Of a DNA stretch of 64,000 nt, positions 1 to 64,000 are shown piece after piece; the stretch's first letter is position 1; each line of letters starts with the position of its first letter. Source of the stretch: Closterium sp. NIES-65 (Eukaryota; Streptophyta; Zygnematophyceae; Desmidiales; Closteriaceae); contig CANXME010000496.1 in the NCBI GenBank assembly GCA_948144175.1, forward strand, positions 31,514 through 95,513, written 5' to 3'. The notes beneath the pieces were generated by a model. That model was given only the letters and a program-made list of their open reading frames with translations. It was not told the DNA's origin and made no database searches. Made by a program: the position numbers and the translations under genes.

Positions 1-1
1 G

Positions 2-1537
2 TGGAAGAAGAGTGTGAAGGAGGAGTATGATTCTCTGCTAGAGAATGAGACGTGGGAGCTGTGTGAGCTGCCACCCGGGAAGAAGGCCATTTCTTCCAAG
101 CTGATTTTCAGGCACAAGTACGGACCTGATGGGGCGCTGACCCGCTACAAGTCAAGGCTTGTGGCTAAGGGGTTTCAGCAGACAAAGGGAAAGGACTTCA
201 ACGAGCTCTATGCTCCTGTGGGGAAAGGCACAACACTTCGGGTGTCATTGGCAATGGCAGCAAACCGTGGATGGCAGGTGAAGCAGATGGACATCACCAC
301 CGCCTTCCTCAATGGGATCATTCTGGAGGAGCTGTACATGTTACAGCCTGAGGGTTTGGATGATGGGAGCGGCAGGGTGTGCAGGCTGAAGAAGGCCATC
401 TATGGCCTGAAGCAGGCTCCTCGTGCATGGTACCACAAGTTAGAGGAGACTCTGCTGGCTGGGGGTTTCAAGAAGAGTGAGTGTGATCACAGCTTGTTCC
501 TGCTGCAGGAGAAGGAGCAGTTTCTCATGCTCCTGGTGTATGTGGACGACATCCTGCTCTTCTCTGATTCGTCTGCAATGATTGAGCATGTGGAGGAGAT
601 GCCGGAGATGCAGTTCAAGTGCTCCAAGATGGGAGATGTGAAGTACTATTTAGGGATGCATGTGGAGAGGGACCTTGACAAGGGAGTGTTGAGGTTGCAC
701 CAGAGAAAGTATTGTGAGGGGCTGGCTGAGAAGTATGGGCTGCAAGATGGAGGAAAGCCAGCCACCCCACTGCCTTCGGGGTTCACTGTGGAGCCCTGTG
801 CTGATGAGGAGGTGGTGGGTGAGAGTGACAGGAAACTTTTTCATTCCATGGTTGGGGCACTCAACTATGCGGCTAACCACACACGGCCTGACATTGCCTT
901 TGCAACATCCAGGCTTGCCAGTGTGGTTTCACGCCCCAGTCATGAGCAGCTGGAAGCGGCCAAGAGGTTGGTCCGCTATGTGAGTGCAACGGCATCAGTG
1001 GGTTTGGAGTACAGTGCTGTGAGGCAGAGGCTGCAGAGGGGTGCAGCTGATTTGAGCAAGGGGGAGATGCTCCTGACCTGCTACACTGACGCTAGCTTCA
1101 ACTCGGTGAAAGCGGACGGCACCAGCTTTGGAGGCTATGTGTGCCTGTTCGGAGGTGGTGCAGTGAGCTGGCGCAGTAAGAAGCAGAATGAAGTGGGGCA
1201 GTCCTCGTGTGAGACAGAGTACATGGCCATGCATCATGGGGCAAAGGAGGTGGTGTGGCTGAGGCGTTTGTTGGAGGAGATTGGAGTTGGTCAGAGGGAG
1301 CCGACTGTGATTTTCTGTGACAATGAGTCGGCGGTGAAGCTAGCGAAGAATGCTTGTCTTCATGGGCTGACCAAACACATCAGGCCTAAGTGGCACTGGG
1401 TGAGAAGGCTCCTGGACAAGGAGGTGCAGCTGGAGATTGTGAAGACCCATCAGCAGGCGGCTGACATTCTCACCAAGCGCCTGGCTGAATCTGAGCATTG
1501 GAAGGGCATGAAGCTTGCTGGGATGAGTGTGCATTGA
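2..1537 (+). pseudogene. Copia pol, reverse transcriptase and RNase H part (copy 1)
   Basis: Retroelement pol C-terminal part. In family terms it would copy element RNA into DNA and remove the RNA strand. Visible order: RT fingers and palm (KARLV-type region SRLVAKGFQQ near 150-180, then QMDITTAFLNG near 285-315), the YGLKQAPRAWY block near 400-430, and the YVDD catalytic box at 539-550. RNase H follows with its acidic residues in TDASF (Asp at 1088-1090), CETEY (Glu at 1211-1213) and FCDNE (Asp at 1319-1321). It ends with the HIRPKWHWVR and ADILTKRL blocks typical of Copia. The frame is open to the left edge, so the true start is outside. It is labelled a remnant because it is element-derived and its upstream state is unknown. 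Confidence 0.93.
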
Positions 1538-1582
1538 GGTTGCATGCTTGAGCTATGACATGTGGGATGATGGTTGGCAGCC

Positions 1583-1592
1583 AGAGGGGGAG
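1583..1592 (+). promoter_or_regulatory. Polypurine tract of Copia copy 1
   Basis: The purine run AGAGGGGGAG lies two bases before the TG that opens the LTR. In LTR elements this tract primes plus-strand DNA synthesis, so its position supports the LTR start. The same run precedes the LTR in all four copies. Confidence 0.8.
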
Positions 1593-1594
1593 TT

Positions 1595-2350
1595 TGTTGA
1601 GTGATGCTACCATTCGCAATCACGTCTGTCTGCCTCCCATCATATGTTCGTGCGTTGCATGCGTGTTGTGAGTGTGTGCAGAAATTTGTGTTTTGTGCGG
1701 TTTGGTTTTTCTGAGTGTGTGTGTGTGTGAATGTTATTTGGCTTGAGCAGATATCTGAAGTGACTCCTCTGCTCAGTGGTGACTATGGGAAGTTGTGGGG
1801 TTGACTCAATATGGGGTACTGACTTTTGAGGGTTGGGAAATTCGTCTTTTCTACTGTAGTTGCTGCCAAATGGTTGGGAGAAACCAAACCAGGCTGGCAA
1901 GTGTGGCCAAGTTGGGTTGAGGTGGACTGTGGAGGTTGGGATAGTGACAAAGGTCAAAGTTGGGCTGCCTATGGGGAAGGGAATTGTATGGCATGGGGTT
2001 TCCTTGGTTGGGGACTCTCTTGGGACCTTCCCTCTCGTCCTCCTGGTTTAGTGCTACTCCAATTCTCTTGTGTGAACTTTGTGATTGAGTTAAGATTCTA
2101 TGGCAGCATACCCCCTAGTGCGCCGAAATTGATAGCTCAAGAAATACTTCACCTTTTCGCATGATTCAACTTGGGAATTGTAGCCACGGAGTAGAGCTAC
2201 AACATATTCGAGTTTTATGAAGTTTTAACTGTGAACTTTTCGTCGACGGCGTTTCTTGTGAACTCGACTTATCTGTTCAGAAACTAGGCCCAACGATGTT
2301 GAGATATTTTGGCTACTAATCTTCATAGACTCCGTCCTTAGTCTCTAGCA
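1595..2350 (+). repeat. 3' LTR of Copia copy 1 (short form)
   Basis: Opens TGTTGAG directly after the polypurine tract and ends CTCTAGCA, where satellite begins. Length is about 756 bp, against 869-872 bp in the other three copies. It holds a short GT microsatellite near 1715-1729. No second LTR of this copy is in the window, so the ends are inferred from TG/CA termini and from alignment with the other copies. No host gene is seen in it. Confidence 0.85.
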
Positions 2351-2412
2351 GTGTGCACACGCTGGGCCCTTGTTCTTGCAATTTTGCACACGCTGGACCC
2401 TTGTTCTTGCAA
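2351..2412 (-). repeat. Two satellite monomers in inverted orientation
   Basis: About two copies of the 31-bp satellite on the opposite strand from all other satellite here, squeezed between the copy 1 LTR and the main array. They end in a near-perfect inverted repeat: arms 2398-2412 and 2415-2429 pair over 15 bp with a 2-bp centre, and the array then continues in + orientation. This marks an inversion or fold-back junction. Confidence 0.92.
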
Positions 2413-3599
2413 AATTGCAAGAACAAGGGCCCAGTGAGTGCAAAATTGCAAGAACAAGGGCCCAGCGAGTGCAAAATTGCAAGAACAAGGGCCCAATGTG
2501 TACAAAATTGCAAGAGCAAGTGCCCACCATGTGCTAAATTGCAAGAACAAGGGCCCAGCGTATGCAAAATTGCAAGAACAAGGGCCCAGCGAGTGCAAAA
2601 TTGCAAGAACAAGGGCCCAACATGTGCAAAATTGCAAGAACAAGTGCCCAGCGTGTGCAAATTTGCAAGAACAAGGGCCCAGCGTGTGCAAAAGTGCAAG
2701 AACAAGGGCCAAGCGTGTGCAAAATTGCAAGAACAAGGGCCCAGAATGTGCAAGATTGGAAGAACAAGGACCCAGCGTGTGCAAAATTGCAAGAACAAGG
2801 GCCCAGTGAGTGCAAAATTGAAAGAACAAGAGCCCAGCGAGTGCAATATTGCAAGAACATGGGCCCAGTGTGTGCAAGATTGGAAGAACAAGGGCCCAGC
2901 GTGCGCAAAATTGCAAGAACAAGGGCCCAGCGAGTGCAAAATTGCAAGAACAAGGGCCCAGTGTGTGCAAATTTGCAAGAACAAGTGCCCCGCGTGTACA
3001 AAATTGCAAGAACAAGGGCCAGCACGTGCAAAATTGCAAGAACAAAGGCCCAGCAAGTGCAAAAGTGCAAGGAAAAGGGCCCAGTGTGTGCAAAATTGCA
3101 AAAACAAGGGCCCAGAATGTGCAAGATTTTAAGAACAAGGGCCCAGCGTGTGCAAAATTGCAAGAACAAGGGCCCAGCGAGTGCAAAATTGAAAGAACAA
3201 GGGCCCAGCGAGCGCAAAATTGCAAGAACAAGGGCCCAGCGTGTGCAAGATTGGAAGAACAAGGGCCCAGCGTGTGCAAAATTGCAAGAACAAGTGCCCA
3301 GCATGTGCAAAATTGCAAGAACAAGGGCCCAGCGTGTGCAAAATTGAAAGAACAAGGGCCCAGTGTGTGCAAAATTGCAAGAACAAGGGCCCAGCGAGTG
3401 CAAAATTGAAAGAACAAGGGCCGAGCGAGTGCAAAATTGCAAGAACAAGGGCCCAACGTGTGCAGGATTGGAAGAACAAGGGCCCAGTGTGTGCAAAATT
3501 GCAAGATCAAGGGCCCAGCGTGTGCAAAATTGGAAGAACAAGGGCCCAGCATGTGCAAAATTGCAAGAACAAGGGCCCAGCTTGTGCAAAATTGCAAAA

Positions 3600-4600
3600 A
3601 CAAGGGCCGAGCGAGTGCAAAATTGAAAGAACAAGGGCCCAGCGTGTACAAAATTGCAACAACAAGGGCCCAGCGTGTGCAAGATTGCAAGAACAAGGGC
3701 CCAGCGAGTGCAAAATTGCAAGAACAAGGGCCCAGCGAATGCAAAATTGCAAAAGCAAGGGCCCAGCGTGTGCAAAATTGCAAGAACAAGGGCCAAGTGA
3801 GTGCAAAATTGCAAGAACAAGGGCCCACTGAGTGCAAAATTGCAAGAACAAGGGCCCAGCATATGCAAAATTGCAAGGACAAGGGCCCAGCGTGTGCAAA
3901 ATTGCAAGAAAAAGGTCCCAATGAGTGCAAAATTGCAAGAACAAGGGCCCTGAGAGTGCAAAATTGCAAGAACAAGGGCCCAACGTGTGCAAAATTGCAA
4001 GAACAAGTGCCCAGCATGTGCAAAATTGCAAGAACAAGGGCCAAGCGTATGCAAAATTGCAAGAACAAGGGCCCAGCGTGTGCAAAATTGCAAGAACAAG
4101 GGCCCAGCGAGTGCAAAATTGAAAGAACAAGGGCCCAGCGTGTGCAAAATTGCAACAACAAGGGCCCAGCGTGTTCAAAATTGCAAGATCAAGGGCCCAG
4201 CGAGTGCAAAATTGCAAGAACAAGGGCCCAGCGAATGCAAAATTGCAAAAGCAAGGGCCCAGCGTGTGCAAAATTGCATGAACAAGGGCCAAGTGAGTGC
4301 AAAATTGCAAGAACAAGGGCCCACTGAGTGCAAAATTGCAAGAACAAGGGCCCAGCATATGCAAAATTGCAAGAACAAGGGCCCAGCGTGTGCAAAATTG
4401 CAAGAACAAGGGCCCAATGAGTGCAAAATTGCAAGAACAAGGGCCCTGAGAGTGCAAAATTGCAAGAACAAGGGCCCAACGTGTGCAAAATTGCAAGAAC
4501 AAGTGCCCAGCATGTGCAAAATTGCAAGAACAAGGGCCAAGCGTATGCAAAATTGCAAGAACAAGGGCCCAGCGTGTGCAAAATTGCAAGAACAAGGGCC
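3600..4600 (+). repeat. 496-bp higher-order repeat, two tandem copies
   Basis: A run of sixteen monomers at about 3600-4095 is repeated as 4096-4591 with the same order of variants (for example GGCCAAGTGAG, then CCCACTGAG, then GGGCCCTGAGAG). Spacing is 496 bp, exactly 16 x 31. Related versions of the same variant string recur near 5.3 and 7.1 kb and again at 21.4, 22.9, 23.4 and 24.8 kb, so this family is shared by the arrays on both sides of Copia copy 2. Confidence 0.8.
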
Positions 4601-7600
4601 CAGTGTGCGCAAAATTGAAAGAACAAGGGCCTAGCGAGTGCAAAATTGCAAGAACAAGGGCCCAGCGTGTGCAAGATTGGAAGAACAAAGGCCCAGCGTG
4701 TGCAAAATTGCAAGAACAAGGGCCCTGGGAGTGCAAAATTGAAAGAACAAGGGCCCAGCGAGTACAAAATTGCAAGAACAAGGGCCCAACGTGTACAAAA
4801 TTGTAAGAACAAGTGCCCACCATGTGCAAAATTGCAAGAACAAGGGCCCAGCGTGTGCAAAATTGGAAGAACAAGGGCCCAGCGTGTGCAAAATTGCAAG
4901 AACAAGGGCCCAGCGAGTGCAAAATTGAAAGAACAAGGGCAGAGCGAGTGCAAAATTGCAAGAACAAGGGCCCAACGTGTGCAAGATTGGAAGAACAAGG
5001 GCCCAGCGTGTGCAAAATTGCAAGATCAAGGGCCCAGCGTGTGCAAAATTGTAAGAACAAGGGCCCAGCGTGTGCAAAATTGCAAGAACAAGGGCATAGC
5101 GTGTGCAACATTGCAAGAACAAGGGCCGAGCGAGTGCAAAATTGAAAGAACAAGGGCCCAGCGTGTGCAAAATTGCAACAACAAGGGCCCAGCGTGTGCA
5201 AAATTGCAAGAACAAGGGCCCAGCGAGTGCAAAATTGCAAGGACAAGGGCCCAGCGAAGAAAAAATTGCAAAAGCAAGGGCCCAGCGTGTGCAAAATTGC
5301 AAGAACAAGGGCCAAGTGAGTGCAAAATTCCAAGAACAAGGGCCCACTGAGTACAAAATTGCAAGAACAAGGGCCCAGCATATGCAAAATTGCAAGAACA
5401 AGGGCCCAGCGTGTGCAAAATTGCAAGAACAAGGGCCCAGTGAGTGCAAAATTGCAAGAACAAGGGCCCTGAGAGTGCAAAATTGCAAGAACAAGGGCCC
5501 AACGTGTGCAAAATTGCAAAAACAAGTGCCCAGCATGTGCAAAACTGCAAGAACAAGGGCCAAGCGTATGCAAAATTGCAAGAACAAGGGCCCAGTGAGT
5601 GCAAAATTGAAAGAACAAGGGCCCAGCGAGTGCAAAATTGCAACAACAAGGGCCCAGCGTGTGCAAGATTGGAAGAACAAGGGCCCAGCGTGTGCAAAAT
5701 TGCAAGAACAAGGGCCCTGGGAGTGCAAAATTGAAAGAACAAGGGCCCAGCGAGTACAAAATTGTAAGAACAAGGGCCCAACGTGTACAAAATTGCAAGA
5801 ACAAGTGCCCACCATGTGCAAAATTGCAAGAACAAGGGCCCAGCATATGCAAAATTGCAAGAACAAGGGCCCAGCGAGTGCAAAATTGCAAGAACAAGGG
5901 CCCAACGTGTACAAAATTGCAAGAACAAGTGCCCACCATGTGCAAAATTGCAAGAACAAGGGCCCAGCGTATGCAAAATTGCAAGAACAAGGGCCCAACG
6001 TGTGCAAAATTGCTAAAACAAAGGCCCAGCGAGTGCAAAAGTGCAAGGACAAGCGCCCAGCGTGTGCAAAATTGCAAGAACAAGGGCCCAGCGAGTGCAA
6101 AATTGCAAGAACAAGGGCCCAGCGTGTGCAAAATTGCAAGAACAAGGGCCCAGTGAGTGCAAAATTGCGAGAACAAGGGCCCACATAGTGCAAAATTGCA
6201 AGAACAAGGGCCCAACGAGTGCAAAATTGCAAGAACAAGGGCCCAGTGTGTGCAAATTTGCAAGAACAAGTGCCCAGCGTGTACAAAATTGCAAGAAGAA
6301 GGGCCAGCGCGTGCAAAATTGCAAGAACAAGGGCCCAGCGTGTGCAAAATTGCAAGAACAAAGGCCCAGCAAGTGCAAAAGTGCAAGGAAAAGGGCCCAG
6401 TGTGTGCAAAATTGCAAAAACAAGGGCCCAGAGTGTGCAAGATTTTAAGATAAAGGGCCCAGCGTGTGCAAAATTGCAAGAACAAGGGCCCAGCGAGTGC
6501 AAAATTGAAAGAACAAGGGCCCAGCGAGTGCAAAATTGCAGGAACAAGGGCCCAGCGTGTGCAAGATTGGAAGAACAAGGGCCCACCGTGAACAAAATTG
6601 CAAGAACAAGTGCCCTGCATGTGCAAAATTGCAAGAACAAGGGCCCAGCGTGTGCAAAATTGAAAGAACAAGGGCCCAGCGTGTGCAAAATTGCAAGAAC
6701 AAGGGCCCAGCGAGTGCAAAATTGAATGAAAAAGGGCCGAGCGAGTGCAAAATTGCAAGAACAAGGGCCCAACGTGTGCAAGATTGGAAGAACAAGGGCC
6801 CAGCGTGTGCAAAATTGCAAGAACAAGTGCACAGCGTGTGCAAAATTGCAAGAACAAGGGCCCAGCGTGTGCAAAATTGCAAGAACAAGGGCCGAGCGAG
6901 TGCAAAATTGAAAGAACAAGGGCCTAGCGTGTGCAAAATTGCAACAACAAGGGCCCAGTGTGTGCAAAATTGCAAGAACAAGGGCCCAGCGAGTGCAAAA
7001 TTGCAAGAACAAGGGCCCAGCGAATGCAAAATTGCAAAAGCAAGGGCCCAGCGTGTGCAAAATTGCAAGAACAAGGGCCAAGTGAGTGCAAAATTGCAAG
7101 AACAAGGGCCCACTGAGTGCAAAATTGCAAGAACAAGGGCCCAGCATATGCAAAATTGCAAGAACAAGGGCCCAGCGTGTGCAAAATTGCAAGAACAAGG
7201 GCCCAGTGAGTGCAAAATTGCAAGAACAAGGGCTATGAGAGTGCAAAATTGCAAGAACAAGGGCCCAACGTGTGCAAAATTGCAAGAACAAGTGCCCAGC
7301 ATGTGCAAAATTGCAAGAACAAGGGCCAAGCGTATGCAAAATTGCAAGGACAAGGGCCCAGCGTGTGCAAAATTGCAAGAACAAGGGCCCAGGGAGTGCA
7401 AAATTGAAAGAACAAGGGCCCAGCGAGTGCAAAATTGCAAGAACAAGGGCCCAGCGTGTGCAAGATTGGAAGAACAAGGGCCCAGCGTGTGCAAAATTGC
7501 AAGAACAAGGGCCCAGCGAGTGCAAAATTGCAAGAACAAGGGCCCAACGTGTACAAAATTGCAAGAACAAGTGCCCACCATGTGCAAAATTGCAAGAACA

Positions 7601-8611
7601 AGGGCCCAGCGTATGCAAAATTGCAAGAACAAGGGCCCAACGTGTGCAAAATTGCAAGAACAAGGGCCCAGCGTGTGCAAAATTGCAAGAACAAGGGCCC
7701 AGCGTGTGCAAAATTGCAAGAACAAGGGCCCAGCGTGTGCAAAATTGCAAGAACAAAGGCCCAGTGAGTGCAAAATTGCAAGGACAAGGGCCCAACGTGT
7801 GCAAAATTGCAGAACAAGGGCCCAGCGTGTGCAAAATTGCAAGAACAAGGGCCCAGCGTGTGCAAAATTGCAAGAACAAGGGCCCGGCGTGTGCAAAATT
7901 GCAAGAACAAGGGCCCAGCGTGTGCAAAATTGCAAGAACAAAGGCCCAGTGAGTGCAAAATTGCAAGAACAAGGGCCCAACGTGTGCAAAATTGCAAGAA
8001 CAAGGGCCCAGCGTGTACAAAATTGCAAGAACAAGGGCCCAGCGTATGCAAAATTGCAAGAACAAGGGCCCAGCGTGTGCAAGATTGCAAGAACAAGGGC
8101 CCAACGTGTGCAAAATTGCAAGAACAAGGGCCCAGCGTGTGCAAAATTGCAAGAACAAGGGCCCAGCATATGCAAAATTGCAAGAACGAGGGCCCAGCGT
8201 GTGCAAAATTGCAAGAACAAGGGCCCAGCGTGTGCAAAATTGCAAGAACAAAGGCCCAGCGAGTGCAAAATTGCAAGGACAAGGGCCCAGAGTGTGCAAA
8301 ATTGCAAGAACAAGGGCCCAGCGTATGCAAGATTGGAATAACAAGGGCCCAGCGTGTGCAAAATTGCAAGAACAAGGGCCCAGCGTGTGCAAAATTGCAA
8401 TAACAAATGCCTAGCGTGTGCAAAATTGCAAGAAGAAGGGCCCAGCGTGTGCAAAATTGCAAGAACAAAGGCCCACCGAGTGCAAAATTTCAAGAACAAG
8501 GGCCCAGCGTGTGCAAAATTGCAAGAACAAGGGCCCAGCGCGTGCAAAATTGCAAGAACAAGGGCCCAGCATCTGCAAAATTGCAAGAACAAAGGCCTTG
8601 CGTGTGCAAAA

Positions 8612-9166
8612 TTGCAGAACAAGGGCCCAGCGTGTGCAAAATTGCAAGAACAAGGGCCCAGCGTGTGCAAAATTGCAAGAACAAGGGCCCAGCGTGTGCA
8701 AAATTGCAAGAACAAGGGCCCAGCGTGTGCAAAATTGCAAGAACAAGGGCCCAGCGTGTGCAAAATTGCAAGAACAAGGGCCCAGCGTGTGCAAAGTTGC
8801 AGAACAAGGGCCCAGCGTGTGCAAAATTGCAAGAACAAGGGCCCAGCGTGTGCAAAATTGCAAGAACAAGGGCCCAGCGTGTGCAAAATTGCAAGAACAA
8901 GGGCCCAGCGTGTGCAAAATTGCAAGAACAAAGGCACAGCGTGTGCAAAATTGCAAGAACAAGGGCCCAGCGTGTGCAAAATTGCAGAACAAGGGCCTAG
9001 CGTGTGCAAAATTGCAAGAACAAGGGCCCAGCGTGTGCAAAATTGCAAGAACAAGGGCCCAGCGTGTGCAAAATTGCAAGAACAAGGGCCAAGCGTGTGC
9101 AAAATTGCAAGAACAAGGGCCTAGAGTGTGCAAGATTGGAAGAACAAGGACCCAGCGTGTGCAAAA
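8612..9166 (+). repeat. 185-bp hexamer satellite HOR, first set
   Basis: The 30-bp monomer (TTGCAGAAC form) begins at 8612, 8797 and 8982, exactly 185 bp apart, so each period is five 31-bp monomers plus one 30-bp monomer. Monomers here are otherwise nearly canonical. Equivalent sets start at 10592 and 11863. Confidence 0.85.
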
Positions 9167-10591
9167 TTGCAAGAACAAGGGCCCAGTGAGTGCAAAATTG
9201 AAAGAACAAGAGCCCAGCGAGTGCAATATTGCAAGAACAAGGGCCCAGCGTGTGCAATATTGGAAGAACAAGGGCCCAGCGTGTGCGAAATTGCAAGAAC
9301 AAGGGCCCAACGAGTGCAAAATTGAAAGAAAAAGGGCCCAGCGTGTGCAAAATTGCAAGAACAAGGGCCCAGTGAGTGCAAAATTGCGAGAACAAGGGCC
9401 CACATAGTGCAAAATTGCAAGAACAAGGGCCCAGCAAGTGCAAAATTGCAAGAACAAGGGCCCAGTGTGTGCAAATTTGCAAGAACAAGTGCCCAGCGTG
9501 TACAAAATTGCAAGAACAAGGGCCAGCGCGTGCAAAATTGCAAGAACAAGGGCCCAGCGTGTGCAAAATTGCAAGAACAAAGGCCCAGCAAGTGCAAAAG
9601 TGCAAGGAAAAGGGCCCAGTGTGTGCAAAATTGCAAAAACAAGGGCCCAGAGTGTGCAAGATATTAAGAACAAGGGCCCAGCGTGTGCAAAATTGCAAGA
9701 ACAAGGGCCCAGCGAGTGCAAAATTGAAAGAACAAGGGCCCAGCGAGTGCAAAATTGCAAGAACAAGGGCCGAGCGTGTGCAAGATTGGAAGAACAAGGG
9801 CCCACCGTGAACAAAATTGCAAGAACAAGTGCCCAGCATGTGCAATATTGCAAGAACAAGGGCCCAGCGTGTGCAAAATTGAAAGAACAAGGGCCCAGCG
9901 TGTGCAAAATTGCAAGAACAAGGGCCCAGCGAGTGCAAAATTGAAAGAACAAGGGCCGAGCGAGTGCAAAATTGCAAGAACAAGGGCCCAACGTGTGCAA
10001 GATTGGAAGAACAAGGGCCCAGCGTGTGCAAAATTGCAAGAACAAGGGCCCAGCGTATGCAAAATTGCAAGAACAAGGGCCCAGCGTGTGCAAGATTGCA
10101 AGAACAAGGGCCCAACGTGTGCAAAATTGCAAGAACAAAGGCCCAGCGTGTGCAAAATTGCAAGAACAAGGGCCCAGCATCTGCAAAATTGCAAGAACGA
10201 GGGCCCAGCGTGTGCAAAATTGCAAGAACAAGGGCCCAGCGTGTGCAAAATTGCAAGAACAAAGGCCCAGCGAGTGCAAAATTGCAAGGACAAGGGCCCA
10301 GAGTGTGCAAAATTGCAAGAACAAGGGCCCAGCGTATGCAAGATTGGAAGAACAAGGGCCCAGCGTGTGCAAAATTGCAAGAACAAGGGCCCAACGTGTG
10401 CAAAATTGCAATAACAAATGCCTAGCGTGTGCAAAATTGCAAGAAGAAGGGCCCAGCGTGTGCAAAATTGCAAGAACAAAGGCCCACCGAGTGCAAAATT
10501 TCAAGAACAAGGGCCCAGCGCGTGCAAAATTGCAAGAACAAGGGCCCAGCATCTGCAAAATTGCAAGAACAAAGGCCCAGCGTGTGCAAAA

Positions 10592-11146
10592 TTGCAGAAC
10601 AAGGGCCCAGCATGTGCAAAATTGCAAGAACAAGGGCCCAGCGTGTGCAAAATTGCAAGAACAAGGGCCCAGCGTGTGCAAAATTGTAAGAACAAGGGCC
10701 CAGCGTGTGCAAAATTGCAAGAACAAGGGCCCAGCGTGTGCAAAATTGCAAGAACAAGGGCCCACCGTGTGCAAAATTGCAGAACAAGGGCCCAGCGTGT
10801 GCAAAATTGCAAGAACAAGGGCCCAGCGTGTGCAAAATTGCAAGAACAAGGGCCCAGCGTGTGCAAAATTGCAAGAACAAGGGCCCAGCGTGTGCAAAAT
10901 TGCAAGAACAAGGGCCCAGCGTGTGCAAAATTGCAAGAACAAGGGCCCAGCGTGTGCAAAATTGCAGAACAAGGGCCCAGCGTGTGCAAAATTGCAAGAA
11001 CAAGGGCCCAGCGTGTGCAAAATTGCAAGAACAAGGGCCCAGCGTGTGCAAAATTGCAAGAACAAGGGCCCAGCGTGTGCAAAATTGCAAGAACAAAGGC
11101 CCAGCGAGTGCAAAATTGCAAGGACAAGGGCCCAACGTGTGCAATA
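10592..11146 (+). repeat. 185-bp hexamer satellite HOR, second set
   Basis: The 30-bp monomers begin at 10592, 10777 and 10962, again 185 bp apart, with the same internal order as the set at 8612. Confidence 0.85.
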
Positions 11147-11862
11147 TTGCAAGAACAAGGGCCCAGCGTGTGCAAAATTGCAAGAACAAGGGCCCAGCGT
11201 ATGCAAAATTGCAAGAACAAGGGCCGAGCGTGTGCAAGATTGCAAGAACAAGGGCCCAACGTGTGCAAAATCGCAAGAACAAGGGCCCAGCGTGTGCAAA
11301 ATTGCAAGAACAAGGGCCCAGCATCTGCAAAATTGCAAGAACGAGGGCCCAGCGTGTGCAAAATTGCAAGAACAAGGGCCCAGCGTGTGCAAAATTGCAA
11401 GAACAAAGGCCCAGCGAGTGCAAAATTGCAAGAACAAGGGCCCAGAGTGTGCAAAATTGCAAGAACAAGGGCCCACCGTGTGCAAGATTGGAAGAACAAG
11501 GGCCCAGCGTGTGCAAAATTGCAAGAACAAGGGCCCAGCGTGTGCAAAATTGCAATAACAAATGCCTAGCGTGTGCAAAATTGCAAGAAGAAGGGCCCAG
11601 CGTGTGCAAAATTGCAAGAGCAAAGGCCGCCCAGCGAGTGCAAAATTTCAAGAACAAGGGCCCAGCGTGTGCAAAATTGCAATAACAAATGCCTAGCGTG
11701 TGCAAAATTGCAAGAAGAAGGGCCCAGCGTGTGCAAAATTGCAAGAACAAAGGCCCACCGAGTGCAAAATTTCAAGAACAAGGGCCCAGCGCGTGCAAAA
11801 TTGCAAGAACAAGGGCCCAGCATCTGCAAAATTGCAAGAACAAAGGCCCAGCGTGTGCAAAA

Positions 11863-12417
11863 TTGCAGAACAAGGGCCCAGCGTGTGCAAAATTGCAAGA
11901 ACAAGGGCCCAGCGTGTGCAAAATTGCAAGAACAAGGGCCCAGCGTGTGCAAAATTGTAAGAACAAGGGCCCAGCGTGTGCAAAATTGCAAGAACAAGGG
12001 CCCAGCGTGTGCAAAATTGCAAGAACAAGGGCCCACCGTGTGCAAAATTGCAGAACAAGGGCCCAGCGTGTGCAAAATTGCAAGAACAAGGGCCCAGCGT
12101 GTGCAAAGTTGCAAGAACAAGGGCCCAGCGTGTGCAAAATTGCAAGAACAAGGGCCCAGCGTGTGCAAAATTGCAAGAACAAGGGCCCAGCGTGTGCAAA
12201 ATTGCAAGAACAAGGGCCCAGCGTGTGCAAAATTGCAGAACAAGGGCCCAGCGTGTGCAAAATTGCAAGAACAAGGGCCCAGCGTGTGCAAAATTGCAAG
12301 AACAAGGGCCCAGCGTGTGCAAAATTGCAAGAACAAGGGCCCAGCGTGTGCAAAATTGCAAGAACAAAGGCCCAGCGAGTGCAAAATTGCAAGGACAAGG
12401 GCCCAACGTGTGCAATA
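11863..12417 (+). repeat. 185-bp hexamer satellite HOR, third set
   Basis: The 30-bp monomers begin at 11863, 12048 and 12233, at 185-bp spacing. The set lies inside a larger block that copies 10411-11560, so it was probably duplicated with it. Confidence 0.85.
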
Positions 12418-15400
12418 TTGCAAGAACAAGGGCCCAGCGTGTGCAAAATTGCAAGAACAAGGGCCCAGCGTATGCAAAATTGCAAGAACAAGGGCCGAGC
12501 GTGTGCAAGATTGCAAGAACAAGGGCCCAACGTGTGCAAAATCGCAAGAACAAGGGCCCAGCGTGTGCAAAATTGCAAGAACAAGGGCCCAGCATCTGCA
12601 AAATTGCAAGAACGAGGGCCCAGCGTGTGCAAAATTGCAAGAACAAGGGCCCAGCGTGTGCAAAATTGGAAGAACAAGGGCCCAGCGTGTGCAAAATTGC
12701 AAGAACAAGGGCCCAGCGTGTGCAAAATTGCAATAACAAATGCCTAGCGTGTGCAAAATTGCAAGAAGAAGGGCCCAGCGTGTGCAAAATTGCAAGAACA
12801 AAGGCCGCCCAGCGAGTGCAAAATTTTAAGAACAAGGGCCCAGCGTGTGCAAAATTGCAAGAACAAGGGCCCACCGTCTGCAAAATTGCAAGAACAAGGG
12901 CCCAGCGTGTGCAAAATTGCAAGAACAAGGGTCCAGCGTGTGCAAAATTGCAAGATTAAGGGCCCAGCGAGTGCAAAATTGTAAGAACAAGGGCCCACCG
13001 TCTGCAAAATTGCAAGAACAAGGGCCCAGCCTGTGCAAAATTGCAAGAACAACGGCTCACCGTGTGCAAAATTGCAAGAACAAGTGCCCAGCATGTGCAA
13101 AATTGCAAGAACAAGGGCCAAGCGTATGCAAAATTGCAAGAACAAGGGCCCAGCGTGTGCAAAATTGCAAGAACAAGGGCCCAGGGAGTGCAAAATTGAA
13201 AGAACAAGGGCCCAGCGAGTGCAAAATTGCAAGAACAAGGGCCCAGCGTGTGCAAGATTGGAAGAACAAGGGCCCAGCGTGTGCAAAATTGCAAGAACAA
13301 GGGCCCAGCGAGTGCAAAATTGCAAGAACAAGGGCCCAACGTGTACAAAATTGCAAGAACAGGTGCCCACCATGTGCAAAATTGCAAGAACAAGGGCCCA
13401 GCGTATGCAAAATTGCAAGAACAAGGGCCCAACGTGTGCAAAATTGCAAGAACAAGGGCCCAGCGTGTGCAAAATTGCAAGAACAAGGGCCCAGCGTGTG
13501 CAAAATTGCAAGAACAAGGGCCCAGCGTGTGCAAAATTGCAAGAACAAAGGCCCAGCGAGTGCAAACTTGCAAAGACAAGGGCCCAACGTGTGCAAAATT
13601 GCAAGAACAGGTGCCCACCATGTGCAAAATTGCAAGAACAAGGGCCCAGCGTATGCAAAATTGCAAGAACAAGGGCCCAACGTGTGCAAAATTGCAAGAA
13701 CAAGGGCCCAGCGTGTGCAAAATTGCAAGAACAAGGGCCCAGCGTGTGCAAAATTGCAAGAACAAGGGCCCAGCGTGTGCAAAATTGCAAGAACAAGGGC
13801 CCAGCGTGTGCAAAATTGCAAGAACAAGGGCCCAGCGTATGCAAAATTGCAAGAACAAGGGCCGAGCGTGTGCAAGATTGCAAGAACAAGGGCCCAACGT
13901 GTGCAAAATCGCAAGAACAAGGGCCCAGCGTGTGCAAAATTGCAAGAACAAGGGCCCAGCATCTGCAAAATTGCAAGAACGAGGGCCCAGCGTGTGCAAA
14001 ATTGCAAGAACAAGGGCCCAGCGTGTGCAAAATTGCAGGATTAAAGGCCCAGCGAGTGCAAAATTGCAAGAACAAGGGCCCAGAGTGTGCAAAATTGCAA
14101 GAACAAGGGCCCACCGTGTGCAAGATTGGAAGAACAAGGGCCCAACGTGTGCAAAATTGCAAGAACAAGGGCCCAGCGTGTGCAAAATTGCAATAACAAA
14201 TGCCTAGCGTGTGCAAAATTGCAAGAAGAAGGGCCCAGCGTGTGCAAAATTGCAAGAACAAAGGCCGCCCAGCGAGTGCAAAATTTTAAGAACAAGGGCC
14301 CAGCGTGTGCAAAATTGCAAGAACAAGGGCCCACCGTCTGCAAAATTGCAAGAACAAGGGCCCAGCGTGTGCAAAATTGCAAGAACAAGGGTCCAGCGTG
14401 TGCAAAATTGCAAGATTAAGGGCCCAGCGAGTGCAAAATTGTAAGAACAAGGGCCCACCGTCTGCAAAATTGCAAGAACAAGGGCCCAGCCTGTGCAAAA
14501 TTGCAAGAACAACGGCTCACCGTGTGCAAAATTGCAAGAACAAGTGCCCAGCATGTGCAAAATTGCAAGAACAAGGGCCAAGCGTATGCAAAATTGCAAG
14601 AACAAGGGCCCAGCGTGTGCAAAATTGCAAGAACAAGGGCCCAGGGAGTGCAAAATTGAAAGAACAAGGGCCCAGCGAGTGCAAAATTGCAAGAACAAGG
14701 GCCCAGCGTGTGCAAGATTGGAAGAACAAGGGCCCAGCGTGTGCAAAATTGCAAGAACAAGGGCCCAGCGAGTGCAAAATTGCAAGAACAAAGGCCCAGC
14801 GAGTGCAAACTTGCAAAGACAAGGGCCCAACGTGTGCAAAATTGCAAGAACAGGTGCCCACCATGTGCAAAATTGCAAGAACAAGGGCCCAGCGTATGCA
14901 AAATTGCAAGAACAAGGGCCCAACGTGTGCAAAATTGCAAGAACAAGGGCCCAGCGTGTGCAAAATTGCAAGAACAAGGGCCCAGCGTGTGCAAAATTGC
15001 AAGAACAAGGGCCCAGCGTGTGCAAAATTGCAAGAACAAGGGCCCAGCGTGTGCAAAATTGCAAGAACAAGGGCCCAGCGTATGCAAAATTGCAAGAACA
15101 AGGGCCGAGCGTGTGCAAGATTGCAAGAACAAGGGCCCAACGTGTGCAAAATCGCAAGAACAAGGGCCCAGCGTGTGCAAAATTGCAAGAACAAGGGCCC
15201 AGCATCTGCAAAATTGCAAGAACGAGGGCCCAGCGTGTGCAAAATTGCAAGAACAAGGGCCCAGCGTGTGCAAAATTGCAGGATTAAAGGCCCAGCGAGT
15301 GCAAAATTGCAAGAACAAGGGCCCAGAGTGTGCAAAATTGCAAGAACAAGGGCCCACCGTGTGCAAGATTGGAAGAACAAGGGCCCAGCGTGTGCAAAAT

Positions 15401-17200
15401 TGCAAGAACAAGGGCCCAGCGTGTGCAAAATTGCAATAACAAATGCCTAGCGTGTGCAAAATTGCAAGAAGAAGGGCCCAGCGTGTGCAAAATTGCAAGA
15501 ACAAAGGCCGCCCAGCGAGTGCAAAATTTTAAGAACAAGGGCCCAGCGTGTGCAAAATTGCAAGAACAAGGGCCCACCGTCTGCAAAATTGCAAGAACAA
15601 GGGCCCAGCGTGTGCAAAATTGCAAGAACAAGGGTCCAGCGTGTGCAAAATTGCAAGATTAAGGGCCCAGCGAGTGCAAAATTGTAAGAACAAGGGCCCA
15701 CCGTCTGCAAAATTGCAAGAACAAGGGCCCAGCCTGTGCAAAATTGCAAGAACAACGGCTCACCGTGTGCAAAATTGCAAGAACAAGTGCCCAGCATGTG
15801 CAAAATTGCAAGAACAAGGGCCAAGCGTATGCAAAATTGCAAGAACAAGGGCCCAGCGTGTGCAAAATTGCAAGAACAAGGGCCCAGGGAGTGCAAAATT
15901 GAAAGAACAAGGGCCCAGCGAGTGCAAAATTGCAAGAACAAGGGCCCAGCGTGTGCAAGATTGGAAGAACAAGGGCCCAGCGTGTGCAAAATTGCAAGAA
16001 CAAGGGCCCAGCGAGTGCAAAATTGCAAGAACAAGGGCCCAACGTGTACAAAATTGCAAGAACAGGTGCCCACCATGTGCAAAATTGCAAGAACAAGGGC
16101 CCAGCGTATGCAAAATTGCAAGAACAAGGGCCCAACGTGTGCAAAATTGCAAGAACAAGGGCCCAGCGTGTGCAAAATTGCAAGAACAAGGGCCCAGCGT
16201 GTGCAAAATTGCAAGAACAAGGGCCCAGCGTGTGCAAAATTGCAAGAACAAAGGCCCAGCGAGTGCAAACTTGCAAAGACAAGGGCCCAACGTGTGCAAA
16301 ATTGCAGAACAAGGGCCCAGCGTGTGCAAAATTGCAAGAACAAGGGCCCAGCGTGTGCAAAATTGCAAGAACAAGGGCCCAACGTGTGCAAAATTGCAAG
16401 AACAAGGGCCCAACGTGTGCAAAATTGCAAGAACAAGGGCCCAGCATCTGCAAAATTGCAAGAACGAGGGCCCAGCGTGTGCAAAATTGCAAGAACAAGG
16501 GCCCAGCCTGTGCAAAATTGCAAGAACAAAGGCCCAGCAAGTGCAAAATTGCAAGGACAAGGGCCCAGAGTGTGCAAAAGTGCAAGAACAAGGGCCCAGC
16601 GTATGCAAGATTGGAAGAACAAGGGCCCAGCGTGTGCAAAATTGCAAGAACAAGGGCCCAGCGTGTGCAAAATTGCAATAACAAATGCCTAGCGTGTGCA
16701 AAATTGCAAGAAGAAGGGCCCAGCATGTGCAAAATTGCAAGAACAAAGGCCCACCGAGTGCAAAATTTCAAGAACAAGGGCCCAGCGCGTGCAAAATTGC
16801 AAGAACAAGGGCCCAGCATCTGCAAAATTGCAAGAACAAAGGCCCAGCGTTAGCAAAATTGCAGAACAAGGGCCCAGCGTGTGCAAAATTGCAAGAACAA
16901 GGGCCCAGCGTGTGCAAAATTGCAAGAACAAGGGCCCAGCGTGTGCAAAATTGCAAGAACAAGGGCCCAGCGAGTGCAAAATTGCAAGAACAAGGGCCCA
17001 GCGTGTGCAAAATTGCAAGAACAAGGGCTCACCATGTGCGCAAAATTGCAAGAACAAGGGCTCACCGTGTGCAAAATTGCAAGAACAAGGGCCCAGCGAG
17101 TGCAAAATTGCAAGAACAAGGGCCCAGCGTGTGCAAAATTGCAAGAACAAGGGCCCAGTGTGTGCAAAATTGCAAGAACAAGGGCCCAGTGTGTGCAAAA

Positions 17201-20140
17201 GTGTCGCAGATGCAACAGTGCACCAAGATTATCTCGGTGCTCGACAAGTCGTGGGACAACCTCATCCCCACCCTCAACGTTCAGCAGGACAAATGGACGC
17301 CTGAGTGGCTGCGGCAGCAGATTCTGCAAGAGGACTTCCGCAGGCGCCACACGGGAGGTGGTGCTGCAAACAAAACTGCTGAGGGGTATGGAGCTGCAGG
17401 AGGCAGCAGAGGAAGAGGGGGAGGGAGAGGCCGAGGCCGTGGGAGAGGCTTTGACAGAGGGAGAGGCCGAGGTGACTACAATGAGGGGCATGGGAGCTCT
17501 GGTGGCAGGGGGAGCACCCGAATGGAGGGTGCGTGCTGGTACTGCAAGAAGGCTGGACACCCGTGGTTCAAGTGTTTCAGCCGGCCTGAGGGATGGGCCC
17601 CTCCAGGCATGAAGCCGCCAAGTGGTGAACGTGCACGCGGTGGCGCTGTGCAAGGATCAGGTGCACAAGGTGATGGTGCACAAGGTAAAGCCGACCCTGG
17701 GATGTTCCTCATGGTTGAGGATGTGCAAGGGAGTGGGGGTGATGTGGGTTCAGTTGGGAAGGTTGTGATGCACCCCCTCACTCACTGGGTGATCGATTCA
17801 GGTTGCACGAGTCATATGACCCCACGGGCAGATTTGCTTGATGAGGTAAAACCTCCTGGGAAGATCAAGTTTGTGGCTGCCGCTTCAGGTGCTTTGCTCC
17901 CTGTGATTGGTGTTGGGAATGCTAAGGTGATGGGAGCCAATGGAGAGCTTGTGGGGCTTGGGAATGTGCTGTTGGTTGAAGGTTTGTCCGCTAACCTTCT
18001 TTCTGTGCGCCGGCTGCAGAAGAGCAAGGCTGAAGTTACCTTCGGCCCAACCAGCTGCCGTGCAAAGCTTGGGAAGTTGCTGCTGTGGAACTTGGAGGAG
18101 AAGAGCAGCTGCATCAAGGACCTGTGGCAGCTGCCCATCATCCCTTGGAAGGGGAAACCACCAGCAACAGCAAAGGCAGCGGGAGCGGCTAAAGCAACTG
18201 CGGGAGGAGAGGAGTCTGCACCAACTGCTGGGGCCATGGATGCAGTCAAGAAGGTGCAGCAGCTACAACAGCCACATGGTGAGGTGCTTGCTGGTGTGGA
18301 TGCGATAGCTGCATGGGCAAAGGCTTCATCTGGGAGTGGTGAGGCTGATTGGGAGACGTGGCATGAGAGGCTGTGCCATGTGAACATTCCTATGCTGCAG
18401 AAGTTGGTTAAGGATGGGTGCTTGAAGGGGCTGGAGGTGAAGGGGGGAGCAAAGGAGATTGGGAGCTGCCCTACCTGCCTTGAGACCAAATTCACGAAGT
18501 TTCCCTTCAGCAGCAGCACAGGACCAGCCAAGGCACCACTTGCACTAGTACACATGGATGTGGTGGGCCCCACGAGGGCCCTTTCTCTCTCGGGAAGCCG
18601 CTACTTCTTGACAATTGTGGACGACCACACACGTGCGGTGTGGGTGTACCCTCTCAAGACTAAGGGGGAGGTGGCAGCGGCTGTTCTTAAGGAGTGGATG
18701 CCGAGAGCACAAAGGGAGAGCGGACACAAGGTGAAGGTGATCCGCACTGACAACGGAGGAGAGTTCATCGGCGCTGATTTTGAGAAGGAGCTGAAGCGGA
18801 AGGGGATCCAGCATCAGCTCACAGTGCCTTACAACCCTCAGCAGAATGGCGTGGCTGAGCGGTTCAACCGGACCCTGCAGGAAGGTGCTCGCACTCTCCT
18901 TGGGCGTGCAGGGCTGCCGGATCCGTTTTGGGTGACAGCACTGCGGCAGGTCGTTGTTGTGAAGAACCGGGTGCTGGCGACTGTGGGGGACAAGCAATGG
19001 GTCCCCTACACCAAGTGGTATGGGAGTGCGCCTGCAGTCAACATGCTGAGAACTTATGGCTGCATGGTGGTGTTTCATGTGCCTAAGGAGAAGAGGGGAA
19101 AACTGGAAGCTTTTGGGAGATGGGGTGTGCACTTGGGGCTTGCTAAGGATCACAAGGGCTGGCTGATTTGGGACTTGACAAGCCAGCAGCTGACTGTGTC
19201 AAGGGATGTGAAGTTCCTTGAGTCCTTGTACTACAAAGAGTGGAAGCAGCAGCAGCAGCAGAAGCTTCCTACGACACCGCTAATTGTCGAGGCCGATGAG
19301 GTGCAGCGGCCTTCGAGGCAGGTGGAGGTTTGTGAGGGGCTGGCTGAGAAGTATGGGCTGCAAGATGGAGGAAAGCCAGCCACCCCACTGCCTTCGGGGT
19401 TCACTGTGGAGCCCTGTGCTGATGAGGAGGTGGTGGGTGAGAGTGACAGGAAACTTTTTCATTCCATGGTTGGGGCACTCAACTATGCGGCTAACCACAC
19501 ACGGCCTGACATTGGCTTTGCAACATCCAGGTTTGCCAGTGTGGTTTCACGCCCCAGTCATGAGCAGCTGGAAGCGGCCAAGAGGTTGGTCCGCTATGTG
19601 AGTGCAACGGCATCAGTGGGTTTGGAGTACAGTGCTGTGAGGCAGAGGCTGCAGAGGGGTGCAGCTGATTTGAGCAAGGGGGAGATGCTCCTGAACTGCT
19701 ACACTGACGCTAGCTTCAACTCGGTGAAAGTGGATGGCACCAGCATTGGAGGCTATGTGTGCCTGTTCGGAGGTGGTGCAGTGAGCTGGCGCAGTAAGAA
19801 GTAGAATGAAGTGGGGCAGTCCTCGTGTGAGACAGAGTACATGGCCCTGCATCATGGGGCAAAGGAGGTGGTGTGGCTGAGGCGTTTGTTGGAGGAGATT
19901 GGAGTTGGTCAGAGGGAGCCGACTGTGATTTTCTGTGACAATGAGTCGGCGGTGAAGCTAGCGAAGAATGCTTGTCTTCATGGGCTGACCAAACACATCA
20001 GGCCTAAGTGGCACTGGGTGAGAAGGCTCCTGGACAAGGAGGTGCGGCTGGAGATTGTGAAGACCCATCAGCAGGCGGCTGACATTCTCACCAAGCGCCT
20101 GGCTGAATCTGAGCATTGGAAGGGCATGAAGCTTGCTTGA
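17201..20140 (+). pseudogene. Copia gag-pol remnant (copy 2)
   Basis: The Gag tail is rich in Arg-Gly (GRGGGRGRGRGRG near 17410-17460) and carries a CCHC zinc knuckle, CWYCKKAGHPWFKC, at 17534-17575. Protease follows with its DSG active site at 17795-17803. Integrase has an HHCC zinc-binding part at about 18360-18490 and a D-D-E core with Asp at 18557, Asp at 18749 and Glu at 18857. The Copia RNase H with TDASF near 19703 comes last. In the family these parts package RNA, cut the polyprotein, insert the DNA copy and degrade template RNA. The satellite reads in the same open frame into the Gag tail. The coding part is broken. Confidence 0.93.
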
Positions 20141-20171
20141 GCTATGACATGTGGGATGATGGTTGGCAGCC

Positions 20172-20181
20172 AGAGGGGGAG
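20172..20181 (+). promoter_or_regulatory. Polypurine tract of Copia copy 2
   Basis: AGAGGGGGAG, two bases before the LTR start, identical to copy 1. It is the expected plus-strand primer site. Confidence 0.8.
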
Positions 20182-20183
20182 TT

Positions 20184-21052
20184 TGTTGAGTGATGCTACC
20201 ATTCGCATTCACGTCTGTCTGCCTCCCATCATATGTTCGTGCGTTGCATGCGTGTTGTGAGTGTGTGCAGAAATTTGTGTTTTGTGCGGTTTGGTTTTTC
20301 TGAGTGTGTGTGTGTGAATGTTATTTGGCTTGAGCAGATATCTGAAGTGACTCCTCTGCTCAAGAGCTTTTCGAGGAACCAAGTATCGCTTCAATCGGAG
20401 CACGAACAAGAAAGTTACGAACGTTGGAGTTCGTATGCTTTTGATATTTGGTTGTGGTGACTATGGGAAGTTGTGGGGTTGACTCAATATGGGGTACAGA
20501 CTTTTGAGGGTTGGGAAATTCGTCTTTTCTACTGTATTTGCTGCCAAATGGTTGGGAGAAACCAAACCAGGCTGGCAAGTGTGGCCAAGTTGGGTTGAGG
20601 TGGATTGTGGAGGTTGGGATAGTGACAAAGGTCAAAGTTGGGTTGCCTATGGGGAAGGGAATTGTATGGCATGGGGTTTCCTTGGTTGGGGACTCTCTTG
20701 GGACCTTCCCTCTCGTCCTCCTCATCCCTTCCACCTGGTTTAGTGCTACTCCAATTCTCTTGTGTGAACTTGTGTGAACTTTGTGATTGAGTTAAGATTC
20801 TATGGCAGCATACCCCCTAGTGCGCCGAAATTGATAGCTCAAGAAATACTTCACCTTTTCGCATGATTCAACTTCAGCATTGTAGCCACGGAGTAGAGCT
20901 ACAACATATTCGAGTTTGATGAAGTTTTGACTGTGAACTTTTCGTCGACGGCGTTTCTTGTGAACTCGACTTATCTGTTCAGAAACTAGGCCCAACGATG
21001 TTGAGATATTTTGGCTACTAATCTTCATAGACTCCGTCCTTAGTCTCTAACA
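20184..21052 (+). repeat. 3' LTR of Copia copy 2
   Basis: Starts TGTTGAG and ends CTCTAACA, about 869 bp, with satellite (CAAAAGTGCAAGG) following directly. Short reading frames inside it are not convincing genes. It is the longer LTR form, shared with copies 3 and 4. Confidence 0.88.
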
Positions 21053-24000
21053 CAAAAGTGCAAGGACAAGCGCCCAGCGTGTGCAAAATTGCAAGAACAA
21101 GGGCCCAGCGAGTGCAAAATTGCAAGAACAAGGGCCCAGCGAGTGCAAAATTGCAAGAACAAGGGCCCAGCGTGTGCAAGATTGGAAGAACAAGGGCCCA
21201 GCGTGTGCAAAATTGCAAGAACAAGGGCCTTGGGAGTGCAAAATTGAAAGAACAAGGGCCCAGCGTGTGCAAAATTGCAAGAACAAGGGCCTAGTGAGTG
21301 CAAAATTGCAAGAACAAGGGCCCAGCGTGTGCAAAACTTGCAAGAACAAGGGTCCAGCGTGTGCAAAATTGCAAGAACAAGGGCCAAGTGAGTGCAAAAT
21401 TGCAAGAACAAGGGCCCACTGAGTGCAAAATTGCAAGAACAAGGGCCCAGCATATGCAAAATTGCAAGAACAAGGGCCCAGCGTGTGCAAAATTGCAAGA
21501 ACAAGGGCCCAGTGAGTGCAAAATTGCAAGAACAAGGGCCCTGAGAGTGCAAAATTGCATGAACAAGGGCCCAACGTGTGCAAAATTGCAAGAACAAGTG
21601 CCCAGCATGTGCAAAATTGCAAGAACAAGGGCCAAGCGTATGCAAAGTTGCAAGATTAAGGGCCCAGCGTGTGCAAAATTGCAAGAACAAGGGTCCAGCG
21701 AGTGCAAAATTGAAAGAACAAGGGCCCAGGGAGTGCAAAATTGCAAGAACAAGGGCCCAGCGTGTGCAAGATTGGAAGAACAAGGGCCCAGCGTGTGCAA
21801 AATTGCAAGAACAAGGGCCCTGGGAGTGCAAAATTGAAAGAACAAGGGCCCAGCGTGTGCAAAATTGCAAGAACAAGGGCCTAGTGAGTGCAAAATTGCA
21901 AGAACAAAGGCCCAGCGAGTGCAAAATTGCAAGAACAAGGGCCCAACGTGTACAAAATTGCAAGAACAAGTGCCCACCATGTGCAAAATTGCAAGAACAA
22001 GGGCCCAGCGTATGCAAAATTGCAAGAACAAGGGCCCAACGTGTGCAAAATTGCAAGAACAAAGGCCCAACGAGTGCAAAAGTGCAAGGACAAGCGCCCA
22101 GCGTGTGCAAAATTGCAAGAACTAGGGCCCAGCGAGTGCAAAATTGCAAGAACAAGTGCCCAGCATGTGCAAAATTGCAAGAACAAGGGCCAAGCGTATG
22201 CAAAATTGCAAGAACAAGGGCCCAGCGTGTGCAAAATTGCAAGAACAAGGGCCTAGTGAGTGCAAAATTGCAAGAACAAGGGCCCAGCGAGTGCAAAATT
22301 GCAAGAACAAGGGCCCAGCGAGTGCAAAATTGCAAGAACAAGTGCCCAGCATGTGCAAAATTGCAAGAACAAGGGCCAAGCGTATGCAAAATTGCAAGAA
22401 CAAGGGCCCAGCGTGTGCAAAATTGCAAGAACAAGGGCCCAGCGAGTGCAAAATTGCAAGAACAAGGGCCCAGCGAGTGCAAAATTGCAAGAACAAGGGC
22501 CAAGCGTGTGCAAGATTGGAAGAACAAGGGCCCAGCGTGTGCAAAATTGCAAGAACAAGGGCCCTGGGAGTGCAAAATTGAAAGAACAAGGGCCCAGCGT
22601 GTGCAAAATTGCAAGAACAAGGGCCTAGTGAGTGCAAAATTGCAAGAACAAGGGCCCAGCGAGTGCAAAATTGCAAGAACAAGGGCCCAACGTGTACAAA
22701 ATTGCAAGAACAAGGGCCAAGTGAGTGCAAAATTGCAAGAACAAGGGCCCAGCGTGTGCAAAATTGCAAAAACAAGGGCCTAGTGAGTGCAAAATTGCAA
22801 GAACAAGGGCCCAGCGAATGCAAAATTGCAAGAAAAAGGGCCCAACGTGTGCAAAATTGCAAGAACAAGGGCCCAGCGAGTGCAAAATTGCAAGAACAAG
22901 GGTCCAGCGTGTGCAAAATTGCAAGAACAAGGGCCAAGTGAGTGCAAAATTGCAAGAACAAGGGCCCACTGAGTGCAAAATTGCAAGAACAAGGGCCCAG
23001 CATATGCAAAATTGCAAGAACAAGGGCCCAGCGTGTGCAAAATTGCAAGAACAAGGGCCCAGTGAGTGCAAAATTGCAAGAACAAGGGCCCAGCATATGC
23101 AAAATTGCAAGAACAAGGGCCCAACGTGTGCAAAATTGCAAGAACAAAGGCCCAGCGAGTGCAAAAGTGCAAGGACAAGCGCCGAGCGTGTGCAAAATTG
23201 CAAGAACTAGGGCCCAGCGAGTGCAAAATTGCAAGAACAAGGGCCCAGCGAGTGCAAAATTGCAAGAACAAGGGCCCAGCGAGTGCAAAATTGCAAGAAC
23301 AAGGGCCCAGCGTGTGCAAAATTGCAAGAACAAGGGCCCAGCGAGTGCAAAATTGCAATAACAAGGGCCCAGCGAATGCAAAATTGCAAAAACAAGGGCC
23401 CAGCGTGTGCAAAATTGCAAGAACAAGGGCCAAGTGAGTGCAAAATTGCAAGAACAAGGGCCCACTGAGTGCAAAATTGCAAGAACAAGGGCCCAGCATA
23501 TGCAAAATTGCAAGAACAATGGCCCAGCGTGTGCAAAATTGCAAGAACAAGGGCCCAGTGAGTGCAAAATTGCAAGAACAAGGGCCCTGAGAGTGCAAAA
23601 TTGCAAGAACAAGGGCCCAACGTGTGCAAAATTGCAAGAACAAGTGCCCAGCATGTGCAAAATTGCAAGAACAAGGGCCAAGCGTATGCAAAATTGCAAG
23701 AACAAGGGCCCAGCGTGTGCAAAATTGCAAGAACAAGGGCCCAACAAGTGCAAAATTGCAAGAACAAGGGCCCAGCGAGTGCAAAATTGCAAGAACAAGG
23801 GCCCAGCGTGTGCAAGATTGGAAGAACAAGGGCCCAGCGTGTGCAAAATTGCAAGAACAAGGGCCCTGGGAGTGCAAAATTGAAAGAACAAGGGCCCAGC
23901 GTGTGCAAAATTGCAAGAACAAGGGCCTAGTGAGTGCAAAATTGCAAGAACAAGGGCCCAGCGAGTGCAAAATTGCAAGAACAAGGGCCCAACGTGTACA

Positions 24001-27000
24001 AAATTGCAAGAACAAGTGCCCACCATGTGCAAAATTGCAAGAACAAGGGCCCAGCGTATGCAAAATTGCAAGAACAAGGGCTCAACGTGTGCAAAATTGC
24101 AAGAACAAAGGCCCAGCGAGTGCAAAATTGCAAGGACAAGCGCCCAGCGTGTGAAAAATTGCAAGAACAAGGGCCCAGAGTGTGCAAGATTGGAAGAACA
24201 AGGGCCCAGCGTGTGCAAAATGGCAAGAACAAGGGCCTAGCGAGTGCAAAATTGAAAGAACAAGGGCCCAGCGAGTGCAAAATTGCAAGAACAAGGGCCC
24301 AGCGTGTGCAAGATTGGAAGAACAAGGGCCCAGTGTGTGCAAAATTGCAAGAACAAGGGCCCAGTGAGTGCAAAATTGCGAGAACAACGGCCCACTGAGT
24401 GCAAAATTGCAAGAACAAGGGCCCAGCGAGTGCAAAATTGCAAGAACAAGGGCCCAGCGTGTGCAAATTTGCAAGAACAAGGGCCCAGCGAGTGCAAAAT
24501 TGAAAGAACAAGGGCCCACCGTGTGCAAAATTGCAAGAACAAGGGCCCAGCGAGTGCAAAATTGAAAGAATAAGGGCCCAGCATGTGCAAAATTGCAAGA
24601 ACAAGAGCCCAGCATGTGCAAGATTGGAAGAACAAGGGCCCAGCGTGTGCAAAATTGCAAGAACAAGTGCCCAACGTGTGCAAAATTGCAAGAACAAGGG
24701 CCCAGCGAATGCAAAATTGCAAAAACAAGGGCCCGGCGTGTGCAAAATTGCAAGAACAAGGGCCAAGTGAGTGCAAAATTGCAAGAACAAGGGCCCACTG
24801 AGTGCAAAATTGCAAGAACAAGGGCCCAGCATATGCAAAATTGCAAGAACAAGGGCCCAGCGTGTGCAAAATTGCAAGAACAAGGGCCCAGTGAGTGCAA
24901 AATTGCAAGAACAAGGGCCCTGAGAGTGCAAAATTGCAAGAACAAGGGCCCAACGTGTGCAAAATTGCAAGAACAAGTGCCCAGCATGTGCAAAATTGCA
25001 AGAACAAGGGCCAAGCGTATGCAAAATTGCAAGAACAAGGGCCCAGCGTGTGCAAAATTGCAAGAACAAGGGCCCAGCGAGTGCAAAATTGCAAGAACAA
25101 GGGCCCAGCGAGTGCAAAATTGCAAGAACAAGGGCCCAGCGTGTGCAAGATTGGAAGAACAAGGGCCCAGCGTGTGCAAAATTGCAAGAACAAGGGCCCT
25201 GGGAGTGCAAAATTGAAAGAACAAGGGCCCAGCGTGTGCAAAATTGCAAGAACAAGGGCCTAGTGAGTGCAAAATTGCAAGAACAAGGGCCCCGCGAGTG
25301 CAAAATTGCAAGAACAAGGGCCCAACGTGTACAAAATTGCAAGAACAAGTGCCCACCATGTGCAAAATTGCAAGAACAAGGGCCCAGCGTATGCAAAATT
25401 GCAAGAACAAGGGCCCAACGTGTGCAAAATTGCAAGAACAAAGGCCCAGCGAGTGCAAAATTGCAAGGACAAGCGCCTAGCGTGTGCAAAATTGCAAGAA
25501 CAAGGGCCCAGTGTGTGCAAGATTGGAAGAACAAGGGCCTAGCGTGTGCAAAATGGCAAGAACAAGGGCCCAGCGAGTGCAAAATTGAAAGAACAAGGGC
25601 CCAGCGAGTGCAAAATTGCAAGAACAAGGGCCCAGCGTGTGCAAGATTGGAAGAACAATGGCCCAGCGTGTGCAAAATTGCAAGAACAAGGGCCCAGCAA
25701 GAGCAAAATTGAAAGAACAAGGGCCCAGCGTGTGCAAAATTGCAAGAACAAGGGCCCAGTGAGTGCAAAATTGCGAGAACAACGGCCCACTGAGTGCAAA
25801 ATTGCAAGAACAAGGGCCCAGCGAGTGCAAAATTGCAAGAACAAGGGCCCAGCGTGTGCAAATTTGCAAGAACAAGGGCCCAGCGAGTGCAAAATTGAAA
25901 GAACAAGGGCCCACCGTGTGCAAAATTGCAAGAACAATGGCCCAGCGAGTGCAAAATTGAAAGAACAAGGGCCCAGCATGTGCAAAATTGCAAGAACAAG
26001 GGCCCAGCATGTGCAAGATTGGAAGAACAAGGGCCCAGCGTGTGCAAAATTGCAAGAACAAGTGCCCAACGTGTGCAAAATTGCAAGAACAAGGGCCCGG
26101 TGAGTGCAAAATTGCAAGAACAAGGGCCCACTGAGTGCAAAATTGCAAGAACAAGGGCCCAGTGTTTGCAAAATTGCAAGAACAAGGGCCCAGCGTGTGC
26201 ACAATCGCAAGAACAAGGGCCCAGTGAGTGCAAAATTGCAAGAACAAGGGCCCAGCGAGTGCAAAATTGCAAGAACAAGGGCCCAACGTGTGCAAAAATG
26301 TGTGTGCAAAATTGCAAGAACAAGGGCCCAGCGTGTGCAAAATTGCAAGAACAAGGGCCCAGCATGTGCAAAATTGCAAGAACAAAGGCCCAGCGAGTGC
26401 AAAAGTGCAAGGACAAGGGCCCAGCGTGTGCAAAATTGCAAGAACAAGGGCCCAGAGTGTGCAAGATTGGAAGAACAAGGGCCCAGCGTGTGCAAAATTG
26501 CAAGAACAAGGGCCCACCGATTGCAAAATTGAAAGAACAAGGGCCCAGCGAGTGCAAAATTGCAAGAAGAAGGGCCCAGCGAGTGCAAAATTGCAAGAAG
26601 AAGGGCCCAACGTGTGCAAAATTGCAAGAACAAGTGCCCAGCGTGTGCAAAATTGCAAGAACAAGGGCCCAGCGTATGCAAAATTGCAAGAACAGGGGCC
26701 CAGCATGTGCAAAATTGCAAGAACAAAGGCCCAGCGAGTGCAAAAGTGCAAGGACAAGGGCCCAGCGTGTGCAAAATTGCAAGAACAAGGGCCCAGAGTG
26801 TGCAAGATTGGAAGAACAAGGGCCCAGAGTGTGCAAGATTGCAAGAACAAGGGCCCAGCGTGTGCAAGATTGGAAGAACAAGGGCCCAGCCTGTGCAAAA
26901 TTGCAAGAACAAGGGCCCAGCGTGTGCAAGATTGGAAGAACAAGGGCCCAGCGTGTGCAAAATTGCACGAACAAAGGCCCAGCGAGTGCAAAATTGAAAG

Positions 27001-29777
27001 AACAAGGGCCCAGCGTGTGCAAAATTGCAAGAACAAGGGCCCAGTGAGTGCAAAATTGCGAGAACACGGGCCCACTGAGTGCAAAATTGCAAGAACAAGG
27101 GCCCAGTGAGTGCAAAATTGCAAGAACAAGGGCCCAGCGAGTGCAAATTTGCAAGAACAAGGGCCCAGGGTGTACAAAATTGCAAGAACAAGGGCCCAGC
27201 GTGTGCAAAATTGCAAGAACAAGGGCCCAGCGTGTGCAAAATTGCAAGAACAAAGGCCCAGCAAGTGCAAAAGTGCAAGGAAAAGGGCCCAGCGTGTGCA
27301 AAATTGCAAAAACAAGGGCCCAGAGTGTGCAAAATTGAAAGAACAAGGGCCCAGCGAGTGCAAAATTGCAAGAACAAGGGCCCAGCGTGTGCAAGATTGG
27401 AAGAACAAGGGCCCAGCGTGTGCAAAATTGCAAGAACAAGTGCCCAGCGAGTGCAAAATTGAAAGAACAAGGGCCCAGCGAGTGCAAAATTGCAAGAACA
27501 AGGGCCCAGCGTGTGCAAGATTGGAAGAACAAGGGCCCAGCGTGTGCAAAATTGCAAGAACAAGTGCCCAGCCTGTGCAAAATTGCAAGAACAAGGGCCC
27601 AGCGTGTGCAAAATTGAAAGAACAAGGGCCCAGCGTGTGCAAAGTTGCAAGAACAAGGGCCCAGCGAGTGCAAAATTGAAAGAACAAGGGCCGAGCGAGT
27701 GCAAAATTGCAAGAACAAGGGCCCAGTGTGTGCAAGATTGGAAGCACAAGGGCCCAGCGTGTGCAAAATTGCAAGAACAATTTCCCAGCGTGTGCAAAAT
27801 TGCAAGAACAAGGGCCAAGCGTGTGCAAAATTGCAAGAACAAGGGCCGAGCGAGTGCAAAATTGAAAGAACAAGGGCCCAACGTGTGCAAAATTGGAAGA
27901 ACAAGGGCCCAGCGTGTGCAAAATTGCAAGAACAAGGGCCCAGCGAATGCAAAATTGCAAGAACAAGGGCCCAGCGTGTGGAAAATGGCAAGATAAAGGG
28001 CCCAGCGTGTGCAAATTTGCAAGAACAAGTGCCCAGCGTGTGCAAAATTGCAAGAACAAGGGCCCAGTGTGTGCAAAATTGCTAAACAAGGGCCCAGCTT
28101 GTGCAAAATTGCAAGAACAAGGGCCCAGAGTGTGCAAGATTGGAAGAACAAGGGCCCAGCGTGTGCAAAATTGCAAGATCAAGGGCCCAGCGAGTGCAAA
28201 ATTGAAAGAACAAAAGCCCAGCGAGTGCAAAACTGCAAGAACAAGGGCCCAGAGTGTGCAAGATTGGAAGAACAAGGGCCCAGCGTGTGCAAAATTGCAA
28301 GAACAAGGGCCCAGCGAGTGCAAAATTGAAAGAACATTGGCCCAGCAAGTGCAAAATTGCAAGAACAAGGGCCCAGCGTGTGCAAGATTGGAAGAACAAG
28401 GGCCCAGCGTGTGCAAAATTGCAAGAACAAGGGCCCAACGAGTGCAAAATTGAAAGAGCAAGGGCCCAGCTTGTGCAAAATTGCAAGAACAATGGCCCAG
28501 TGAGTGCAAAATTGCAATAAGAAGGGCCCACTGAGTGCAAAATTGCAAGAACAAGGGCCCAGCGTGTGCAAAATTGCAAGAACAAGGGCCCAGCGTGTGC
28601 AAATTTGCAAGAACAAGTGCCCAGCGTGTGCAAAATTGCAAGAATAAGGGCCCAGTGTGTGCAAAATTGCAAGAACAAGGGCCTTGCTTGTGCAAAGTTG
28701 CAAGAACAAGGGCCCAAAGTGTGCAAGATTGGAAGAACAAGGGCCCATCGTGTGCAAAATTGCAAGATCAAGGGCCCAGCGAGTGCAAAATTGAAAGAAC
28801 AAGGGCCCAGCGAGTGCAAAACTGCAAGAACAAGGGCCCAACGTGTGCAAGATTGGAAGAACAAGAGCCCAGCGTGTGCAAAATTGCAAGAACAAGGGCC
28901 CAGGGAGTGCAAAATTGAAAGAACAAGGGCCCAGCGAGTGCAAAATTGCAAGGACAAGGGCCCATCGTGTGCAAGATTGGAAGAACAAGGGCCCAGCGTG
29001 TGCAAAATTGCAAGAACAAGGGCCCAGCGAGTGCAAAATTGAAAGAACAAGGGCCCAGCCTGTGCAAAATTGCAAAAACAAGGGCCCAGTAAGTGCAAAA
29101 ATGCAAGAACAAGGGCCCACTGAGTGCAAAATTGCAAGAACAAGGGCCTTGGGAGTGCAAAATTGAAAGAACAAGGGCCCAGCATGTGCAAAATTGCAAG
29201 AACAAGGGCCCATTGAGTGCAAAATTGCAAGAACAAGGGCCCAACGAGTGCAAAATTGCAAGAACAAGGGCCCAACGTGTACAAAATTGCAAGAACAAGT
29301 GCCCAGCATGTGCAAAATTGCAAGAACAAGGGCCCAACGAGTGCAAAATTGAAAGAACAAGGGCCCAGCTTGTGCAAAATTGCAAGAACAAGGGCCCAGC
29401 GTGTGCAAGATTGGAAGAACAAGGGCCCAGCGTGTGCAAAATTGCAAGAACAAGGGCCCAACGAGTGCAAAATTGAAAGAACAAGGGCCCAGCTTGTGCA
29501 AAATTGCAAGAACCAGGGCCCAGCGAGTGCAAAATTGCAAGAACAAGGGCCCGGCGTGTGCAAGATTGGAAGAACAAGGGCACAGCGTGTGCAAAACTGC
29601 AAGAAAAAGGGCCCAGCGAGTGCAAAATTGAAAGAACAAGGGCCCAGCTTGTGCAAAATTGCAAGAACAATGGCCCAGTGAGTGCAAAATTGCAAGAACA
29701 AGGGCCCACTGAGTGCAAAATTGCAAGAACAAGGGCCCAGCGTGTGCAAAATCGCAAGAACAAGGGCCCAGCGTGTG
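21053..29777 (+). repeat. 31-bp satellite array, block 2a
   Basis: Same satellite and same strand as block 1, but richer in GAGTG, TTGAAAG and GATTGGAAG variants, and without the 30-bp and 34-bp monomers of 7.8-16.9 kb. The part before about 25.4 kb carries the 16-monomer variant family also seen at 3.6-7.3 kb. The part after it belongs to the 19.8-kb composite repeat. One irregular spot near 26295 has an extra GTGTGTGCAAAA. No gene or foreign insert was seen. Confidence 0.97.
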
Positions 29778-29852
29778 GTTTTAACGGGTTATTGAATAGT
29801 GTTTAGCAAAAATATTTCTATATATTTTTTTTGCATATGACCAACGAATGAT
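29778..29852. other. AT-rich non-satellite island (unit A)
   Basis: About 75 bp unrelated to the satellite, with TATATATTTTTTTT near its centre. Satellite resumes on the right in the same orientation. It is the only unrelated sequence inside the satellite blocks besides Copia, and it recurs at 49571-49645. It is too short for a gene. It could be a relic of older flanking DNA or of another element; its origin is unknown. Confidence 0.85.
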
Positions 29853-31929
29853 TTTGCAAGATTAAGTGCCCAGCGTGTGCAAAATTGCAAGAACAAGGGC
29901 CCAGTGTGTGCAAAATTGCAAGAACAAGGGCCTAGCTTGTGCAAAATTGCAAGAACAAGGGCCCAGAGTGTGCAAGATTGGAAGAACAAGGGCCCAGCGT
30001 GTGCAAAATTGCAAGATCAAGGGCCCAGCGAGTGCAAAATTGAAAGAACAAGGGCCCAGCGAGTGCAAAACTGCAAGAACAAGGGCCCAACGTGTGCAAG
30101 ATTGGAAGAACAAGAGCCCAGCGTGTGCAAAATTGCAAGAACAAGGGCCCAGCGAGTGCAAAATTGAAAGAACAAGGGCCCAGCGAGTACAAAATTGCAA
30201 GAAAAAGGGCCCATCGTGTGCAAGATTGGAAGAACAAGGGCCCAGCGTGTGCAAAATTGCAAGAACAAGGGCCCAGCGAGTGCAAAATTGAAAGAACAAG
30301 GGCCCAGCTTGTGCAAAATTGCAAAAACAAGGGCCCAGTAAGTGCAAAATTGCAAGAACAAGGGCCCACTGAGTGCAAAATTGCAAGAACAAGGGCCTTG
30401 GGAGTGCAAAATTGAAAGAACAAGGGCCCAGCATGTGCAAAATTGCAAGAACAAGGGCCCAGAGAGTGCAAAATTGCAAGAACAAGGGCCCAGCGAGTGC
30501 AAAATTGCAAGAACAAGGGCCCAACGTGTACAAAATTGCAAGAACAAGTGCCCAGCATGTGCAAAATTGCAAGAACAAGGGCCCAGCGTATGCAAAAGTG
30601 CAAGAACAAGGGCCAGCGTGTGCAAAATTGCAAGAACAAAGGCCCAGCGAGTGCAAAAGTGCAAGGACAAGGGCCCGGCGAATGCAAAATTGCAAGAACA
30701 AAGTCCCAGCGAACGCAAAATTGCAAGAACAAAGGCCCAGTGTCTGCAAAAATGCAAGAACAAGGGCCCAGCTTGTGCAAAATTGCAAGAACAAGGGCCC
30801 AGCGAGTGCAAAATTGCAAGAACAAGGGCCCAACGAATGCAAAATTTCAAGCACAAAGGCCCAGCGTGTGCAAAAATGCAAGAACAAGGGCCCAGTGTGT
30901 GCAAAATTGCAAGAACAAGGGCCCAGCGTGTGCAAAATTGCAAGAACAAGGGCCAAGCGTGTGCAAAATTGCAAGAACAAACGCCGAGGGAGTGCAAAAT
31001 TGCAAGGACAAGGGCCCAGCGAGTGCAAGATTGGAAGAACAAGGGCCCAGCGTGTGCAAAATTGCAAGAACAAGGGCCCAGCGAGTGCAAAATTGAAAGA
31101 ACAAAGGCCCAGCGTTAGCAAAATTGCAAGATAAAGGGCCCGACGTGTGCAAAATTGCAAGAACAAAGGCCCAGTGTCTGCAAAAATGCAAGAACAAGGG
31201 CCCAGCTTGTGCAAAATTGCAAGAACAAGGGCCCAGCGAGTGCAAAATTGCAAGAACAAGGGCCCAACGAATGCAAAATTGCAAGCACAAAGGCCCAGCG
31301 TGTGCAAAAATGCAAGAACAAGGGCCCAGCGTGTGCAAAATTGCAAGAACAAGCGCCCAGCGTGTGCGAAATTGCAAGAACAAGGGCCAAGCGTGTGCAA
31401 AATTGCAAGAACAAACGCCGAGGGAGTGCAAAATTGCAAGGACAAGGGCCCAGCGTGTGCAAAATTGCAAGAACAAGAGCCCAGCGTGTGCAAGATTGGA
31501 AGAACAAGGGCCCAGCGTGTGCAAAATTGCAAGAACAAGGGCCCAGCGAGTGCAAAATTGAAAGAACAAAGGCCCAGCGTTAGCAAAATTGCAAGATAAA
31601 GGGCCCGACGTGTGCAAAATTGCATGAACAAGGGCCCAGCGTATGCAAAAGTGCAACAACAAGGGCCCAGCGAGTGCAAAAAAGCAAGAACAAGGGCTCA
31701 CCGTGTGCACACTTGCAAGAACAAGGGCCCAGCGTGTGCAAAAGTGCAAGAACAAGGGCCCAGCGAGTGCAAAATTGCAAGAACAAGGGCTCACCGTGTG
31801 CACACTTGCAAGAACAAGGGCCCAGCGAGTGCAAAATTGCAAGAACAAGGGCCCAGCGTGTGCAAAATTGCAAGAACAAGGGCCCAGTGTGTGCAAAATT
31901 GCAAGAACAAGGGCCCAGTGTGTGCAAAA
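29853..31929 (+). repeat. 31-bp satellite array, block 2b
   Basis: Satellite between the AT island and Copia copy 3. From about 30.6 kb a new set of variants appears: GCAAAAATGCAAG monomers and, near the element, GTGCACACTTGCAAG monomers following GGGCTCACCG. The last four monomers before the Gag tail have the same variant order as those before copies 2 and 4. No gene was seen. Confidence 0.97.
30720..31590 (+). repeat. About 434-bp satellite HOR, two copies
   Basis: A 14-monomer string that includes CCCAGTGTCTGC, then ATGCAAAATT.CAAGCAC, then AACGCCGAGGGAG recurs after about 434 bp (14 x 31). The marker GTGTCTGC is at about 30739 and again at about 31171. The same pair is present in unit B about 19793 bp to the right. 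Confidence 0.75.
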
Positions 31930-34113
31930 GTGTCGCAGATGCAACAGTGCACCAAGATCATCTCGGTGCTCGACAAGTCGTGGGACAACCTCATCCCCAC
32001 CCTCAACGTTCAGCAGGACAAATGGACGCCTGAGTGGCTGCGGCATCAGATTCTGCAAGAGGACTTCCGCAGGCGCCACACGGGAGGTGGTGCTGCAAAC
32101 AAAACTGCTGAGGGGTATGGAGCTGCAGGAGGCAGCAGAGGAAGAGGGGGAGGGAGAGGCCGAGGCCGTGGGAGAGGCTTTGACAGAGGGAGAGGCCGAG
32201 GTGACTACAATGAGGGGCATGGGAGCTCTGGTGGCAGGGGGAGCACCCGAATGGAGGGTGCGTGCTGGTACTGCAAGAAGGCTGGACACCCGTGGTTCAA
32301 GTGTTTCAGCCGGCCTGAGGGATGGGCCCCTCCAGGCATGAAGCCGCCAAGTGGTGAACGTGCACGCGGTGGCGCTGTGCAAGGATCAGGTGCACAAGGT
32401 GATGGTGCACAAGGTAAAGCCGACCCTGGGATGTTCCTCATGGTTGAGGATGTGCAAGGGAGTGGGGGTGATGTGGGTTCAGTTGGGAAGGTTGTGATGC
32501 ACCCCCTCACTCACTGGGTGATCGATTCAGGTTGCACGAGTCATATGACCCCACGGGCAGATTTGCTTGATGAGGTAAAACCTCCTGGGAAGATCAAGTT
32601 TGTGGCTGCCGCTTCAGGTGCTTTGCTCCCTGTGATTGGTGTTGGGAATGCTAAGGTGATGGGAGCCAATGGAGAGCTTGTGGGGCTTGGGAATGTGCTG
32701 TTGGTTGAAGGTTTGTCCGCTAACCTTCTTTCTGTGCGCCGGCTGCAGAAGAGCAAGGCTGAAGTTACCTTCGGCCCAACCAGCTGCCGTGCAAAGCTTG
32801 GGAAGTTGCTGCTGTGGAACTTGGAGGAGAAGAGCAGCTGCATCAAGGACCTGTGGCAGCTGCCCATCATCCCTTGGAAGGGGAAACCACCAGCAACAGC
32901 AAAGGCAGCGGGAGCGGCTAAAGCAACTGCGGGAGGAGAGGAGTCTGCACCAACTGCTGCGGCCATGGATGCAGTCAAGAAGGTGCAGCAGCCACAACAG
33001 CCACATGGTGAGGTGCTTGCTGGTGTGGATGCGACAGCTGCATGGGCAAAGGCTTCATCTGGGAGTGGTGAGGCTGATTGGGAGACGTGGCATGAGAGGC
33101 TGTGCCATGTGAACATTCCTATGCTGCAGAAGTTGGTTAAGGATGGGTGCTTGAAGGGGCTGGAGGTGAAGGGGGGAGCAAAGGAGATTGGGAGCTGCCC
33201 TACCTGCCTTGAGACCAAATTCACGAAGTTTCCCTTCAGCAGCAGCACAGGACCAGCCAAGGCACCACTTGCACTAGTACACATGGATGTGGTGGGCCCC
33301 ACGAGGGCCCTTTCTCTCTCGGGAAGCCGCTACTTCTTGACAATTGTGGACGACCACACACGTGCGGTGTGGGTGTACCCTCTCAAGACTAAGGGGGAGG
33401 TGGCAGCGGCTGTTCTTAAGGAGTGGATGCCGAGAGCACAAAGGGAGAGCGGACACAAGGTGAAGGTGATCCGCACTGACAACGGAGGAGAGTTCATCGG
33501 CGCTGATTTTGAGAAGGAGCTGAAGCGGAAGGGGATCCAGCATCAGCTCACAGTGCCTTACAACCCTCAGCAGAATGGCGTGGCTGAGCGGTTCAACCGG
33601 ACCCTGCAGGAAGGTGCTCGCACTCTCCTTGGGCGTGCAGGGCTGCCGGATCCGTTTTGGGTGACAGCACTGCGGCAGGTCGTTGTTGTGAAGAACCGGG
33701 TGCTGGCGACTGTGGGGGACAAGCAATGGGTCCCCTACACCAAGTGGTATGGGAGTGCGCCTGCAGTCAACATGCTGAGAACTTATGGCTGCATGGTGGT
33801 GTTTCATGTGCCTAAGGAGAAGAGGGGAAAACTGGAAGCTTCTGGGAGATGGGGTGTGCACTTGGGGCTTGCTAAGGATCACAAGGGCTGGCTGATTTGG
33901 GACTTGACCAGCCAGCAGCTGACTGTGTCAAGGAATGTGAAGTTCCTTGAGTCCTTGTACTACAAAGAGTGAAAGCAGCAGCAGCAGCAGAAGCTTCCTA
34001 CGACACCGCTAATTGTCGAGGCCGATGAGGTGCAGCGGCCTTCGAGGCAGGTGGAGGTTTGTGTCTCCAAGGAGGAGATCTCTGGGGTGACTGATGATGG
34101 GGGAGAACCTGAG

Positions 34114-34149
<36 letters not shown>

Positions 34150-35968
34150 CAAGGTGCTCCACAAGGTGCCGGACGTACGGCTGACCGTCCTAGGAGGGAT
34201 GTGCGCCCTCCTAACATGCTGACCTATGCAAGCCGTGGCAAGCCAAAGGTGGTGAGGGCTGGGAGTGTGGCTGAGTAGTGTGATGAGGATGAGATAGCAC
34301 ACTGCTACTGGGCAGCCGTCCCTGAGCCCAAGACGCTAGCTGATGGGAGCGGCAGGGTGTGCAGGCTGAAGAAGGCCATCTATGGCCTGAAGCAGGCTCC
34401 TCGTGCATGGTACCACAAGTTAGAGGAGACTCTGCTGGCTGGGGGTTTCAAGAAGAGTGAGTGTGATCACAGCTTGTTCCTGCTGCAGGAGAAGGAGCAG
34501 TTTCTCATGCTCCTGGTGTATGTGGACGACATCCTGCTCTTCTCTGATTCGTCTGCAATGATTGAGCATGTGGAGGAGATGCTGGAGATGCAGTTCAAGT
34601 GCTCCAAGATGGGAGATGTGAAGTACTATTTAGGGATGCATGTGGAGAGGGACCTTGACAAGGGAATGTTGAGGTTGCACCAGAGAAAGTATTGTGAGGG
34701 GCTGGCTGAGAAGTATGGGCTGCAAGATGGAGGAAAGCCAGCCACCCCACTGCCTTCGGGGTTCACTGTGGAGCCCTGTGCTGATGAGGAGGTGGTGGGT
34801 GAGAGTGACAGGAAACTTTTTCATTCCATGGTTGGGGCACTCAACTATGCGGCTAACCACACACGGCCTGACATTGGCTTTGCAACATCCAGGCTTGCCA
34901 GTGTGGTTTCACGCCCCAGTCATGAGCAGCTGGAAGCGGCCAAGAGGTTGGTCCGCTATGTGAGTGCAACGGCATCAGTGGGTTTGGAGTACAGTGCTGT
35001 GAGGCAGAGGCTGCAGAGGGGTGCAGCTGATTTGAGCAAGGGGAGATGCTCCTGAACTGCTACACTGACGCTAGCTTCAACTCGGTGAAAGTGGATGGCA
35101 CCAGCATTGGAGGCTATGTGTGCCTGTTCGGAGGTGGTGCAGTGAGCTGGCGCAGTAAGAAGTAGAATGAAGTGGGGCAGTCCTCGTGTGAGACAGAGTA
35201 CATGGCCCTGCATCATGGGGCAAAGGAGGTGGTGTGGCTGAGGCTTTGTTGGAGGAGATTGGAGTTGGTCAGAGGAGCCGACTGTGATTTTCTGTGACAA
35301 TGAGTCGGCGGTGAGATGCTCCAACCGTGGAAAGCCAGAGAAAGTATTGTGAGGGGCTGGCTGAGAAGTATGGGCTGCAAGATGGAGGAAAGCCAGCCAC
35401 CCCACTGCCTTCGGGGTTCACTGTGGAGCCCTGTGCTGATGAGGAGGTGGTGGGTGAGAGTGACAGGAAACTTTTTCATTCCATGGTTGGGGCACTCAAC
35501 TATGCGGCTAAATGCTCCTGAACTGCTACACTGACGCTAGCTTCAACTCGGTGAAAGTGGATGGCACCAGCATTGGAGGCTATGTGTGCCTGTTCGGAGG
35601 TGGTGCAGTGAGCTGGCGCAGTAAGAAGTAGAATGAAGTGGGCAAGTCCCTCGTGTGAGACAGAGTACATGGCCCTGCATCATGGGGCAAAGGAGGTGGT
35701 GTGGCTGAGGCGTTTGTTGGAGGAGATTGGAGTTGGTCAGAGGGAGCCGACTGTGATTTTCTGTGACAATGAGTCGGCGGTGAAGCTAGCGAAGAATGCT
35801 TGTCTTCATGGGCTGACCAAACACATCAGGCCTAAGTGGCACTGGGTGAGAAGGCTCCTGGACAAGGAGGTGCGGCTGGAGATTGTGAAGACCCATCAGC
35901 AGGCGGCTGACATTCTCACCAAGCGCCTGGCTGAATCTGAGCATTGGAAGGGCATGAAGCTTGCTTGA
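31930..35968 (+). pseudogene. Copia gag-pol remnant (copy 3)
   Basis: The same domain order as the family, with landmarks 14729 bp right of copy 2 up to integrase: CCHC knuckle near 32263-32304, protease DSG near 32524, integrase D-D-E at 33286, 33478 and 33586. A linker with nine CAG codons follows (34120-34146). Reverse transcriptase has YGLKQAPRAWY near 34380-34412 and YVDD at 34519-34530. RNase H and the Copia C-terminal block ADILTKRL end near 35968. The coding part is broken. The upstream satellite reads open into the Gag tail, as in copies 2 and 4. Confidence 0.92.
34120..34146 (+). repeat. CAG microsatellite (nine units) in Copia copy 3
   Basis: Nine perfect CAG units that would encode polyglutamine in the linker between integrase and reverse transcriptase. 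A shorter run of five CAG lies at about 33976-33990. The same tract with the same unit number is in copy 4, which agrees with a recent common origin. Confidence 0.9.
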
Positions 35969-35999
35969 GCTATGACATGTGGGATGATGGTTGGCAGCC

Positions 36000-36009
36000 A
36001 GAGGGGGAG
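36000..36009 (+). promoter_or_regulatory. Polypurine tract of Copia copy 3
   Basis: AGAGGGGGAG two bases before the LTR, as in the other copies. Confidence 0.8.
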
Positions 36010-36011
36010 TT

Positions 36012-36883
36012 TGTTGAGTGATGCTACCATTCGCATTCACGTCTGTCTGCCTCCCATCATATGTTCGTGCGTTGCATGCGTGTTGTGAGTGTGTGCAGAA
36101 ATTTGTGTTTTGTGCGGTTTGGTTTTTCTGAGTGTGTGTGTGTGTGAATGTTATTTGGCTTGAGCAGATATCTGAAGTGACTCCTCTGCTCAAGAGCTTT
36201 CCGAGGAACCAAGTATCGCTTCAATCGGAGCACGAACAAGAAAGTTACGAACGTTGGAGTTCGTATGCTTTTGATATTTGGTTGTGGTGACTATGGGAAG
36301 TTGTGGGGTTGACTCAATATGGGGTACAGACTTTTGAGGGTTGGGAAATTCGTCTTTTCTACTGTATTTGCTGCCAAATGGTTGGGAGAAACCAAACCAG
36401 GCTGGCAAGTGTGGCCAAGTTGGGTTGAGGTGGATTATGGAGGTTGGGATAGTGACAAAGGTCAAAGTTGGGTTGCCTATGGGGAAGGGAATTGTATGGC
36501 ATGGGGTTTCCTTGGTTGGGGACTCTCTTGGGACCTTCCCTCTCGTCCTCCTCATCCCTTCCACCTGGTTTAGTGCTACTCCAATTTCTCTTGTGTGAAC
36601 TTGTGTAAACTTTGTGATTGAGTTAAGATTCTATGGCAGCATACCCCCTAGTGCGCCGAACTTGATAGCTCAAGAAATACTTCACCTTTTCGCATGTATT
36701 AACTTGGGAATTGTAGCCACGGAGTAGAGCTACAACATATTCGAGTTTGATGAAGTTTTGACTGTGAACTTTTTGTCGACGGCGTTTCTTGTGAACTCGA
36801 CTTTTCTGTTCAGAAACTAGGCCCAACGATGTTGAGATATTTTGGCTACTAATCTTCATAGACTCGGTCCTCAGTCTCTAACA
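36012..36883 (+). repeat. 3' LTR of Copia copy 3
   Basis: TGTTGAG to CTCTAACA, about 872 bp, followed at once by satellite beginning CAAAATTGCAAG. It differs from the copy 4 LTR little or not at all by eye, and from the copy 2 LTR at a small number of scattered places. Confidence 0.88.
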
Positions 36884-39800
36884 CAAAATTGCAAGAACAA
36901 ACGCCCAGCGACTGCAAAATTGCAAGGACAATGGCCCAGCGTGTGCAAAATTGCAAGAACAAGAGCCCAGCGTGTGCAAGATTGGAAGAACAAGGGCCCA
37001 GCGTGTGCAAAATTGCAAGAACAAGGGCCCAGCGAGTGCAAAATTGAAAGAACAAAGGCCCAGCGTTTGCAAAATTGCAAGAACAAGGGCCCGACGTGTG
37101 CAAAATTGCATGAACAAGGGCCCAGCGTGTGCAAAAGTGCAACAACAAGGGCCCAGCGAGTGCAAAAATGCAAGAACAAGGGCTCACCACGTGCACACTT
37201 GCAAGAACAAGGGCGCAGCGTGTGTAAAAGTGCAAGAACAAGGGCCCAGCGTGTGCAAAATTGAAAGAACAAGGGCCCAGCGTGTACAAAATTGCAAGAA
37301 CAAAGGCCAAGCGTGTGCTAAATTGCAAGAACAAGGGCCCAGCGTGTGCACACTTGCAAGAACAAGGGCCCAGCGAGTGCAAAATTGCAAGAACAAGGGC
37401 CCAGCGTGTTCAAAATTGCAAGAACAAGGGCCCAATGTGTGCAAAATTGCAAGAACAAGGGCCCAGCGAGTGCAAATTTGCCAGAACAAGGGCCCAGCGA
37501 GTGCAAAATGGCAAGAACAAGGGCCCTGCGTGTGCAAAATTGCAAGAACAAGGGCCCACCGTGTGCACAATTGCAAGAACAAAGGCCCAGCGTGTGCATA
37601 AGTGCAAGAACAAGGGTCCGGCGTGTGCAAAATTGCAAGAACAAAGGCCCAGCGAGTGCAAAATTGCAAGGACAAGGGCCCTGCGTGTGCGAAATTGCAA
37701 GAACAAGGGCCCAGCGTGTGCAAAATTGCGAGAACAAGTGCCCAGCGTGTGCAAAATTGCAAGAACAAAGGCCCAGCGAGTGCAAAATTGCAAGGACAAG
37801 GGCCCAGCGTGTGCAAATTTGCAAGAACAAGGGCCCAGCGTGTGCAAGATTGGAAGAACAAGGACCCAGCGTGTGCAAAATTGCAAGAACAAGGGCCCAG
37901 CGAGTGCAAAATTGAAAGAACAAGGGCCCAGCGTGTGCAAAATTGCAAGAACAAGGGCCCAACGTGTGCAAAATTGCAAGAACAAGGGCCCAGCGAGTGC
38001 AAAATTGCAAGAACAAGGGCCTAATGACTGCAAAATTGCAAGAACAAAGGCCCAGCGTGTGCAAAAATGCAAGAACAAGGGCCCACGGAGTGCAAAATTG
38101 AAAGAACAAGGGCCCAGCGTGTGCAAAATTGCAAGAACAAGGGCTCGATGTGTGCAAAATTGCAAGAACAAAGGCCCAGCGAGTGCAAAACTGCAAGAAC
38201 AAGGGCCGAGCAAATGCAAAATTGCAAGATCAAAGGCCCAGCGTGTGCAAAAATGCAAGAACAAGGGCCCAGCATTTGCAAAATTGCGAGAACAAGGGCC
38301 CAGCGTGTGCAAAAGTGCAAGAACAAGGGCCGAGCGAGTGCAAAATTGCAAGAACAAGGGCTCACCGTGTGCAAAATTGCAAGAGCAAGGGCCCAGCGTG
38401 TGCAAAATTGCAAGAACAAGGGCCCAGCGAGTGCAAAATTGCAAGAACAAGGGCCCAGCGAATGCAAAATTGCAAGAACAAAGGCCTAGCGTGTGCAAAA
38501 ATGCAAGAACAAGGGCCCTGCGTGTGCAAAATTGCGAGAACAAGGGCCCTGTGTGTGCAAAAGTGCAAGAACAAGGGCCCAGCGAGTGCAAAATTGCAAG
38601 AACAAGGCTCACCGTGTGCAAAATTGTAAGAACAAGGGCCTAGCGTGTGCAAAATTGCAAGAACAAGGGCCCAGCGTGTGCAAAATTGCAAGAACAAGGG
38701 CCCAGCGTGTGCAAAATTGCAAGAACAAGGGCCCAACGTGTGCAAAATTGCAAGAGCAAGGGCCCAGCGTGTGCACACTTGCAAGAACAAGGGCCCAGCG
38801 TATGCAAAATTGCAAGAACAAGGGCCCGACGTGTGCCAAATTGCAAGAACAAGGGCCCAACGAGTGCAAAATTGCAAGAACAAGGGCCCAGCGAGTGCAA
38901 AATTGCAAGAACAAGAGCCCAGCGTGTTCAAAATTGCAAGAACAAGGGCCCAGCGTGTGCAAAATTGCAAGAAAAAGGGCCCACGAGTGCAAAATTGCAA
39001 GAACAAGGGCCCAGCGAGTGCAAAATTGCAAGAACAAGGGCCCTGCGTGTGCAAAATTGCAAGAACAAGGGCCTACCGTGTGCAAAATTGCAAGAACAAA
39101 GGCCCAGCGTGTGCAAAATTGCAAGAACAAGGGCCCAGCGTGTGCAAAATTGCAAGAACAAGGGCTGACTCTGTGCAAAATTGCAAGAACAAGGGCCCAG
39201 CGTGTGCAAAATTGCAAGAACAAGGGCCCAGGAAGTGCAAAATTGCAAGATTAAGGGCCCAGCAAATGCAAAATTGCAAGAACAAAGGCCCAGCGTGTGC
39301 AAAAATGCAAGAACAAGGGCCCAGCGTGTGCAAAATTGCGAGAACAAGGGCCCAGCGAGTGCAAAATTGCAAGAACAAGGGCCCAGCGAATGCAAAATTG
39401 CAAGAACAAAGGCCCAGCGTGTGCAAAAATGCAAGAACAAGGGCCCAGCGTGTGCAAAATTGCGAGAACAAGGGCCCAGCGAGTGCAAAATTGCAAGAAC
39501 AAGGGCCCATCGAATGCAAAATTGCAAGAACAAAGGCCTAGCGTGTGCAAAAATGCAAGAACAAGGGCCCTGCGTGTGCAAAATTGCGAGAACAAGGGCC
39601 CAGTGTGTGCAAAAGTGCAAGAACAAGGGCCCACCGAGTGCAAAATTGCAAGAACAAGGGCTCACCGTGTGCAAAATTGTAAGAACAAGGGCCCAGCGTG
39701 TGCAAAATTGCAAGAACAAGGGCCCAGCGTGTGCAAAATTGCAAGAACAAGGGCCCAGCGTGTACAAAATTGCAAGAACAAGGGCCCAGCGTGTGCAAAA

Positions 39801-42800
39801 TTGCAAGAGCAAGGGCCCAGCGTGTGCACACTTGCAAGAACAAGGGCCCAGCGTGTGCAAAATTGCAATAACAAGGGCCCGACGTGTGCCAAATTGCAAG
39901 ACAAGGGCCCAGCGAGTGCAAAATTGCAAGAAAAAGGGCCCAGCGAGTGCAAAATTGCAAGAAAAAGTGCCCAACGTGTTCAAAATTGCAAGAACAAGGG
40001 CCCAGCGTGTGCAAAATTGCAAGAACAAGGGCCCACGAGTGCAAAATTGCAAGAACAAGGGCCCAGCGAGTGCAAAATTGCAAGAACAAGGGCCCTGCGT
40101 GTGCAAAATTGCAATACAAGGGCCTACCGTGTGCAAAATTGCAAGAACAAAGGCCCAGCGTGTGCAAAATTGCAAGAACAAGGGCCCAGCTTGTGCAAAA
40201 TTGCAAGAACAAAGGCCCAGCGAGTGCAAAATTGCAAGGACAAGGGCCTAGCGTGTGCAAAATTGCAAGAACAAGGGCCCAGCGTGTGCAAAATTGCAAG
40301 AACAAGGGCTGACTCTGTGCAAAATTGCAAGAACAAGGGCCCAGCGTGTGCAAAATTGCAAGAACAAAGGCCCAGGAAGTGAAAAATTGCAAGAACAAGG
40401 GCCCAGCGAATGCAAAATTGCAAGAACAAAGGCCCAGCGTGTGCAAAAATGCAAGAACAAGGGCCCAGCGAGTGCAAAATTGCAAGAACAAGGGCCCAGC
40501 GAATGCAAAATTGCAAGAACAAAGGCCCAGTGTGTGCAAAAATGCAAGAACAAGGGCCCAGCGTGTGCAAAATTGCGAAAACAAGGGCCCAGCGAGTGCA
40601 AAATTGCAAAAACAAGGGCCCATGGAATGCAAAATTGCAATAACAAAGGCCAAGCGTGTGCAAAAATGCAAGAACAAGGGCCCGGCGTGTACAAAATTGC
40701 AAGAACAAGGGCCCAGCGAATGCAAAATTGCAAGGACAAAGGCCCAGTGTCTGCAAAAATGCAAGAACAAGGGCCCAGCGTGTGCAAAATTGCAAGAACA
40801 AGGGCCCAGCGAGTGCAAAATTGCAAGAACAAGGGCCCAACGAATGCAAAATTGCAAGAACAAAGGCCCAGCGTATGCAAAAATGCAAGAACAAGGGCCC
40901 AGCGTGTGCAAAATTGCAAGAACAAGGGCCCAGCGTGTGCAAAATTGCAAGAACAAGGGCCAAGCGTGTGCAAAATTGCAAGAACAAACGCCCAGCAAGT
41001 GCAAAATTGCAAGGACAAGGACCCAGCGTTGGCAAAATTGCAAGAACAAGAGCCTAGAGTGTGCAAGATTGGAAGAACAAGGGCCCAGCGTGTGCAAAAT
41101 TGCAAGAACAAGGGCCCAGCGAGTGCAAAATTGAAAGAACAAAGGCCCAGCGTTTGCAAAATTGCAAGAACAAGGGCCCGACGTTTGCAAAATTGCATGA
41201 ACAAGGGCCCAGCGTGTGCAAAAGTGCAACAACAAGGGCCCAACGAGTGCAAAAATGCAAGAACAAGGGCTCACCGTGTGCACACTTGCAAGAACAAGGG
41301 CCCAGCGTGGGCAAAAGTGCAAGAACAAGGGCCCAGCGAGTGCAAAATTGCAAGAACAATGGCTCACCGTGTGCACACTTGCAAGAACAAGGGCCCAGCG
41401 TGTGCAAAATTGCAAGAACAAGGGCCCAGAGTGTGCAAGATAGGAAGAACAAGGGCCCAGCGTGTGCAAAATGGCAAGAACAAGGGCCTAGCGAGTGCAA
41501 AATTGAAAGAACAAGGGCCCAGCGAGTGCAAAATTGCAAGAACAAGGGCCCATCGTGTGCAAGATTGGAAGAACAAGGGCCCAGCGTGTGCACAATTGCA
41601 AGAACAAGGGCCCAGCAAGAGCAAAATTGAAAGAACAAGGGCCCAGCGTGTGCAAAATTGCAAGAACAAGGGCCTAGTGAGTGCAAAATTGGGAGAACAA
41701 CGGCCCACTGAGTGCAAAATTGCAAGAACAAGGGCCCAGCGAGTGCAAAATTGCAAGAACAAGGGCCCAGCGTGTGCAAAATTGCAAGAACAAGGGCCCA
41801 GCGTGTGCAAAACTGCAAGAACAAGGGCTGACTCTGTGCACAATTGCAAGAACAAGGGCCCAGCGTGTGCAAAATTGCAAGAACAAAGGCCCAGGAAGTG
41901 CAAAATTGCAAGAACAAGGGCCCAGCGAATGCAAAATTGCAAGAACAAAGGCCCAGCGTGTGCAAAAATGCAAGAACAAGGGCCCAGCGAGTGCAAAATT
42001 GCAAGAACAAGGGCCCAGCGAATGCAAAATTGCAAGAACAAAGGCCCAGCGTGTGCAAAAATGCAAGAACAAGGGCCCAGCGTGTGCAAATTTGCGAAAA
42101 CAAGGGCCCAGCGAGTGCAAAATTGCAAGAACAAGGGCCCATCGAATGCAAAATTGCAATAACAATGGCCAAGCGTGTGCAAAAATGCAAGAACAAGGGC
42201 CCGGCGTGTACAAAATTGCAAGAACAAGGGCCCAGCGAATGCAAAATTGCAAGAACAAAGGCCCAGGGTCTGCAAAAATGCAAGAACAAGGGCCCAGCGT
42301 GTGCAAAATTGCAAGAACAAGGGCCCGGCGAGTGCAAAATTGCAAGAACAAGGGCCCAACGAATGCAAAATTGCAAGAACAAAGGCCCAGCGTATGCAAA
42401 AATGCAAGAACAAGGGCCCAGCGTGTGCAAAATTGCAAGAACAAGGGCCCAGCGTGTGCAAAATTGCAAGAACAAGGGCCAAGCGTGTGCAAAATTGCAA
42501 GAACAAACGCCCAGCAAGTGCAAAATTGCAAGGACAAGGACCCAGCGTTGGCAAAATTGCAAGAACAAGAGCCTAGAGTGTGCAAGATTGGAAGAACAAG
42601 GGCCCAGCGTGTGCAAAATTGCAAGAACAAGGGCCCAGCGAGTGCAAAATTGAAAGAACAAAGGCCCAGCGTTTGCAAAATTGCAAGAACAAGGGCCCGA
42701 CGTGTGCAAAATTGCATGAACAAGGGCCCAGCGTGTGCAAAAGTGCAACAACAAGGGCCCAACGAGTGCAAAAATGCAAGAACAAGGGCTCACCATGTGC

Positions 42801-45800
42801 ACACTTGCAAGAACAAGGGCCCAGCGTGTGCAAAAGCGCAAGAACAAGGGCCCATCGAGTGCAAAATTGCAAGAACAACGGCTCACCGTGTGCACACTTG
42901 CAAGAACAAGGGCCCAGCTTGTGCAAAATTGCAAGAACAAGGGCCTAGTGAGTGCAAAATTGCAAGAACAAGGGCCCAGCGAGTGCAAAATTGCAAGAAC
43001 AAGTGCCCACCATGTGCAAAATTGCAAGAACAAGGGCCCAGCGTATGCAAAATTGCAAGAACAAGGGCCCAACGTGTGCAAAATTGCAAGAACAAAGGCC
43101 CAGCGAGTGCAAAAGTGCAAGGACAAGCGCCCAGTGTGTGCAAAATTGCAAGAACAAGGGCCCAGAGTGTGCAAGATAGGAAGAACAAGGGCCCAGCGTG
43201 TGCAAAATGGCAAGAACAAGGGCCTAGCGAGTGCAAAATTGAAAGAACAAGGGCCCAGCGAGTGCAAAATTGCAAGAACAAGGGCCAAGCGTGTGCAAGA
43301 TTGGAAGAACAAGGGCCCAGCGTGTGCAAAATTGCAAGAACAAGGGCCCAGCAAGAGCAAATTTGAAAGAACAAGGGCCCAGCGTGTGCAAAATTGCAAG
43401 AACAAGGGCCCAGTGAGTGCAAAATTGCGAGAACAACGGCCCACTGAGTGCAAAATTGCAAGAACAAGGGCCCTGCGAGTGCAAAATTGCAAGAACAATG
43501 GCCCAGCGTGTGCAAATTTGCAAGAACAAGGGCCCAGCGAGTGCAAAATTGAAAGAACAAGGGCCCACCGTGTGCAAAATTGCAAGAACAAAGGCTCAGC
43601 GAGTGCAAAATTGAAAGAACAAGGGCCCAGCATGTGCAAAATTGCAAGAACAAGGGCCCAGCATGTGCAAGATTGGAAGAACAAGGGCCCAGCGTGTGCA
43701 AAATTGCAAGAACAAGTGCCCAACGTGTGCAAAATTGCAAGAACAAGGGCCCAGTGAGTGCAAAATTGCAAGAACAAGGGCCCACTGAGTGCAAAATTGC
43801 AAGAACAAGGGCCCAGGGTATGCAAAATTGCAAGAACAAGGGCCCAGCGTGTGCACAATTGCAAGAACAAGGGCCCAGTGAGTGCAAAATTGCAAGAACA
43901 AGGGCCCAGCGAGTGCAAAATTGCAAGAACAAGGGCCCAACGTGTGCAAAATTGCAAGAACAAGTGCCCAGTGTGTGCAAAATTGCAAGAACAAGGGCCC
44001 TGCGTGTGCAAAATTGCAAGAACAAGGGCCCTGCATGTGCAAAATTGCAAGAACAAAGGCCCAGCGAGTGCAAACGTGCAAGGACAAGGGCCCAGCGTGT
44101 GCAAAATTGCAAGAATTAGGGCCCTGAGTGTGCAAGATTGGAAGAACAAGGGCCCAGCGTGTGCAAAATTGCAAGAACAAGGGCCCAGCGATTGCAAAAT
44201 TGAAAGAACAAGGGCCCAGCGAGTGCAAAATTGCAAGAACAAGGGCCCAGCGAGTGCAAAATTGCAAGAACAAGGGCCCAACGTGTGCAAAATTGCAAGA
44301 ACAAGTGCCCAGCGTGTGCAAAATTGCAAGAACAAGGGCCCAGCGTGTGCAAAATTGCAAGAACAAGGGCCCAGCATGTGCAAAATTGCAAGAACAAAGG
44401 CCCAGCGAGTGCAAAAGTGCAAGGACAAGGGCCCTGCGTGTGCAAAATTGCAAGAACAAGGGCCCAGAGTGTGCAAGATTGGAAGAACAAGGGCCCAGCG
44501 TGTGCAAAATTGCAAGAACAAGGGCCCAGTGAGTGCAAAATTGAAAGAACAAAGGCCCAGCGAGTGCAAAATTGCAAGAACAAGGGCCCAGCGTGTGCAA
44601 GATTGGAAGAACAAGGGCCCAGCGTGTGCGAAATTGCAAGAACAAAGGCCCAGCGAGTGCAAAATTGAAAGAACAAGGGCCCAGCGTGTGCAAAATTGCA
44701 AGAACAAGGGCCCACTGAGTGCAAAATTGCGAGAACAAGGGCCCACTGAGTGCAAAATTGCAAGAACAAGGGCCCAGTGAGTGCAAAATTGCAAGAACAA
44801 GGGCCCAACGTGTACAAAATTGCAAAAACAAGGGCCCAGCGTGTGGAAAATTGCAAGAACAAGGGCCCAGCGTGTGCAAAATTGCAAGAACAAAGGCCCA
44901 GCAAGTGCAAAAGTGCAAGGAAAAGGGCCCAGAGTGTGCAAGATTTTAAGAACAAGGGCCCAGCGTGTGCAAAATTGCAAGAACAAGGGCCCAGCGAGTG
45001 CAAAATTGAAAGAACAAGGGCCCAGCGAGTGCAAAATTGCAAGAACAAGGGCCCAGCGTGTGCAAGATTGGAAGAACAAGGGCCCAGCGTGTGCAAAATT
45101 GCAAGAACAAGTGCCCAGCGTGTGCAAAATTGCAAGAACAAGGGCCCAGCGTGTGCAAAATTGAAAGAACAAGGGCCCAACGTGTGCAAAATTGCAAGAA
45201 CAAAGGCCCAGCGAGTGCAAAATTGCAAGGACAAGCGCCTAGCGTGTGCAAAATTGCAAGAACAAGGGCCCAGTGTGTGCAAGATTGGAAGAACAAGGGC
45301 CTAGCGTGTGCAAAATGGCAAGAACAAGGGCCCAGCGAGTGCAAAATTGAAAGAACAAGGGCCCAGCGAGTGCAAAATTGCAAGAACAAGGGCCCAGCGT
45401 GTGCAAGATTGGAAGAACAAGGGCCCAGCGTGTGCAAAATTGCAAGAACAAGGGCCCAGCAAGAGCAAAATTGAAAGAACAAGGGCCCAGCGTGTGCAAA
45501 ATTGCAAGAACAAGGGCCCAGTGAGTGCAAAATTGCGAGAACAACGGCCCACTGAGTGCAAAATTGCAAGAACAAGGGCCCAGCGAGTGCAAAATTGCAA
45601 GAACAAGGGCCCAGCGTGTGCAAATTTGCAAGAACAAGGGCCCAGCGAGTGCAAAATTGAAAGAACAAGGGCCCACCGTGTGCAAAATTGCAAGAACAAT
45701 GGCCCAGCGAGTGCAAAATTGAAAGAACAAGGGCCCAGCATGTGCAAAATTGCAAGAACAAGGGCCCAGCATGTGCAAGATTGGAAGAACAAGGGCCCAG

Positions 45801-48800
45801 CGTGTGCAAAATTGCAAGAACAAGTGCCCAACGTGTGCAAAATTGCAAGAACAAGGGCCCGGTGAGTGCAAAATTGCAAGAACAAGGGCCCACTGAGTGC
45901 AAAATTGCAAGAACAAGGGCCCAGTGTTTGCAAAATTGCAAGAACAAGGGCCCAGCGTGTGCACAATCGCAAGAACAAGGGCCCAGTGAGTGCAAAATTG
46001 CAAGAACAAGGGCCCAGCGAGTGCAAAATTGCAAGAACAAGGGCCCAACGTGTGCAAAAATGTGTGTGCAAAATTGCAAGAACAAGGGCCCAGCGTGTGC
46101 AAAATTGCAAGAACAAGGGCCCAGCATGTGCAAAATTGCAAGAACAAAGGCCCAGCGAGTGCAAAAGTGCAAGGACAAGGGCCCAGCGTGTGCAAAATTG
46201 CAAGAACAAGGGCCCAGAGTGTGCAAGATTGGAAGAACAAGGGCCCAGCGTGTGCAAAATTGCAAGAACAAGGGCCCACCGATTGCAAAATTGAAAGAAC
46301 AAGGGCCCAGCGAGTGCAAAATTGCAAGAAGAAGGGCCCAGCGAGTGCAAAATTGCAAGAAGAAGGGCCCAACGTGTGCAAAATTGCAAGAACAAGTGCC
46401 CAGCGTGTGCAAAATTGCAAGAACAAGGGCCCAGCGTATGCAAAATTGCAAGAACAGGGGCCCAGCATGTGCAAAATTGCAAGAACAAAGGCCCAGCGAG
46501 TGCAAAAGTGCAAGGACAAGGGCCCAGCGTGTGCAAAATTGCAAGAACAAGGGCCCAGAGTGTGCAAGATTGGAAGAACAAGGGCCCAGAGTGTGCAAGA
46601 TTGCAAGAACAAGGGCCCAGCGTGTGCAAGATTGGAAGAACAAGGGCCCAGCCTGTGCAAAATTGCAAGAACAAGGGCCCAGCGTGTGCAAGATTGGAAG
46701 AACAAGGGCCCAGCGTGTGCAAAATTGCACGAACAAAGGCCCAGCGAGTGCAAAATTGAAAGAACAAGGGCCCAGCGTGTGCAAAATTGCAAGAACAAGG
46801 GCCCAGTGAGTGCAAAATTGCGAGAACACGGGCCCACTGAGTGCAAAATTGCAAGAACAAGGGCCCAGTGAGTGCAAAATTGCAAGAACAAGGGCCCAGC
46901 GAGTGCAAAATTGCAAGAACAAGGGCCTAGTGTGTGCAAATTTGCAAGAACAAGGGCCCAGGGTGTACAAAATTGCAAGAACAAGGGCCCAGCGTGTGCA
47001 AAATTGCAAGAACAAGGGCCCAGCGTGTGCAAAATTGCAAGAACAAAGGCCCAGCAAGTGCAAAAGTGCAAGGAAAAGGGCCCAGCGTGTGCAAAATTGC
47101 AAAAACAAGGGCCCAGAGTGTGCAAAATTGAAAGAACAAGGGCCCAGCGAGTGCAAAATTGCAAGAACAAGGGCCCAGCGTGTGCAAGATTGGAAGAACA
47201 AGGGCCCAGCGTGTGCAAAATTGCAAGAACAAGTGCCCAGCGAGTGCAAAATTGAAAGAACAAGGGCCCAGCGAGTGCAAAATTGCAAGAACAAGGGCCC
47301 AGCGTGTGCAAGATTGGAAGAACAAGGGCCCAGCGTGTGCAAAATTGCAAGAACAAGTGCCCAGCCTGTGCAAAATTGCAAGAACAAGGGCCCAGCGTGT
47401 GCAAAATTGAAAGAACAAGGGCCCAGCGTGTGCAAAGTTGCAAGAACAAGGGCCCAGCGAGTGCAAAATTGAAAGAACAAGGGCCGAGCGAGTGCAAAAT
47501 TGCAAGAACAAGGGCCCAGTGTGTGCAAGATTGGAAGCACAAGGGCCCAGCGTGTGCAAAATTGCAAGAACAATTTCCCAGCGTGTGCAAAATTGCAAGA
47601 ACAAGGGCCCAGCGTGTGCAAAATTGCAAGAACAAGGGCCGAGCGAGTGCAAAATTGAAAGAACAAGGGCCCAACGTGTGCAAAATTGGAAGAACAAGGG
47701 CCCAGCGTGTGCAAAATTGCAAGAACAAGGGCCCAGCGAATGCAAAATTGCAAGAACAAGGGCCCAGCGTGTGGAAAATGGCAAGATAAAGGGCCCAGCG
47801 TGTGCAAATTTGCAAGAACAAGTGCCCAGCGTGTGCAAAATTGCAAGAACAAGGGCCCAGTGTGTGCAAAATTGCTAAACAAGGGCCCAGCTTGTGCAAA
47901 ATTGCAAGAACAAGGGCCCAGAGTGTGCAAGATTGGAAGAACAAGGGCCCAGCGTGTGCAAAATTGCAAGATCAAGGGCCCAGCGAGTGCAAAATTGAAA
48001 GAACAAAAGCCCAGCGAGTGCAAAACTGCAAGAACAAGGGCCCAGAGTGTGCAAGATTGGAAGAACAAGGGCCCAGCGTGTGCAAAATTGCAAGAACAAG
48101 GGCCCAGCGAGTGCAAAATTGAAAGAACATTGGCCCAGCAAGTGCAAAATTGCAAGAACAAGGGCCCAGCGTGTGCAAGATTGGAAGAACAAGGGCCCAG
48201 CGTGTGCAAAATTGCAAGAACAAGGGCCCAACGAGTGCAAAATTGAAAGAGCAAGGGCCCAGCTTGTGCAAAATTGCAAGAACAATGGCCCAGTGAGTGC
48301 AAAATTGCAATAACAAGGGCCCACTGAGTGCAAAATTGCAAGAACAAGGGCCCAGCGTGTGCAAAATTGCAAGAACAAGGGCCCAGCGTGTGCAAATTTG
48401 CAAGAACAAGTGCCCAGCGTGTGCAAAATTGCAAGAATAAGGGCCCAGTGTGTGCAAAATTGCAAGAACAAGGGCCTTGCTTGTGCAAAGTTGCAAGAAC
48501 AAGGGCCCAAAGTGTGCAAGATTGGAAGAACAAGGGCCCATCGTGTGCAAAATTGCAAGATCAAGGGCCCAGCGAGTGCAAAATTGAAAGAACAAGGGCC
48601 CAGCGAGTGCAAAACTGCAAGAACAAGGGCCCAACGTGTGCAAGATTGGAAGAACAAGAGCCCAGCGTGTGCAAAATTGCAAGAACAAGGGCCCAGGGAG
48701 TGCAAAATTGAAAGAACAAGGGCCCAGCGAGTGCAAAATTGCAAGGACAAGGGCCCATCGTGTGCAAGATTGGAAGAACAAGGGCCCAGCGTGTGCAAAA

Positions 48801-49570
48801 TTGCAAGAACAAGGGCCCAGCGAGTGCAAAATTGAAAGAACAAGGGCCCAGCCTGTGCAAAATTGCAAAAACAAGGGCCCAGTAAGTGCAAAAATGCAAG
48901 AACAAGGGCCCACTGAGTGCAAAATTGCAAGAACAAGGGCCTTGGGAGTGCAAAATTGAAAGAACAAGGGCCCAGCATGTGCAAAATTGCAAGAACAAGG
49001 GCCCATTGAGTGCAAAATTGCAAGAACAAGGGCCCAACGAGTGCAAAATTGCAAGAACAAGGGCCCAACGTGTACAAAATTGCAAGAACAAGTGCCCAGC
49101 ATGTGCAAAATTGCAAGAACAAGGGCCCAACGAGTGCAAAATTGAAAGAACAAGGGCCCAGCTTGTGCAAAATTGCAAGAACAAGGGCCCAGCGTGTGCA
49201 AGATTGGAAGAACAAGGGCCCAGCGTGTGCAAAATTGCAAGAACAAGGGCCCAACGAGTGCAAAATTGAAAGAACAAGGGCCCAGCTTGTGCAAAATTGC
49301 AAGAACCAGGGCCCAGCGAGTGCAAAATTGCAAGAACAAGGGCCCGGCGTGTGCAAGATTGGAAGAACAAGGGCACAGCGTGTGCAAAACTGCAAGAAAA
49401 AGGGCCCAGCGAGTGCAAAATTGAAAGAACAAGGGCCCAGCTTGTGCAAAATTGCAAGAACAATGGCCCAGTGAGTGCAAAATTGCAAGAACAAGGGCCC
49501 ACTGAGTGCAAAATTGCAAGAACAAGGGCCCAGCGTGTGCAAAATCGCAAGAACAAGGGCCCAGCGTGTG
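36884..49570 (+). repeat. 31-bp satellite array, block 3a
   Basis: Satellite from the copy 3 LTR to the second AT island. The first 5-6 kb is rich in GCAAAAATGCAAG, GTGCACACTTGC, GGGCTGACTCTG and AACAAACGCCCAG variants. After about 43 kb the variant mix becomes that of 24-29 kb again. The seam between composite units A and B (about 45171/45172) lies inside and is visible only by comparing variant order. No gene or foreign insert was seen in these 12.7 kb. Confidence 0.97.
40250..42919 (+). repeat. Satellite HOR with 1519-bp spacing, two copies (unit A)
   Basis: About 1.15 kb at 40250-41400 recurs at 41769-42919 with the same variant order. The GGGCTGACTCTG marker is at about 40307 and 41826. 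The spacing is 1519 bp, exactly 49 monomers. A different variant block (41400-41769), related to about 43150-43450, sits between the two. Unit B has the same pair at about 59577-60727 and 61096-62246. Confidence 0.82.
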
Positions 49571-49645
49571 GTTTTAAACGGGTTATTGAATAGTGTTTAG
49601 CAAAAATATTTCTATATATTTTTTTTGCATATGACCAACGAATGA
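49571..49645. other. AT-rich non-satellite island (unit B)
   Basis: Second copy of the island at 29778-29852, differing by one extra A near its left end. Position and flanks match, so it was duplicated with the composite unit. Confidence 0.85.
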
Positions 49646-51722
49646 TTTTGCAAGATTAAGTGCCCAGCGTGTGCAAAATTGCAAGAACAAGGGCCCAGTG
49701 TGTGCAAAATTGCAAGAACAAGGGCCTAGCTTGTGCAAAATTGCAAGAACAAGGGCCCAGAGTGTGCAAGATTGGAAGAACAAGGGCCCAGCGTGTGCAA
49801 AATTGCAAGATCAAGGGCCCAGCGAGTGCAAAATTGAAAGAACAAGGGCCCAGCGAGTGCAAAACTGCAAGAACAAGGGCCCAACGTGTGCAAGATTGGA
49901 AGAACAAGAGCCCAGCGTGTGCAAAATTGCAAGAACAAGGGCCCAGCGAGTGCAAAATTGAAAGAACAAGGGCCCAGCGAGTACAAAATTGCAAGAACAA
50001 GGGCCCATCGTGTGCAAGATTGGAAGAACAAGGGCCCAGCGTGTGCAAAATTGCAAGAACAAGGGCCCAGCGAGTGCAAAATTGAAAGAACAAGGGCCCA
50101 GCTTGTGCAAAATTGCAAAAACAAGGGCCCAGTAAGTGCAAAATTGCAAGAACAAGGGCCCACTGAGTGCAAAATTGCAAGAACAAGGGCCTTGGGAGTG
50201 CAAAATTGAAAGAACAAGGGCCCAGCATGTGCAAAATTGCAAGAACAAGGGCCCAGAGAGTGCAAAATTGCAAGAACAAGGGCCCAGCGAGTGCAAAATT
50301 GCAAGAACAAGGGCCCAACGTGTACAAAATTGCAAGAACAAGTGCCCAGCATGTGCAAAATTGCAAGAACAAGGGCCCAGCGTATGCAAAAGTGCAAGAA
50401 CAAGGGCCAGCGTGTGCAAAATTGCAAGAACAAAGGCCCAGCGAGTGCAAAAGTGCAAGGACAAGGGCCCGGCGAATGCAAAATTGCAAGAACAAAGTCC
50501 CAGCGAACGCAAAATTGCAAGAACAAAGGCCCAGTGTCTGCAAAAATGCAAGAACAAGGGCCCAGCTTGTGCAAAATTGCAAGAACAAGGGCCCAGCGAG
50601 TGCAAAATTGCAAGAACAAGGGCCCAACGAATGCAAAATTGCAAGCACAAAGGCCCAGCGTGTGCAAAAATGCAAGAACAAGGGCCCAGTGTGTGCAAAA
50701 TTGCAAGAACAAGGGCCCAGCGTGTGCAAAATTGCAAGAACAAGGGCCAAGCGTGTGCAAAATTGCAAGAACAAACGCCGAGGGAGTGCAAAATTGCAAG
50801 GACAAGGGCCCAGCGAGTGCAAGATTGGAAGAACAAGGGCCCAGCGTGTGCAAAATTGCAAGAACAAGGGCCCAGCGAGTGCAAAATTGAAAGAACAAAG
50901 GCCCAGCGTTAGCAAAATTGCAAGATAAAGGGCCCGACGTGTGCAAAATTGCAAGAACAAAGGCCCAGTGTCTGCAAAAATGCAAGAACAAGGGCCCAGC
51001 TTGTGCAAAATTGCAAGAACAAGGGCCCAGCGAGTGCAAAATTGCAAGAACAAGGGCCCAACGAATGCAAAATTGCAAGCACAAAGGCCCAGCGTGTGCA
51101 AAAATGCAAGAACAAGGGCCCAGCGTGTGCAAAATTGCAAGAACAAGCGCCCAGCGTGTGCGAAATTGCAAGAACAAGGGCCAAGCGTGTGCAAAATTGC
51201 AAGAACAAACGCCGAGGGAGTGCAAAATTGCAAGGACAAGGGCCCAGCGTGTGCAAAATTGCAAGAACAAGAGCCCAGCGTGTGCAAGATTGGAAGAACA
51301 AGGGCCCAGCGTGTGCAAAATTGCAAGAACAAGGGCCCAGCGAGTGCAAAATTGAAAGAACAAAGGCCCAGCGTTAGCAAATTGCAAGATAAAGGGCCCG
51401 ACGTGTGCAAAATTGCATGAACAAGGGCCCAGCGTGTGCAAAAGTGCAACAACAAGGGCCCAGCGAGTGCAAAAAAGCAAGAACAAGGGCTCACCGTGTG
51501 CACACTTGCAAGAACAAGGGCCCAGCGTGTGCAAAAGTGCAAGAACAAGGGCCCAGCGAGTGCAAAATTGCAAGAACAAGGGCTCACCGTGTGCACACTT
51601 GCAAGAACAAGGGCCCAGCGAGTGCAAAATTGCAAGAACAAGGGCCCAGCGTGTGCAAAATTGCAAGAACAAGGGCCCAGTGTGTGCAAAATTGCAAGAA
51701 CAAGGGCCCAGTGTGTGCAAAA
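49646..51722 (+). repeat. 31-bp satellite array, block 3b
   Basis: Counterpart of 29853-31929, with the same variant order including the 434-bp HOR pair and the CACACTTGC monomers before the Gag junction. No gene was seen. Confidence 0.97.
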
Positions 51723-53906
51723 GTGTCGCAGATGCAACAGTGCACCAAGATCATCTCGGTGCTCGACAAGTCGTGGGACAACCTCATCCCCACCCTCAAC
51801 GTTCAGCAGGACAAATGGACGCCTGAGTGGCTGCGGCATCAGATTCTGCAAGAGGACTTCCGCAGGCGCCACACGGGAGGTGGTGCTGCAAACAAAACTG
51901 CTGAGGGGTATGGAGCTGCAGGAGGCAGCAGAGGAAGAGGGGGAGGGAGAGGCCGAGGCCGTGGGAGAGGCTTTGACAGAGGGAGAGGCCGAGGTGACTA
52001 CAATGAGGGGCATGGGAGCTCTGGTGGCAGGGGGAGCACCCGAATGGAGGGTGCGTGCTGGTACTGCAAGAAGGCTGGACACCCGTGGTTCAAGTGTTTC
52101 AGCCGGCCTGAGGGATGGGCCCCTCCAGGCATGAAGCCGCCAAGTGGTGAACGTGCACGCGGTGGCGCTGTGCAAGGATCAGGTGCACAAGGTGATGGTG
52201 CACAAGGTAAAGCCGACCCTGGGATGTTCCTCATGGTTGAGGATGTGCAAGGGAGTGGGGGTGATGTGGGTTCAGTTGGGAAGGTTGTGATGCACCCCCT
52301 CACTCACTGGGTGATCGATTCAGGTTGCACGAGTCATATGACCCCACGGGCAGATTTGCTTGATGAGGTAAAACCTCCTGGGAAGATCAAGTTTGTGGCT
52401 GCCGCTTCAGGTGCTTTGCTCCCTGTGATTGGTGTTGGGAATGCTAAGGTGATGGGAGCCAATGGAGAGCTTGTGGGGCTTGGGAATGTGCTGTTGGTTG
52501 AAGGTTTGTCCGCTAACCTTCTTTCTGTGCGCCGGCTGCAGAAGAGCAAGGCTGAAGTTACCTTCGGCCCAACCAGCTGCCGTGCAAAGCTTGGGAAGTT
52601 GCTGCTGTGGAACTTGGAGGAGAAGAGCAGCTGCATCAAGGACCTGTGGCAGCTGCCCATCATCCCTTGGAAGGGGAAACCACCAGCAACAGCAAAGGCA
52701 GCGGGAGCGGCTAAAGCAACTGCGGGAGGAGAGGAGTCTGCACCAACTGCTGCGGCCATGGATGCAGTCAAGAAGGTGCAGCAGCCACAACAGCCACATG
52801 GTGAGGTGCTTGCTGGTGTGGATGCGACAGCTGCATGGGCAAAGGCTTCATCTGGGAGTGGTGAGGCTGATTGGGAGACGTGGCATGAGAGGCTGTGCCA
52901 TGTGAACATTCCTATGCTGCAGAAGTTGGTTAAGGATGGGTGCTTGAAGGGGCTGGAGGTGAAGGGGGGAGCAAAGGAGATTGGGAGCTGCCCTACCTGC
53001 CTTGAGACCAAATTCACGAAGTTTCCCTTCAGCAGCAGCACAGGACCAGCCAAGGCACCACTTGCACTAGTACACATGGATGTGGTGGGCCCCACGAGGG
53101 CCCTTTCTCTCTCGGGAAGCCGCTACTTCTTGACAATTGTGGACGACCACACACGTGCGGTGTGGGTGTACCCTCTCAAGACTAAGGGGGAGGTGGCAGC
53201 GGCTGTTCTTAAGGAGTGGATGCCGAGAGCACAAAGGGAGAGCGGACACAAGGTGAAGGTGATCCGCACTGACAACGGAGGAGAGTTCATCGGCGCTGAT
53301 TTTGAGAAGGAGCTGAAGCGGAAGGGGATCCAGCATCAGCTCACAGTGCCTTACAACCCTCAGCAGAATGGCGTGGCTGAGCGGTTCAACCGGACCCTGC
53401 AGGAAGGTGCTCGCACTCTCCTTGGGCGTGCAGGGCTGCCGGATCCGTTTTGGGTGACAGCACTGCGGCAGGTCGTTGTTGTGAAGAACCGGGTGCTGGC
53501 GACTGTGGGGGACAAGCAATGGGTCCCCTACACCAAGTGGTATGGGAGTGCGCCTGCAGTCAACATGCTGAGAACTTATGGCTGCATGGTGGTGTTTCAT
53601 GTGCCTAAGGAGAAGAGGGGAAAACTGGAAGCTTCTGGGAGATGGGGTGTGCACTTGGGGCTTGCTAAGGATCACAAGGGCTGGCTGATTTGGGACTTGA
53701 CCAGCCAGCAGCTGACTGTGTCAAGGAATGTGAAGTTCCTTGAGTCCTTGTACTACAAAGAGTGAAAGCAGCAGCAGCAGCAGAAGCTTCCTACGACACC
53801 GCTAATTGTCGAGGCCGATGAGGTGCAGCGGCCTTCGAGGCAGGTGGAGGTTTGTGTCTCCAAGGAGGAGATCTCTGGGGTGACTGATGATGGGGGAGAA
53901 CCTGAG

Positions 53907-53942
<36 letters not shown>

Positions 53943-55295
53943 CAAGGTGCTCCACAAGGTGCCGGACGTACGGCTGACCGTCCTAGGAGGGATGTGCGCC
54001 CTCCTAACATGCTGACCTATGCAAGCCGTGGCAAGCCAAAGGTGGTGAGGGCTGGGAGTGTGGCTGAGTAGTGTGATGAGGATGAGATAGCACACTGCTA
54101 CTGGGCAGCCGTCCCTGAGCCCAAGACGCTAGCTGATGGGAGCGGCAGGGTGTGCAGGCTGAAGAAGGCCATCTATGGCCTGAAGCAGGCTCCTCGTGCA
54201 TGGTACCACAAGTTAGAGGAGACTCTGCTGGCTGGGGGTTTCAAGAAGAGTGAGTGTGATCACAGCTTGTTCCTGCTGCAGGAGAAGGAGCAGTTTCTCA
54301 TGCTCCTGGTGTATGTGGACGACATCCTGCTCTTCTCTGATTCGTCTGCAATGATTGAGCATGTGGAGGAGATGCTGGAGATGCAGTTCAAGTGCTCCAA
54401 GATGGGAGATGTGAAGTACTATTTAGGGATGCATGTGGAGAGGGACCTTGACAAGGGAATGTTGAGGTTGCACCAGAGAAAGTATTGTGAGGGGCTGGCT
54501 GAGAAGTATGGGCTGCAAGATGGAGGAAAGCCAGCCACCCCACTGCCTTCGGGGTTCACTGTGGAGCCCTGTGCTGATGAGGAGGTGGTGGGTGAGAGTG
54601 ACAGGAAACTTTTTCATTCCATGGTTGGGGCACTCAACTATGCGGCTAACCACACACGGCCTGACATTGGCTTTGCAACATCCAGGCTTGCCAGTGTGGT
54701 TTCACGCCCCAGTCATGAGCAGCTGGAAGCGGCCAAGAGGTTGGTCCGCTATGTGAGTGCAACGGCATCAGTGGGTTTGGAGTACAGTGCTGTGAGGCAG
54801 AGGCTGCAGAGGGGTGCAGCTGATTTGAGCAAGGGGGAGATGCTCCTGAACTGCTACACTGACGCTAGCTTCAACTCGGTGAAAGTGGATGGCACCAGCA
54901 TTGGAGGCTATGTGTGCCTGTTCGGAGGTGGTGCAGTGAGCTGGCGCAGTAAGAAGTAGAATGAAGTGGGGCAGTCCTCGTGTGAGACAGAGTACATGGC
55001 CCTGCATCATGGGGCAAAGGAGGTGGTGTGGCTGAGGCGTTTGTTGGAGGAGATTGGAGTTGGTCAGAGGGAGCCGACTGTGATTTTCTGTGACAATGAG
55101 TCGGCGGTGAAGCTAGCGAAGAATGCTTGTCTTCATGGGCTGACCAAACACATCAGGCCTAAGTGGCACTGGGTGAGAAGGCTCCTGGACAAGGAGGTGC
55201 GGCTGGAGATTGTGAAGACCCATCAGCAGGCGGCTGACATTCTCACCAAGCGCCTGGCTGAATCTGAGCATTGGAAGGGCATGAAGCTTGCTTGA
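51723..55295 (+). pseudogene. Copia gag-pol remnant (copy 4)
   Basis: Landmarks lie 19793 bp right of copy 3 through integrase and reverse transcriptase: CCHC knuckle near 52056-52097, protease DSG near 52317, integrase first Asp at 53079, nine CAG codons at 53913-53939, and YVDD at 54312-54323. RNase H with TDASF (near 54860) and FCDNE follows, then ADILTKRL near the end at 55295. Roles are those of the Copia family. The coding part is broken and does not form one continuous polyprotein. Confidence 0.92.
53913..53939 (+). repeat. CAG microsatellite (nine units) in Copia copy 4
   Basis: Same nine CAG units as in copy 3. Equal length of a fast-changing tract supports very recent separation of the two copies. 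Confidence 0.9.
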
Positions 55296-55326
55296 GCTAT
55301 GACATGTGGGATGATGGTTGGCAGCC

Positions 55327-55336
55327 AGAGGGGGAG
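55327..55336 (+). promoter_or_regulatory. Polypurine tract of Copia copy 4
   Basis: AGAGGGGGAG two bases before the LTR start. Confidence 0.8.
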
Positions 55337-55338
55337 TT

Positions 55339-56210
55339 TGTTGAGTGATGCTACCATTCGCATTCACGTCTGTCTGCCTCCCATCATATGTTCGTGCGTT
55401 GCATGCGTGTTGTGAGTGTGTGCAGAAATTTGTGTTTTGTGCGGTTTGGTTTTTCTGAGTGTGTGTGTGTGTGAATGTTATTTGGCTTGAGCAGATATCT
55501 GAAGTGACTCCTCTGCTCAAGAGCTTTCCGAGGAACCAAGTATCGCTTCAATCGGAGCACGAACAAGAAAGTTACGAACGTTGGAGTTCGTATGCTTTTG
55601 ATATTTGGTTGTGGTGACTATGGGAAGTTGTGGGGTTGACTCAATATGGGGTACAGACTTTTGAGGGTTGGGAAATTCGTCTTTTCTACTGTATTTGCTG
55701 CCAAATGGTTGGGAGAAACCAAACCAGGCTGGCAAGTGTGGCCAAGTTGGGTTGAGGTGGATTATGGAGGTTGGGATAGTGACAAAGGTCAAAGTTGGGT
55801 TGCCTATGGGGAAGGGAATTGTATGGCATGGGGTTTCCTTGGTTGGGGACTCTCTTGGGACCTTCCCTCTCGTCCTCCTCATCCCTTCCACCTGGTTTAG
55901 TGCTACTCCAATTTCTCTTGTGTGAACTTGTGTAAACTTTGTGATTGAGTTAAGATTCTATGGCAGCATACCCCCTAGTGCGCCGAACTTGATAGCTCAA
56001 GAAATACTTCACCTTTTCGCATGTATTAACTTGGGAATTGTAGCCACGGAGTAGAGCTACAACATATTCGAGTTTGATGAAGTTTTGACTGTGAACTTTT
56101 TGTCGACGGCGTTTCTTGTGAACTCGACTTTTCTGTTCAGAAACTAGGCCCAACGATGTTGAGATATTTTGGCTACTAATCTTCATAGACTCGGTCCTCA
56201 GTCTCTAACA
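55339..56210 (+). repeat. 3' LTR of Copia copy 4
   Basis: TGTTGAG to CTCTAACA, 872 bp, the same length as the LTR of copy 3. Satellite (CAAAATTGCAAG) follows directly. Confidence 0.88.
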
Positions 56211-59200
56211 CAAAATTGCAAGAACAAACGCCCAGCGACTGCAAAATTGCAAGGACAATGGCCCAGCGTGTGCAAAATTGCAAGAACAAGAGCCCAGCGT
56301 GTGCAAGATTGGAAGAACAAGGGCCCAGCGTGTGCAAAATTGCAAGAACAAGGGCCCAGCGAGTGCAAAATTGAAAGAACAAAGGCCCAGCGTTTGCAAA
56401 ATTGCAAGAACAAGGGCCCGACGTGTGCAAAATTGCATGAACAAGGGCCCAGCGTGTGCAAAAGTGCAACAACAAGGGCCCAGCGAGTGCAAAAATGCAA
56501 GAACAAGGGCTCACCACGTGCACACTTGCAAGAACAAGGGCGCAGCGTGTGTAAAAGTGCAAGAACAAGGGCCCAGCGTGTGCAAAATTGAAAGAACAAG
56601 GGCCCAGCGTGTACAAAATTGCAAGAACAAAGGCCAAGCGTGTGCTAAATTGCAAGAACAAGGGCCCAGCGTGTGCACACTTGCAAGAACAAGGGCCCAG
56701 CGAGTGCAAAATTGCAAGAACAAGGGCCCAGCGTGTTCAAAATTGCAAGAACAAGGGCCCAATGTGTGCAAAATTGCAAGAACAAGGGCCCAGCGAGTGC
56801 AAATTTGCCAGAACAAGGGCCCAGCGAGTGCAAAATGGCAAGAACAAGGGCCCTGCGTGTGCAAAATTGCAAGAACAAGGGCCCACCGTGTGCACAATTG
56901 CAAGAACAAAGGCCCAGCGTGTGCATAAGTGCAAGAACAAGGGTCCGGCGTGTGCAAAATTGCAAGAACAAAGGCCCAGCGAGTGCAAAATTGCAAGGAC
57001 AAGGGCCCTGCGTGTGCGAAATTGCAAGAACAAGGGCCCAGCGTGTGCAAAATTGCGAGAACAAGTGCCCAGCGTGTGCAAAATTGCAAGAACAAAGGCC
57101 CAGCGAGTGCAAAATTGCAAGGACAAGGGCCCAGCGTGTGCAAATTTGCAAGAACAAGGGCCCAGCGTGTGCAAGATTGGAAGAACAAGGACCCAGCGTG
57201 TGCAAAATTGCAAGAACAAGGGCCCAGCGAGTGCAAAATTGAAAGAACAAGGGCCCAGCGTGTGCAAAATTGCAAGAACAAGGGCCCAACGTGTGCAAAA
57301 TTGCAAGAACAAGGGCCCAGCGAGTGCAAAATTGCAAGAACAAGGGCCTAATGACTGCAAAATTGCAAGAACAAAGGCCCAGCGTGTGCAAAAATGCAAG
57401 AACAAGGGCCCACGGAGTGCAAAATTGAAAGAACAAGGGCCCAGCGTGTGCAAAATTGCAAGAACAAGGGCTCGATGTGTGCAAAATTGCAAGAACAAAG
57501 GCCCAGCGAGTGCAAAACTGCAAGAACAAGGGCCGAGCAAATGCAAAATTGCAAGATCAAAGGCCCAGCGTGTGCAAAAATGCAAGAACAAGGGCCCAGC
57601 ATTTGCAAAATTGCGAGAACAAGGGCCCAGCGTGTGCAAAAGTGCAAGAACAAGGGCCGAGCGAGTGCAAAATTGCAAGAACAAGGGCTCACCGTGTGCA
57701 AAATTGCAAGAGCAAGGGCCCAGCGTGTGCAAAATTGCAAGAACAAGGGCCCAGCGAGTGCAAAATTGCAAGAACAAGGGCCCAGCGAATGCAAAATTGC
57801 AAGAACAAAGGCCTAGCGTGTGCAAAAATGCAAGAACAAGGGCCCTGCGTGTGCAAAATTGCGAGAACAAGGGCCCAGTGTGTGCAAAAGTGCAAGAACA
57901 AGGGCCCAGCGAGTGCAAAATTGCAAGAACAAGGCTCACCGTGTGCAAAATTGTAAGAACAAGGGCCTAGCGTGTGCAAAATTGCAAGAACAAGGGCCCA
58001 GCGTGTGCAAAATTGCAAGAACAAGGGCCCAGCGTGTGCAAAATTGCAAGAACAAGGGCCCAACGTGTGCAAAATTGCAAGAGCAAGGGCCCAGCGTGTG
58101 CACACTTGCAAGAACAAGGGCCCAGCGTATGCAAAATTGCAAGAACAAGGGCCCGACGTGTGCCAAATTGCAAGAACAAGGGCCCAACGAGTGCAAAATT
58201 GCAAGAACAAGGGCCCAGCGAGTGCAAAATTGCAAGAACAAGAGCCCAGCGTGTTCAAAATTGCAAGAACAAGGGCCCAGCGTGTGCAAAATTGCAAGAA
58301 AAAGGGCCCACGAGTGCAAAATTGCAAGAACAAGGGCCCAGCGAGTGCAAAATTGCAAGAACAAGGGCCCTGCGTGTGCAAAATTGCAAGAACAAGGGCC
58401 TACCGTGTGCAAAATTGCAAGAACAAAGGCCCAGCGTGTGCAAAATTGCAAGAACAAGGGCCCAGCGTGTGCAAAATTGCAAGAACAAGGGCTGACTCTG
58501 TGCAAAATTGCAAGAACAAGGGCCCAGCGTGTGCAAAATTGCAAGAACAAGGGCCCAGGAAGTGCAAAATTGCAAGATTAAGGGCCCAGCAAATGCAAAA
58601 TTGCAAGAACAAAGGCCCAGCGTGTGCAAAAATGCAAGAACAAGGGCCCAGCGTGTGCAAAATTGCGAGAACAAGGGCCCAGCGAGTGCAAAATTGCAAG
58701 AACAAGGGCCCAGCGAATGCAAAATTGCAAGAACAAAGGCCCAGCGTGTGCAAAAATGCAAGAACAAGGGCCCAGCGTGTGCAAAATTGCGAGAACAAGG
58801 GCCCAGCGAGTGCAAAATTGCAAGAACAAGGGCCCATCGAATGCAAAATTGCAAGAACAAAGGCCTAGCGTGTGCAAAAATGCAAGAACAAGGGCCCTGC
58901 GTGTGCAAAATTGCGAGAACAAGGGCCCAGTGTGTGCAAAAGTGCAAGAACAAGGGCCCACCGAGTGCAAAATTGCAAGAACAAGGGCTCACCGTGTGCA
59001 AAATTGTAAGAACAAGGGCCCAGCGTGTGCAAAATTGCAAGAACAAGGGCCCAACGTGTGCAAAATTGCAAGAACAAGGGCCCAGCGTGTACAAAATTGC
59101 AAGAACAAGGGCCCAGCGTGTGCAAAATTGCAAGAGCAAGGGCCCAGCGTGTGCACACTTGCAAGAACAAGGGCCCAGCGTGTGCAAAATTGCAATAACA

Positions 59201-62200
59201 AGGGCCCGACGTGTGCCAAATTGCAAGACAAGGGCCCAGCGAGTGCAAAATTGCAAGAAAAAGGGCCCAGCGAGTGCAAAATTGCAAGAACAAGTGCCCA
59301 ACGTGTTCAAAATTGCAAGAACAAGGGCCCAGCGTGTGCAAAATTGCAAGAACAAGGGCCCACGAGTGCAAAATTGCAAGAACAAGGGCCCAGCGAGTGC
59401 AAAATTGCAAGAACAAGGGCCCTGCGTGTGCAAAATTGCAATACAAGGGCCTACCGTGTGCAAAATTGCAAGAACAAAGGCCCAGCGTGTGCAAAATTGC
59501 AAGAACAAGGGCCCAGCTTGTGCAAAATTGCAAGAACAAAGGCCCAGCGAGTGCAAAATTGCAAGGACAAGGGCCTAGCGTGTGCAAAATTGCAAGAACA
59601 AGGGCCCAGCGTGTGCAAAATTGCAAGAACAAGGGCTGACTCTGTGCAAAATTGCAAGAACAAGGGCCCAGCGTGTGCAAAATTGCAAGAACAAAGGCCC
59701 AGGAAGTGAAAAATTGCAAGAACAAGGGCCCAGCGAATGCAAAATTGCAAGAACAAAGGCCCAGCGTGTGCAAAAATGCAAGAACAAGGGCCCAGCGAGT
59801 GCAAAATTGCAAGAACAAGGGCCCAGCGAATGCAAAATTGCAAGAACAAAGGCCCAGTGTGTGCAAAAATGCAAGAACAAGGGCCCAGCGTGTGCAAAAT
59901 TGCGAAAACAAGGGCCCAGCGAGTGCAAAATTGCAAAAACAAGGGCCCATGGAATGCAAAATTGCAATAACAAAGGCCAAGCGTGTGCAAAAATGCAAGA
60001 ACAAGGGCCCGGCGTGTACAAAATTGCAAGAACAAGGGCCCAGCGAATGCAAAATTGCAAGGACAAAGGCCCAGTGTCTGCAAAAATGCAAGAACAAGGG
60101 CCCAGCGTGTGCAAAATTGCAAGAACAAGGGCCCAGCGAGTGCAAAATTGCAAGAACAAGGGCCCAACGAATGCAAAATTGCAAGAACAAAGGCCCAGCG
60201 TATGCAAAAATGCAAGAACAAGGGCCCAGCGTGTGCAAAATTGCAAGAACAAGGGCCCAGCGTGTGCAAAATTGCAAGAACAAGGGCCAAGCGTGTGCAA
60301 AATTGCAAGAACAAACGCCCAGCAAGTGCAAAATTGCAAGGACAAGGACCCAGCGTTGGCAAAATTGCAAGAACAAGAGCCTAGAGTGTGCAAGATTGGA
60401 AGAACAAGGGCCCAGCGTGTGCAAAATTGCAAGAACAAGGGCCCAGCGAGTGCAAAATTGAAAGAACAAAGGCCCAGCGTTTGCAAAATTGCAAGAACAA
60501 GGGCCCGACGTGTGCAAAATTGCATGAACAAGGGCCCAGCGTGTGCAAAAGTGCAACAACAAGGGCCCAACGAGTGCAAAAATGCAAGAACAAGGGCTCA
60601 CCGTGTGCACACTTGCAAGAACAAGGGCCCAGCGTGGGCAAAAGTGCAAGAACAAGGGCCCAGCGAGTGCAAAATTGCAAGAACAATGGCTCACCGTGTG
60701 CACACTTGCAAGAACAAGGGCCCAGCGTGTGCAAAATTGCAAGAACAAGGGCCCAGAGTGTGCAAGATAGGAAGAACAAGGGCCCAGCGTGTGCAAAATG
60801 GCAAGAACAAGGGCCTAGCGAGTGCAAAATTGAAAGAACAAGGGCCCAGCGAGTGCAAAATTGCAAGAACAAGGGCCCATCGTGTGCAAGATTGGAAGAA
60901 CAAGGGCCCAGCGTGTGCACAATTGCAAGAACAAGGGCCCAGCAAGAGCAAAATTGAAAGAACAAGGGCCCAGCGTGTGCAAAATTGCAAGAACAAGGGC
61001 CTAGTGAGTGCAAAATTGGGAGAACAACGGCCCACTGAGTGCAAAATTGCAAGAACAAGGGCCCAGCGAGTGCAAAATTGCAAGAACAAGGGCCCAGCGT
61101 GTGCAAAATTGCAAGAACAAGGGCCCAGCGTGTGCAAAACTGCAAGAACAAGGGCTGACTCTGTGCACAATTGCAAGAACAAGGGCCCAGCGTGTGCAAA
61201 ATTGCAAGAACAAAGGCCCAGGAAGTGCAAAATTGCAAGAACAAGGGCCCAGCGAATGCAAAATTGCAAGAACAAAGGCCCAGCGTGTGCAAAAATGCAA
61301 GAACAAGGGCCCAGCGAGTGCAAAATTGCAAGAACAAGGGCCCAGCGAATGCAAAATTGCAAGAACAAAGGCCCAGCGTGTGCAAAAATGCAAGAACAAG
61401 GGCCCAGCGTGTGCAAATTTGCGAAAACAAGGGCCCAGCGAGTGCAAAATTGCAAGAACAAGGGCCCATCGAATGCAAAATTGCAATAACAATGGCCAAG
61501 CGTGTGCAAAAATGCAAGAACAAGGGCCCGGCGTGTACAAAATTGCAAGAACAAGGGCCCAGCGAATGCAAAATTGCAAGAACAAAGGCCCAGGGTCTGC
61601 AAAAATGCAAGAACAAGGGCCCAGCGTGTGCAAAATTGCAAGAACAAGGGCCCGGCGAGTGCAAAATTGCAAGAACAAGGGCCCAACGAATGCAAAATTG
61701 CAAGAACAAAGGCCCAGCGTATGCAAAAATGCAAGAACAAGGGCCCAGCGTGTGCAAAATTGCAAGAACAAGGGCCCAGCGTGTGCAAAATTGCAAGAAC
61801 AAGGGCCAAGCGTGTGCAAAATTGCAAGAACAAACGCCCAGCAAGTGCAAAATTGCAAGGACAAGGACCCAGCGTTGGCAAAATTGCAAGAACAAGAGCC
61901 TAGAGTGTGCAAGATTGGAAGAACAAGGGCCCAGCGTGTGCAAAATTGCAAGAACAAGGGCCCAGCGAGTGCAAAATTGAAAGAACAAAGGCCAGCGTTT
62001 GCAAAATTGCAAGAACAAGGGCCCGACGTGTGCAAAATTGCATGAACAAGGGCCCAGCGTGTGCAAAAGTGCAACAACAAGGGCCCAACGAGTGCAAAAA
62101 TGCAAGAACAAGGGCTACCATGTGCACACTTGCAAGAACAAGGGCCCAGCGTGTGCAAAAAGCGCAAGAACAAGGGCCCATCGAGTGCAAAATTGCAAGA

Positions 62201-64000
62201 ACAACGGCTCACCGTGTGCACACTTGCAAGAACAAGGGCCCAGCTTGTGCAAAATTGCAAGAACAAGGGCCTAGTGAGTGCAAAATTGCAAGAACAAGGG
62301 CCCAGCGAGTGCAAAATTGCAAGAACAAGGGCCCAACGTGTACAAAATTGCAAGAACAAGTGCCCACCCATGTGCAAAATTGCAAGAACAAGGGCCCAGC
62401 GTATGCAAAATTGCAAGAACAAGGGCCCAACGTGTGCAAAATTGCAAGAACAAAGGCCCAGCGAGTGCAAAAGTGCAAGGACAAGCGCCCAGTGTGTGCA
62501 AAATTGCAAGAACAAGGGCCCAGAGTGTGCAAGATAGGAAGAACAAGGGCCCAGCGTGTGCAAAATGGCAAGAACAAGGGCCTAGCGAGTGCAAAATTGA
62601 AAGAACAAGGGCCCAGCGAGTGCAAAATTGCAAGAACAAGGGCCAAGCGTGTGCAAGATTGGAAGAACAAGGGCCCAGCGTGTGCAAAATTGCAAGAACA
62701 AGGGCCCAGCAAGAGCAAAATTGAAAGAACAAGGGGCCCAGCGTGTGCAAAATTGCAAGAACAAGGGCCCAGTGAGTGCAAAATTGCCGAGAACAACGGC
62801 CCACTGAGTGCAAAATTGCAAGAACAAGGGCCCTGCGAGTGCAAAATTGCAAGAACAATGGCCCAGCGTTGTGCAAATTTGCAAGAACAAGGGCCCAGCG
62901 AGTGCAAAATTGAAAGAACAAGGGCCCACCGTGTGCAAAATTGCAAGAACAAAGGCTCAGCGAGTGCAAAATTGAAAGAACAAGGGCCCAGCATGTGCAA
63001 ATTGCAAGAACAAGGGCCCAGCATGTGCAAGATTGGAAGAACAAGGCCCAGCGTGTGCAAAATTGCAAGAACAAGTGCCCAACGTGTGCAAAATTGCAAG
63101 AACAAGGGCCCAGTGAGTGCAAAATTGCAAGAACAAGGGCCCACTGAGTGCAAAATTGCAAGAACAAGGGCCCAGGGTATGCAAAATTGCAAGAACAAGG
63201 GCCCAGCGTGTGCACAATTGCAAGAACAAGGGCCCAGTGAGTGCAAAATTGCAAGAACAAGGGCCCAGCGAGTGCAAAATTGCAAGAACAAGGGCCCAAC
63301 GTGTGCAAAATTGCAAGAACAAGTGCCCAGTGTGTGCAAAAATTGCAGAACAAGGGCCCTGCGTGTGCAAAATTGCAAGAACAAGGGCCCTGCATGTGCA
63401 AAATTGCAAGAACAAAGGCCCAGCGAGTGCAAACGTGCAAGGACAAGGGCCCAGCGTGTGCAAAATTGCAAGAATTAGGGCCCTGAGTGTGCAAGATTGG
63501 AAGAACAAGGGCCCAGCGTGTGCAAAATTGCAAGAACAAGGGCCCCAGCGATTGCAAAAATTGAAAGAACAAGGGCCCAGCGAGTGCAAAATTGCAAGAA
63601 CAAGGGCCCAGCGAGTGCAAAATTGCAAGAACAAGGGCCCTACGTGTGCAAAATTGCAAGAACAAGTGCCCAGCGTGTGCAAAATTGCAAGAACAAGGGC
63701 CCAGCGTGTGCAAAATTGCAAGAACAAGGGCCAGCATGTGCAAAATTGCAAGAACAAAGGCCCAGCGAGTGCAAAAGTGCAAGGACAAGGGCCCTGCGTG
63801 TGCAAAATGCAAGAACAAGGGCCCAGAGTGTGCAAGATTGGAAGAACAAGGGCCCAGCGTGTGCAAAATTGCAAGAACAAGGGCCCAGTGAGTGCAAAAT
63901 TGCAAGAACAAAGGCCCAGCGAGTGCAAAATTGCAAGAACAAGGCCCAGCGTGTGCAAAATTGGAAGAACAAGGGCCCAGCGTGTGCGAAATTGCAAGAA
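56211..64000 (+). repeat. 31-bp satellite array, block 4 (runs off the window)
   Basis: Counterpart of 36884-44640. Up to about 61.98 kb it keeps a constant 19327-bp offset from unit A, meaning no net length change over more than 5 kb. Beyond that, one extra monomer near 62.3 kb and many one-base length changes appear. No gene or foreign insert was seen. Confidence 0.97.

Follow-up and report, generated by a model that had tools for sequence, protein, structure and literature searches.

The last 38 kb or so of the window, by which we mean the whole stretch of 64,000 nucleotides of Closterium sp. NIES-65 analysed here (C496:31514-95513, its right edge coinciding with the end of contig C496), are made of two near-identical copies, A and B, of one block of roughly 19.4 kb, set head to tail and combining a 31-bp satellite with a truncated Copia retroelement. 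The arrangement is best understood, and we hold this with considerable confidence, as the result of a single Copia insertion that decayed and was then duplicated by out-of-register exchange: a recent tandem duplication and not, as assembled, a long higher-order array. The window was compared with itself, with the rest of C496, with contigs C1169 and C1429 and with Copia copies elsewhere in the assembly (874 Mb, 2,400 contigs). The features on which the argument relies are as follows, in window coordinates, all on the forward strand.

1-2350 (+): 3' portion of Copia E1, which begins at contig position 27,519, has both LTRs and is an insertion distinct from the others
2408-64000 (+): 31-bp satellite array, delimited with TRF and interrupted by the Copia copies
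17201-21052 (+): Copia E2, an older sister with the satellite-gag junction of E3 and a further internal deletion
25403-45164 (+): unit A, whose match to B begins at 25403, with satellite, an AT-rich island, the truncated Copia E3 and more satellite in that order
29773-29850 (+): AT-rich island of A, 71% A+T over the 77 bp measured
31930-36883 (+): Copia E3 of unit A, 5'-truncated and starting inside gag, 3' LTR at 36012-36883
35182-35648 (+): 467-bp insert of E3, shuffled pieces of its own element
45165-64000 (+): unit B, cut at the window edge, the rest being read in contig C1169
46903-46933 (+): extra 31-bp monomer of B, from the A/B alignment
49566-49644 (+): AT-rich island of B, the counterpart of that of A
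51723-56210 (+): Copia E4 of unit B, without the 467-bp insert

Extent and structure of the tandem block

Aligned from 25301, A and B differ by 19 mismatches, eight of which lie left of 25403, outside the shared block, where the two sides diverge at the satellite background rate; the other 11 lie inside it, up to 43009. The same comparison made within C1169 (bases 1804 to 38500) gives 11 substitutions over 17,336 aligned bp (6.35e-4), nine of these 11 sites being identical in the two comparisons. The sites peculiar to C496 are 25659 and 43004, the latter beside the second 31-bp length difference, and the two peculiar to C1169 are further right than those of the C496 comparison. The head-to-tail repetition of a satellite-plus-Copia unit, proposed in the first-pass annotation, is thereby borne out, as is the presence of a retroelement remnant inside the repeating unit (E3 and E4) and that of an AT-rich island and a Copia element at matching places. 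The three successive offsets given there could be reproduced and explained. The offset is 19,762 from 25403 onward; it becomes 19,793 past the extra monomer at 46903, because B has one monomer more, reaches 19,794 in the interval delimited by single-base indels at 29783 and 31585, and falls to 19,327 past the 467 bp found only in E3 (35182-35648), because of this insert in the Copia of A.

The joint between the two copies, at 45165-45180, lies inside one monomer and keeps the 31-bp phase. Read beyond the window edge, B still matches A up to C1169:38652; it is therefore complete, ending about 0.5 kb past the window. An intervening stretch of 2.7 kb of unrelated satellite between the copies was considered and ruled out, single-base errors at the end of C496 having masked the match. 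With outer flanks that differ and one novel joint, the pair has the makeup of a recent tandem segmental duplication.

How far this exceeds what a satellite would show by itself can be judged from its monomers. In-phase monomers have a mean pairwise identity of 0.888 (3,000 random pairs from the 2,377 monomers with exact 31-bp spacing in the whole of contig C496); this value was used as background, and a shuffled-monomer control (identity 0.41) was set aside, since monomers of other lengths break the phase. A and B, at 0.9994, exceed this background and so match far beyond what satellite alone gives. This bears on their description as a higher-order repeat, which stands in one respect only: the blocks are ordered and far more alike than monomers, as in such arrays, but instead of many tandem copies the assembly holds two in tandem and one elsewhere, with no third in the next 10 kb. 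Of the 53 satellite blocks of 500 bp inside A/B, 42 have a best partner that lies over 1 kb off with an identity of 99% or more; upstream of A this holds for eight of 35, at offsets of 1.2-2.7 kb. Elsewhere in C496 shorter duplications are common, with offsets of 0.4-7.5 kb and, for some, perfect identity along hundreds of bases; A/B is the largest found in the contig.

The form of the satellite present in the window, GGGCCCAG, is a minor one: its 55-base dimer was counted 504 times genome-wide, when the 58-base dimer of the form GGGCCTAG was counted 26,373 times, about 52x the window's form by exact dimer count. This second form is seen at C4:114-148 kb and elsewhere. An Rfam scan of the window gave nothing at gathering score, and a literature text search on the monomer returned, within the portions of text available to it, no paper on this satellite and one match on a rice LTR element.

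The Copia elements and their junctions

All these elements belong to the Ty1/Copia type, as RVT_2 comes after the integrase in E1 and E3 and relatives have TG...CA LTRs and a 5-bp target duplication. Pfam profiles identify rve, gag_pre-integrs, Pol_BBD and SH3_retrovirus in E3, with RVT_2 from profile position 107 only; RVT_2 is complete in E1. E3 and E4, which show 0 mismatches over 4,505 aligned bases, both begin within gag, end in a 3' LTR of 872 bp, and are devoid of the 5' LTR and of part of RVT_2. The comparison of E2 with E3 gives 25 mismatches over 3,869 bp; agreement rises above background only in the element and about 150 bp of its left satellite flank, the right flanks agreeing at background level and the last stretch of the LTR being more divergent than the remainder, so that the duplication step linking E2 to E3 is weakly resolved. 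The LTRs of E1 differ at 14 of 754 aligned bases, its 3' stretch being cut a few bases beyond the LTR; its left flank ends in CAAAA, and its two sides do not match. To its right (2351-2412) the satellite is inverted for about two monomers, after which the array continues; the same inverted joint is present in C2117.

Two junctions deserve attention. At the left, satellite passes directly into gag. Forty element places were scored among 2,010 first-look candidates, and this junction was found in six of them (three in C496, two in C1169, one in C1429), the other 34 running on as element at the same point. Because the gag of E1 upstream of the junction point is unlike satellite and the two share only the bases AA, the joint looks like a microhomology deletion. 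At the right, the remnant reads ...TCTAACA and then, across the junction, CAAAA. Full-length satellite-borne relatives carry CAAAA or CAAAG on both sides as a 5-bp target duplication: among copies with both ends read, CAAAA in C2351, C849 and C1790 (the last two with an identical left flank) and CAAAG in C1944. The copy of C2316, with both LTRs outside satellite, has TTGCT at either end. In C351 (67745-67830), satellite ending in CAAAA is joined directly to the polypurine-tract region of the element, starting with TGTTG, which would fit a deletion between the TGTTG of the LTR start and an inner TGTTG.

It might be thought that the family chooses its place within the monomer. Three pattern scans, looking for an exact LTR end beside satellite, yielded 23 matches, of which 12 are right ends in the same orientation, seven are left ends and four are right ends in the opposite orientation. 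The CAAAA register accounts for 15 of the 23 (9, 4 and 2, seven of those nine reading CGAAA), AGAAC for five (3 and 2), the remaining three being elsewhere; many of these 23 repeat an insertion already represented, and two contigs, C1891 and C2351, contribute both ends, so that the events are fewer than the junctions. The exact pattern misses the right ends of E1-E4, and left ends in the opposite orientation lie outside the scans. A preference for the CAAAA register is possible, a lead and not a result. The larger proposal that could be built on it, namely that this Copia family independently favours GTG^CAAAA in either orientation, and that insertions phased in this way then spread by repeated large duplications, helping to set the larger period of the array, we put forward as a tentative idea, with the odds against it.

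The 467-bp insert of E3

The insert that distinguishes E3 from E4 is made of pieces of the element itself, out of order: 177 bp at 100%, and stretches of 137 and 135 bp at 98.5%. E1, E2 and E4 all show the same gap where E3 carries it, and it is absent at the matching place in the first unit of C1169, otherwise free of substitutions relative to A away from the ends. In C1429 and in the second unit of C1169, the spacing from gag to LTR is 3,616 bp, as in E4, so that these copies also lack it. Missing from the four other unit copies measured, the insert may have arisen by a rearrangement peculiar to E3, or by faulty assembly.

Other contigs and the reality of the duplication

Bases 1-38115 of C1169 are collinear with window positions 25427-64000 through both units, in the order A-B. 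Seven substitutions separate the two contigs, and each lies either within 760 bases of the start of C1169 or within 100 of the end of C496; between these error-rich ends no substitution is seen, and the contigs differ by the 467-bp insert, by 3 bp at one place and by single-base indels. The single-base indels are dense near the end of C496 when it is compared with C1169, and likewise at the start of C1169 when it is compared with C496, and we read them as probable consensus errors at contig ends. At the nine A/B substitution sites common to the two comparisons, C1169 is as C496 in all nine, with A variants in the first unit and B variants in the second. Past B, this contig continues with 10 kb of satellite, without a third Copia or a continuing unit.

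Contig C1429 (33,526 bp) contains at least one copy of the unit, B-like and with another left flank. Over 5,001 bp it differs from B by two substitutions and two single-base indels, with one further substitution leftward (45279), and in the stretch compared it is of the B type at five substitution sites and has the extra monomer. Its left flank is that of A as far as 24469, apart from a length difference of 31 bp at one point, and is at background beyond; the contig ends 0.7 kb after its LTR. The copies of the unit present in the genome are at least those listed here, and further ones may exist.

C496 and C1169 may represent two haplotypes, or else parts of a single locus that overlap. As the same 38 kb are found in both, the assembly is redundant here and unit copy numbers are unsafe. 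Exactly round sizes are found in six of the 33 contigs whose length was noted (C1331, C1088, C993, C897, C1712 and C1052, of 30,000, 45,000, 52,500, 62,500, 3,395,000 and 7,475,000 bases), as if sequences had been cut at regular intervals once assembled.

These contigs allow us to weigh two other accounts of the pair. According to the first, a longer higher-order array exists but is mostly unassembled or collapsed, with A, B and the copy of C1429 as its visible members. That three distinct copies of the unit lie on contigs ending in satellite, one of which stops 0.7 kb after its LTR, would be expected of such an array, but the 10 kb of satellite that follows B, with neither a third Copia nor a continuing unit, and the left flank of the C1429 copy, which is not the end of another unit (1.9 kb being seen beyond the shared part), make it unlikely.

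According to the second, also raised in the first-pass annotation as the counterpart of a real recent duplication, there would be one unit in the genome, and two near-identical haplotypes or read sets would have been joined end to end by the assembler. The redundancy of the block in C496 and C1169 favours this explanation, together with the dense indels at contig ends, the suspicious shuffled insert and the round sizes of several satellite contigs (30,000, 45,000, 52,500 and 62,500), which suggest grid cutting after assembly; moreover, at window position 25659 the first unit of C1169 has the base of B, this site falling within its error-rich first 760 bases. Nevertheless, the two contigs agree in order and, away from their ends, in A- and B-specific variants; C1169 overlaps C496 for 38.1 kb, perhaps from the same reads or graph path, and this agreement is not fully independent support. 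The joint holds the 31-bp phase inside one monomer, and the copy of C1429, in another left context, is unexpected from simple end-to-end joining of haplotypes. We therefore consider false duplication improbable: the worry is mostly answered by C1169 and C1429, the pair is recent, and what persists of the objection is the redundancy of the assembly and the insert of E3. On these sequence grounds the A/B duplication is probably real and not an assembly mistake.

A last account, in which the satellite would be part of a giant retroelement with an internal tandem array and the units would have spread by transposition, is scarcely credible. In a separate scoring of 40 places the end of the element adjoins satellite in 32, the query having contained satellite, which favours such places. 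But among 20 LTR flanks hand-picked from 40 listed rows, omitting copies already read, 15 are other DNA, three satellite and two element interior; the element has the usual TG...CA termini and short target duplications; of the 40 places scored for the satellite-gag junction only six have it, all in three related contigs; and the copy of C2316, with both LTRs outside satellite, contradicts this account.

Origin of the block

Returning to the decay and duplication of a single insertion, we may propose the following succession of events. A Copia element would have inserted at a GTGCAAAA site of a 31-bp satellite monomer; its 5' LTR, the beginning of gag and a portion of the reverse transcriptase would then have been lost, in an order that we infer. 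The dead remnant, with its flanking satellite, would have been a passive passenger while the array underwent duplications: an older event would have set E2 apart from E3, and a recent one, an exchange joining two in-phase monomers some 19.4 kb from each other, would have produced A and B. Shared junctions, an in-phase joint, unit-specific variants and a third copy are what the contigs contain. The in-phase joint and the shared passenger Copia are compatible with an unequal exchange between sister arrays, or with a switch of template from one to the other. Unequal crossing-over may be responsible, or template switching in the course of repair or replication; unequal crossing-over, break-induced replication and other template switching would leave indistinguishable products here, the mechanism being deduced from these products. 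With 6.35e-4 differences between its copies, the A/B duplication came well after the separation of E2 and E3 (25/3,869) and the insertion of E1 (14/754), ages which are relative and which conversion between copies could make to appear younger by lowering the differences. No cellular function of the unit is needed or indicated.

Comparison with known systems

ATHILA elements of Arabidopsis centromeres were reportedly found, in a paper of 2023, to have been duplicated after insertion together with flanking satellite. As in A/B, an LTR element embedded in satellite is copied along with flanking monomers.

Two papers describe ATHILA in CEN178 arrays (PMC11410651) and higher-order repeats with cycles of ATHILA invasion (PMC12046899). 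There ATHILA is of the Ty3 type in a monomer of about 178 bp, whereas A/B has a Ty1/Copia element and a monomer of 31 bp (PMC12046899, PMC11410651). Higher-order repeats of alpha satellite and of CEN178 resemble A/B in that a block of several monomers is repeated with an identity far above that of the monomers (PMC12046899); they differ from it in that A/B, as assembled, consists of just two complete units in tandem, with one more on another contig, and in that its unit includes a 4.5-kb retroelement remnant. Closer to our case by their class, Tal1 and ATCOPIA93 are Copia family elements inserted in satellite arrays, those of the Arabidopsis centromeric satellite, and insertions of Tal1 are biased to satellite (PMC5857280). 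Unlike Tal1, the Copia considered here is mostly found elsewhere (15 of the 20 sampled flanks), and its remnant in the A/B unit is a dead passenger.

The inclusion of a retroelement in the repeating unit had been called uncommon for a satellite of such short monomer; this looks doubtful in the present genome, at least two other contigs having this Copia family at fixed spacings, judged from spacing only. In C1710, Copia gag and LTR end in satellite recur 38,208 bp apart (94.6-99.3 kb and 132.8-137.5 kb), which from this spacing alone is probably another large duplication containing a Copia element. In C897, Copia LTR ends (37.7, 42.4, 52.2 and 56.8 kb) are turned toward one another with satellite between them, and the facing pair recurs at a distance of exactly 14,475 bp on both strands: the block is duplicated and palindromic, whether in the genome or through the assembly.

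The A/B pair is an ordinary product of repeat arrays, an event of an already known kind. It has been caught early, while the joint is still legible together with the variants proper to each unit and the element carried along, and we can understand it as an example of how large periods arise in a satellite of short monomer.
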